Part shown: positions 1 through 64,000 of the stretch, piece by piece
Layout of the letters: each line of letters begins with the position of its first letter
Position numbering within the stretch: the first letter of the stretch is position 1
Assembly: GCA_947247005.1 (NCBI GenBank)
Contig: OX365946.1
Coordinates: 49,750,734 to 49,814,733, forward strand
Direction: 5' to 3'
DNA from: Spisula solida
Lineage: Eukaryota > Mollusca > Bivalvia > Venerida > Mactridae
Length of the DNA stretch: 64,000 bases
Made by a program: the position numbers and the translations under genes
Notes under the pieces: generated by a model
Seen by the model: only the letters and a program-made list of their open reading frames with translations
What the model was told of the DNA's origin: nothing
Database searches by the model: none

Positions 1-116
1 GTATTTCCCTGTGTTTATGGTATGTTGTGAGTGTAAAATTGCATAATATAAGTTTTTTTATATTTGTTTACTGGTTGCGATCTTGCACCTTTAGTTGACA
101 TGTTTTACACGTTTAA

Positions 117-232
117 GTTATAGTTAGAACATATTAAGTAAATTTTAATGATTAAAAAGGGCGGAGCGAGCGAGGCGAAGCGAGGCCTTTTTAGTCATTA
201 AAATTTACTTAATATGTTCTAACTAACTTAGA
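117..232. mobile_element. Hairpin MITE with GC-rich loop
   Basis: A nearly perfect inverted repeat of about 40 bp per arm (TAGTTAGAACATATTAAGTA and its inverse) is separated by a short GC-rich loop with GAGCGAGGCGAAGCGAGG. No coding. Confidence 0.8.
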
Positions 233-383
233 ATATAACATTCTGCATTCTGATTGGCCGATAGAAATTAGCGCCAACGCATGACGTCAAGTCTGTTAAG
301 AGAAAATTTTAATGATTAAATTTTCATTTAACCGCGAAAATGCGGCGTTTTCATTGGCTCATAATGTAGGTTATATTCTAAAG
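228..383. mobile_element. Small MITE next to the hairpin
   Basis: Imperfect inverted ends TAGAATATAAC..TTCTG and GGTTATATTCTA flank about 155 bp containing a second AATTTTAATGATTAAA. It shares that word with the hairpin at 117-232, so the two may be parts of one composite. Confidence 0.5.
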
Positions 384-3258
384 CAGAGAATCTTCCACTA
401 GGTTTCATTAGCTTCGTTTATAACTCCGGGTCTGGATGCTGACGAAAATTATTTAAATTCAGAAAGGCGTATTTTATGACAGTTTAATGGACACCCTTGA
501 CACGTTGATATGCTCTTTAATATATCGCGTTCAAAACAGACCGGCCTTTAAAAATGAATTCACAATCAAAGATTAAGAGTTTTCAATTTCTAGCACCAGT
601 CGAACTTCCCAATCACTTTTATTTTCATGTTCTCTTACTTTTAAGTTGATCTATGATGATCTAGTTTTTTATTGTTCATTTTTATAAAACTGTGTATATA
701 TGTCATAGTTTATCTGTTACCGGTGAAGCTTGATAATACGCAATACATGTACTCATAATTTGGGCTGTTGAATAGTGTGAATATAAGGCTAAATAAAGAA
801 ATATGTGTGGTGCAGGTAACACTGGTGAATAATATGGTAGGTAGGTAGGCATTTCTTTTTTCTCTTTTTTTCGATGCAAGTGTACATGATACATCAGTGG
901 TCCCAATTTACTAAATTAATGTAACTGTAAGCATCTCTGCCACTAGCAATATGGTATTGCATATATATAGTAAATACAGTATGTCAAAATAGAAACTGAA
1001 CATTTTTCCTTCCACGCTTTTTCGTACCTGCTCAAAATCAATAAAAATGCTAGAGTCGGAGCTAAAAATAGGTTAGTTATGGTTACCTGAACCACATATA
1101 TTTTTTAGCCTAAACGAAGTTCTTTCAATTACAAGCGTATAATCATATTAATCATCTCCCTAATTTGATGTCTTATACAATGTACCAATACCACGTGATT
1201 TTTCATGACGACATTTGCTTAACTTGGAAAAGAAAAAAAGCAATAAGCATTTTATTTCTTCATCGATTTCTACGCAAAATACCCCACGCTGGGATGAAAA
1301 TTATTTGCTTGATCTTTTCAGCAGCTTGGTCGTTTTTTCCAGCAACCTATGAAACCTGTATCTTCCAAGGTTTCGTCTTGGACCTGTAGTCAAAAGTCAC
1401 GTAGTATTGCTACACTGTTATATGTATCGTTGTTTATATCTTGAAAGTTTATACTTCAAATAGTTAAAAATTAGTATTTGAATGAATGGATGTCCATAAT
1501 TCTTGGGAGTATTTAGTTTTACTTTTGCATCATTGCTACCTTAGGGTATAAATGATTGATATAATTGAATTGTATTGCAATATGTTTATATTAGAAATTT
1601 AAAACTCAAAATGTGTCATAACACTATACCTCACAATTTGTTTTGTCATTTTCATCCACCAGTGGCCTTACACAATTTATGAACATGGGATGAACTAAAC
1701 TTGTATTTATTTTTCATGTGTTGCCCCGGGGCCCTTAATCTTACAGGGGTAAATTAAACTGAGACTTGCTGGTGTTTGAAAATGGTGCTTTTATTCTTGT
1801 ATGCTTCATGTGTCTATCATATCACAGTGTGTTTATTATTGTCGTACTAGTTTATGTTATTAGTTATTCTTGATAAATAATCAGTCAAATACTTATACAT
1901 GTAGTTCCGTATAAAATGAGTTGTTTTGGTTGATATGATCTTATATTTTCTGAAATATATCACAATAATACCTACACGAGTGTTTGTACGACTTATGGTG
2001 GAGGCTGTTGCTATGGAGGTTACATAATATTGGATCTCAAACAATGACATAGTCAACCAAACATTTGGCAGTGGGGTCTGACAAACTATGTCACATTGCC
2101 CCATGATTATAAAAGCTCTTTTCATGCTCTACTCAACTTGAGTATGAAATTTGCTTAGCTCCTAAAAATCCCGACTACTAAATTTTCTGGAAAACATTAC
2201 TCTGCTTTCTTTAGTCAGGCTATCCTTCTAAAATAAATGTTTTAGTAAACTATTTACTGTTTGAAACGTTAAATGTTCGAGCACGAAATTGATCTTCATC
2301 TAGGAGCATGAAAAACTCTTTATAATCATGGGGTCAGGTCAAATCATAGAAACAACTTGTGACCAATCCTGATTAAGGCACTTTCTGGTTCTAATCTTGT
2401 TGAAGTTTGATCAAAATGATCATCACAATAAAATGTTGGACAAATTCGGAACTGGGTCATTAGGGGTCAAATACAAGGTAGCCTAACGTTAAAGCAAACT
2501 AATGAATACAATTGTGTTTCAATCTTCGTTAAAACTGTCAGGTGTTATCTGGTTTCAAATGTATGAGCTTCAAAATTTGATCTAATAAATGCATGTAATC
2601 AAAAAACAATAGAAAATTACTTGATTTGGTCGTTCCTTGTGCATGTGCAAATACTTTCTGTAAGTACATGTATATGTATGCAGAGTGTATGTATAACAGG
2701 TTATGTTTTCCAGCCGATATTAAATCAGCATTATTTTAAAAGTCTGTTGTTGTTGTTGTGTTGTTAAGACTCCGTGTTATTGTTATCATATGGTGGCGGT
2801 TTTATTGTCTGTCTATCATATGTCACGGCCTGAGCTTTGTTGCGCCATATGAGTCATCTTCTTGCGTATGATGCAATGTATACAAACAAAACACCACATT
2901 GCCAGATGTTGTTTTTCTCAATATGACTCATAGTCAAAAATCTCCATATTAGTATTGAACGAGCATTATTGATAGACGTCTGCCGGTGCTGCCATTATGG
3001 CGCTTTATCATTCCGATCACCTCGGGATTTATGCAAATAACCGTCGAAAAACGGAATTCTCCGAACTTTCACGACTGTCTCTTTATGTGCCTGATCTGAA
3101 ATTCGATCCATGAATATCATACAGCAGTCGACCAAATCAAAATCTATATAATTCAGTAGTGTAGGCCTATATACGTTTATATCTATTTTGAATAGGTCGA
3201 TTGCCATGATATTTTATGGATAGAATTTCAGACTCCTGTGGAATAAACCAACTCACTG
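384..3258. other. No gene seen
   Basis: AT-rich sequence. Short frames at 703-906, 1165-1389, 1847-2125 and 2995-3207 show no recognisable protein or splice context. A weak dispersed repeat lies at 2310-2480. Confidence 0.6.
2310..2480. repeat. Degenerate relative of the 47.8-kb repeat
   Basis: GAAGTTTGATCAAAATGATC, then GGGTCATTAGGGGTCAAATA, follow the same order of words as 47930-48060. No coding. Confidence 0.45.
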
Positions 3259-3260
3259 TA

Positions 3261-4615
3261 CGAGGGGGTATCAAAAAGTCCGTGCACTGGTCCGTGAATG
3301 ATGCGTAATGCGATTGAATAATTTGTTTTGCCATCTTAAAATATATTCAATTCTGTACTAAGAAACCAATAATAAGTGGGTTTATACTAATATCAATAAA
3401 ATATTTAAATGATTTAAAAGATGACCGACAGCCACCCGGCGCACTTTTCGGACGTCACGACGTCGTCCAACGTCGACGCATCTGTCACGGTTCGATTGTC
3501 CAAGGGTTATTCTTTCACGAAGTATGGTCGTACACACTCAATACACTTTTACCATGTTCTGATCCACTGAGCCTCGAACTCGCATGTTATAATTTCCGAC
3601 ATAATGTGATGTACGGTCGACAATAACGCACATGTACCCTACTAGGATGGTCACCCTTAATATTCATTCTTAATTTTGGGTAATATTGCATTATCCCAAT
3701 TGGGGCTATAGGCTAAATGTGTATTGTTTTTAATCATGATTTAGCCTCGACAGCGTAACTTCGGTTGTTTATGACATTGCAATAATGTGTTTAAAGTTTG
3801 AAAAAATGCACGTCATACCGGCGCAGCGTTTGCTAATCTGTTTGAAGTCCTCGGATCCAACACTCAGAAACCTTAAACAGTTCCGAGATAATGGTTTGGC
3901 ATGTCCTATACCTTACCGGAAAACTCAAATTTGACCGCGTTTTCTGTACAAATATGTGTCTGTCACAGTTACTGAAATATTTGACCAATTCAGTTTTTCA
4001 TCAAACTGCTCAAGAGGTACCATAACGATAAGCACCATTTAACTCTTTCACTGCTATATGTCTTATACCATTTAAACAGGAAAATCCTAAGGCAGCCTCT
4101 CTTCTACATACTTGAGTGGTATGATCTAATCTTAGCCCAGAGTTGGAGCATATCTGAGTAATGAGCAAAATGCAAAGGCGTTTCGATAGTCTAAGCGTAA
4201 CGTCATTTTGAAAAGTGCGCCGACGTCATAAAATGCGATTAAAGTCACGCGACACAAATCCACATGTTTTTGACGTCTCATCAGTATGCATGCAACTAGC
4301 GCCATGATATATACATGGGATTGATGCTACGGTCTTATTGTTTAAGTCGGTGGTTTAATCTTTCAAATCGGATGACGATTCGCAGATTTATAAGTATATA
4401 TTGAAGGCCTAGTTAATTATCATTTTAAAGTGCGCCGCGGAGCATTATTTAAGTTTCCATAGTAACCGCCAAATACTTAGCAAAATGTTATATTCGAAGA
4501 AAATTTGAAAAACAATTCAAAATAAGTTGTTTTAATGTATGTGTGATTTTTGCGGAAATCAGTCATAAACTAAACAAATGACGGACCCAGTGCACGAGCA
4601 TTTTGATACCCCTCG
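3261..4615. mobile_element. TA-flanked 1.36-kb TIR element (mariner-like ends)
   Basis: Left end CGAGGGGGTATCAAAAAGTC and right end the inverse of CGAGGGGTATCAAAATGCTC. Both run on to GTGCACTGG, and TA lies at each border (3259-3260 and 4616-4617). No transposase frame. The word AAAGTGCGCCG recurs in both orientations inside. Non-autonomous Tc1/mariner-type is the best guess. Confidence 0.82.
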
Positions 4616-4624
4616 TATATATGA

Positions 4625-4900
4625 CTTATAATAATAATAATAAAGACTTTATTTTACGAGGAAACTCATTTGACAATTAAATTAAATGGCAATCTTCCAT
4701 GAGATCCTCAACAATAAACAGTTGAACACGAACACTAGTACATAAAATGAAAAAAGCATAATGGCAATTTGGCCCATATGACGTCCACAATATCATAATT
4801 TAATATATAATTGGAGAATTTCATAAAAGAGTTTCAGTGAAAGGATGTGCGAAACCGATATGTATGGAATCTTCAATAAAAGGAAGGTATAAATTAAAAT
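4625..4900 (-). mobile_element. Probable retroelement 3' end, minus strand, with (TTA)n tail
   Basis: On the minus strand, CGTAAAATAAAGTCTTTATT is followed by a TTA repeat, abutting the TIR element that ends at 4615. It looks like a LINE/SINE tail. The body has no recognisable coding. Confidence 0.45.
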
Positions 4901-5104
4901 ACTAATCAATTAAATTTATAATTAATCACTATAAAGCTTAATTAGATATAGGGACATCATAAGAGCCAGTATTCGGAGACTATACAATTCAACCTTTATG
5001 ACATATTGTGAGCAAAAACACCCGAATCTTCCGGTCATTATATGACTTATTGGGAGACTATATAATTCAACATGTATGACTTAGGCAGACTTTCGGGACG
5101 GGAT

Positions 5105-5300
5105 GCCGTGTTTTCAGTTGGGTATTGTGCTTTGTGTGTTTTTAATGTTTTCTGTGCTCGGCTGGTTAAGTTGAGTGCTGCCTTCCCTGTCTGACTTAAT
5201 ACAATATTTTATCTTATTACATATGTCTCGGCCTGGGATGGTACCAGGGACCTCTCACACTCGAAGCGGAGGCTCTACCACTAGGCTATCGAGTCGGGTT
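5105..5300 (-). mobile_element. tRNA-headed SINE, minus strand
   Basis: On the minus strand the head carries GATAGCCTAGTGGTAGAGCC (A box), followed by a decayed B-box region. It is followed by a body shared with 30530-30645 and 33285-33395, recognised on the plus strand by GGCTGGTTAAGTTGAGTGCT. Only this copy keeps the head. Confidence 0.65.
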
Positions 5301-6849
5301 ATATCACCGTATATCACACTTATATTTGGTATCCAGTGAAACCTTACCCAGCATTTCTGCTCAAAATTAAGAATCCAGCCCGTTGCTCTTTATTTAGCCT
5401 AAATATTAAGACCAACGAAAACAAAACAAAAATACGACAGTTTTTAACGGTGGACATATCTTTGAGGGTTTACTTAGCCCATAGTAAAAATTGTGGCTTT
5501 TATTTGGTATACATGTACTAATTAAAACTATAACGATTCCGCGTATCTTTAGGCATGTGATATAGTCTCGGACACTCGGGCAAATATCTACATGTATCGA
5601 TAGTTCGGATTGATGATGAGTTCGCGGATTTCAGAAGAAAAATACCAAGAAAATAATAAATCTTTGGGGTTTTAATTGAGTGGCGAAGTCCATTTACGAG
5701 ATGTACCTAAATGTCCACAGTGTCAAGACAAACGGGACACTAATTCATTTCTGTAGTACGAGTTTGTTAGCTAATCTATGATAGGTCAGATGTGGAAGAA
5801 GTTCTGCAAATTTCGCATCACTCGATATTCATAATGTGGGACGCCGGTTATGTCAACAAGATCTCGCCTATAAAGGAAGCGTAAAACCAATAAGTTTCAT
5901 CGTACACTATACAAGTTAGTGTGACTTAACATGTGATAATGGGAAGACAACTTCATGGGGCTGGGACCTTGAGGACATTCATGTTTTTTTGTAAAATTGC
6001 ACTTCCGTTTTCTTCCGCCATTATTTCCCGCCAATGTTCCATTTTTATACGCCCAGATACTATCTGTACCATAACACGGTAAATAGGTCGCAGTGTTAGG
6101 CAAATATAGACCTACATAATCAGAGGGTCGTTAGTACAAAATCGATATTTTGAGAAAACAAGAAAAAACTGTCTGAAAACCTCTCTTTACTTATGGATTA
6201 ACAAGCTTTTTAAACATCGGTTAAACCGTTTGGCCAACATGACCATTTCCGATTTTCATGAAAATAGGCTCAGAAGCGTTCAAATAGGCACTTACGACCT
6301 TCTTATTTTAAGCCAGCGATATAGCTGGCAATTATATGAACAAAGTATTGATGTTTTAATACATTTTATGCAGTCTTAACACATTTTACTCTATACCCAT
6401 CCATTTCTATACCCCATCCAAATCGCATATTATCATCCCACATAAGAAATTGCATAATAAAATGAATTTTAAATCAGCCTGAACTTTGAAGATATCATAT
6501 AGATGTAGTCCCATTTAAAATCTTACATCTTCAGTGTATCGATCAAATATTTCATATAACGTGTGAGCACACACCTTCTATTTGCCGTGTTCTCAATTTT
6601 GATCTTTACTATCTACAACACATTTTAACCTTAAAAAACATAGCATAGTCATATATGTTATACTTTGTAATAGGATTTTTCATTGAACGTGAGTACTCTT
6701 TGCTTTTGTATAATACCAGCGGCCACTTTATTGTGTCCATACATAACTTAAAGTTAAACTTAGATTTTTTATACATGTACCTATGGTTTGATTAAAAAGC
6801 AGACTGACATACTTAGCAAGCTACATGTACATAGCATTGCAAGGACATG
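5301..6849. other. No gene seen
   Basis: Only short frames (5336-5521, 5897-6103) without family resemblance. One dispersed repeat at 6262-6400. Confidence 0.6.
6262..6400. repeat. Dispersed repeat, copy 1
   Basis: Shares GCCAGCGATATAGCT and ATGAACAAAGTATTGATGTT with 15022-15185 in the same orientation. Family unknown. Confidence 0.7.
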
Positions 6850-7113
6850 TATATGCAGCTAAAATATGACTTGACGACTAATCGTCACTTCCGGTCAAAA
6901 TAAGATGTCGCCATTTTTCTGAAGTGTGCAAATATTTTTGTATACTTGTTATTGTAATGATGAAATCTCCCCACACCCCCAACCTGTATATATGACCGGA
7001 AGCCCGTATTGTTTTATGTATATATGTTTGTTACATATCCCCATGTTGTATCATGTATACCTGGGTGAAATAAAGTTCTGTTCTGTTCTGTTCTGTTCTG
7101 TTCTGTTCTGTTC
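6850..7113 (+). mobile_element. Probable non-LTR retrotransposon 3' tail with (TTCTG)n
   Basis: The sequence CATGTATACCTGGGTGAAATAAAG runs directly into about seven TTCTG units (7077-7113). A poly(A)-signal-like AATAAAG followed by a short tandem tail is typical of LINE/SINE 3' ends. The upstream limit is uncertain. Confidence 0.5.
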
Positions 7114-7949
7114 ATCTAAATATATTGAGTTGGGATTCTAAATTATATGAGTGTCAGTTCAACCATTCTCCATTTGCTTCGGTACCAACAGTCCTGCATG
7201 ATGTCAATTTTTATATCAAGGAACTTTCGCCCCTCCGTAATGATGCATAGGCAGGTCAAGAGGAGGACTGGGGCCCGGACCCAACTTTTGATTTTTGGGG
7301 TTATCGACCCGTGTATATTATGTTAACTCGTGTATGCAAATACATGTAGACAGGACATACAATTTATAGCATGTGAATAATTAACATACGAGTACATAGT
7401 GCTAGCTACGGTAATATGAAGACAGTCTGTAAGTGGGGCATCTGTGGGTAGACTAGCACAATACTATCCACGAAAACATATCAAATAATTATATTAATCA
7501 TATTCTTCGACCTACATTTTGTAATTTTCTCAGGTAGTTCGCGTTATTTGCCAGGTATAAAAATGATCGTGTTGATATAAGTTGGCCGGGTAACGTAATC
7601 AGAGAAGCCGATGGTCCCAAAATACATAACGACGGGGTAAAATAAGCTTTATGTAAATAGACACTGTTTAGTCTGATAACCAGTGCTCCACAATAACCTT
7701 CGCGTTCAGTGTACCTTGCGTTTTCTATTTTTGTGAAATTTATCAATGGTTGTTCCCTCTCATATGAATACGCAGTCATCCTAGGTGTGATGAATGTATA
7801 CGAACGCTTGAATAAACTCAAATATTGAAGTGTAAAATTACACGTAAAGATTTAGCAGCGTCAGCATTTTCAGCTCGAGTGTTAAAGTGTAAAAATTGTT
7901 TTAGAGTATGATTATGGTATTTGTAATAATATTTACATACGAGAGTTTA

Positions 7950-8110
7950 ATACTCAAAAAAATAATTGAGAGTTGCTAACTAAAGCTAACGGAAATAAAT
8001 CTTCGTATAGATCTACTAGTATTTTACTTATATTATCGTGAAATATGATATATCACTGATATAATTGCGAACTCCAATCTTGGTTATAGCACTATACCAC
8101 GTTAGATCAA
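7950..8110. repeat. Fragment related to the 3-kb TIR element
   Basis: GAGAGTTGCTAA and ATTATCGTGAAATATGATAT match the start of the element at 44508 (GAGAGTTGCTAA, GTTATCGTGAAATATGGTAT) with drift. The terminal repeat itself is degraded. Confidence 0.6.
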
Positions 8111-8537
8111 TAGTATGATAAACGTTTAACAAGGTATTCAATATTCTAGCTCCTGATTTATCGATCTCAATTTAAATGTTTACTTGAAGGCTCAAACTAT
8201 TCACACAAAGTTACACCGAGACCCTCATTCCGATCACCTTGGCCTACTTGGAATACATATTATAACAACAGCTAAAAAGTAATAAAATATCCCATATAAT
8301 ACCAAAGTAGTCTCAATTAGGGTAACTGAGATTGAAATACGTGCAATAAAATTAATGTATCAAAGGCATCTTCAACGCTAATAATAGTCCACTGTCTCTA
8401 CAACGTTTCTTCATTTTATATTTTTCCTATTTTTTTTAATTTTCCTTTCCATATTTTCACCATAATTATTCTGTACAATGGGTGTTATCATTTTACCATT
8501 GTTCATGTACGCTAAAATATTCTTGTTGTCCATCAAA

Positions 8538-8565
8538 TGAATCTTCTTCTTCTTCTTCTTCTTCG
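8538..8565. repeat. (CTT)n microsatellite
   Basis: About eight CTT units. The same place in duplication copy 2 (near 17290) is shorter and interrupted. Confidence 0.85.
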
Positions 8566-8608
8566 TTCCATCTTCCCATAAAGGCCGTTAATATCTTCAG
8601 TTTGGAGG

Positions 8609-9062
8609 TAGGGCTGCGTACCGGTTTACGATATAAATCGAATACCGGTATTTTGCGTTCGATCGATACTTCGAATCGAACGTTTCCCGGTATCGATGAA
8701 ATAATCGATCAACAACAAATACAAATGGAAACCAATAATATCCCCATTTAAGTCGAATTTTTCGATGTCCACTCAGTGTTTTGTCACAAAATTAAAAACA
8801 AACTGCTGTGAAATTAATCTCTCGTGGCTAAGCAATTGATACAAAATACTATAAAACATGTGTAAACAGAGTAAACCACGAACCTTTGTGTTACATATCT
8901 TGTTTTAATTGTGTTCTGCAAGTTAAATACATATTGTTAACTAATACCTTCCTATTTAGACGTTTTATTGCTTAAAGAAAATATCATATGATATATCGAA
9001 TATCGATCATTTTGTATCGATACAAATATCGTATCGACCATTCTTACCGATACGCAGCCCTA
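8609..9062. mobile_element. hAT-like MITE with 8-bp target duplication
   Basis: 454 bp. Terminal inverted repeats TAGGGCTGCGTA and TACGCAGCCCTA are flanked by TTTGGAGG at 8601-8608 and 9063-9070. The duplicated segment at 17 kb has the uninterrupted site with a single TTTGGAGG. The 8-bp duplication and the AGGGCTGCG ends fit hAT. No transposase. ATCGAT-rich interior. Confidence 0.93.
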
Positions 9063-9288
9063 TTTGGAGGTGGTGATGAATTGCACTGTATTCTGTAGGT
9101 TGCTATAGCATCTCAACACAGCTTGGGGTCGAATGACATAATTATCCGTTGGCCAATTATTCTGTCGTGCTTCCTGCAAGTTGGGGCAGATTTGTAGTAT
9201 ATGGAATGGTATCTGCTCCTCTCAAATAAATAACTGTTTGTATTATGTGTACTATTATGTATATTTCAGTTTTATCAAATTCGATACA

Positions 9289-9783
9289 ATGGGAGGCGAA
9301 TGGTTAAAGAACATGTGTGGGGGTTCCCTAGATGATGAGGCCTTGCAGAAAGTGGGGTGTCCACGGCTTGAACTAGGTACACATATCACATGTAAAACAG
9401 TACAATCATTCGGCTTACTGGGTACAGTATTAGTGGGTCCTATAGCTGCAGCTGTGAAACCGGAAACAAGGAATTATGAGGGACTTAAGAACAGTGTTAC
9501 AAGCGCTGGAGTAAACGGGGTGATATTAGGGGCTGTGACAGGACCCATTCTTACATATCTGGTAACTAGAAAAGAAGACCAATACAAGGTATGGGATAGG
9601 TGTTATAGACTACGTTACAATCGGTGCCAGGTTCGAGTGGACCAAGCGTCAGTGGCGGGGGCAGCCAGTGGAGCAGCTATCGGTGCGGCATACGCTGGAG
9701 CCGCGGCATTCGGTGGGGTTGTTGGACTGTCAGCGGGAATATTGTTAGCGGCTATGTACAACCGTTCGGTCAGCAAGAAATAA
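9289..9783 (+). CDS. Small Gly/Ala-rich predicted membrane protein, copy 1
   Basis: 164 residues, family not recognised. An acceptor (TATTTCAG ending at 9269) lies 19 bp before the ATG, so there is probably an upstream non-coding exon. Hydrophobic stretches lie at about residues 38-56 (LLGTVLVGP), 74-92 (GAVTGPILTYL) and 121-156, the last full of small-residue GxxxG-like spacing. Between the second and third is a basic, conserved-looking loop, KEDQYKVWDRCYRLRYNRCQ. The glycine-zipper pattern recalls Tim17-like membrane proteins, but this is only a resemblance. AATAAA lies at 10006-10011. The frame upstream to 9181 reads through the acceptor and is not used here. Confidence 0.75.
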   Translation: MGGEWLKNMCGGSLDDEALQKVGCPRLELGTHITCKTVQSFGLLGTVLVGPIAAAVKPETRNYEGLKNSVTSAGVNGVILGAVTGPILTYLVTRKEDQYKVWDRCYRLRYNRCQVRVDQASVAGAASGAAIGAAYAGAAAFGGVVGLSAGILLAAMYNRSVSKK

Positions 9784-10005
9784 ACAAACCAGTCCCTTTG
9801 AACAATCAACATGCGGAGTATGTTTGCAGGAAAACGTGCAGTTTATCATCTTAGTCAACAAGATATTTGTTGACACTTCATGCAATACGTGCAGTATCGA
9901 ATGTTATCTGCAGGTTTTATGCGGTATATTAGAACACTTTAATAATCAGTATTTGGTTACGTCTATCACACATCCTCGCGTAAACACTTGTACTACTCTT
10001 TATGC

Positions 10006-10011
10006 AATAAA
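10006..10011 (+). promoter_or_regulatory. Poly(A) signal AATAAA, copy 1 gene
   Basis: Canonical hexamer 223 bp after the stop codon, conserved at the same place in copy 2. Confidence 0.6.
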
Positions 10012-11166
10012 AGTGTTTACATGCTTGTTTTTTTCTGATTATATTGCCAATACTTTTTGCAGACCGTAATTTTCGATTTAGATGTTTTCGATCAATACAA
10101 TTTCATTGCAAACATCCACACACGGTTTAGTTGTCATTTAAGAAATAAAAATCTGTTCGCGTATTTTGTCGGTGAATAAAACATGGGCAGGAGTTCGGAT
10201 GCGGAAAAATAAAATCACGAGTGCGTAGCAATTGAAGATGGCAAAGGCATACAATTTTATTTACATAAGTACACCTTTATCGATATTCAGATTGAACCTT
10301 CACAAACCGAATATCTCCGAATGCAATAATGGGTTTTTATTGAAATTTATTAGCAGAACTCACTGAATTACCTTTACCGGTAAGTCTTGTAAGTTACAAA
10401 TGTATATAAATTTGATATTTTTTATTGAATTGATTTTTTTTCTGTTCTAAGCAACACAATCATGATTGTAATAATCATTCGTACAAACAAAAGACATGCG
10501 ATGTCTGCAGGGCCTCATTATACATTGTGTATTTACCCTGACAACTTATTTGTTAATATACATGTATGTACCGTTTTTTTACCAATGTGTGATTTGTAAA
10601 TATTTTTTTTCTGCTTCTTGCTATTGACAATAAGTATACGAGACAAGAAATCAACTGTTAAAAGTATGCCAGTATGGGGTTGAGAATACCCACACTACAC
10701 ACATACAATATTTCATGTTCCTCACTATTCTAACACAACCAGTGATTTCACCAATGGACATAGGGAAAACCGACATGTGCTTGACTTGAATTACCGCTAA
10801 AACACAGCTACGGCAAATCACTTAATAAGGTCCGAGGAAGTAAACAGTGCTGTGCTTACTATGTCTTGATGTGTTGTCAAATGCGGAATATTGGCTGCGT
10901 TAAAATTGAAATAATAAATATGTACATGTGTTGTGTCTACATGGATAATAAGGCAAAGACATTTGTTCGGATGCGTACATCAAAATTAACAACTACGTAT
11001 TCGACCTCGTGACCGTGCTTTTTTCTGTGATAAAACACATACATGTATACACATTCATTATTTCTTAAATACAATACTGTAAAAAAAGCTGCAGTGGATT
11101 TGCAAAACAAACCCCAACAGAATCGAGATTTGTTTTCATGTATTTCTAGGGGGTACATGTACACAT

Positions 11167-12393
11167 GTAGACCTGCCGTCCACTAGGACCCCGAAGGGTT
11201 CCCGAAGGCTAAATTTGCCTAATCGGGATGGTTCGGCATGTCTTCGGGACGTTCGGGAACCCTTCCGTGTCGTTCCTGTACGCTTCTGGAAGCCTTCTGG
11301 ACACTTCGGGACCGAAAAATATTCGGCATCCAAATTTTAAATTTGTTCGGGAGTGCTTCGGGAGTGCTTCGGGGTAATCGGAACCCATCGGCAACAGTTC
11401 GGGGTGTTCGGGAATCCATCGCCATTCACTCGGCACCTTCGGGAAGCCTTCTGCGAGGCTTCGTAATCATTTTATCCATCCCGAGCAGTTCCCGAAGGAA
11501 GCCGAAGCAATGCCGAAAGCTCCCCGAAGGCGCCGAATGGATTAGTTCTACACACGGAAGCTATGCCGATCATGTTAAGAAACATGCCGAATAGTTGCCG
11601 AAGGCGCCAGTTGTTAGCGGAAGGGATGCCGAGTCGTAGCCGTATTCCCCGAAGACAGCGGAAGCAATGACGTCAGTCTGCCGATAGTTTATTCCTACGT
11701 AGATCGCTTAACATGGTTCGTAAAAACAAACGCAAGCCAAATACGCTCGAGTACGTCATCAAACATGGCTGGCGTGATCCTCAAATACTTCTTGAAAGAT
11801 GTGACATCTTCTTCTCTAAGCTCTCGCATCAAGGTGTTATATTGTCCATATTGGAGCCTCCTATCGTTGGTTAGCCAGGGGCGAACCCACCACCGATGAC
11901 GCCTTCTCCTTCTATTCCGGAAATATAATGCTAAAGGCAAGCATTGCCTCTCTTTCAACTTGCAGCTGTATTTGAATAGCAAGATGAAGGCGTCTTCCAT
12001 CCATCGTGTTCAACTTTCAACTGATAACAAGATAGTAGTTCGTCATCGTTTATATACATCGGCAACATAACGGCATTCTATCGGCATCGATTCGCAAACA
12101 CTTCGGTGTACTCTGCAAGGTAACCGCAACCTTTCCGCACGATCGGGAAACATTCGGGGCCAAATCCTGAACGTTCGGCGTCCATTCGCGATGCATTCGG
12201 CTACCTCGGAGAGGTTTCGGCGACTGTACCGCAACACTTCGTATACCGATCCGCGAATACATCCCGAACGAGTGCGATGACAAAGCTCCGCCCATTTTTA
12301 TTGATAAATGATCCCGAAAGGTTCCCGAACCTAGCAAACTGTAATCTGCTTACCTTCCGCGTATCATCGGGGTCTAGTGGACGGCAGGTCTAC
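11167..12393. mobile_element. PIF/Harbinger-like element relic
   Basis: 1,227 bp with terminal inverted repeats TAGACCTGCCGTCCACTAG at both ends. It is absent from the paralogous place near 19558. GC-richer than its surroundings and packed on both sides with TTCGGG/CCCGAA words, typical of subterminal transposase-binding repeats. A clean 3-bp target duplication could not be read. Confidence 0.85.
11695..12000 (-). pseudogene. Harbinger transposase N-terminal fragment
   Basis: 101 codons. After a basic RNRRRRRHRWW stretch it reads WVRPWLTNDRRLQYGQYNTL, then RELREEDVTSFKKYLRITP and MFDDVLERI, the well-known N-terminal pattern of HARBI1/Harbinger transposases (WVRP..., GxY..L..EL, F..YFRM). The frame then leaves the family and stops. 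The DDE catalytic core is missing, so the enzyme is dead. Confidence 0.8.
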
Positions 12394-12617
12394 ACTCAGG
12401 TACATGTTTATCGCTACCCGTACCCGACAAGTAGGCTACACTTGTTATCACAGATAGGTCATGTAAGGTCGATAGATCGTTATACACACACATAAACTAT
12501 TGGCCATTTAACCTAGATTTCATGCAATCATAGCACAAATATATTACATGTATAAACATTTAGTGCTATAATTATATTAGTTCGACCACGGAATGCCATC
12601 GTCAAATCGCTTACATA

Positions 12618-14125
12618 CAGGGTGATCCATTAATTCGGCACATGAATGCTTATAGCGGACTATATGTTTGGCGAAGCCCAACGGATAAGATCTGGTTTAT
12701 GGTTACACCTGTGCACGTGGTTTGGTCAGAGTTTGAATTCACTAATGGATCTAAAAATTTGTGTTAAAATCCCGCACTGAAGCAAAGATACTAGAAAATG
12801 GCTGCCAATAGAATAACAAAAAATTTAAAATGCGATATTCGGCAGCTCATAAATTTTCTTTTATTTTTTAATGATGTTTAAAAATATTCCAAAAACTAGC
12901 GTAGGCCCCTGTCTAGAATAGAAAATATAATTATTATCAGTCTTCCATGGTTGCTGTGCAACCAATCTTTTATATGGGGAGGGCTATTTCCTAAATGTTT
13001 GGACACAAAAAGGCAGGCATTTTTTTGCCCGCTTCGGAAGGAAATTTTAACATTTTCAGTGCATAAACGATGCTACAAACTGTTATGAGACACATGATTA
13101 CTCTGAGATAACGAAGTAAGTCGAGCGGGAATCGTTCATATGCGCGAAATATCACCAATCTTAAGAAAATCTAATAAAAAAGACACATGTTTCGGTTACA
13201 AAATATAAAAAGCGACGCTACCAAGGATAGAACCTAGAAAAGTAAGTTGCATAGGACATCGCCTTATCCATTGGGCCACGTATTCAGTTAATTAATGAAA
13301 CAACTTGTTAAACTTATGTTTGTACTGCTTATATAAACCTACCCTTTTAGGATGAATAAACTTTGCTGCATAAATTAGTCACGGCCCAAAAAACATGGTT
13401 TATCTATAGTGGCTATAACTTTTTTCTACTTTTTCATGAGCATTGGTTGATCAGTACGACTAACTAGCTATTGGTAAATGGCAGGTTTTTATTGTTCATT
13501 CATCCAATAGATTGCTGGTGGGCATTTTGCATATGAATACGGTGATCTCTCCTATACAACATTATATCAATAAATATATCCACGTGAAAAATGTATGTTT
13601 AAACTAGAAAATATGTCATTTCTTTAAGAATCTTATCATAATACAGGCATTTTTTTCAAGTATAAACCAAATACATTGTCTTAACATTCACAAAACAGTT
13701 TACAATCTATTAGAAGCTTTTTTTTATTTGAACCTGTTAGAAAATATTTTCATGGATTGTCTATTTTTTTAAAAATAAAATAAGAGACAAATAATATGCA
13801 CAGATATGTACCTTTGAGTATCAAGCCTGTATCACCAGTCACCAATGTGGAAACCTATAGATGTGTATTCTTTTATGTGGTGCAATAACACATGGGCATT
13901 ATTGATTTTTACTCAATAAATTTTCACATGCTAATAAATGCTTAAAGCACTATATGAATGGACAGTTAGATAATCCCTTAGGATCATTAGGCCAAGCTTA
14001 TTTTGAACATTAGAATTGTATTTTCTTAACTGCAAAACATCTTCTGTTATTGAATTGTGCCAGAATGGATTTTAATAATCATTGTTTCTCTGGTGATCAT
14101 TTTATTTTTGTCGGAGTATAAGTCA
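12618..14125. other. No gene seen
   Basis: AT-rich, no frame longer than 60 codons, no repeat recognised apart from simple tracts. Confidence 0.6.
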
Positions 14126-14305
14126 GATATAGTACTAGTTATTCGTCAAAAAGTGTCTTCTTATAAGGGTTATTGTACAGTTTTGGGAGGACAAACAACA
14201 AATTATCCTCGGCTTCGCCTCGGCCAATTATGTTCTTTGTCCTCCCCAAACTGTACAATAACCCTTGTAAGAAGACACTTTTGACGAATAACTAGTACAA
14301 TATCT
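14126..14305. mobile_element. Hairpin MITE with GC-rich loop
   Basis: Arms of about 75 bp, nearly perfect, start GATATAGTACTAGTTATTCG. The loop holds CCTCGGCTTCGCCTCGGCC. Same architecture as the hairpins at 0.1 and 26.0 kb but a different arm sequence. Confidence 0.88.
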
Positions 14306-15021
14306 ATTACATAATATGGGCATAAATTGGTGTGTTTATGCTATAATAGCATTTACGCATGGTTTTCGTGTCATAACATTGGCAGAGTCCATGACTTGAG
14401 CGTTGGTGCGTATCTTGCTTTTAACTTTATTCTATGCTTCTATCTGAAAGAATTCAACACAAACATTTACAGGTCATGTAATGGTTCTTTTAAAACTTAC
14501 CGGAGGGTATAAATTTGTATTGAAAATCACCAAATAAATACATCTAAAAAGATAACGGCGTAAATTTTAATCAATACCGTCAATACAAAATATTAATTGC
14601 ATAAAACATACACACATACGCTTATAGTAAAGTTTAATCAGACGACAGTATTGATTTGTTGTGTGCGAGGAAGTTATTCCAACAGTAGACCGTTTTGTAG
14701 AAATAATGGATATAAAACGCAATTCAAATGAAATGGTGTGTATTTTGTATTGTTATATTTTATTCATTGTCTGAGACATGTTTGAAAATTGATTCCATTG
14801 AAATTCACATATTTACATTTAATGGATTCTATAATTAGGATGGACAGGGAAAGCAAGGTACCAAAAGATTCAGCGGGGGAGCCATTGCGTGCTGGTCGGG
14901 TGTCCAGAACTAAACGGCACTCGATGATATATTTACCTCAAAATATAGGTTTATCCGACGCCGATTGGCAGCCATTTTTTGAGTGCGGTCTATCATTCAA
15001 ACCACGTGATTCCCCACCGTG

Positions 15022-15185
15022 ATAAAATAGGCTCCTAAGAAGGCTTCAAGCGTTTAAGTATATTCTTACGACCTTCTCATTCGAAGCCAGCGATATAGCT
15101 AGCAATAATATGAACAAAGTATTGATGTTTGAATAAAAATATACATCTGAACCGATATTATGCTTTAACATTTTATACATTCTTA
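15022..15185. repeat. Dispersed repeat, copy 2
   Basis: Partner of 6262-6400. Both begin with AAAATAGGCTC and share about 130 bp with small gaps. Confidence 0.7.
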
Positions 15186-17052
15186 AGGTTCACTCTAAGA
15201 GGCAAAAATGTGTATTTTTCTTCAGTGAATTAAATACCTTTTTCTGGATAATGACCCATAAGTATCATGTATCATTTTGTTGCTTAAAGTTCAAATAATC
15301 TATATCAACGAGTGTTTTTGTTATATTCACTTGTTATAAAAATATATTTATAAAAGTTAATTACATAAAACGTATACATTTTTCAAAATGTCAGTCTCAT
15401 TTATTTGGTAACAAAATGTTAGAAAAATTAGAAATTTTAGTTGTCAAATATTTGATCAAGGTCATGCCTGCCCATTTATTTAAATAAAAGCAGCCAAAAT
15501 GCATTTATTTTGAACAATAAAATACATCAACATGAATTACAATCTACCACATGTGTATGTGTGAAGGCCTACTTTTAATAAATCCTAAATAGTTTAGGGT
15601 ATGGTGGACCTGACGGACCAGATAGTTGTTGGTTTGTCCATATCCGATTTTATCGGGTCTATAAGACTTAAAACTCGATTATTTGGGCAAGTTTTAAGTT
15701 GCCACGAAAGAACTGAAACAGGTTTATGGAAAATTAATTAAAGCTTTAGTATTTCTGTCAATAATAAACATATTTTAGTAAGGTATTCATAACCACTGTA
15801 TTTTATTTGTTTATGTACCAAAGAAATGGCTTATTTATCTTTAGTCGTACTGGTCCCTGATAATTGTTGTTCGGTCCGTTAGCCCGTTTCTTTTGATATA
15901 ACTGCTATATTTGGTCAGTTTGTGAGTTAAAATGGTTTAATATTACTCAAAAACTAATTGCAGACGATAATGTAGCATGGCAGTAACCTCACACCGTACG
16001 TAAACTAACCGAGCACGTTGAAACATTTGTACGGACTATTCGTGTGGATTGAAATATTTTGACAGCTACATGTATTGACCGATTTTACACAAACTATAGG
16101 TGATCGAGCAACGATCGACACAATCGAATTACAAAACAGTGTATGCAATGATTATACCAACATAATTAACATGAGGATTATTTAAAAACGCATATTGCTT
16201 TTGTAATTTAGCTAAAATAAAGTTTGACTGGAAGCCTCGTAACACATCTCAAATTATCAATTCGCTAACATGTGCAGCATGTGTTGATATAGGAAAATGC
16301 TGATATTGGTGTTTCATTGGGACTTAAATTAAACCGTTAGTAATATATTGTATTCGATGTCATCCTTCGTTATGAACGACGCATTATGAAAACAGCATCA
16401 TAATGGATTCGTCGATTAACTGTCGCACTACTTTAATCATCTTTGGCGTATGAATATAAATTTGCTACACAGCGCGAAATTCGTAAACAAACGAGATGAC
16501 AACTGTAATAAATACTTGGATTTATATGTTATTATCGTATGATCGTTTGTAAAGTTAATATATTATGAACGCAATAAAGTTCATTATTCGATCTGGCAAT
16601 CGATTATGTTGATTACTATGTTTGAAAAACATGTTGCTATACGTTTACTGCGGTGACAGGAGGGAGAAAACATGGCGACTTCCTTGTCGAAATTACACAT
16701 CGACATGAAGGTGTTTTTCTCGTAAACAAAACACCAGCATCTAATTTCAAGCCTGGCATGGCCTTGCGACAATTGATTATAAAGTATTGCCAATGAGTTC
16801 GTATTATAAAATGCAATAATGATAACGTTTGACATTTTGAAAAAAATGTATTTTTCATTCGAAAATCGCCTTTATTTTAATGTTAGAATTTGAATTAGGC
16901 AACTATATGGTACATTTTACGTCACACGCAAGTGCTACAATGGTTTTCTATCATACATAATAAAAGCAAATGGTATATGCTGTTTGAAATAGCTTTTTTC
17001 AAGTGTGTGTTTTTCAAGCATTTTCAAGGGTTATGATCTACCTTAACACAAT
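15186..17052. other. No gene seen
   Basis: AT-rich. Two overlapping frames at 16584-16858 on the minus strand do not resemble a known protein. Confidence 0.6.
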
Positions 17053-17559
17053 TGGGGTAACACAGATTGTAATACATGCAATAAATAAAATGTCTCAAAG
17101 GCATCTATAACGCTAAAAATAGTCCAATGTAATAATAGTCCACTGTCTCTACAACATTTCTTCATTTTATATGTTTTCCCATTTCTATAATTTTCCTTTC
17201 CATATTTTCCCCATATTCTGTACAATGGGTATTATCATTTTACCATTGTTCATGTTCGCTAAAATACTCTTGTTGTCCATCAAATGAATCTTCTTCTTTT
17301 TCTTCTGCGTTCCATCTTCCCATAAAGACCGTTTATATCTTCAGTTTGGAGGTGGTGATGAACTGCACTGTATTCTGTAGGTTGCTATAGCATCTCCCCA
17401 CAGCTTTGGGTCGAATGACATAATTATCCGTTGGCCAATTATTTTGTCGTGCTTCCTCCAAATTGGGGCAGATTTGCAGTATATGAAATGGTATCTGCTC
17501 CTCTCAAATAAATAACTGTTTTTGTATCAAGCGTACTATTATGTATATTTCAGTACAAA

Positions 17560-18075
17560 ATGTACTATCAAATTCGAAAAACGGGAGGCGAATGTTTAAG
17601 TAACTTTTGTGGGGGTACCCTCGATGATGAGGACTTGACGAATGTGAGGTGTCCACGGCTTGTACTAGGTACACACATCACATGTAAAACAGTACAATCA
17701 TTCGGCTTACTGGGTACAGTATTAGTGGGCCCTATTGCTGCAGCTGTGAAACCGGAAACAAGGAATTATGAGGGACTTAAGAACAGTGTTACAAGTGCTG
17801 GAGTAAACGGGGTCATATCAGGGGCTGTGATAGGACCCATTCTTACATATCTGGTAACTAGAAAAGAAGACCAATACAAGGTATGTGATAGGTGTTATAG
17901 ACTACGCTACAATCGGTGCCAGGTTCGAGTGGACCAAGCATCAGTGGCGGGGGCAGCCAGTGGAGCAGCTATCGGTGCGGCATACGCTGGAGCCGCGGCA
18001 TTCGGTGGGGTTGTTGGACTGTCAGCGGGAATATTGTTAGCGGCAATGTACAACCGTGCGGTCAGCAAGAAATAA
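17560..18075 (+). CDS. Small Gly/Ala-rich predicted membrane protein, copy 2
   Basis: 171 residues, paralogue of 9289-9783. The position of copy 1's ATG is ACG here, and translation instead starts at an ATG within six extra bases after the acceptor (CAG at 17551-17553), adding MYYQIRK. From the conserved Gly-Gly-Glu on, the first 31 codons differ at nine amino acids with about two silent changes. The remaining roughly 132 codons show four amino-acid and seven silent changes. The frame is intact to the same TAA, and AATAAA follows at 18298-18303. Likely function as for copy 1, unknown. Confidence 0.75.
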   Translation: MYYQIRKTGGECLSNFCGGTLDDEDLTNVRCPRLVLGTHITCKTVQSFGLLGTVLVGPIAAAVKPETRNYEGLKNSVTSAGVNGVISGAVIGPILTYLVTRKEDQYKVCDRCYRLRYNRCQVRVDQASVAGAASGAAIGAAYAGAAAFGGVVGLSAGILLAAMYNRAVSKK

Positions 18076-18297
18076 ACAAACCAATTCCTTTGAACATTCA
18101 ACATGCGGAGTATGTTTGCAGGAAAACGTGCAGTTTATCATCTTAGTCAACAAGATATTTGTTGACCCTTCATGCAATACGTGCAGTATCGAATGTTATC
18201 TGCAGGTTTTATGCGGTATATAAGAACACTTTAATAATCAGTATTTGGTTACGTCTATCACACATCCTCGCGTAAACACTTGTACTACTCTTTATGC

Positions 18298-18303
18298 AAT
18301 AAA
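18298..18303 (+). promoter_or_regulatory. Poly(A) signal AATAAA, copy 2 gene
   Basis: Canonical hexamer 223 bp after the stop codon, matching copy 1. Confidence 0.6.
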
Positions 18304-19802
18304 AGTGTTTACATGCTTGTTTTTTCTGATTATATTGCCAATACTTTTTGCAGAGCGTAATTTTCGATTTAGATGTTTTCGATCGATACAATTTCATTGC
18401 AAACATCCACACACGGTTTAGTTGTCATTTTCCTGTTTTTCACCTTCATTTTAATATTGAACAATAAAGCATGGCAGGTTTGTGTCAGGTTCTATACTGG
18501 ATTTATATTTCACAGTTTAAATTATTAAACACTCTAGCAATAGATATTTAAAACTCTACTCGGTACAAAAAGAAGTGGGTCGCCTATTTGCTAAATATAA
18601 TACCTTAAAGTTTTGAAAGTAATTAAGATGGCAAAGGCATACAATTTTATTTGCATAAATACACCTTTATCGATATTCTGATTGAACCTTCACAAACCTT
18701 TTAAAAATATCTCTGAATGCAATAATGGGTTTTTATTGAAATTTATTAGCAGAACTCACTGAACTACCTTTACCGGAAAGTCTTGTAAGTTATATAAATT
18801 TGATATTTTTTATTGAATTGTTATTTTTTTTTCCGTTCTAAGCAACACAATCATGATTGCAATAATCATTCGTACAAACAAAAGATACAAAAACATATGC
18901 GATGTCTGCAGGGCCTCATTAATCATTATACATTGTATATTTACCCTGACAACTTATTTGTTAATGTTTGTACCGTTTTTTGGACCAATGTGTGATTTGT
19001 AAATGTTTTTTTCTGCTTCTCGCTATTGACAATAAGTATACGAGACAAGAAATCAACTGTTAAAAGTATGCCAATAGAAGGTATGGGGATCAGAATCCTC
19101 ACACTACACACATACAATATTTCATTTTCCTCACTATTCTAACACAACCAGTGGTTTCACCAATATACATAGGGGAAACCGACATGTGCTTGACTTGAAT
19201 TACCGCTAAAACACAGCTACGGCAAATAACTTCATAAGGTCCGAGGAAGAAAAAGAGTGCTGTGGTTACTATGTCTTGATGTGTTGTCAAATGTGGAATA
19301 TTGGCTGTGTTAGAATTAAAGTAATGAATATGTACCTGTGTTGTCTCTACATGGATAATCAGGCGGAGGCACGGACACTTGTTCGGATGCGTACATCAAA
19401 ATTAACAACTACGCATTCGCACTCGTGACCGTGCTTTTTTCTCTGATAAAACACATATACACATTAATTATTTCTTAAATACAATACTGTAAAATAAAGT
19501 TGTAGTGTATTGCAAAAAACACAGAATCGAGTATTTCTAGGGGGTACATGTACACATTTTATCCAGGTATGTGTTTATCGCTACCCGTACCCGACAAGTA
19601 CACTATAACAAGTCTTGTTATCACAGATAGGTCATGTAAGGTCGATAGAGGTCTTTATACACACATGAACTATTGGCCATTTAACCCAGATTTCATGCAA
19701 TCATAGCACAAATATATATTACATGTATCAACATTCAGTGCTAAAATTATTTTAGTACGAGTACGGAATACTATTGATGCCATCGCCGTATCGCTCACAT
19801 AT

Positions 19803-20407
19803 CCTTTCCGCTACCACGATTTTTTGGGGGGTTATGAGAAATTCATATGGTCCCTATACCCCGTCCCTGAGACACTTTTGACTTGCAGCACTGATAAAAA
19901 CTCGATACATCCGGATGCTACACACCTACCCTAAACCGAAAGTAGAAAAAATGTCCATATTTCGACTAAAGGTCACCGGAAATGACGATGTGACGGTGAC
20001 CCTTGCGCGAATAACTTCTTTTTTTTTTTTAGCTTGACAGGCCTACTTTTTGGCCCCTTTAGGGCATTGTTCCTGATCCCTTTGTCTAGCCTTATATTCC
20101 TGCTATAGAAAAATAAAAACGTTTTGGCGCTAAATGTTAATGCAATTCCACAGGGAATCGTACCGCAATGGCGGGTAGGACCAGTAATTTCAGTTTTGTA
20201 AAATCTTCGTTCAAAGCCCTCTTTAAAGGGGTCTAGCGGGCCCAAAAACCTGTGCACGACCCTGGGCCCGTAATATCCTGTAGTCTGGGATGCCTGTGTA
20301 CCCATGACAGCAAAATTCCCGAATTTGGGCATTTAGGTCGAAAACTACGGAAGGCCGAAATGGCCATCTCGACGAGTCTGCATAAGTACGCTATGGTAGC
20401 GGAAAGG
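19803..20407. mobile_element. 605-bp TIR element at the edge of duplication copy 2
   Basis: Terminal inverted repeats CCTTTCCGCTACCA/TGGTAGCGGAAAGG with ATAT on both sides (19799-19802 and 20408-20411). No transposase. A 119-codon minus-strand frame inside does not resemble a known protein. Superfamily not assigned. Confidence 0.82.
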
Positions 20408-20411
20408 ATAT

Positions 20412-23400
20412 ACCATATAATTGTAAAAACGTAAAATGGGTAGCTCTTGCATAATGAGTAACCTTAAATGGGTAGGTTGTCACGTTGGGTTGACTGAAAT
20501 ACATACATAAGATCGGTGGTACAATAAAAATGTTGGGCACACTTTCGACGTCAGTTCGAGGAAGTCGCAATGACTGCTAGCATGCAGATGTAGTTCGTTT
20601 TCCATGGAGTTCGTTTAATACATTTGTATTCATTCATGAAGTAAGATCACGTAAGATACCGGTATATCACGAAAATCGATAACGAAAGTTATTTTCTCAA
20701 TAAGACTATTGATTATATCATAAGAAATGTACAATACTCTACTATCACCAGGTTTGTGAAACCTCGCGGCTGATTCACTCCGGCATTTTGTCTCCAGAGC
20801 ACTACGTTAACAGGATCAATTGAATATATTTCTGAATACGATTAGCCATCAAATAGCTTGGCTGGGCTGTTCTTACATTAGCGACATAATTATACAAACA
20901 ATTAATAAGCATCGATTGCAACAATACGTTATAACTTTCAGTTTATACATGTATTACTCGTTTAATCAGGTCAGTCACCTCTTTCAGAATCAGAATCTTC
21001 CAAAAGAATATTCGTTTAGTGCCATCATGTTTACGTGCTTGGCTTGTCATCAAGCCTGTCGCTTACAATCGTAGGTGTAAAAACAGCTTCTAGAAAACCA
21101 TGTGCAAGTCTTAATATCGTCGACGGGCGACAGTTAAACTACGTTGCCATAACAAACGTCATCACGTCAATTATGCACCAGTCTGTTCTGTATAATGAAA
21201 GCGTGGCGCTTTATACAACGCACTTCAAAACTCAATGGAGTATCGTTGCATGTCGGTCAAATCGTCACGCCCATTGGTTTTGTTCGCGCGTCACGTGTAT
21301 ATCATGAAAATGACGCCAATACATGTATGGAGAAATTGAAATATAGTTTTGTGAAAATATACCAGGCGTACGAATATTGCCATATTTATTGATTTATACT
21401 CCCAACAAATCAAAATCATAAATTTGTACAAAAAATACCAACCCCAAAATAGTTGCGTTTCTAAATCGGTTAAGTGTACTTTGTGAAATCAGTTCATGTT
21501 ATAAATATCAGGAAACTTATATTCCGTCGCAGTAGATATGTGATTCGCTTCTTTATCTTATGTTCTAGTCGGTGTTGAGTCAAAAGACGCAAATGTAGTA
21601 TTTACTTGATATACTCAATATGGTATTGGCCTAATGCACCCAACGTTGGCGATTTTGGCCTTCATGCAAGTGACTGAATACCCGGTAATGCATTCTATCA
21701 ACAACATCCGAAAATGCACAGTGCACGATACAATCATATAATTTGATTTACAAACACACAAAAACAAGAATAATAAATAATAATTATACAAATGATGATC
21801 AAACGGCAGCAGAAATTATAAGCATTTACAAACAAAATCGAAAATCGCCAATTTATTTATAACAAAACCATTATTTTGCATGGCCTTAGAAAGTACATTT
21901 ACTTTACCGTCTAGCCATGAAGCAATCATGATGACCCGACTGCGACCTTTAACCTATGACTCTATGACTTGCCCTGACCGTGAACTTTGTCAGACGCGAC
22001 GCGCTTAGAAACAATAATTACTGTGTTGTACCAAGGATGCGCGTGTTTCGTCAAGGCCATGTTTGTTTACTAAATTCTTTGTCACGGCAGACTGGGAGTA
22101 TTTTCATCAGGAAATATGATATGCTATTATTGTTACTATTAATGTGAGGATTGGCGATTATAGATGAAATCGGACGCTTTTAAAATACGAATCCTAACAT
22201 AGAAAGTTAATGTTCAACTGAGTATTCTCTCACGATGAATAATAATCTCTTTTGTTGTTGGACGCTGATTTTTTCGTATTTATCGACTGAGAAAACAGAT
22301 TGGCATGTGGTGTTAGCGTGCATGTCTGACAGGAATCAGTACCGCGCGTGACAGTAGCCGCAAATACTTGTCAGCGGTATCGCGGCGGGAATATCCTAGC
22401 ACAGTGACATTTTCAGTCGGTACTGTAATAAACTTTTAGTATTCAATATTGTTCTACATTTACAAGAAAATATATTTATTTGTGAAAAGTCGTCGGGGCC
22501 GTTAATATGCAAGTAACCCTATTGGATGGCCCCCTCGGAAACAATGCATTTGTCAAGTGGAGTCTAATTACGTCTTGAAAATTAAAAACAAATCCGCATT
22601 CAATTCGGTGACTGTGCGTGCGACTGATGCAGCTACCTGTTTTCCAGACATTCAAACACGTGTTTCTGTATTTTTTCGCATGATGCAGATAACGATGCAA
22701 TTAATGTCGGCTATCATACAGACACCTGTTTGATGTTGTACATACAGTGTAACCTCTCAACAACAGCACACACGTCACCTACACTCTCTCTCGATCGCGA
22801 TATAATTATGTAGTACAATTTTACCACAGAACCTAGATCCTTTCAGCAAGTGCTCAGTAAACATATACGTTCACAATACAAGTTCACTTTATGCTCTTGT
22901 GAGGATGCGCAGGCGAGGTAATGGTGTTAGTTATAGTGGTTACTACCAACCACACAATCATGTATGTTCACTATTTTTCGGACAAAGGGACATAATTTCA
23001 TGAAAAAGGTACGCTCAGGACTTGTCTCCCATACTACGAGTTCCATAACTCGCTATGATCCCTACATGTCTAGTTGGTATGAGGTGACGTCGGGTAACTT
23101 TTGTTCTGAAAACAGTCACAAACGAGCCAATATCACTGTATATATCACAGATACAACATGCACGCTCAACGTTCCAACAAGGGATGACAGTGTTTTATGT
23201 AGGCCTACTTATAAGCGAGGGTTTAGGAGAGTGTTTCAAGTGGTGTTGCAATGTTCTCGTTCTTATAATAATGTGGTGAATGTTTACTCTATCATATTCG
23301 CTGCGAACAAAGTTTCATCAAGTTACGTAGATTTTCGTAAGCAAATCAATTAACGGAATTGTTTTCTTGATATAAAACCATACAATCATGTATACATTTA

Positions 23401-23423
23401 AAAACATCATTTAATTTTCACAA
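20412..23423. other. No recognised gene
   Basis: Somewhat richer in CG around 21.9-22.4 kb. The longest frame in the vicinity, 22964-23353 plus strand (129 codons), has no resemblance to a known family and no splice support. It could be chance or a lineage-specific product. Confidence 0.5.
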
Positions 23424-23731
23424 GTTTGTGTTTCAGTGAGATCATATAGTTTTGTGTTTCAATGAGTTCACATAGTTTTTTGTTTCAATGAGTTCACATT
23501 TCACATAGTTTTTTGTTTCAATGAGTTCACATAGTTTTGTGTTTCATTGTGTTTCAATGAGTTCACATAGTTTTGTGTTTCAATGAGTTCACATAGTTGT
23601 GTTTCAATGAGTTCACATAGTTTTGTGTTCCTATGAGTTCACATAGTTTTGTGTTTCAATGAGTTCACAGTCTTGTGTTTCAATGAGTTCATAGTTTTGT
23701 GTTTCAATGAGTTCACATAGTTTTGTGTAAC
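23424..23731. repeat. About 26-bp minisatellite
   Basis: About 11 copies of GTTTCAATGAGTTCACATAG plus TTTTGT with small deletions. No coding. Confidence 0.95.
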
Positions 23732-26014
23732 AGAGTCCATATAATTTTGATGCAAACATTCCCAACATCGTTGTGTGTGCTAGTTATCAGTGTTATCACA
23801 ACTTTCCATTACTTACAAATCACCTCTAGTGACTGCTGTCTGGGTTGCGAACCAGTAGCCAACCACTCAATGTATATGGTTAAACATCACCAGAACAGAA
23901 TCTACAATTGGATTAGGATGGACCGACCATGTAATGTATCCTGTCCTGAAGATGGAACATATAATTTGATCAGGAGAACACCACATACTGATCAAGTCTG
24001 AACCAATAATCTCAAGCAACAGAATAACTGCTGGAGAAGGCAACAATTAAATGAACACAACCAATCCATGCAAGATGACAAATTAACCAGGGTCTGTAAA
24101 TTTGGTGCTTATGACAAACTTTTATTTTGGTAAGAAACTTGTTTTCAGACTACAAAAGTAAGTTTCAAGTCAGACATAGGACCATGAATTTGTGGCAAAA
24201 TTTAAATCATGAGCTAGAAAAAAAATTTCTTTTTTATCTTTTTGACATATCATCACAAGATGACGTCGTACGATGTGTTAAGCACCAAAAATAATGGAAA
24301 TGGGCTCAAAAACTTTCACAATCAATAAATACAACAGACAATGATATTCATTGTTAACAATTTTTTTAATTTTTTTTCTATAACCAATTTTATAAAATCA
24401 TGCATGATTACAACAATTCGAATAAATTTAAAGATCATAATATTATGCATCTATTATTTAATGCAAAAGACATGAAAACAACAACAAAAACAACAACAGC
24501 AGATGGAGTTATAGAAAACATCAAATTGATAAAAAAAGACCATTCATGTAAGTATGTAAAAAGTATCATATCACAAAAATTTCATGGACTGCTACTAGCC
24601 AGGAGTTTACCGTTATATGAGTTTAGCTGAAAAAACTGAAAAGTTTAACGTACAAAAATTATAAAAAGGTCAATCAACAAACTAACCTGTCTTTAGCAGC
24701 CAGTCACAGATACTTCAATATGACTGTTTAATGCATGTGGTTGGGTAGTTCAGGTGATTGTTTAATCAATGAGTGTATTTAATATTTAAAATGTCTAGAA
24801 AATGAATCAAATTTAATATTGAGTATGTCTTGAAAATTGGTCTAGAACCAAGTATGTCATCAACAATAAATAGTAAGTATTTTTTTTCCCATTATTATAT
24901 TTACTTGCTTTAGTGCTACAGACAAATGGTCGCTCAATTCAGGTGACCATTAACACAGGTTTCAATGTATTCTGTTCATTAGTTAGTGACACAGAACCTC
25001 ATCTGCTGTTTCATTACAAGAACTTGACAATAAAAATAGAAAATGTTAATATCACTAATACTCAAAACCCAAGGGTGAGTTTTTTTTAAATTCTGAAAAT
25101 TTATTTTCAAAATACTGACATACTGTATAAGTGAATATATCTGTGGGTCAGACAGTTTTGGCAAGTGGAAATATTTGTGGTTTGAACATTTCTTAATAAA
25201 TTTCTATGTTAGCAAATAGCAAAAAATATGCTAGATGAAATATTAGCAAATTTAGTAAAATCACGAAATTCACCCGTATTTACATGTCAGAAACTTATAC
25301 AGTAGACGTTTTTTGAAATAAATAAGATAACACAAATATTTCTCAAAAAACTGATTTCAGTACTAATACTGAAAACTTTCATCCATGAAAACCACATGGG
25401 TCAACATCAGACTATTCTTTGTATTCTGAACTTCTTACCATATAAACCAACTGGTTTGTTACTTGCTAGTGCTTGAAGCAATGAGAACTGACTGAATATT
25501 GCATGCCCGCATAAACAAATAAGAGAAAATAAATGAGTTCAATATTTTCAGAAGTTTTTCCCTGGATGGTACTTTAATCACAGAAATATTTTTTTAAAAT
25601 AAAGAATAAAAGTCAATTATTTAATGCTAACTGATGAGATATGGAGTTCTATCAGTGAAATAAAACCTATATCAGTCACTGGTTATCACCTACAATGTGA
25701 CTGATATAAGCCCCGCCCCCTCACAGGGACTACTTTAATTTACCAAAATCTCAACACTAAAATGTCCGTAACTTTTTTATTACTGAATGGAAACATGTCA
25801 TGTGGGGGTTTTTATTCTTAGTTAGACCATTTCCTACAAGTTGATGTATGATTTGATGCAAAATTCTAAAAAAAGTTGTTATCACCTATTCACCATAATC
25901 CAAGATGGCGGAATGTGAAGTAAAAAATATTAATGGAATAACATATTCATACGTAGCCTAACCACAGTGGTAATTTGGCATAAATAGTACCAGTTTTAAC
26001 ACCATAAAAGCATT
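23732..26014. other. No gene seen
   Basis: Very AT-rich, with A/T runs and short frames only. Confidence 0.6.
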
Positions 26015-26188
26015 AAATAAATAGAATATTTGTTTGTTTTGATTGAATACGGTTAATATCTCATCTTGTAGTGATAAAATTTTAATATTTTCACTCGCGC
26101 TACGCGCTCTTGAAAATATTTAATTTTATCACTACACGATGAGATATAAACCATATTCAATCAAAACAAACAAATATCCTCTATTTAT
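26015..26188. mobile_element. Hairpin MITE with GC-rich loop
   Basis: Arms of about 75-80 bp containing TGTTTGTTTTGATTGAATA and its inverse. The loop is CACTCGCGCTACGCGCTC in a very AT-rich context. Confidence 0.88.
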
Positions 26189-27428
26189 CGGTCAAATATC
26201 TTTAAGATTGTGAGAAAGTTTGAAGATTTTCAAAACTTTTTCATTGGAAGGTATTTGAATCAAAGAAAATTTTTGTATTCCAAATTAGATATAAACAGTT
26301 AATGATCAGCTAATAACCAGTCAAATAATATTTATAAGATCATGATATAGTTTGAAGATTACAGAATACTAGTAGATTCAGCAACAAGAGTGCTACAAGT
26401 TAAAACAGGAGGAGTTATATAAATAAAGTACATCAAAATAAACAACTAATCAATAACATAAATAGAATGATTTGATTTTGATGAAATGATTGAAGTTAAT
26501 ACTGAAGGTCAAAGATGAGCACTTTTTTGTCCATAGAATTGAGAACACACTTGTTACATTACTATTAGTCAGCATACTGGTGTTTTATTATATCATTAGC
26601 AGTATATGCTGGTGTTTTATAATGCTGACTGAAATAAAAATCATCAGCAGTATGGTCAGTGATCATGGCCTAATATTGTAAAATTATTCATAATTATACA
26701 TAAATGTGAATCAAAATCATGGTTTTTTTGACAACTGCAATTTCATGACATTTGGTCAGAGATTTGTAGATTTAAAATTGCAATAAAAATGAAGGACACT
26801 TATGTTATTTTGCAGACAAGTTAATCCATAAAATTAACAAATCGTCCCCAAAAAATAAATACGACTTTATGAATCAGTTTGTATAGCCAAATACCCAGAA
26901 AAATAAACACTCAAGCTGAATGGATAGGTAGAAGTTCTGGCAAGCATATGAAGATGCATAATCTTGGATGGTCTATATCCGCTGTTCTGTATTGCTCTTC
27001 CCGGGTGCTGTTGACTGAGTACCAAGGTCAGATTTCTCACTGTGTCCAGTGTCACTCCAAGTAGCCAGAAAGTTACTGCATATGTTACCATGGTAACACA
27101 TACAGTATACAACCAGTCAAAAACATTACATAAAAACATAGACATCATTAAACACAACACAAAGATCAGTTCAGATTATTGGTTCAATTGATTCAATGGC
27201 ATCATGAACCCGCCCACATACTGAACTGATCTTTATACTTACCATACGAAAATTCCCCACAGAGGCCATTGTTTTCTCCGAGATCTCAGATCTCAGTCAG
27301 GAAAATAGCATTCCTATCTGGTTTTATGGCATCATAAAAGCCTCAGTGATTAGGAATGTAGATAGTAAGCTATAAAGGCTTGATTAAATTTCTTAGACCA
27401 GCGAACAGGGACCCATTCATAATTGTGA
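26189..27428. other. ZFC3H1 downstream region / probable 3' UTR
   Basis: Follows the ZFC3H1 stop on the minus strand. Holds a nested inverted repeat (27162-27235) and a 97-codon minus-strand frame at 26867-27160 with a hydrophobic N-terminus (DWLYTVCVTMVTYAVTFWLL) that I do not recognise. That frame may be chance or the end of another gene. Confidence 0.5.
27162..27235. repeat. Nested short inverted repeat downstream of ZFC3H1
   Basis: A perfect 14-bp stem AAAGATCAGTTCAG/CTGAACTGATCTTT encloses a second pair GGTTCA/TGAACC. It lies about 190 bp beyond the ZFC3H1 stop, possibly in the 3' UTR. Role unknown. Confidence 0.55.
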
Positions 27429-27557
27429 TCAAGACTTTGTAGCTTTGAGCATATTAAGGAGCTCTTCAACATTCAAGCCTAGGAAACAACAATACTGTAG
27501 AATAGCTTGAATAAATTCTCGTCCTGAATCTCCTCGAGACATCTGGTACATCAAGAA
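27429..27557 (-). CDS. ZFC3H1: ZFC3H1 exon O (terminal, with stop)
   Basis: 129 bp, 42 codons plus TGA. It encodes FLMYQMSRGDSGREFIQAIL, then LGLNVEELLNMLKATKS and stop. The vertebrate protein also ends with an SLNELLN-type motif, so this is the true C-terminus. Acceptor ATTTTCAG. I could not place a clear poly(A) signal close downstream on this strand. Confidence 0.93.
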   Translation of the reverse strand, partial: FLMYQMSRGDSGREFIQAILQYCCFLGLNVEELLNMLKATKS

Positions 27558-30500
27558 CTGAAAATGAAACCATGTAAGACCTACAGCAACCATTCGAAGA
27601 GACAACCTAACCACAGAAATTCGAGAAAATTTGAAGGATTTGAGAAAACCTTACAGCAGGAATTTAAGAGTTTCAAATACATGTAATAGTTAAATTATAT
27701 AATTAAATCGAAGGCAAGTGAATTTCTAAAAGGTCATTATAAATTTACTGCTGGATTATCAATAATTTGGTTTCTTGAAACACTAGATTTTTTTTCATTT
27801 TGCAAAAGCTTGTCGTATCTGTTATTCTGGCTTAAAGTCTGACTGTTGATAGTTATGCAACATGTTAACACAACATGGATTTTTCAAAGAAAATAAAAAG
27901 CTAATTGAAGCATGAAATCCAGGGTATCTAGTAATTAATTCAGTCAGGCTTAAAATAGCTTTTGAAGAATTTCTATTGTTCGATAACATGGATCAGATCA
28001 AATCCCATCGTCTGGCCAGTATTTTAAATTGTAGATATGATGAGAATATTATGTATATTATGCGATATGATAATTAAAATGTCTTAGACTAAACTTATTT
28101 TAACGAGAGAAGAATTGTAAGAGTTTACATCTTTCCACAGATCTAAGCTGAATGGTATCGTCCTCACACACTTCTCAAATAACTTCTGTATCTACAAATA
28201 TAGCATTAAATACATTGCTCAAATATCAGACTCAAATTAACTTGGAGAAAAAATTAATTTTAGTTTTTTTTTAAAAAAAAAACCTGTTTCAAATCCATCA
28301 TTTCATTCTTTGTTTGTACTTTAATATCATTAATTTTCAATGGGGTTGAATTTTTGTCGATTACGTTGTTTAACTTGACCACAAAAATCTAATGCCCACG
28401 ATTCATCAACCTCACATATACAGAACATCGGTTTACTGTTCCAGGTTTTTTTAATCCACAAATTTTCGACCCCAAAAATGCATTTTTTATCAAAATCTAC
28501 AAAATGAAGTATGGTTAAAACAAATTTCGTTTTTTTTGTAAGTATTTTTTTCCCCACTTTCGTCTGGATCTTTTCTCTATTATTTTTTTCCAAAATTATT
28601 CCTTATTAAATACAGTTACTATATATGCACTCATGTATTTATGTTGATAGATCTACATATCTTTATATCTCAATCCGTAATGTTTTATTGGATATGTGTG
28701 TACATATGTTGTAACTATATCGGGAATAAAAGTTAAATCACAAAAAAAAAAACTAATAGAACAGTGAAAATTATTAATACAATAAGGAAGTGTTGATTCT
28801 TAAACAGTCTTAAGATACCACTTAATCATAAATTTAATTTAAGTGTCATTCGAGTGTAAGTGAGAAATCACCAACCTGGACATGAGATCTTTGTCGTATG
28901 GCTAATGTGGTAGCACTGAAAGGTATAAGCTTAAATGATGTAGGCAACAAATCTAACAGCCATATAGAGACAACAATCTTGAATATATTACGCAGTTACA
29001 AATTGTGTATTATTCCTACTTGAAAGGATCAATGTGCTAAACCAATTTAATTAAGCATTCACATGATACTGCACATGTACACGATATATCATATTCAAAT
29101 TTTTATATAAATTGCAATCATTTTAAAGAAATAACTAGTTAATTATTTAGTAGATGACATGTATTATACTTGATCAATGGATAATCAATAACACTTCTGT
29201 GCTCTTTCAACTTTGTCAGCCATTTTATCTTTTCAAAACAAAGCATAGTCACATTTTCATAGGTGATTAAGGTTCATTGATAAACAACCAATCAAATTCC
29301 TACAATTGACCTTCAAATTATGCTTCACTTCGAATATTTTAAAAGTTACAACCCCACATAATTACCATTTTACCAAAAATCATTTATCAAATACCCACGA
29401 AAGTAATGAATGACTTACAGTATGAAAAAGATTAGAAAGTCAGAAAGAAAAATTGTTACCAAGAAGAAAGAGTATGCTTATTGATTAGGAATAATCTTAC
29501 AGTTTCCATATATGAATGTTGCGTGTTCCATCGTACAACAGGGGGTAACACAGACTCAATGCTTTCTGATCGTCTCCATGTAATAAATACTCCTCACATA
29601 ATCTGTAATATATGTATGGTGTCACTTGTAAAGTGTTATACTGAAGTGTAATAACCAATCCTGTAAATGGGATGCAAGTCTCTTTAGGATGCCATCAGCA
29701 CACATCCCTGCACCAAAACTCAGTTCAAAAAATAACTTAGGGGAGAGCCGTAACTAAGTTTGGAACTTGTGGCTCAATTTATTTATAGATATATGTGTAT
29801 GACAGTAATTCTATATTTTATTTGGGTAATATAGTATGTTTAAACTAAAACCCAGATCAAACAGTGTATTTTCTATTGTTTAAATTTTAAATGACAATAA
29901 CGTTGTCAATTCGTTGAATCTTTTCATAAAGTGATTTTTATTTTATGCAGAAAAGTTCATTCTTCCTAGTGCAGTAAATCAGAAATCCCCGAATATTCCA
30001 GAATCGTGGGACCCCTGAAGTAGCCAATACAAATTAACATAAATGACCATGTCTCCTAATTTTCCTGAAGATTAATATCATTTAACATTGCAAATACATT
30101 GTAATTTCAGAATAACAAATGTATTACTCTTTTGCCTCAAGACACAGTACTTCATGGTATAAATACCTGATCAATATTTTCTCATTGTTAGGCATCATGT
30201 TGACCACATGTTCTAATGTTTCAGTCTGTTGTTCTGGTAGCAACCATGTAAGGAAACCTTCAATCACAGTATTTACATGACTATAGTCTAATCTCTGATC
30301 ACCCGGCCAATGTTCTGCAGTTATCTTCACAGGCATTGTTATCATACAGCGTTGAAATAGATAATTTCTTTTTAGTTGCTCAGTTACCTTCTCAGGACCA
30401 GTTAGTATCTGTCGATATTGGAACTGTATATACCTAGAAACAATAAAACAATGCATTGTCAAACAATTATCAACATCATCATCCAGCAGGTTTTGTTAAT

Positions 30501-33500
30501 TTTCAGTTTGGCAGATCATGTACTAGATCTGTGTGTTGGACATTGTGCCTTGTATGTTTTTTTGTGTGTTTTCTGTGCTTGGCTGGTTAAGTTGAGTGCT
30601 GCCTTTCCTGTCCGAATTCATATTATCTTTTATCCTGTTTTTCCCCTGTTATATATGGCTAAACGATTCACCTACACAATTTAATGACCCAGTTTTCTAC
30701 AGCTTAATTACCTTTATATACCAACAAGTACTAACTCTCTGTTCTGCGAGTTACAACATCTCCACATGAGGAGGAAAATACCATAGTCAATGTAACAGAA
30801 GCCCATAGCCAGCCCTATGCATCGATTAAACCCACATTTTCTCCGACTTGTCTAGCCAGTACGTTTTCATGCAAACAGAGGTGATAATATATCTCTAATT
30901 TTAACATCGACTCAATAAGAAAAATTCAACTAAGGAAATTTTCACATGAATAACACATACTAGTAAGTTCCAGACTCCGCAAAAAGTTTTTAAACTTGTC
31001 AGTCCAAATTGGTAAAATCAGTGAATGTTCCTCTTAGTGTAATAGAAAAATGCAGGATTTTCTGTCAGTCCGAATCAAAATTTGTCAGTCAGGTCTGGGG
31101 GACTGACAGTTTTCGTGGAGCCTGAAGTTCAGAAGGTCAATCAATGCATATAACTTTACAGACATCACATGACCAACATTATTTTTGACAGTGGTGTGCA
31201 GAGGAGGTAAATACCATTACAACATGAAGATAAAGTTACCACTTACCTGTACTGTATGATCACTTACCCTAACCAGATTTTACCCACATCCGTAGCCTTG
31301 GTAACAGAACTGAGAGCAGTCTCATACATCTCAACAGCTCCGGCCAGATCCTTCCTGTGTTCCAGATATAAACTGCAAGTAAATAATCTTTGTACTGATT
31401 TTTTCTTTGTCCGTCAAAAGCTATACATAGCTTATGTTTATTTTGTTCTACCCAAATTTCGACAATAAATAAATTTTGACTTGAGTTGACTTGATTATTG
31501 GCTACATTGATGGTTGATTTCTTCACACAGAGGATACTCCCAACAGGAACCAGCAACTTCTTCACACATGTGGAAGAAAACACTATCATTTTTTACGGAA
31601 GTGTATGGCCTGCCACCATTGGGAATCGAACTCAGAACACTGGGTTACAAATCAAGCACACTAATCACTGGACCAGAACGCAAAAATTTGTAGTCCTGGT
31701 TATGCCGGCGATCAGCAAAATGCAAAAGTTAGTAATCGCAAAAGTAAATTGGTTTACAGTATTAAAACCTGGGATAATATTTCATTAAGTTTAAAACTAT
31801 TGAGCAGATTTGACTGTGGTTCATTGGAACATCAAGGTTAAATTAACAGTATTATGAGATAAAATCCAAAAATGATGGAATAGCAAAATGGCAACTTTTG
31901 ATTCACAGAGAATACTTTAATTTAATGCATTATTACATGATTTATTATGAAAGATATTATCATTATCAACAAAGTGTTGACAGGTATATTATTTACCAGT
32001 AATTTAACCATAAGTCTGCCAGCTGATCATTCAGTAATGTTGTTGTAACTTCTGGTATAAGTGAAGGTGGGGTGTAACCAATAGGTACAGACTGCTTCAG
32101 TAGAACACTGAAATTAGAATCAATAATACATGTAAACAATAGCAACCAGTCAACCAATAATTTGAATTTTCTTAAAAACAAAGTGTGACAAAAAGTTTAA
32201 AGGTTTTTAGTTTAAGGACCCCAGTGCTGTATAAATCATCTCCCTTGTATGATAAAGTCCAAAGTAGACCAAATAGCAGATTTATCCCTGTTTCTCAAGA
32301 CAACTTTTAAAATTCTAGTAAGTAAAAAGATTCACTTTTCTGTGATATAAAAGTGTATATTTTAGATACTGAATAGGACACGTATCTGGTATATATCAAA
32401 TGAATGTATTCACACTCTATCATTTACGTTCAAGCTTCAAATATCTGGTTTAATGCCATTTCTAAACGATTTTTCAGTTATATATGATGGCTGATGCACC
32501 TTATGAGTTTACCTGTACTGTATCCTTGGTCAGTACTAACTTACCCTTCCACAAGGAACCAGCTATTTTCCACATGTGGAGGAAAATCAGCATAGTTGTT
32601 GAATTTCCATGGAAATGAATGACCTGACGCAACCAAAAACCCAACCCGGATCGAGGGGTTTCAATATTGGGACAGGGCAAGTTCAATAAGAACAGGGCTG
32701 GTGTTTAAAAAACATCTTCGTGGAAACTTGATATATTTTGGCTTAAGGTAAATATTTGTGTTGTGCATACTCTTCACAAATTGAAGAATGACCGATAACC
32801 AAGAATAATTTTTTTCTAGTGATTATTGTAGCTCTCTTCGCTTAAGTAAAATTTAAGATTTTAAGACAATCTCAAGTTTTCTACTAAAATGTTTTAAAAA
32901 GTTGGCCCGGATTTCAAGGGTCACAATGGTGGTGTTGATACTGAGGTTTAACTGTTATATACATACCAGTATAGAGATAGAGGATCAGGGAATGTACTAG
33001 CATCGGTTGAAAAGTAACCAAGTGGACATTGCTCTAGGGATTTCTTCATAAAAGATAGATTCTGAAACATATAATGATGTACAAATAAGTTAATACAAAG
33101 AAAGTCTCAAATCATACAGACACGTAAACTGTAAGTAGATGTCATATATAGAATAATAGGTCAGTGACATGGTGAAAAAAATTATCAGGTGAGCCTGAAG
33201 GCAAATCCGATAAATTCTGCAGTCGAACTAGACTTTAGATTTTTTGACAGCTGAAACTTTCAGCGGTTAAGTTTATTTTCTCGTTCAGTTGTGTGTTGGG
33301 CATTGTGCCGTATAATTGTGGTCTGTGTTGTTTTTATGTTTTCAGTGCTTGGCTGTTTAAGTTGAGTGATGCCTCCCCTGTCCAATTTTTTACCCTCTTT
33401 TGCTAATACTGCCAGACCAGTAAGTAAGTGATAAGTACATGTATTGATATGATACATATGGCAATGACACCAGCTTACTGATATATGGTCATATTCTAGG

Positions 33501-36500
33501 TAATCAATGATTATAATGTTCATGTCCAAACCCCACACATGGTAAACTCAAGACTGCAACATTGTAAGCAAAACTCATTAGCACAAGACTAAAACTTACA
33601 ACCAGAAGGCTCAAACTCATGAGTGTAAGTCTCAATCTACTGCAGGGGTCATGGCATTTTATACAAAATGAGTCTATACAATCAATGCACGACAACTTGC
33701 TGCTACTTGAGAAACCAATCAACTATAAATGTACTGTAAACATATTGCAACTAAAAACTAATAATGTATACATACGTGAGTTAAACCAAACATTGCAGCA
33801 TAGTTGAAGACTTTAGCGAAATGTGGATTAACTTCCATAGCATCAGCGAATACCTACAAAGTAAAACAACATTATATTCACCTGTGGCATCAGATCAGAA
33901 CATTGGCATAATAGTATCAAAGAAGGGTTTTTGACACAAACATGTAAGTCACCCAGAAAGAGCCATAACTCACACAGAAATCATCCACTCTAAAATTCCT
34001 GACAATTCACATAACTAGGCTTGGCACCACCTGTTCATGTGAAATCCTACCAAGTACGGACAGACACTCAGCACAAACTCAATGTAAGAGACATAATAAA
34101 TGCCCCAGGTGAATCTAATTTGAAATGCATATGTAAAAGCCAGAGCTGAGACTTACATGGATATTTCTCAGCCCCCCCATGTACAAGTAAGCATTGCTCT
34201 AAGCACATTGTACTGTATGCAGCTTGAGTACACACCTGAATGGTAGCATCCAGTTCACCATTAACAGCGTAGAGATTGGCTACAGTCAACCATATATCAA
34301 CCTATACTGTATACAGTGTGTGTACAAACCTGAATGGTAGCATCCAGTTCACCATTAACAGCGTATAGATTGGCTACAGTCAACCATATATCAACTAGGG
34401 TCTGATTCTTCTGTAATAAATCCCTACATATAGTCAGCACATCTTCCAACCTATAACCAGAGATATGTATAACTGAATAATGTGACATGTATAGAATACT
34501 GTAATAAATCGCTACATATAGTCAGCACATCTTCCAACCTATAACCAGAGATATGTATAACTGAATAATGAGACATGTATAGAATACTGTAATAAATCTC
34601 TACATATAGTCAGCACATCTTCCAACCTATGACCAGAGATATGTATAACTGAATAATGAGACATGTATAGAATACTGTAATAAATCTCTACATATAGTCA
34701 GCACATCTTCCAACCTATAACCAGAGATATGTATAACTGAATAATGAGACATGTATAGAATACTGTAATAAATCTCTACATATAGTCAGCACATCTTCCA
34801 ACCTATGACCAGAGATATGTATAACTGAATAATGAGACATGTATAGAATACTGTAATAAATCTCTACATATAGTCAGCACATCTTCCAACCTATAACCAG
34901 AGATATGTATAACTGAATAATGAGACATGTATAGAATACTGTAATAAATCTCTACATATAGTCAGCACATCTTCCAACCTATGACCAGAGATATGTATAA
35001 CTGAATAATGAGACATGTATAGAATACTGTAATAAATCTCTACATATAGTCAGCACATCTTCCAACCTATAACCAGAGATATGTATAACTGAACAATATA
35101 ACATGTGACATGTATGGGATAGTTTATACTGAGTAATATTAATGAATGGAAAATTCAATGTACATTATAAATGTACATATTTAGACATAATACTAACAGA
35201 GCCCTTATTGTACTTTACTCACAACATATGAACCTAATGAAAAACTTAAATAACAAATAAGGCTGTCCAGAATAGAAAAGGAAAATCCAGATGTCCTTTT
35301 TGTGGGGGGACAAAATTAGCAGAACATTTTAGGCAGGATGCAGAATATACTGCTTTTCGAAAGGCAGAATGTTCTGCTATCTATCAAAGGCATACTATTA
35401 AGCAGAATATTCTGCTTTCTCCAGAAAATTCAGCTATCAATGAAAGGCAGAATATTCTGCTATCTCAAAAAGCTGATTATTTGCTAACGATATAAGGCAG
35501 AATGTTCTGCTTTCTCGAAAGGCAGAATGTTCTGCTTTATCGAAAGGCAGAATATTCTGCTAACTATAAAAGGCAGAATATTCTGCTTTCTCTGGAGGCA
35601 GATTGCTCTGCTAACTATAAAAGGCAGAATATTCTGCTTTCTCTGGAGGCAGAATGCTCTGCTTACTATGAAAGGCAGAATGTTCTGCTTTTCGAAAGGC
35701 AGAATGTTCTGCTATCTATCAAAGGCATACTATTAAGCAGAATATTTTGCTTTCTCCAGAAAATTCAGCTATCAATGAAAGGCAGAATATTCTGCTTTCT
35801 CAAAAAGCAGAATATTCTGCCTTTCGAGAAAAGGCAGAATGTTCTGCTTTCTCGAAAGGCAGAATATTCTGCTTTCTCTGGAGGCAGAATGCTCTGCTAA
35901 CTATAAAAGGCAGAATATTCTGCTTTCTCTGGAGGCAGAATGCTCTGCTAACTATGAAAGGCAGAATGTTCTGCTTTCTCGAAAGGCAGAATATTCTGCT
36001 AACTATAAACTTTAAAAGGCAGAATATTCTGCTTTCTCTGGAGGCAGAATCCTCTGCTTTTCGAAAGGCAGAATGTTCTGCTATCTATCAAATGCATAAT
36101 ATTAAGCAGAATATTCTGCTTTCTCCAGAAAATTCAGCTATCAATGAAAGGCAGAATATTCTGCTATCTCAAAAAGCTGATTATTTGCTAACTATAAAAG
36201 GCAGAATGTTCTGCTTTCTCGAAAGGCAGCATGTTCTGCTTTCTCGAAAGGCAGAATATTCTGCTAACTATAATAGGCAGAATATTCTGCTTTCTCTGGA
36301 GGCAGAATGCTCTGCTAACTATAAAAGGCAGAATATTCTGCTTTCTCTTGAGGCAGAATGCTCTGCTAACTATGAAAGGCAGAATGTTCTGCCTTTTCGA
36401 AAGGCAGAATGTTCTGCTTTTCGAAAGGCAGAATGTTCTGCTATCTATCAAAGGCATAATATTAAGCAGAATATTCTGCTATCTCAAAAAGGTGATTATT

Positions 36501-39500
36501 TGCTAACTATAAAAGGCAGAATGTTCTGCTTTCTCGAAAGGCAGAATGTTCTGCTTTCTCGAAAGGCAGAATATTCTGCTAACTATAATAGGCAGAATAT
36601 TCTGCTTTCTCTGGAGGCAGAATGCTCTGCTAACTATAAAAGGCAGAATATTCTGCTTTCTCTTGAGGCAGAATGCTCTGCTAACTATGAAAGGCAGAAT
36701 GTTCTGCCTTTTCGAAAGGCAGAATGTTCTGCTTTTCGAAAGGCAGAATGTTCTGCTATCTATCAAAGGCATAATATTAAGCAGAATATTCTGCTATCTC
36801 AAAAAGGTGATTATTTGCTAACTATAAAAGGCAGAATGTTCTGCTTTCTCGAAAGGCAGAATGTTCTGCTTTCTCGAAAGGCAGAATATTCTGCTAACTA
36901 TAAACTATAAAAGGCAGAATATTCTGCTTTCTCAAAGGCAGAATGTTCTGCTATCTATCAAAGGCGTAATATTAAGCAGAATATTCTGCTTTCTCCAGAA
37001 AATTCAGCTATCAATGAAAGGCAGAATATTCTGCTATCTCAAAAAGCTGAGTATTTGCTAAATGTAAAAGGCAGAATGTTCTGCTTTCTCCAGGGGAATA
37101 CTTTTCAGCTATCAATAAAAGGCGGGGTCATTAAGTGCAAAGCATATTATTTTTGGAAGGTAAGCGTGTAATATATGAAATTAAAGGTATCGACGAGTAA
37201 TGGTCGACAATCGTATTTAGAACCCAGCCCGGGGTCGGGCGGGGTCATTAAGTGCAAAAATATTATTTTTGGAAGGTAGGCGTGTCAAATATGAAATTAA
37301 AGGTATCGACGAGTAATTGTCAACAATCGTATTTAGAACCAAGCCAGGGGTCAGGCGGGTTCATTAAGTGCAAAAATATTATTTTAGGAAGGTAGGCGTG
37401 TCATATATGAAATGAAAGGTATCGACAAGTAATTGTCAAAAATTGCGTTAAGATCCCAGCCGGTGGGTCGGGCTGGAATCATAAAGTCCCAAAATAGATA
37501 ATTTTCAAAAGGTAGGCGTGTCATATATCAAACTAAAGGTATCGACGAGTAGTTGTCAAAAAATCGTATTTAGAACCTAGCCTGTGGGTCGGGCGGGGTC
37601 ATTATGTGCAGAAATAGATTATTTTTGGAAGGTATGCGTGTCATATATCAAATTAAAGGTATCAACGCGTAGTTGTCAATATCGTATTTAGAATCTAGCT
37701 CGGGGTGGTTGAGGCGTGTCATATATCAAATGAAAGGTTTCGAAGAGTAATTGTCAAAAATCACATTAAGATCCCAGTCCGGGAGTCGGGTGGGTCATTA
37801 AGTGACAAAATAGATTATTTTTGGAAGGTAGGCGTGTCATATATCAAATTAAAGGTATCGATGAGTAGTTGTCAAAAATCGTTTTTATAACCCAGCCCTG
37901 TGGTCGGGCGGAGGTCATTTAGTACCTTAATATATAATTTTTGGACGGTAGGCATGTCATAATTATATCAAATGAAAGGTATTGAAGAGTAATTGTCAAC
38001 AAATGCATTAATATCCCAGCGCAGTGGTTGTGCGGGGTCATTAAGTACCAAAATAGATAATTTTTGGAAGGTAGGCATGTCAAATATGAAATTAAAGGTA
38101 TCAACAAGTAGTTGTCAAAATTCATATTTAAAACCCAGCCCGGGAGTCGGGCAGGGTCAGTAAGTGCAAAAAAAGGTAATTTTTGGAAGGTAGGCATGTC
38201 ATATATCAATTTAAAGGTATCAACGAGTAGTTGTCAAAATCATATTTAGAATCCAGCTCGGGCGGTTGAGGTAATTAAGTGCAAATAGATTATGTTTTGA
38301 AAGGAAGGCATGTCATATATATATTAAATTATAGGTATCAAAGTGTAAATATTTTATGCAGCAGCAGCATATAAGTGTTTTTGCAGCACAAATAGTATAC
38401 AAGTATATCATGAATGTTTATTCCATATGCATCTAAATAAATTCAACCAGTCACTGAAAACTTGCGTATGTATATGAATTGCTCTTACTAGTATTTTAGT
38501 TTTATGATCATTGTAATTAAGCAAGTGAGCTTCCGTATGTCTTAGAAATATCTAACTCGTATTCTTAGAATAAGAATGATATCCAATACACATATAACCT
38601 TACATATTAGGACCTAGGATAATCTTACAGTAAAGACTTAATTTTATCGGACAAATAGTCAATTTAAGATTGATCTTGCAGTTTAGATGTACATTGTATA
38701 TTGAATACGGTCCCAGAACAGCACTGTTTTAAGAGTAGTTGGAAATCAACTAGCTCTCAGACTCAAGAATCTTAAAATAATGTAAATTCACGTACACTCA
38801 GTTTTCTGTTACAACAACAATATTAACAATTAATTCAGGAAAACATTTTGTACATACCTATAATAAGTTTGCTTTTCAAATTTCCCAATGAGCTTAATTA
38901 TGAAAGAAGTGACCACTTCTTATTACAGGTACATCTCACTATTTTGCGAAACCCAAACACAGTATTACACACTTAGTTGTGTGCTATCACATTAGAAATA
39001 GGAGTGTATGTGGTCAGTCTGCAAAGCTAGGGCTTATCAGTTTAAGCAAATAATCTGTATCGCTGTTTATATCCCATAAATCTTTTGGACCAGTGTTGTG
39101 GGAATAGTATTCTAACATTAATTTCGGGCTATTCTAGAAATAGTACTGACCACATGTTTCATACCTTTCACTCTTGAAGAAATGTATTAGACAGAATGGC
39201 ACAATTCTGACCAAAATATGTTCAATTCAACTGGAGAAAGGTGCTAGTAATTTGATAGGACTATTAAAGGCCAATCTAAAGGAACTGAGAGAACTCTCCA
39301 GGGTATTCCATGTCATTATAATTTCACAGCATTCATTACAGTGTATAGACTTTCCAGAGTCCTACCAAGAGATCCGATATTTCAATTTTCCCCAGAATTT
39401 TTAATCGAGGGATAATGATTAGCGTAAAATCAGAATGAAACGGCATGTCAGAGAGTTACAAATTACTTCTTTAGATTGGCTTTTAATAGCCCTATCAGAT

Positions 39501-42500
39501 TACTAGAACCCTTCCCCAGGTGAATTGAAATGGACATTTGGGTCAGATTTGTGTTTCTGGGTTTCTCTCTATGCATTTTGGTTTTACAGTGAAATTTTGA
39601 ATTTGAATGAAATGCACTAGGAAAGGAATTTAATTAGAAAGTTAAATAAAGTACCCGGTACCCTGTAAACATGCATCACACTTACAATTAAAAATATTTC
39701 TAGTTGGATAAAGTATTTCATGAAAAGCACATAAACTCTTTGAATGTAACAATTACAAGTAGCATAACCAAGGAAAGTTATGCTTTACAATGGACTGTGC
39801 TTATTTTGCACAGATAATTCATAATACTGCTTTGTAGTTAAACTTATAAAACTGTTTTCAGTAAAGTCACTTATACAATGTTACAGGAAGTTAAGGTATA
39901 CGGTTTGTGACACGATTTGGAGTATAATGAAACAGTTTTATCCCTGAACTTTCAACAACAGATAATGAACATGATATGCATGAGTTCCAGTCCATTGTTG
40001 CCATACTGTACATGATATAGATATTTCCGGGTTGACCGCTGTTGGCAATTGCCACCTGATCCCCCAGCCAGAGACCTTACGATATAAGTTATGTAGATAT
40101 TATAGAGTTCACTGTATCTGGAATATTGAATCTTGAATGTAATCCATATCTCCATGATACTTAATCAAATGGTCATATACTGCCAACACAGCTCAGCAAG
40201 ATCAAGGTCATTCACAATCACGGCTGGTAGAAAAAGCCTTCACTTGTTAGAGTTTTTAGGATTAGAAAATATTACACATTTCTTTGTGTGACTAGAATAA
40301 AATATGTATATTTTGAAAAAAGTGAATGCTAAATTTATTATTGCAATTAAGAAAGTTATTTAAAAGTGGTTTTTACACTGCAATATGATTGTTTTTACTA
40401 TAGATTTTCTAACATTTTGCGGGAACTTTCAATTTAAATATATGAGGTTTTAAATCAAATTATGTTTATGATTATAGCATAAATAGAGGTCTAATGCCGG
40501 CACCTACTCCATGTACACATGTACTTACTACTAACTTACAAATGTCAAACGTATAATGTACACTGATCTTAGGTAAACTGCCAATCGTTGAATGCAGAAT
40601 CAACGGCTCAGTGCGAAACAGTTGTAACTACATAATTATATGTAGTTAGTTGTTACTGCATAATAATATGTAGTTTCAACTGTTTGCACTGAGACCTTGA
40701 GATGTAAAATTGAGCCCACAAAGCTGCACCTATACCAACCAGCAGTAAAAAGAAGTCTTTAAAACCAGGCCCTGCTCTGAGTACTGATAATAATAAAAGT
40801 CTGATATAATTGTTGGTCTTAATATAAATAAATGTAGACAATGCAAACAAATCAGGTTAAATGATATGCATGCTTGTAATATTGTTCCAATCATAGAACT
40901 ATTTATATGCGGAAGACTATTTTCTGGCATATAGTCGTTGAATCGGTTGTAAGCTGAAAAGTGGTAATATCATTGTGTGGCGTATGCCACACAAAAACAA
41001 GTCAACTCATGTTCGTGATTAAGCTCTGTACCAATTGCAGAGAGAATTGATTACAAGTCAAGACTGAACTCTACACTTGAACATATTCCGGCTTACATTG
41101 AAGACAGGTCTTAGGTCGAGTGCTGCGCATTGGGCCTACTATGCAAGCAATTGAACGCAGGTCTAAGATTGAGGACTGAAATTCCCTAGCAAGCTTGGAA
41201 CGTAGGTCTTAGACTACAGCACTGCACTCTTGACATTCTCTAGCAAGTTTGGAATGTAGGTCTAAGACTGAGCACTGCACTCTGGACATTTTCTAGCAAG
41301 CTTGGAATTTAGGTCTAAGATTAGGTACTACACTTTGGACATTCTCTAGCAAGCTTTAAACGTAGGCCTAAAATTGAGCACTGCACTCTGGACCTTTTCT
41401 AGCAAACATTCAACATAAGTACTGTATGAGATTGAACACTACACTCTATCAAGCTTTTAACGCAAATCTAAGACTGAGCAGTGCACTCTGGACCTTTTCT
41501 AGCAAACTTTCAATGTAGGTCCAAGATTGAGCTCTGCACTCTGGACCTTTTCTAGCAAGCTTTTAATGTAGGTCTTAGATTGAGCACTGCATGTTGGACC
41601 TTTTCTAGCAAGCTTTCAAGGTAGGTATAAGATTGAGCACTGCACTCTAACAAGCTTTGAATGCAAATCTAAGACTGAGCACTGCACTCTGGACCTTTTC
41701 TAGCAAGCTTTCAATGTAGGTCTAAGATTGAGCAACCTCTAGCAAGTTTAAGGTTCAGCCCTGTACATTTGACCTCTAGTAAGGTTTGAACTTGATTGAG
41801 CAATGTAGGTCTATGGTAGAGCCCTGTATTCCTGCCCTACTTCAGCAAACATTTGATGCATGTCTCTGGTCAAGCACTGAACTCTTGACCTACAGCATGC
41901 AAGCATTGAACGTAGGTCTATTTGAACCTACAAATGCAAGCATAGAATGTAGGTCTAACTGAATCTTCTCTAGCAATTAGCATTCAAAGTAGGTCTAACT
42001 GGACCTACAACGTGCAAGCATAGAATGTAGGTCTTACTGGACCTGCAACAATGTCTTACTGGACCTGAAACATGCAAGCATGGAAAGTAGGTCTAACTGG
42101 ACCTACACCATGAAAGCATAGAGTTGTTACAGGTCAGTTTTGTGTTGGGTTCGAGCCTTAGGCCAACCCTTGGCCGACCATCCCGATATCCTTTGTAGGT
42201 GGTGGTAGTAATAGGGTACATTTTAGAACAGTAGTGACTGTAAGACCTTGTCATGTAGTATACACTGTCTTTATTTGAAAAGTTTATTAACACCATGCAT
42301 ATGTAACTGTTGTCGGGTCACTAAGTAATACTAATGAGGGAACTATCCCATTCTAAAGAATAGGGGGAGGGGACTATGTTTTATACAATAACAGAGATGC
42401 TGTTGATCAATAGTATAATAGTTGAAAACCAGTTTTTCACATCGTCTCGTTAGTCTAGTGATTAAGCACAATGATTTTGTTGAGATTTGTTCAATCTAGC

Positions 42501-45500
42501 CACTGGTTCGACACCCATTCAAGTTACATGCATTTTAAAGTTTTTTATCTTTTTTACAAGAACCTTATTTTGTATTTGTAACTAATATAATAATAAGATA
42601 CACATAGTAAGGTATGTAGATTTATTTGTGTGTTATCAAGTAACGAAGTTGTATCTTTTCAATTATTTCATTTTTATCTACAGTACAGTAATCATACAAT
42701 TATATTATATACCCACTTCAACATAAGAAATTTATCATTTGAAGTATCGATTCATTAAAGCAGTAGAACAATATAAGACTTAATAACATGGATACATGTA
42801 ATAAAAAAATTGTGGGGATCGAACCTACAACTTTTGAAACTTGTACAGTGTTCAATCTAGCTCACCACGACAGGGTGCCATTCGGGCCCATAGACTATGC
42901 AACAGGGGGCCATTGTGGAAAAATGGGGGCCCTTATAATAATATCAAAACATTCCATAAATTATATAAGTATACCAGTCTTCCCCTTGAAAAGCCCTCAT
43001 ACATTCATCTGCCTAGCTATAAACCCCAATGATACCAACTAAATTAAAGTTAAAATCACAAAAAAATATTATGAAATAAAATTCTCCCCTTGTTACATCT
43101 GCCACAGTCTGGAAATATCGTTGAGTCTACGAGGATTGATGCATCAATAAACCATCCTTTTAATCTAAAAATTACCGTGGCTGTGATTTGTAAAAGTGGA
43201 ACATCGGTTCTAAAACGAACGTTTCCAGGCAAATTACTGACATCATTCGACATACTTGATCTGGCAGATGTTCTTTTTGCAATATAATTTTTATTTCTTC
43301 CTCATTTTTTTATATTTTAACCCATATCGGCGTAAAATTACTCGAAATGTTTTCATCATGCTTCAATGACTGGAGGCTGACATCATTACCATACCAACGG
43401 GCACCTGTTTGAAGAGTTACTGATTGAAGCTAAAGGACAACAAGTAACGAAAAGATAATGTAGCAAAAATACTTCAATTTTATAGAGTGCGCCGATGTGG
43501 CCCAAGGAAACATCTGAAGTGCGCCATTTCAATTTTTTAGGGGTCAATGGCGCAATGGCGCGGCCTAGATTGAACACTGCAAAGTTGTAGGAAGTGTGTG
43601 TTTATCTACTACCCTACATCGCCTTTGATGTATGGAATGCGCTTTTAACATAATTTGATATCGAACCCAGACAGACAAGTTTATGTTTATAACGGTTCTC
43701 GTTTTACTTTGAATGCACTGTATAAGTTGTGAGTAATGGTATTTGTCTTGTATGATTTGTTCTTGTTTTAATATGTATTTTAGCTTCATCATTGGAGAAA
43801 TAAAACAATATGTGCATTAAACATTTGTCCCGATGATTTGATTGATATATATATATATATATGTTTATTAAAGTCTCATCTCTGTACACATAAACTATAC
43901 AATTTACAAAACACATCACAGTACAAAGTCATTCTAAAAGAATTATAAGAGACTATCAAATCACAATTTCATTAAAAACTCACAATATTTACAATATAAA
44001 TCTATGTTACCATTGTTATTCTAATAATAAAAACTGCCCTAAAAATAAATATTTAATAAAACACTGAAAATCAAAATCACACTTATGTGAATCGAACACA
44101 CAATGTGACATATTACTTAGGACTACAATAGGTGTATTGCCTTCATGAGCTGCAGTACACAGACTCCTGGGGTCTTGTCCACGCGCCTCGAAATATTTTC
44201 ATTATATCACTTTTATATCCAGACCCATTCACTCATCACACAAACGTTTGTTGCATGCATTTGAAATAAAAATTAAATCTGATTAAGGTGTCTAATATTT
44301 TATTGAAAGGTAACCTTGATGATGAATTAAATATAATGTTTGATGACTTTAGGTAATTGCAAAGTCTTTGATCTATCTGTACAATGTATATCAAACCTGT
44401 TATACATGTATTTATGAAGAACACATTTACAGCTATGATTTTGGAAGTTCCTTACACTTGCTCCGCTAGTTTTTGAGATATTCTTATTTTCCTAAAAACT
44501 AATAATACAAGGGTCAGTCAAGAAAAACTGAGAGTTGCTAAATAATTCTTAGAGAAGTAAGTGTTCGTATGTTTCCTATACGTTATCGTGAAATATGGTA
44601 TCTCACTGATTATATGGCGAAAACCACTCTAGTCTATGACAATTTGATTCTTGTTGCTAGTCAACCAAAGAAGACAACTATAGGACATGCGTTCACGCTG
44701 TTAGTAAAAAAAAAAGTGTGCGTTGCTATGGAAACATAAAGATATATCTGATATTTTCAAACACATTATTTATTTGGTAATACATTAATCTATCAAATAA
44801 AATTAATTCTAGTTGTTTTACTCCACCAATATAGAAAATATTCTTGACGAAAATGTAAATTGTCATTTTATTTGATGGTATTAAAACCACAATTTACCCC
44901 ACCCAAAAGAACGGATCATTTTTTAAGAAAGCGAAGTTATACAATTTATTTCTGTTACGGTTACTGGACTCCTTGAGATGTATTCACAATCTTATTGAAA
45001 AGAAATGGGGAAATCAGTTATCAGTTTTAGAACACATGCCGGGAATATTGATAAAATGTGGGTAAAATTGTTGCACTAGGCAACAAAATAACACAGCATT
45101 AGTGACCATTCTTAAATAATGGCTCATTATTATTTGATATATGCTATTCTACAATATACTCATGTTAGTTGTAATGAATCCCGGTTTATAAGGTTGAACT
45201 AAACCATTGAATTTACAACAGATTTGATTTTCATATCGCTTGTGCTAACGCATACCCCTAAGTGATGTTCTATGGTTGCTTGGCAACTACATTTATAAGC
45301 CTATATATTGTAAGCTTATTTAGGCCTATTAGCTTATGTACCCGTGTCTGCTATGATGCATATGTAGTATGTATGCCTATGTAAGTATCTTTAGTGTGAT
45401 AGGTGTATATGTGTACTATTGTGTAGGTATAAAGTACCAGTAAATAAAAACACAGTTCAACTTCAAACTAGATTTATGGTTGGTAAAATCAAAAGGTATA

Positions 45501-48500
45501 TCTATAGATCTAATATATATTTTAACATCATATCATACAACAAACACACTCTAATCAACCAACAAGTCAAACTGACGTTGACAAAGATTTCTCCCACCAG
45601 TCAAACTGACGTTGACTCACTGGATGTATAAAGTAGATCTAGAAATCTAGACAAAATATTATGAGTAAATCGCCAGTAGTAGGCCTATTATAAATAGAGT
45701 ATATGACTATCGTATGCTATAGTGCGGCCAAGATATGATGGCACAATAACATTTACACATGCTAATTAGCCGATGGGTTCATTTTCAACAGAAAGGGGTG
45801 CTTATTTACAGTCAGGGTCAATAAACGCTGGTCTCGAATTACGTTTTCGCAATATGAGCAAATATAAGAGTCGCTTTTACATGTGCCTCGCTAGCTCAGT
45901 CGGTAAAGCGTTGGAAATACAACAATATTATGGAAGGAGGTTACTGGTTCAAGTCTCACTCTTGTGCATTTTTGGTAATGAATTGTATTCTTCAGTTCTA
46001 GTAAACATTTTTCTGAGTATATACCGTTACACGTAGATTATCTTGTTACATTTTTTTCATTCGTATACTTTCTCTATTCTGTATAACATTATATAATATT
46101 TTATTATATTTATCTAGAACAATTGATTGAAAATTAATATTCTGTATGTATACGTGTGTATATAAATTATATGAATTAACATTGTTCATCAGCAGTGTTT
46201 GTGACAGAATCATTTTAGAAATCTGCAAATTTATCATCACTATCACCATCCGCCTCGTCATAATCAATGTCATTATCATCAAAAGAATCCAGTGAAATTT
46301 TGTTTCTTCTTGATTTTCTTACACCGTTGTGCAATTTCGTGCCTATATGCGTGCAACCGTCCTTTTTGATACCCCTGTCATCGGGGTAGTTTGTTTCCTT
46401 CGACAGGACAACAGAATCACTGGCAGTTCTATTTATGCCTCTCGTGTTCAGAAGTCTAATACATTCGACACAATGCATCGTCCTTGCTGCGTTAAAACGA
46501 TACATTTAGCCATCATTCAATTTAATGATGTGCAGCGTACACAGTTTATCTTGTTGTAAATAATACACCCACAAATACAGTTTTGTGAAAAGTGTGCCGA
46601 AAGGAAATTCGCGAAACAAAATAAAAATAAAATAAGATTCGGATGGGATTCGAACCCAGACCGTCTGCGTTGAGATTAGAAACGTTACCACTAGGCTATA
46701 TAAGCACAACTGAAGTCTGCGCTCGTAAATATAGGCAATCGCGCCTTGATATCAGTTTGAAATTTGCCCGCTTCAAAACTTTCAAATGTCGTAATGTCCA
46801 ATCGCGACAAAGAGTGGAATTCAACAACCAATGAAATCAGTCCGCTAAACTTAGAACTGTCTGTGTTCGTTCACAAGATTAAACGTAGATCCGCAGGTCA
46901 ATCCGCTAAAGTACGATTATTCATTACTTGTTAAAGTTATGGAAAAATGAATCACAGTTCTATAATTAGTATATCATGCGATGATTAAAACACTTTGGGT
47001 TATAATAATGACTAAGGTTAGATTTTCATTGTCTGTCAAGCACTGGCACTTGTGCTAATAGATCCACCAAAGATTTCACTGAGCAAGTAAACAATGAAGT
47101 CTTTCATCATTACGTTTGTGCATAACAAAGCATAAAAAAATTGCGAGTGGCTGGAATACCTTGTTTAAAGGTAATTACAATCCAATAATTGTTCTTGATT
47201 ACAATTTCCCGAGAATGCGAGTAATTCAAATTGTCATACGTTTTCGCGACCCGAGTCGACTCGTCACATTTTGTCTGTAACTAGCACTATTTGAGTTAAT
47301 CTGTAGTGATATATGATTCAGAGTTAAGGATCTAAGTATCCCTAAATGGGATTAGACGAGTCAGTCTGATAAATTACTTTAAGATATGTAAACAATGTCA
47401 TTCTACTTATCACAATATGATGACGGAACTCATCAGATTGTCCGCAGGGGGTAATATTTGACGATGAATAATAGAAAGTACAACTGCAAACATATTTTGA
47501 AGGCTTAAATTACCAACTCTCAGTTTTTGACTGACCCTCGTATTTACCGAAATAGGTTGACATTTAATACAATGTACATGTAACATGAAACTTGGCATGC
47601 ACGAAATTTCGTATTTACGGAATCATACGGTAACGTTTATTTTAGAATGTGCATGTTATTTGTATTTTAAATGCTATTTTAAAATGAGTAATGTTTCATT
47701 GTTGACTAGTGAAAAAAAGTTTAACGACACAAATATTTGAACAACATACTGTTTTCATACATGCAACAAGTAGAGTGGCTCGACCCTTTTACCCATGTAT
47801 TTAAAATGTATTTATAGAAATTTTTGTATGAAATTGTTTGTGTATTTTGTTTGGGCAATACAATATGTTTAAACTAAGTAGAGTAACAATTATAGAAGAT
47901 TTTTTCCAAATTTCATGGCAGTTGCTCGGTTAGACTGTTAACACTCTAGAAGTCACACTTTTCACTTAATCATTATGAAACTTGGTCAAAATGTTTGTCT
48001 CTATGAAATCTAGACCACGGTTGAACTGTGTCATCTGGGGTCAAAAACTAGGTCACCAGATTACATTGAAGAAAAACCTTGTTTATTATCTAGAGCTCAC
48101 AATTCTTACCTCATCTTTATAAAACCTGGCCACAAATCTACATTAAATATTAAGGTCATGTCATAACAAATACTGATTCTGCCTAAACTGCTAATCATCA
48201 GGTGAGCGCTTTAGGGCCAATGGCCTTCTTGTTTTATTTAACACTTTAGTGATTCTGAAATGTTGAAAACCAGGAGAGGTAACAATATCAATCAACGTTT
48301 TGAATACCTTGTATCCAGTTTTGCGATAAGATAATTAGTTTATGGAAATTAGGAGAAAATTAGTACAGCTTAAGATATTGACTCTTCTGCAACTGCTAGT
48401 CTATATTCTTATGAACTAAATGCAAAAGGACTTTTCTCTAAAGTGGTCGGGATGCTTGTTAAACAAATATCTATACTTTCGAGAGTTGATGTTTAAAACA

Positions 48501-51500
48501 TTTGGAATAAATGACACATGATTTCAGCTATAGCTTTTTCTGCAAGTTTATAATAATGTAATATAGAATAACTATACAGTAAATTCGCGATTTTAAGACA
48601 TGAGAACATGCTGACACATCCATTTTAAGTTCTGTCGTAATATTTCATCCCGGTAGTCAGACGCTTTCAATGCCTCTTATTTACACAGATGTTAATTGAA
48701 TTATTCTTATCGGAAAGGTTACTAAGTGCTTGCGAGTAGTATGATGAAATAACTGAATTGGTTACGCGTGTTTATAAAGGAATGTCAGCCAAATCCGAGT
48801 ATTCTAGTAAGGTAGAGGACAGTTCTACACTTCTTCTTGGAACTGTGTATTGAGGGTCCAGGAGAACACTTTGAGAGTAAAGCGTGGGCGATTGAAACGT
48901 GAGAGGTGCGTCGACGATTGATGACATCATGACGTCCGAACCATGCGCCGTGTGGCTATCAATCATCTTAAAAATCTTAAAATATTTATTGATACAAGTA
49001 TTATAATATATTGAACTTGTTAGTGTTTCTTAGTACCGAAGTGAATGTAGTTGATGATGACAAAACAAACAGAACATTCACTGTCGTGATCAGGGCCCCA
49101 TGGTAGCATGTTCTAAGGAGGGGTGAATGAGGGTTGGAAGAAAATGTAGATGTATAGTGACCCTATAAAATTTTGTGTTCTATCAGTTGTTTTGTAACTT
49201 ATTATTGATTATAATTTAACAACTGACCAGCAGTAGTACTGTGAAACCTTCTTCAACTCAATGTTAATATCTGCTGTGAGCGAAGTGTAGTTTAACTTGT
49301 ATACAGTCCAGAGAACAGCCTAGATTTAGCTTGAAAATCCCTGTTTCTTCTCTCAGCTGGAATTGATATCTCAATTACCTGTTAATAGGGGTTCTAATTG
49401 CCACAAATGATTTGGTAACAGTTCATTTGGCCAGTGCTGGGTCAAACCACTGGCATACTATAAAATCTGGGCTGGGTCTGTGGGCTGGGCCCGTGGGCTG
49501 GGCTCGTGGGCTGGGCATATGGGTTGGGCTCTTTAGACATGACCTCAATTGTTTACATCTTTCAGCAGATGAACTTCTACAAAAAGTTCAAATGAACAAT
49601 TATAAGTTCAGACTAGGATAGCAGTTGGATAACCCCATAATTACAATTCCCAGTGAGATTCCCTGCAACTTAATAACTACATAGAAATGTGATTTATTAT
49701 AAAATATGATTATAAATAACAATGTAGTTCACCGATTCCAAAATTTTGCAGTTTCGTTTATATTTTGGAACTTTTACCCCACTTTTCTCAAAATGCTGAA
49801 GGGTGACACAATGGCACCCGTCAGAACTTCCATTCGAAAGGTCTTGTCTACTGAAATCAGCAAAGAAAAAAACTTTATACTCCAATGCAAGGTATCTTGG
49901 GTTTGGGGCCGGACTACATGGTTTTAAATGTCGTCTTTTTCGTTGGGTAAACACTGTACTGTAGCAGCCGACATTGAAGTCCCACATCAATATAACATCC
50001 AGCCTGGATCAGCGGTTGCAATATTTCCCTGTTTTAAACAGTAATCATCCTTAATTCGTAGTAGAACATGTGGAAGAGTCTAAAAAAGATCATGCTTAAA
50101 CTGCGATCCTATTTTCGGGTTATATATGAGGTCTGTTAAATTACATTCTATGCTGTTTTAACATTCGTTAATCATTTGTTTAATCATCGAATTAGGTTAT
50201 TCAAATGAATAAGGAATTTGTTTATGTAAATAATCAAAATGCAGGGCTCTACAATAGAACAGCGTCCGGGACAACTCTTAATCGAGCTCGGACAACTGAT
50301 TATGCGCAAGAATTTAGTCCCGTCTACTCTTAATTTCAATTGACAGCAAAATCGCACATTTTTTTTTACTGACCAAAAAGTTCGTATAACCAACCTCTAC
50401 ATTCGAGATTTGATTCTGTATACCGAATTTTATGATCCAAGCATATATTTGCCTTCCTGACATCGAAATAAACTATGTACGAGTCAGTTAATCCATGTCA
50501 ATTAGCAGTAATCAAGCGTCACAGGAGGTCCAATACATGTAAAAACAAATTGCAGACTTCGGCTAAGCTCCGCCTCTCTAATTTGATTGCATCAAACTCG
50601 GTCCTGAAACATGCAACCGCGCACGTGGACTGTATTGGCTAGTAATTTTGGGATTAAAATCAGTCGCTCATCATGTAAACAGGCACGGAATAAAATGTAT
50701 TGAATACCTTTTGCATAATTGTATAGGTAATTTCATAATAAAATATATTGCTAAGTTTGCAACCTCGTAATGCAGACAATCTTTTTTTAGCGGCGACTTT
50801 GATGTGACAGATGCGGCGTAAGTATTCGATATATGCGTGTATTATATTCAAGTATTAAAATTAATACAATATGATTTATTCAGCAGACTTTTCAGATAAA
50901 AATTTTGCCATTTAAAAGCTATTTTAAACAAATCATAATTATGCTTCATTCTAGTATTCAACTGCCAGATACAATTTTCCACCATACAAACATTCAACCT
51001 GTACCTGTACATTGTATACCTAAAATTAACTAGCAAGAGTGATCATGAATATCTTATGGTGATATTGTGATGAAGCTTGTCTGTAGAGACCACTACTCTA
51101 GTGGCTGCATAGTATATTGTTCAAATCTGATAAGATGGCCATTAATCTCATACAGAATCAAAACTTGAGATTGCTGACCTGGGTTAACCTTTCAGATACC
51201 AGCTACAGCTATAAAATGCTGGCATTTACTCTAGGGGTTGTATAAGAAGGAACAGACTAAGACTGGCACCAGTGCTAAGTTGATATTTTTTGCTTAAACC
51301 AAAATTTACCATACTCATATTCAACATAAATTTACGTGTATCTAACAAAGCTATAGATCAACCATATTTTAGAGCCGTGACTAATTTATGCAGCACAGTT
51401 GATTTACCCTAAAAGGGTATGTATACATAAGCAATACCAACATAAGTTACATAAGTCATTCATGCAAGTAACTGAATACATGGCGCAATGTTTACGGCTA

Positions 51501-54500
51501 TGTCTTATGAGACTTAGTTTTCTATGATATTTTATATTTGCCATGGCTCTTATTTAATACCAAGTTATACTGGCAGTTGGCAAGGAGTTCATCTAAAAAA
51601 TAGCCTCTAAGTGTATTAAACTTGTATTGACAGTTGGACAAAAACACTGGCATAAAATATTGCAATAAACGATCTTCAAGCACTCGCTATAAAATATTCA
51701 AATAAACAATCTGACTCAGAGAGGGACAAAACTGACGGGTTGTCAACGAACACACCAAGTAAAGTCGAAATTCTTTGACGCGAGGTAAGTATTACATGTA
51801 GAATGAGAAATGAGAAAAATGAAATAAAATTGCTTTTAAACAATGTCTTCATATTCTTGATGATAAAGAAACAAAACAAATATAGTTGAGAAAAAATAGT
51901 GCTATTATGAGGGCTTGAACTCGCTTGTTTTTAGTCTGAAAATCAAGCTCTCTACTGGTACCGATGGAGCCAGCTATACTATATCTACTACATTTATATC
52001 AATGCATGTTAAAAACATCACAAACAGGTATATTCATACACCATGACTAAAACGTGTAGTCTCGGATTCTCCCGTCAAAGCTCAAAATTCGTGGATGATC
52101 TATAGTGAAGTAGCCAAAATTGCAATTGCAAAATGAAAGTATGTTGCCATGCTAGAACAGATCTTGACTTTACACAGATACATTTAATTTAGGGGGTCAG
52201 CTTGCAGAATCAATACTATCTGTGTAATAGAGCAGCAATCCATGGGGTTTCAATTTGATAAACACCTATGATAATTGCTTTTACAAAGCACTTGGTTTCT
52301 CATAAATTACTATTCGGAAAAAGTGCGTAATTTAACAACAATATTATTTAATTCTATAAATGGGATTTATGATATATCTGATAATGGAGTATAGGTTTTA
52401 TTTGGTAAATTCGTTGTCTGATATAGTATAAACAGCGATAAAGAGTGGGGGTGATGGAAACAACTTCAGGATATTACACCAAGTAAGTACATTTACTTTG
52501 ACCTTAAAATCTACAACACGAGTTATCATACCTTAGTATATATTAAGGATGTTTAGGACCTTTCTCCGACGTCATCGGTAAAAAATCGACAATAGGCCGA
52601 ATCTAATGAAAATCTCCAGAAATATGCTTTAACATACTCTTTGATTATGTCGTTTTTAATTTTTCAAAATATTGCTTCATTTCCTAGCAACGTGACGCTA
52701 TGCATAGGGCGGAAAATTAATGTTTTAATGTCATAATTCGGTTAGAATAAGGTCTATTTAAATTTTCAAAGCTCTATTTCTTAGCCCTTGATCCGTTGAA
52801 TACGTGTATGTTAAATTTAAAGCGATTGTTACGGACAATTTTTCACCCGAAAAAGGTTTTATATCGAAAGTTGATATAATTTATTGCATTTTTGCAACAC
52901 CTTACTCATTTCAATGTGCAATTTGGTCAACAAGAAGTTATTCAATCAACTAATGTAACATACCGTGGTGATGCGGTAATTCTATAGAATAAGCCCAACC
53001 AATAAATAATTATAAATGTTCTTGCACTTCTTGTCACAACAAGAAACATGCATACCAATTTTGGACAATGAACACAGCATCAAGATAAATACACAGTGAT
53101 ACAAAAGAGAACATCGACTGTGTTATGTTTTTAAATTATCTAAACATCTACTCAAGATATTCGATCGAACATTAAATGCATTGTACAGAATTATGAGCTC
53201 AAGTCTTCCAAACTAACTGAAGTCTTCCAAACTAATTATTACATCCCTTTAATAAAATTATAACTAAAATATGTATACATCGTTTTCTTACAGTCATATA
53301 TAGTTATAATGTATATAATAATAGCGTTTGGTATAAAAGTGAATCTTTGATGTATAAACTTCTGAAAAGTTAGTCCCGCACTTGTCTAGAAATATTGCCA
53401 CTAACCAGGCTTATATATCTGGTTTCACTGTTACGAAACCAAGTTAAATCCTGTTGGAAGTTAAAATAAAGCTGATGCGGCCGGTGGATGAACAGCCAGC
53501 AAATTGAAAGAAAGTGTTATATATATATATACAATTTACAAAAGTATGATGTCTTACATGTGTATTATCGCCTCCTCGATAGCCTAGTGGTTGAGCGATA
53601 GCCTAGTGGTTGAGCGATAGCCTAGTGGTTGAGCGATAACCTAGTGGTTGAGCTTACGCTTTGAGTGCGGGAGGTCTTGGGTTCGATCCCTGACCGTGTC
53701 ATACCAAAGACGAAATAAAAATGGTACTAGAAATTTCCTTGCTAGACGCTCAGCTTAAAGGGAAATTGGCTCCTCTTCTCTCATACCCTCGTGGCGATGG
53801 ATAACATCAGGAATGAGGTGTCGAGAGTGATTAATATAAGTTTGAAAAACTTGTTTCACAATCGACCTTAAATAAATTAGTATAAACTATTAACTGTATT
53901 AGATAATAATATAAGTTAATGTAAACACTTTTGAGCCACTGTTAGATCGGCTAAGTGGCAGCCCGTTTGACTTCACACATTTTGTTTTACTGGTTGACAA
54001 CGCCTTTTTCTCGATTTTTTGACTAATTTTTCAAAAAAAATCCAATTTGTTTAATTTGATACTCACGGTATAGGTTGACATTTTGTGCCTTAGTTGGAGT
54101 AGGCCGACACATCAAACATGACGTTACAATAATGTACCAGTAATGATACTACTTCCCCAATCCAGGGGTAAGACAGGTGATGGGGGGAAACTGTCCCGTG
54201 CTTTTACGTTTTCAGTGTTTTAGGTGGGGTACACATTTGATTCGCGACAAAATAGCGGGGAAATGCAGCTCTGACTATACCCGCGAGATATAGGACAAGG
54301 GGAATTTGCGGGGTTTTACCAGCTGTATGACCCTCGGGGTTTGATGAAGCAAAAGTAAAAATCCCCGTCGTATTATTATAGGTATGTACAAAATGTTTTC
54401 CTGAGTTAATTGTTAATATCGTTGTTGTAACAGAAAACTGAGCGTATGTGAATTGACATTATTTTAAGATTCTTGAGTCTGAGAGCTAGTTGATTTCCAA

Positions 54501-57500
54501 CTACTCTTAAAACAGTGCTGTTCTTTGACCGTATTCAATATACAATGTACATCTAAACTGCAAGATCAATCTTAAATTGACTATTTTTCCGATAAAATTA
54601 AGTCTTTACTGTAAGATTATCCTAGGTCCTAATATGTAAGGTTATATGTGTATTGGATATCATTCTTATTCTCAGAATACGAGTTAGATATTTCTAAAAC
54701 ATAAGGAAGCTGACTAGCTTACTTACAATGATCATAAAACTAAAATACTAGTAAAGAGCAATTCAAATACACACGCAAGTTTTCAGCGACTGGTTGAATT
54801 TATTTAGATGCATATGGAATACAAAATTGACACAGTAAAAAATCCTTCCTTTACAGTCATCTATACATTGAGGTTGTTCATCTGTGAAAGTTTGAAGAAA
54901 TTCTACCCAGTAGTTTATGAGGAGTTCAACACACAAGATTTGTGTTACGTACGGACGGACGGACAGCACCAATGCTATATGCCCCCACTTATAAATAAGT
55001 GTGGGGGCACAAAAACATTCATGATATACTTGTATACTATTTGTAAAGTATTCTGCCTTTCATAGTTAGCAGAGCATTCTGCCTCCAGAGAAAGCAGAAT
55101 ATTCTGCCTGTTATAGTTAGCAGAATATTCTGCCTTTCGAGAAAGCAGAACATTCTGCCTTTCGAGAAAGCAGAACATTCTGCCTTTTATCGTTAGCAAA
55201 TAATCAGCTTTTTGAGATAGCAAAATATTCTGCCTTTCATTGATAGCTAAATTCTCTGGAGAAAGCAGAATATTCTGCTTAATATTATGCCTTTGATAGA
55301 TAGCAGAACATTCTGCCTTTCGAAAAGCAGAACATTCTGCCTTTCATAGTTAGCAGAGCATTCTGCCTCCAGAGAAAGCAGAATATTCTGCCTTTTATAG
55401 TTAGTAGAGCATTCTGCCTCCAGAGAAAGCGGAATATTCTGCCTTTTAAAGTTTATAGTTAGCAGAATATTCTTCCTTTCGAGAAAGCAGAACATTCTGC
55501 GATTCGAGAAAGCAGAACATTCTGCCTTTTATAGTAAGCAAATAATCAGCTTTTTAAGATAGCAGGATATTCTGCCTTTCATTGATAGCTGAATTTTCTG
55601 GAGAAAGCAAAATATTCTGCTTCATATTATGCATTTGATAGATAGCAGAACATTCTGCCTTTTATAGTTAGCAGAATATTCTGCCTTTCGAGAAAGCAGA
55701 ATATTCTGCCTTTAATAGTTAGCAGAATATTCTGCATTTCGAAAAGCAGAACGTCCTGCCTTTCGAGAAAGCAGAACATTCTGCCTTTTATAGTTAGCAA
55801 ATAATCAGCTGTTTGAGATAGCAGAATATTCTGCCTTTCATTGATAGCTGAATTTTCTGGAGAAAGCAGAATATTCTGCTTGATATTATGCCTTTGATAG
55901 ATAGCAGAACATTCTGCCTTTCGAAAAGCAGAACATTCTGCCTTTTGAAAAGCAGAACATTCTGCCTTTCATAGGTAGCAGAGCATTCTGTCTCCACAGA
56001 AAGCAGAATATTCTGCCTATTATAGTAAGCAGAATATTCTGCCTTTCGAGAAAGCAGAACATTCTGCCTTTCATAGTTAGCAGAGCATTCTGCCTCCAGA
56101 GAAAGCAGAACATTCGGCCTTTCATAGTTAGCAGAGCATTCTGCCTCCAGAGAAAGCAGAATAGTCTGCCTTTCGAGAAAGCAGAACGTTCTGCCTTTCG
56201 AGAAAGCAGAACATTCTGCCTTTTATAGTTAGCAAATAATCAGCTTTTTAGGATAGCAGAATATTCTGCCTTTCATTGATAGCTGAATTTTCTGGAGAAA
56301 GCAGAATATTCTGCTTAATATTATGCCTTTGATAGATAGCAGAACATTCTGCCTTTCGAAAAGCAGAACATTCTGCCTTTTGAAAAGCAGAACATTCTGC
56401 CTTTCATAGGTAGCAGAGCATTCTGCCTCCAGAGAAAGCAGAATATTCTGCCTATTATAGTTAGCAGAATATTCTGCCTTTCGAGAAAGCAGAACATTCT
56501 GCCTTTCGAGAAAGCAGAACAATCTGCCTTTCGAGAAAGCAGAACATTCTGCCTATTATCGTTAGCAAATAATCAGCTTTTTGAGATAGCAGAATATTCT
56601 GCCTATTATAGTTAGCAGAATATTCTGCCTTTCGAGAAAGCAGAACATTCTGCCTTTCGAGAAAGCAGAACATTCTGCCTTTCGAGAAAGCAGAACATTC
56701 TGCCTATTATCGTTAGCAAATAATCAGCTTTTTGAGATAGCAGAATATTCTGCCTTTCATTGATAGCTGAATTTTCTGGAGAAAGCAGAACATTCTGCTT
56801 AATATTATGCATTTGATAGATAGCAGAACAATTCTGCCTCCAGAGAAAGCAGAATATTCTGCCTTTTAAAGTTTATAGTTAGCAGAATATTCTGCCTTTC
56901 GAGAAAGCAGAACATTCTGCCTTTCGAGAAAGCAGAACATTCTGCCTTTTATAGTTAGCAAATAATCAGCTTTTTGAGATAGCAGAATATTCTGCCTTTC
57001 ATTGATAGCTGAATTTTCTGGAGAAAGCAAAATATTCTGCTTAATTTTATGCCTTTGATAGATAGCAGAACATTCTGCCTTTCGAAAAGCAGAACATTCT
57101 GCCTTTTATTGTTAGCAGAATAGTCTGCCTTTCGAGAAAGCAGAACATTCTGCCTTTCATGGTAAGCAGAGCATTCTGCCTCCAGAGAAAGCAGAATATT
57201 CTGCCTTTTAAAGTAAGCAGAGCATTCTGCCTCCAGAGAAAGCAGAATATTCTGCCTTTTATAGTTAGCAGAATATTCTACCTTTTATAGTTAGCAGAAT
57301 ATTCTGCCTTTCGATAAAGCAGAACGTTCTGCCTTTCGAGAAAGCAGAACATTCTGCCTTTTATAGTTAGCAAATAATCAGCTTTTTGAGATAGCAGAAT
57401 ATTCTGCCTTTCATTGATAGCTGAATGTTCTGGAGAAAGCAGAATATTCTGCTTAATATTATGCCTTTGATAGATAGCAGAACATTCTGCCTTTCGAAAA

Positions 57501-60500
57501 GCAGTATATTCTGCATCCTGCCTAAAATGTTCTGCTAATTTTGTCCCCCCACAAAAAGGACATCTGGATTTTCCTTTTCTTTTCTGGACAGCCTTAAATA
57601 TTGAAAGTCTTACAATGTTTGGTTGTCTCAGAGTCTTTATTTAGCATACCTTGTGCACATCATGGTATCCTGGTTTTTAGATGTTAAATTTCTCCCTTTC
57701 GCGTAAGTTAAAATGTTAGGGCCATTATGCATATACTTTGGAGTGAAAACAACTGAGCAAAACTGATCATTAAATCTAATAAATTCAACTGCAAATATTT
57801 CAGCCTTAGCACAGTCATCCACAACAAATAAAACAGGGATAAAAGCAGAGTAATCCACATGATTAAACCAATGTAGTTTGAATGTAGTAATGGGAGTTAA
57901 CTTACTAATGTCTCTCATTATACAGTGTATAATACTAAAGTTATCAACTAGTACAAATTTTGACAATGATGAACACGTTACTATTTCGTCGGAGTGATAC
58001 ATACTTGTTCTGACATTGTAACAGCTGTATCATATTCTTGTACAACATCAGACCATGTTCTAACGCTAGTGGATTCTTCCCCTCCACGCTGGATATACAA
58101 ACACTGATGGCTTCTTTCAGCAGTAATACATGTTGTTCTGCTGTACAGTCTGTAGTTGATGGTTTCTGCCAGGGTAACACTAGACTCTTCTATAAGACAT
58201 AATGAAATCACACTGTTTAGAATATAACCTACCTTTTCAACCAATGAAAACGCCAATCTGCACTGGTTAAATGCTACATTCAATAATTAAAAGTTTACTT
58301 TTAACAGGCTTAAAATTCTATCGGCCAATCAAAATGCTGGATATTACAATCAGTATGATTTGCAAATTCCATGGTATTAGAGACTTCACTGATTTAAGTG
58401 CATCTGTCTCAGGAATGTCTGTATATACAGTGTTGACAAGCTGGGGAAATATATTGGTGGATAGCCCCAGAAAGTAAACAAAATTTTGCATTGATAATAA
58501 ATCTTCTGAAAGAATGCAAATGACTAAGTTTTGGGCTTATACTTCATACGGAAATTTTGTAGATAATGCAGAACAAAATACACTTAGGTAATACAGATCA
58601 TTATAGGGAATTTCATGATGTGGTTCTAATTTTGAGTAAGTATTTAGTTAGGTAGTGAAGTATGTTTAACAATTAAAATAAACAAATACCAGTACCTTAT
58701 TTCCAATCTTTCCCGATGATACACAGTCCCATAATGCTTCTGGTAGTTGTTGCCATGACAACAGATGAATATATGACAACCATAGAACACATTTATCCTC
58801 TACTGTTAGATACGATTGACACGCTAACTTACCCTCACTCTTCACAAAGTAACCCTGAAATACACATACAGTATACATGTTAGAACGGTTCTCCTCACTT
58901 CTCCCTGTATCTAAAAACTTCTCCCTATTTGCTCTGGAGGGAGAGGTCACTTCTCCCTTAAATTTGGATCTGTGCCGATCCCTGAGAACCTATATAAATG
59001 TTAGAAGGAGACACCAGACAACGAACAATCCAAATACAGTCAACTCTTGTTATCTCGAATTTCACGGGACTGTGGAAATAACTTCGATATAACAAACATT
59101 TGAGATACAATTTTCTGCATCAAAGTTGCAAGTTTGCAATTTTCTGTCTTTTTACGGGTCGCTTCCATATTGCTACTTCGTAAAAACGACATATTCGTGA
59201 AAAATGCTTAATTTGATATTTATGTATATGTATTACTCTTTAATCATTATTTTTACAAACAATTGTTCGAGATGACATGTTAATTGATGTTTGGACACAA
59301 CTCGAATCTTCATGACAAAAAGTCATGTTTGTGCAAATTGTCGCAAACAAATAATTGCTTAACAATGGTAGGCGCAAAAATTACAGGTAAATGGAAGATT
59401 TGAATCTGGCGAGGCGTGAAAAACATTTGACGCTAGTCGGATACAATCAGAATTCGACCAGACTTCAAGTTGAACAATACAATTAACGTGCCAATTAGTA
59501 AATCGGGACCAAATAAATAATTTGTGATAATGAAATATTCGAGCCGAATTCGAGCCTAAACTTCGAGATTTCATATAGACAAAGAAGGAGACAAAACTTT
59601 GAAATAACGGAAAATTTGATATAAGCGAGTTCGAGATAACGAGAGTTTACTGAGGCTGATAGAATACAATCATGGATACTGCATATTAACTGAAACAATG
59701 AGAACTGTGTAACAGGTTAAAATTTACAAAATTGAATAAGTGTTGATTTATAATTGAATTGAGCTTTAAGTTGATTAACTTTGTGACCAGTTAAAATACC
59801 CTCTTAATAAACAGTACATCATAAACACTGTACACAATGACACTGTCTTTCTTCAATAAACTTGCACGACCCTCTCTAGGGTATAATCGCAAAGTTGCCT
59901 GATAGGTCCACCCATAGATGAAGAGACAGTTTTTGTGATACAAGGAATCCGGATGGGATACCCTAGCTCTTTCCAAATTCCTTGGTTCTTTGAAGTGCAG
60001 AAGTCTACAGTACTGATTCACCCGAGAGTACTGGGTTACTGACCAGTTGATCTCTAAATGGGTGGGGAAACACTGGTAACTATTTCTGAAATTTCCATTG
60101 CCCTGACTGCATGAGATTAGTAGTTAAGAGTGTTAATCACTCGGCCACCACATGAAGAAACATCGCACTGTCAAATCACATATTTTCGTGGGTATTTAAT
60201 TTCTAGGATTTTGATAAAAATGCAATTTTTGTGGTGTCGTAAATTTGTGGATTACAGAACATGAAAGAGTAAACCTATGTCTGAATAAGAGAGGTTGATT
60301 AATCATGGGGATTAGATTTCACGATCTAGTTCATCCGCAAAATCCACAGCGAAGATAAATAACAGTAACTGATTACCTGTAGAATATTTTTGGCATAGCC
60401 TGGATGTCCAGTGATGATTGATAGATGTATTTTATACAACATGACCTCTAAAAGATGATGAGATATGGTCGAGTGTGGTGAATCTACTGTCTGTGTGCTA

Positions 60501-63345
60501 CATAGATAATCTACTATATCAGAACATACTTCATTTCTGTCCTTGTATGATACCAAACTGTGCAAATACTGAAATAATAAAGGTTTAGTTCTTACAATTA
60601 CCCAACTGCTAATCCAGTCTATTAACAAAATCCTTGCTGTATGTTTTATTATTTTTTATTACAGCAAACCTTTTTTTATCCGACTCAATTAAGTTACATT
60701 TTTATCAAATACAATCCTTTTTTACACAGTTTATACTTTCCATTTGTTTAAATTAAAATGCGGACTTCCCCATGTACGCTACCTTAGGAATCTTTCAATT
60801 GGTCAAGATCAAAGGAATGAATTTAATAGATTTCAATTGTGTTACGGCGTGTCTTCGACCACCTAACTTGTGAGCAGGGGTTCCGCTGGGATTCACCAAT
60901 TCCGGATGCCTATGACCATTAGTTGTCAAAGCACAATGAAACAACACTAAATATGTATCATGATCATATAATCATCACATGGCTACCTCTACTCTCATTA
61001 AAAGATGGTCATACTGATACATAATGCCTAATTATGAAAACAAGATGCAAGTCTGTTTCAGGTGCCATTTAGCACACATCCCTACACCCGAACTTTGTTT
61101 CAAACATTGTTCTATTGTTCAAATTCAGCTTACGAAATTTCAAATGACGAACACTTCATCAAATAACTTCCTGCAGAAAAGTGAAATCTATCTAGTGCTG
61201 CAAATCTGGATATATGAAATTTGCTTTTAGAATTAAAGGAACATCTATTTACTAGTCAGATATATTAATACCATGCAAATAATGTTTCCAGGAGTAAAAT
61301 ACTGCTCCAACACATTTAAACATTTAAATCAAGACAATATTGTAATTACCTTCCACCAGATTTCGAAGCTTGGTGCATACTGTAACGCCATCTGACATAC
61401 ATCTGAGAAATCAGCAGCATCCTCATGTCTAGCATACAATGTAAGGTATTCTAACCAAATACTTGAACTGCCTTTGTTAGATTCTAGAGCTCGAGCTAAT
61501 ACATTTAATGTTTCATCTAAACATGTCTCAGTAGATCTGGAAAGTAAAACAACTTAATTTATGTTCACATATACTCTGGGTGGAATAGTTAGCAAAAACC
61601 TTGAAAAAGTCAATGATCAACAACAACAATTTAATTATGACCAGAGGAACAGATAAGGTTTTAGGCAATTGGGTATTTTACCCCCAAGCTTCAATTTTAT
61701 TTGGGTTTTGACAAATTTTAATTGGGTATTTAATAAAAGTAATTGGGTAATTGGTCTTTTATGTACTATTTTTCACTATAATATCATTTTCTATTTGCTT
61801 TTTCTTACCCCCTCCTCTCAAAATCTATTGGGTTTTTAAGAAAATTAATTGGGTTATTACCCCAATATGCAGCTTATCTGTAGCTCTGTATGACTATTTG
61901 TAGTTCTTTATCAGGAGCTAAATAGTGATCCAACCGACCAACGTTTTTATTCAGGAAAGGTAAAACCACTTTTTTTAGAGTTTGACTGCTGGATTCAGCC
62001 CATGTAACAATGTTTCCACATGGTTGGGACGTCATAACCAATACTGTAGTATTGTTATTGAAGTTGCAGTAAAGTTATACATTAAAATTATCTCATTTTG
62101 ACATGAAAATGTTGAAGATTTAAAATCTGAGCTACCAACATAGTAATTTATTCCGGTTGGACAAGAATTTTTATCAAAAATGTAAATGCTTTTTGTCCTT
62201 TTATATGTAAGATTTACAGTTTATTTGTGTTTTCTTGTTGATTATTTGACAATATACAGTAAAACCTTGGTAATACGAGCAGCAATTATTCGAGCAACCG
62301 GCCTAATTCGAGCAAATTTCAAAGTCCCGACGAATTTGCTCTATATTGTACATTAATTTATCCCTCTAATTCGAGAAATGTTATTACGAGCATCCGGTCT
62401 AATTCGAGCGCAGATGTCGGTCCATTCAACAGTTTTCAACGAGAATTAGTTACTTTATCTCGAGCAATCATCCGAGCGAAATTACACACCTCCGAAAATC
62501 GTCAGATTGAATGTTGCTGCGGTTTGTGATTTTCACACATCGTGATTATCACATTTTATGACAATAGCGTAGCCCCCAACACTTAAAATGGTTGTTTGTC
62601 TACGATTAAGGTGTCAAAGGGCAAGATTTAATTAATACAAATCAATAACGAGGCGTTAATTATGAGAAATTTAATGACAAGTCAACATTTGTTATAGTGA
62701 AAGTAATTTTCACGCCGCGTGTAACTCTTATGATTCACCGATCTAAATGTCAACCTTATCCAAGTCAGAGAAACAATCACAAGACAAGGATTATTTGATC
62801 ACTTAATGGTCGTAAATCAACTCAACTAGAACATTATACATGCTTTCACCTACAAAGGTAACATTCAACGAATGTCTGCACGACTCAAAATGCGTGTAGA
62901 CTTGATACACAATGACGATATTCGTAGTTGCAACCAAATACGCGCACCAAACATGTACGTGGTAAAACACAGTTACACTTAGTCTTAACAACAATTCATC
63001 ATACAATTCTGATAATTCGAGCAACTGGCTTAACTCGAGCATTTGGCTTGTCCCGATGGGTCCTCGAAATAACGAAGTTTTACTGTATTAGATATATGTA
63101 TCAAACACATGCTATTGTTAGATACAATTAGTTTGAAGTTTACACAAAGACTTACAAACGAGAACTATTAAGTTTGCTGTGGGCAAGTTTCAGCCAGAGT
63201 TGCACATCATTGGGAGAAGCCAGGACAGCTGATTCCAGGTCTTGGATTTCAGAACATTCCCCGTCAGCACAGAAATATCTCTTATCTTCACAACCAACTA
63301 GATTGTCTTCTACTTTATATGGTACAGAGGATATCTGCTTTATAG
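27429..63345 (-). CDS. ZFC3H1: ZFC3H1, C-terminal part (15 exons; 5' end beyond window)
   Basis: Nuclear zinc finger C3H1 domain protein. In vertebrates it joins the MTR4 helicase to polyadenylated RNA in the PAXT complex, for nuclear exosome decay and retention. Fifteen exons on the minus strand join as 63345-63156, 61536-61350, 60568-60377, 58854-58696, 58189-58005, 34450-34330, 33853-33776, 33061-32967, 32107-31997, 31372-31268, 30433-30167, 29602-29501, 28915-28876, 28191-28129, 27557-27429. Every junction is GT/AG and reading phase is continuous, giving 2,024 bp or about 674 residues. Recognition rests on recalled similarity to the vertebrate protein: LASPNDVQLWLKLA in exon A, LNVLARALES in exon B, and a C-terminus ending in an EELLN motif. 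The region is HAT/TPR-like helical repeats. The vertebrate protein is about 2,000 residues, so the N-terminal two thirds, including the zinc finger, lies beyond 64 kb. The E-F intron is 23.55 kb and holds a giant mobile element. Confidence 0.93.
28129..28191 (-). CDS. ZFC3H1: ZFC3H1 exon N
   Basis: 63 bp, 21 codons, phase 0. It encodes IQKLFEKCVRTIPFSLDLWK, matching the vertebrate LYQRALQKLPLCASLWKD. Acceptor TTTGTAG, donor GTAAAC. Confidence 0.9.
28876..28915 (-). CDS. ZFC3H1: ZFC3H1 exon M (micro-exon)
   Basis: 40 bp. The acceptor ACCTTTCAG was chosen because three upstream AG choices all give early stops in the phase set by exon L. It encodes ATTLAIRQRSHVQ, like the vertebrate AIAAEIVLKGQREVHR. 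Donor GTTGGT. Short but consistent in phase. Confidence 0.82.
29501..29602 (-). CDS. ZFC3H1: ZFC3H1 exon L
   Basis: 102 bp. After the split Arg codon it encodes LCEEYLLHGDDQKALSLCYP and ends NIHIWK, matching the vertebrate segment that ends TCLATWK. Acceptor ATTACAG, donor GTAAGA. It ends two bases into a codon. Confidence 0.87.
30167..30433 (-). CDS. ZFC3H1: ZFC3H1 exon K
   Basis: 267 bp, the longest exon here. It begins YIQFQYRQILTGPEK and contains EHWPGDQRLDYSHVNTVIEG and LEHVVNMMPNNEKILIR, which align with the vertebrate segment around DYWSNYEFHN and LERFCSVMP. Acceptor TTCTAG. The donor CAG|GTATTT is preferred over reading on to the TAA 45 bp later, because joining to exon L restores the vertebrate-like pattern. 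Confidence 0.92.
30530..30645. repeat. SINE body fragment
   Basis: Shares GGCTGGTTAAGTTGAGTGCT and surrounding words with the SINE at 5105-5300. It lies in the ZFC3H1 J-K intron just upstream of exon K on the minus strand. No tRNA head. Confidence 0.6.
31268..31372 (-). CDS. ZFC3H1: ZFC3H1 exon J
   Basis: 105 bp. It encodes LYLEHRKDLAGAVEMYETAL and ends KIWLG, matching the vertebrate ETVEAYEAAL..KIWMD. Acceptor TTGCAG. The donor GTAAGT at 31267 is chosen because translation hits TAA immediately after it. A second GTAAGT lies 20 bp further downstream, past that stop. Confidence 0.9.
31500..31690 (-). mobile_element. tRNA-headed SINE, minus strand
   Basis: The minus-strand head at 31615-31685 has TGGTCCAGTGATTAGTG (A box) and GAGTTCGATTCCC (B box). 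The body shares ACATGTGGA(A/G)GAAAA with copies at 32505-32690 and about 30740-30870. Sits in the ZFC3H1 I-J intron. Confidence 0.65.
31997..32107 (-). CDS. ZFC3H1: ZFC3H1 exon I
   Basis: 111 bp. It encodes VLLKQSVPIGYTPPSLIPEV and ends LADLWLNY, aligned with the vertebrate PYLWLIYCL. Acceptor TTTCAG, donor GTAAAT. The codon split with exon H completes Cys. Confidence 0.88.
32505..32690 (-). repeat. Related SINE copy
   Basis: Body words CCACAAGGAACCAGC and CACATGTGGAGGAAAATC match the SINE at 31500-31690. The tRNA head is decayed. ZFC3H1 H-I intron. Confidence 0.55.
32967..33061 (-). CDS. ZFC3H1: ZFC3H1 exon H
   Basis: 95 bp. It encodes NLSFMKKSLEQCPLGYFS, then a Pro/Ser-rich stretch ending DPLSLY. 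The vertebrate equivalent reads NLLPFLRKF and onward. Acceptor TTTCAG, donor GTATGT. It ends two bases into a codon. Confidence 0.82.
33285..33395. repeat. SINE body fragment
   Basis: Third copy of the body family at 5.1 and 30.5 kb, recognised by GTTTAAGTTGAGTGATGCC and GGGCATTGTGCC. Lies in the ZFC3H1 G-H intron. Confidence 0.6.
33776..33853 (-). CDS. ZFC3H1: ZFC3H1 exon G
   Basis: 78 bp, 26 codons, phase 0 at both ends. It encodes VFADAMEVNPHFAKVFNYA, matching the vertebrate VWLTAFEKNPQNAEVFYHM. Acceptor TTGTAG, donor GTATGT. Confidence 0.9.
34236..34301 (-). pseudogene. Partial tandem copy of ZFC3H1 exon F (F')
   Basis: 66 bp repeating the last 22 codons of exon F (the IWLTVANLYAVNGELDATIQ part) almost identically. 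A TATAG precedes it and a GTGTGT donor follows. Only 28 bp (34302-34329) separate it from exon F, too short for a usual intron. Reading straight through from F meets a stop after about ten codons. Phase 0 at both ends would let it follow F in frame, but its own acceptor would not fit after exon E. Probably not used. Confidence 0.75.
34330..34450 (-). CDS. ZFC3H1: ZFC3H1 exon F
   Basis: 121 bp (one base plus 40 codons). It encodes LEDVLTICRDLLQ and IWLTVANLYAVNGELDATIQ, a TPR-like helix pair corresponding to the vertebrate AAMELCKSLLES region. Acceptor TTATAG, donor GTTTGT. Its 5' boundary has been copied seven more times in the intron just upstream, and its last 66 bp are copied 28 bp downstream (34236-34301). 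Confidence 0.9.
34411..35097. repeat. 88-bp minisatellite derived from the ZFC3H1 exon F acceptor
   Basis: Eight units with a period of exactly 88 bp. The word GTCAGCACATCTTCCAAC starts at 34433, 34521, 34609, 34697, 34785, 34873, 34961 and 35049. The first unit is the real 5' part of exon F. Each further unit carries, on the minus strand, the same pre-acceptor tract, the TATAG acceptor and the first 40 bp of the exon, then intron sequence without a good donor. Units alternate CTATAACC and CTATGACC across most of the array, so growth was probably by 176-bp dimers. Confidence 0.95.
35330..37105. repeat. Left-arm palindrome array
   Basis: Dozens of copies of a 14-bp palindrome GCAGAATATTCTGC, with variants AATGTT and AATGCT, are separated by a small set of spacers of about 8-35 bp: TTTCTCGAAAG, TTTCTCTGGAG, TAACTATAAAAG, TTTTCGAAAG, TATCTATCAAAG and longer ones. 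Two successive blocks near 36231-36545 and 36546-36860 are almost identical, showing a 315-bp higher-order period. A 387-codon frame at 35747-36910 results from the repeat lacking stops in one frame and should not be taken as a gene. Confidence 0.92.
37110..38345. repeat. About 116-bp tandem array inside the left arm
   Basis: About 10-11 degenerate copies with a period of 115-120 bp. Shared words are GGAAGGTAGGCGTGTCATAT, AAAGGTATCGACGAGTA and GGGTCGGGCGGGGTCATTAA. One copy near 37700 is shortened. The right arm has nothing equivalent: there the palindrome array abuts the inner inverted block directly. Confidence 0.88.
38391..38874. repeat. Inner block of left inverted arm
   Basis: About 480 bp of non-repetitive sequence that is the reverse complement, at about 95% by eye, of 54373-54821 plus 55013-55045. 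It ends inward at CCTATAATAA on both sides, marking the inner limit of the inverted arm. No coding signal. Confidence 0.88.
38875..41094. other. Interior of giant element, no gene seen
   Basis: AT-rich sequence with short frames only and one imperfect hairpin at 40608-40695. Confidence 0.6.
40608..40695. repeat. Imperfect hairpin
   Basis: CTCAGTGC..AACAGTTG..ACTACATA on the left is mirrored by TATGTAGT..CAACTGTTTGCACTGAG on the right, an 88-bp inverted repeat inside the giant element. Small MITE or remnant. Confidence 0.7.
41095..42125. repeat. Degenerate tandem array, about 50-60 bp unit
   Basis: About 20 divergent copies built on GTAGGTCTAAGATTGAGCAC, CTGCACTCTGGACC and TTTTCTAGCAAGCTTT. 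Units become shorter and more divergent towards 42 kb. It lies inside the giant element. No coding signal. Confidence 0.85.
42441..42520 (+). repeat. tRNA-like sequence
   Basis: TTAGTCTAGTGATTAAGC (A box) and GGTTCGACACCC (B box) lie within 70 bp. No clean acceptor stem. Likely the head of a SINE or a tRNA pseudogene. Confidence 0.5.
42526..44507. other. Interior of giant element, no recognised gene
   Basis: A minus-strand frame of 65 codons at 43056-43253 (begins MSNDVSNLPGNVRF) looks somewhat protein-like but is not recognised. A tRNA-like minus-strand B box GGTTCGATCCCC lies near 42815. Confidence 0.5.
43839..43862. repeat. (AT)n microsatellite
   Basis: About ten AT units, inside the giant element. 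Confidence 0.85.
45883..45968 (+). repeat. tRNA-like sequence (SINE head or tRNA pseudogene)
   Basis: An A-box-like TAGCTCAGTCGG and a B-box-like GGTTCAAGTC are spaced as in a tRNA with an enlarged variable region. The acceptor arms do not pair cleanly, so a functional tRNA is unlikely. Confidence 0.5.
46215..46505 (-). CDS. Unrecognised 96-aa frame with acidic tail
   Basis: Lies inside the 3-kb TIR element. It has a basic middle (RKSRRNK) followed by a strongly acidic C-terminus with DDNDIDYDEADGDSDD. No family recognised. It may be a fragment of element-encoded or captured coding sequence, or chance. No splice signals or start context were found that decide the matter. Confidence 0.25.
   Translation of the reverse strand: MYRFNAARTMHCVECIRLLNTRGINRTASDSVVLSKETNYPDDRGIKKDGCTHIGTKLHNGVRKSRRNKISLDSFDDNDIDYDEADGDSDDKFADF
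46634..46706 (-). repeat. tRNA-like sequence, minus strand
   Basis: On the minus strand it reads TAGCCTAGTGGTAACG (A box) and, about 35 bp later, GGGTTCGAATCCC (an intact T-arm and B box). The acceptor ends pair poorly. SINE head or tRNA pseudogene. Confidence 0.5.
47790..48245. repeat. Mollusc-type dispersed repeat with terminal hairpin
   Basis: Contains GGGGTCAAAAACTAGGTCACC and ends with GGTGAGCGCTTTAGGGCCAATGG and a CTTGTT tail, a design I recall from many bivalve repeats. A shorter relative lies at about 2310-2480 (GGGTCATTAGGGGTCAAATA). The first 90 bp also resemble 29770-29860. Confidence 0.6.
48246..53569. other. Interior of giant element, no gene seen
   Basis: About 5.3 kb of AT-rich sequence. 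The longest frames are under 100 codons and unrecognised. One short GC-rich tandem repeat at 49468-49531. Confidence 0.6.
49468..49531. repeat. Short GC-rich tandem repeat
   Basis: Four to five units of about 14 bp, GTGGGCTGGGC plus three variable bases. Lies inside the giant element. Confidence 0.8.
53570..53840 (+). mobile_element. tRNA-derived SINE with fourfold A-box duplication
   Basis: The 19-bp unit GATAGCCTAGTGGTTGAGC occurs four times in a row at 53578-53653, and the last copy reads GATAACC. A B box GGTTCGATCCC follows at about 53680, then a body with ACCAAAGACGAAATAAAAAT and TTGCTAGACGCTCAGC. This head and body combination is, from memory, that of a SINE family widespread in bivalves. 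Confidence 0.85.
54373..55045. repeat. Inner block of right inverted arm, interrupted by a GGAC-type insertion
   Basis: Reverse complement of 38391-38874. Positions 54822-55012, about 190 bp, are absent from the left arm. This insert ends in GGACGGACGGACAGC and a hairpin of the form TGCCCCCAC..GTGGGGGCA, the same terminal design as the element at 63497-63761. It is therefore a later insertion into the right arm. Confidence 0.85.
55046..57520. repeat. Right-arm palindrome array (inverse of left arm)
   Basis: The same 14-bp palindromes and the same spacer set as the left arm, in reverse complement, over about 2.5 kb. Spacer order differs in detail and the block is longer than on the left, so the arms have expanded independently or by unequal exchange. 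Short minus-strand frames rich in RQNILLS repeats are by-products of the array. Confidence 0.92.
58005..58189 (-). CDS. ZFC3H1: ZFC3H1 exon E (upstream border of giant intron)
   Basis: 185 bp. It begins KSLVLPWQKP, like the vertebrate VMPWQAV, and runs to LMLYKNMIQLLQCQN, like LPLYTNMIALHQLL. Donor GTATGT at 58004 opens the 23.55-kb intron. It ends two bases into a codon, and the first base of exon F (34450) completes Lys. Confidence 0.92.
58696..58854 (-). CDS. ZFC3H1: ZFC3H1 exon D
   Basis: 159 bp, 53 codons, phase 0 at both ends. It contains KCVLWLSYIHLLSWQQLPE, matching the vertebrate segment with RCLAWLAYIHLIEF. Acceptor ATTTCAG, donor GTACTG. Confidence 0.9.
59037..59652. mobile_element. 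Pogo-like non-autonomous element
   Basis: Terminal repeats CAGTCAACTCTTGTTATCTCGA and its inverse from CGAGATAACGAGAGTTTACTG. The CAGT..ACTCTYGTTATCTCGA design is that of pogo/Tigger elements. TA precedes the left end; the right flank no longer reads TA. Lies in the ZFC3H1 C-D intron. No transposase. Confidence 0.8.
60377..60568 (-). CDS. ZFC3H1: ZFC3H1 exon C
   Basis: 192 bp, 64 codons, phase 0 at both ends. It encodes YLHSLVSYKDRNEVCSDI and, later, LLEVMLYKIHLSIITGH, which align with the vertebrate segment of the form FLHLES..EKD followed by LLEALLFRVQLHIFTG. Acceptor ATTTCAG, donor GTAATC. Confidence 0.93.
61030..61240. repeat. Dispersed repeat in a ZFC3H1 intron
   Basis: Shares GCACACATCCCT and TTCAAATTCAGCTTACGAAA with 63770-63890 and partly 29670-29720. 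Unknown family. Confidence 0.6.
61350..61536 (-). CDS. ZFC3H1: ZFC3H1 exon B
   Basis: 187 bp. The first base completes the codon split with exon A. It encodes a HAT/TPR-like repeat pair, with LNVLARALES and later QYAPSFEIWWK, matching the vertebrate pattern of a repeat ending in YAPD..FW. Acceptor TTCCAG, donor GTAATT. It ends in phase 0. Confidence 0.93.
62257..63085. mobile_element. Pogo-like non-autonomous element with TA duplication
   Basis: Terminal repeats CAGTAAAACCTTGGTAATACGA and the inverse of TCG(A)AATAACGAAGTTTTACTG, flanked by TA on both sides. ATTCGAGCAA words repeat near both ends. ZFC3H1 A-B intron. No transposase. Confidence 0.85.
63156..63345 (-). CDS. ZFC3H1: ZFC3H1 exon A (first exon in window)
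   Basis: 190 bp. Acceptor TTACAG lies just upstream and donor GTAAGT follows at 63155. It encodes an acidic linker (DLESAV) followed by the start of the helical-repeat region, LASPNDVQLWLKLAHSKLN, which is nearly the vertebrate ZFC3H1 wording. It ends two bases into a codon. Confidence 0.9.
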
Positions 63346-63496
63346 CTGTAACATAAAGAGCATAATTTGTTATACTGGTACCTAATTCAAACAAACCATA
63401 ACAAGTTGACCAGTTTATTACAGAGGTCATACTGAGGCATAATTATTAATACCCAATCCTAAAAATGAGACAAACAAGACTGCGTTCAATAAACGC

Positions 63497-63761
63497 TTAT
63501 GCCCCCTGTGGAAGCCTTGTCCATAAATAAGTCTAAGTCCAAAATTAGGTCAAGGTGAAGGTCAAAATGGGGTCAGGTGATACAGGTGTGTGGAGAGTGT
63601 TCATATACAACATCCATGCAAGTTTGGAAGCTTTGTAGCAAGCCATAATGATGCTAGAAGAAACGGTCAATTTGGGTTAACCAGGACGGACGGACGAACG
63701 GACGGACGGACGGACGGGTGAATCACTATATGCCTCCCGATCTATCGATACGGGGGCATAA
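63497..63761. mobile_element. MITE-like element ending in GGAC repeats and a hairpin
   Basis: Ends TTATGCCCCC and GGGGGCATAA. The 3' part has GGACGGACGAACGGACGGAC followed by a terminal hairpin around TATCGATA. A related end lies in the right arm of the giant element (54940-55012). This design is, from memory, common in bivalve genomes. Confidence 0.72.
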
Positions 63762-63769
63762 AAAGTCTG

Positions 63770-63940
63770 ATTTGGGTGTCATGAGCACATGTTTATTTCA
63801 ACACCAAAACTCTGTTCCAAACATTGTTAAATTGTTCGAATTCAGCTTTTGAAATGTCAAATGACTTTTTTAATCAAATAGTATCATTTTTATTTTCTGA
63901 GGAGAATTTCATTCTTTCTAGTTTAGCAAATTTGGATCAT
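63770..63940. repeat. Dispersed repeat, related to 61030-61240
   Basis: CCAAACATTGTTAAATTGTT, then ATTCAGCTTTTGAAATGTCA, parallel 61.1 kb with a few differences. Directly follows the GGAC element. Confidence 0.6.
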
Positions 63941-64000
63941 TCCAAAACTGTACAATCTGTGATATTTCTGTAATATGAAATATAGCAAGCTGCAAGAACA

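Follow-up and report, generated by a model that had tools for sequence, protein, structure and literature searches.

A 22-kb non-coding transposon of Spisula solida and a candidate 60-kb helper element carrying a DUF7869 gene

Because great length usually impairs transposition, non-autonomous DNA transposons are expected to be small. Foldback-type elements such as FB4 and Galileo of Drosophila and TU of sea urchins, which span a few kb, have arms made of short tandem repeats and more non-coding than coding copies; the target duplications of FB and Galileo are longer than 4 bp, and the Galileo transposase is P-like. Subterminal repeats are known from the CMCT group (CACTA/EnSpm-Mirage-Chapaev-Transib), and piggyBac, Kolobok and Sola3 have TTAA as their target. 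Tetris is reported to be a further foldback-type element (PMC4079207). According to another account (PMC12730594), Zisupton/KDZ elements belong to the DNA transposons, have inverted ends and carry companion genes; Zisupton produces 8-bp target duplications, while CMCT elements produce 2-5-bp duplications, have ends that are mostly 5'-CA..TG-3' and encode transposases with C(2)C and H(3-4)H between the second D and the last acidic residue. Among large elements, an OTU domain has been reported in Helentrons, and large non-autonomous LTR derivatives consist of non-coding DNA between mobile ends that is moved in trans, with the DNA between the LTRs seldom above 10 kb (both in PMC6431247).

In this study, we analysed a 64,000-bp stretch of Spisula solida DNA (the window), in which positions 35259-57595 are a transposon of 22,337 bp with inverted arms of 3.2-3.6 kb, flanked by a 4-bp AAAT duplication. 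Its parts are as follows.

35255..35258, no strand: target site duplication AAAT, left copy
35259..35339, plus strand: left outer terminal segment, 81 bp, begins AAGGCTGTCCAGAA
35340..37120, plus strand: left palindrome array, 14-bp unit GCAGAATATTCTGC with variants
37121..38348, plus strand: tandem array of ~117-bp units, left arm only
38388..38866, plus strand: inner segment of the left inverted arm, 96-100% identical to 55044-54373
38867..54372, plus strand: interior of ~15.5 kb, no coding or RNA family recognised
41186..41734, plus strand: interior tandem repeats, differing among copies
42846..43580, no strand: nested 735-bp insertion with inverted ends CAGTGTTCAATC, private to the window copy
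54373..55044, minus strand: inner segment of the right inverted arm
55049..57514, minus strand: right palindrome array
57515..57595, minus strand: right outer terminal segment
57596..57599, no strand: target site duplication AAAT, right copy

The anatomy agrees with a first-pass annotation of the same DNA, which had proposed near-identical inverted ends, AAAT on both sides and arms inverted over 3.2-3.6 kb. The two ends differ at one position (position 15) within their first 115 bp, AAAT directly adjoins each of them, and the left arm (35259-38866, 3.6 kb) is inverted relative to the right arm (54373-57595, 3.2 kb), the outer parts (35258-37090 against 57596-55506) aligning at 79% with gaps. 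With up to two mismatches allowed, the 14-bp palindrome occurs 57 times in the left array, at a median spacing of 26 bp, and 76 times in the right, and not once in the interior or in 20 shuffles of each arm. Long inverted arms built largely of short tandem repeats are those of FB4/Galileo, TU and Tetris, and the proposed term foldback-like fits as a description of the anatomy rather than as a family assignment. The elements described here differ in measuring 19-60 kb, in their 4-bp duplication and in having DUF7869 as the candidate helper gene. The annotation had also placed the element in an intron of ZFC3H1 with exons intact and in phase. This was not confirmed, and the name is neither supported nor excluded; none of five flanking ORFs matched a Pfam family above its cut-off, and for three ORFs joined together neither PDB nor one padded homologue search returned a match.

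The annotation had suggested searching the genome for inverted pairs of the terminus. With up to three mismatches, 57 termini were found, against 0 for the reversed control. Every one of the 25 forward termini has a reverse terminus 19-60 kb downstream, which gives 25 inverted pairs; seven of the 57 termini are unpaired. The 22-kb type accounts for 23 pairs (19.2-32.8 kb, median 23 kb), eight of which, including the window copy, were compared over their full length and the other 15 by 300-bp samples, and the remaining two pairs, of 58.7 and 60.1 kb, have the same ends and a different interior. In seven other copies the interior is colinear and, except where repeats abound near 41.1-41.9 and 53.6-53.85 kb, mostly 98-99% identical. 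The 735-bp insertion is absent from all seven and is a younger nested insertion. Variant sites in the eight copies are star-like (427 singleton, 26 shared; mean pairwise difference 0.99%). An exact 4-bp duplication lies directly at the terminus in 20 of the 25 pairs, the exceptions being C13, C17, C1b, C5b and C11b, and none of the 20 is TTAA, the target of piggyBac, Kolobok and Sola3. An empty site was obtained for one copy, that on C18, which interrupts a 31-bp satellite array and whose rejoined flanks match a paralogous site perfectly. Inverted ends in many copies, a fixed short duplication and a clean empty site are the marks of a cut-and-paste DNA transposon, and the 22-kb element is a real transposon that has been mobile. 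The earlier view of it as giant, young, non-autonomous and of an undescribed family is thereby upheld, and no description of the 22- or 60-kb element was found in the titles and abstract starts of the literature searched.

Assembly of long, nearly palindromic arrays is difficult, and array lengths vary here from copy to copy, as might be expected if arms and copies were collapsed or mis-joined repeats. However, the 25 pairs are spread over many contigs, agree in their ends and have flanks and duplications of their own, and the singleton mutations and the nested insertion are private to individual copies, so that the probability of an assembly artefact is negligible. Spread by segmental duplication or recombination would suit the large size of the elements and the five pairs lacking an exact duplication, and two termini on C19 have 200 bp of flank in common at 99%, so that duplication occurred at least there. 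For most copies this explanation is contradicted by the duplications that begin exactly at the terminus and by the precise empty site; moreover, the flanks are otherwise unrelated at the sensitivity used, with low-complexity flanks masked, and match by only 15-18 bp, plus a 10-bp AGTCAGTTAT common to three pairs. As an account of the family it is highly improbable.

The good preservation of the interior among copies could be taken to mean that the 22-kb type drives its own movement, through a functional non-coding RNA or a multi-exon gene that escaped recognition. Against this, and as the first-pass annotation had stated for transposases, no protein family above the Pfam cut-off and no Rfam match was found in the interior of the window copy, and the longest stop-to-stop ORF outside the arms has just 103 aa. 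The likeness of the interiors can be attributed to star-like recency, and we consider this explanation very unlikely.

The annotation had further proposed that the element is mobilised by an enzyme encoded elsewhere and that copies with a transposase gene should be sought. The two 60-kb relatives, located at different sites on C5 and C17, carry such a candidate. They have the ends and the palindrome-array arms in common with the window type, and they match each other in the C5 stretches compared, which make up about 18 kb of that element's 58.7 kb. The left outer end of the window copy differs from theirs at positions 15 and 74 (and at position 59 in one of the four ends), and positions 1-11, AAGGCTGTCCA, are identical. 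According to PMC4455052, Repbase unites in one superfamily elements with equal duplication length and with end positions 1-11 alike at up to one mismatch; the window type and the 60-kb elements agree in both respects, with the 4-bp duplication present in the C5 copy and absent from the C17 copy. The 60-kb interior contains a seven-exon OTU-DUF7869 gene, a second gene and a LINE. The OTU-DUF7869 exons are open in C17, as are the five covered in C5, and the last DUF7869 exon is full-length only in these two elements (~100%), four other matches being partial at 69-89%. The second gene encodes a coiled-coil protein for which one homologue was found, P0095 of Ruditapes. To the eye its GGNHTRAALQ stretch looks ParB-like, a resemblance unsupported in Pfam, NCBIfam and PDB. 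In addition, a second DUF7869 family occupies five places (C14:2900066, C10:25049734, C4:9039556, C4:14980487 and C4:15709710) that are 96.7-100% alike over 276 bp.

DUF7869 has the predicted features of a DDE-type enzyme. AlphaFold2 models of two homologues (pLDDT 85.4 and 86.1) have the RNase H order of elements, and the one Foldseek match under E=0.001 is the IstA transposase; the VIA matches listed (50 per model) are all integrases and transposases, among them Mos1, SETMAR, IstA and Sleeping Beauty. Acidic residues are conserved, D223, D226, D347 and D349 in 41 of 41 homologues and D307 in 40, with one gap; D223, D307 and D347/D349 are candidates for the catalytic triad. At the sequence level, the top PDB row is a Nipped-B-like protein at the profile tail, with no transposase, and the 41 proteins match no Pfam transposase family at E<=0.01. 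They match six Pfam families in all, none of them a KDZ family, and include one weak HTH_7 resolvase match (0.007) and two RFX DNA-binding matches. The homologues listed come from bivalves, echinoderms, a hemichordate, lancelets, a nemertean, cnidarians, a sponge and a liverwort. Neither a mention of DUF7869 nor an existing name for this transposase type was found in the literature searched, which omits most subscription journals and bioRxiv.

Zisupton/KDZ elements likewise have inverted ends and companion genes, but the duplication of Zisupton is 8 bp (PMC12730594) in place of the 4 bp seen here. The duplication falls within the CMCT range and subterminal repeats are present; however, the ends are 5'-AAGG..CCTT-3' and not the 5'-CA..TG-3' of most of that group, and C(2)C lies between D307 and D349, taken as the CMCT-equivalent residues, in 0 of 41 aligned homologues. 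Teratorn, Polinton/Maverick and Helitrons are similar in size, and the OTU domain recalls Helentrons, whereas here 4-bp duplications accompany inverted ends and most copies are non-coding; no viral, polymerase B or Rep/helicase families were found in the interior of the window copy or the part of a 60-kb element scanned, and genes for DNA polymerase B, capsid or herpesvirus proteins were likewise not found in that interior or in the C17 ORFs scanned. The LTR derivatives also carry non-coding DNA between mobile ends, but the present element is a DNA transposon with a median of 23 kb in 23 paired copies.

Alternatively, both types might depend as passengers on a third autonomous family, itself unseen, with DUF7869 as cargo or part of a nested element. 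There are just two 60-kb copies, the C17 copy lacks the duplication, the interior also holds an OTU exon, the second gene and the LINE, and DUF7869 matches occur elsewhere (86 genome-wide, many weak). Part of the gene lies within two weak inverted pairs found by blastn in C17; the first, of 76-90%, stops before the DUF7869 exons and the second, of 54 bp at 83%, before the last exon. Yet no blastn pair encloses all exons (ends under ~20 bp would escape), all 25 pairs with these ends belong to the two types, and the pairing of DUF7869 with the second gene recurs, with a distance of 0.9-1.2 kb, at two places on C11 that are diverged and contain stops. We judge a third family to be unlikely. Rather, the 60-kb elements are probably the autonomous helper that moves the giant, non-autonomous 22-kb passenger, and DUF7869 is probably a DDE-type transposase that has no name yet. 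The ends are common to both types and the gene is present in both 60-kb copies; we infer that its product catalyses transposition and acts on the 22-kb elements.

According to this helper model, the outer ends and the arm arrays of palindromic sites would be the cis-acting parts of the 22-kb element, which would be moved in trans by a product of the ~60-kb family, most likely the DUF7869 part of the OTU-DUF7869 protein. This enzyme would bind and cut the AAGGCTGTCC ends at AAGG...CCTT and insert the element at A/T-rich targets cut with a 4-bp stagger. The palindromes are putative binding sites of DUF7869 or of the second protein. Binding to the arrays, which extend over 1.6-2.5 kb at each end, may be in register with their ~25-bp spacing, and the protein that binds them, whether the transposase or the coiled-coil second protein, may hold the distant ends in one complex. 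We lean towards viewing DUF7869 as a transposase whose end recognition lets it carry 20-60 kb and which serves a superfamily of very large DNA transposons still without a name; this would explain why the non-coding copies have stayed giant instead of becoming miniature elements.

In S. solida, 22 kb of non-coding mobile DNA has recently moved into more than 20 places of the genome. With this burst and a candidate 60-kb helper in one genome, it becomes possible to test how large a cut-and-paste transposon can be. If the reading of DUF7869 is true, a widespread domain of unknown function would gain a role, and there would be a natural vehicle that carries tens of kilobases in animals.

The window element occupies 35259-57595 (22,337 bp) with AAAT flanking each side, and its left and right ends differ at one position within the first 115 bp. 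The inverted arms extend for 3.6 kb on the left and 3.2 kb on the right, with gaps in their alignment, and a tandem array of ~117-bp units is present in the left arm only. The first-pass annotation described the inverted ends, the AAAT and the 3.2-3.6-kb arms correctly; the name ZFC3H1, which it gave to the host gene, was not confirmed. Both arms contain a 14-bp palindrome, GCAGAATATTCTGC, in 57 copies on the left and 76 on the right (up to 2 mismatches, median spacing 26 bp), which at the same tolerance was found neither in the interior nor in shuffled arms. Interior open reading frames of at least 33 aa, scanned in six frames, matched no Pfam family above its cut-off and an Rfam search of the interior gave no family, in line with the earlier reading that no transposase is recognizable there; within the reach of these searches, the element is non-autonomous. 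The window copy also carries an insertion of its own.

Nested insertion in the window element
Window 42846-43580: insertion of 735 bp with inverted ends CAGTGTTCAATC, private to the window copy

This insertion is absent from 7 of 7 other copies compared, its flanking bases are repeated at 8 of 9 positions, and by eye it is hAT-like. Outside the element, a tandem array of 88-bp units (34411-35097; 7.8 copies, 98% matches) ends ~160 bp to its left, and 9063-10139 and 17345-18430 form a 94% identical duplication whose two parts contain ORFs (213 and 187 aa) that resemble each other.

The genome holding the window (931,988,947 bases, 36 contigs) was searched with the first 38 bases of the element at up to 3 mismatches, giving 57 termini, against none for the reversed control. 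All 25 forward termini are paired with a reverse terminus 19-60 kb downstream and 7 reverse termini are unpaired, so that inverted pairs do exist elsewhere in the genome, where the first-pass annotation had proposed to look for them. Twenty-three pairs are of the window type (19,218-32,802 bp, median 23,058). Eight copies including the window, compared at full length, are colinear and mostly 98-99% identical outside repeat-rich stretches; the remaining 15 were typed from 20 samples of 300 bp, 17 of which match. The three exceptions lie in the two longest copies, C18 (2 of 4; 32.8 kb) and C14c (1 of 3; 29.0 kb), and since the other samples from these copies match, the two copies carry extra DNA. 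A 501-bp interior probe, with 40 of 1,559 candidates scored, gave at least 24 long matches, covering 22 of the 23 paired window-type copies (all except C15:41391189) as well as C15:14148564 and C4:26566532, each upstream of an unpaired terminus; 16 other scored matches are partial, mostly to a dispersed repeat. Typing of the unpaired termini leaves out C14:6596618, C5:32376086 and C20:12455163.

Two further unpaired termini, C19:19455807 and C19:19701309, have 99% identical 200-bp flanks, which points to segmental duplication after insertion. The idea that the copies at large spread in this way, and likewise the idea that the arms and copies are an assembly error, is contradicted by the 4-bp duplications, an empty site on C18 and the private mutations of the copies. 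An exact 4-bp duplication adjoins the ends of 20 of 25 pairs (by batch 7/8, 1/2 and 12/15), and these are A/T-rich and varied (AAAT, ATGT, ATAG, TAGT, ATCT, ATAT, TTAT, TTAG, GTAT, GATT, ATGA, ATAC, ATTA); the pairs without one are C13 (AGTG/AGTA), C17, C1b, C5b and C11b. The C18 copy sits inside a 31-bp satellite array, and its flanks, rejoined minus one ATTA, equal neighbouring array units at 76 of 76 bases and are thus a paralogous empty site. When the 200-bp flanks of the 25 pairs were compared with low-complexity sequence masked, just 15-18-bp matches were found, together with the 10-bp AGTCAGTTAT on the right side of three copies. C17:19626432-19686580 and C11:11231927-11254655 have no 4-bp duplication, and both have ACAG before the element and AGTCAGTTAT after it; the copy at C6:22995841, with TAGTCAGTTAT to the right of it, does have a proper duplication (TAGT), and no wider flank similarity was found for these three copies. 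Eight interiors differ pairwise by 0.79-1.21% (mean 0.99%, repeat-rich stretches excluded); 427 of their variant sites are singletons and 26 are shared, a picture to be expected after a recent burst from a small number of sources.

The other 2 of the 25 pairs are far longer, 60,149 bp (C17) and 58,698 bp (C5). Over the first 98 bp they are identical to C15a, a 22-kb-type copy, except at position 74 and, in the C5 left end, position 59, and divergence begins at position 99. They too have arrays of the 14-bp palindrome, with 49-71 copies per arm. C5 and C17 share the same order, with main blocks 89-98% identical and array pieces down to 80% (~18 of 58.7 kb of C5 compared). Beyond the ends and arms, the window and C17 elements have 159 bp and 328 bp in common and nothing else; by the Repbase rule on superfamily membership (PMC4455052), the window type and the 60-kb type belong together. 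The C17 interior contains a gene whose exons align with oyster proteins in which an OTU domain is fused to DUF7869, a domain of unknown function with a predicted RNase H-like fold.

Features of the 60-kb C17 element (L031-L033, stretches within it)
L031:2538-5197: LINE-type reverse transcriptase (RVT_1, zf-RVT), in the interior
L032:2732-3232: OTU exon of the OTU-DUF7869 gene
L033:1905-2543, 2910-3032, 4912-5043, 6342-6512, 7289-7405, 9145-9780: six further exons of this gene

Five of the six non-OTU exons are covered and open in C5, where the last is also present, ~100% identical; elsewhere in the genome this exon has only partial matches, of 69-89%, on C10 and C4. The first-pass annotation had supposed an enzyme encoded elsewhere, and the 60-kb elements, with the same ends, do hold a candidate DDE-like gene. 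The main rival explanation is that DUF7869 is cargo of these elements, against which stand its predicted fold, the recurrence of DUF7869 with a second gene and the fact that the 25 pairs include no third type. This second gene lies on the opposite strand, and C5 has one of its exons (L030:6630-7223) at 99% identity. Searching with a joined query gave a single homologue, P0095 of Ruditapes (E=6.1e-21), from which a coiled-coil-like tail was judged; an impression by eye that it is ParB-like was supported by no database search. Diverged copies of this exon (C11:41378628 and C11:41432655, 69-70%) each have a weak DUF7869 match interrupted by stops at a distance of 0.9-1.2 kb (C11:41380210, E=7.7e-5; C11:41433833, E=1.7e-5), so that the pair recurs outside the two young elements.

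DUF7869 has 86 matches in this genome (E<=0.001), many of which are weak or fragments; 14 control genomes have none at that threshold. Five (C14:2900066, C10:25049734, C4:9039556, C4:14980487, C4:15709710) are 96.7-100% alike over 276 bp and form a second DUF7869 family that spread recently, possibly another family of mobile elements. Weak matches (33 bits) also fall within a repeated 1,042-aa open frame (e.g. C8:39758973, C12:22711907, C18:25256521), seen at eleven places among the matches listed, which is perhaps another RNase H-fold mobile element.

In the literature searched, no paper found mentions DUF7869, and no description of such an element was found. According to PMC12730594, Zisupton makes 8-bp duplications, in contrast to the 4 bp seen here, and most members of the CMCT group (CACTA/EnSpm-Mirage-Chapaev-Transib) have CA..TG ends, which differ from those of the window element. 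The window element belongs to a known kind, the DNA transposons, and is of unusual size, with an unclassified candidate enzyme. Since the 25 pairs with these ends form just two types, and the DDE-like gene was seen only in the 60-kb type, our reading is that the 60-kb family supplies the product that would mobilize the window element in trans, with the palindrome arrays as candidate binding sites.
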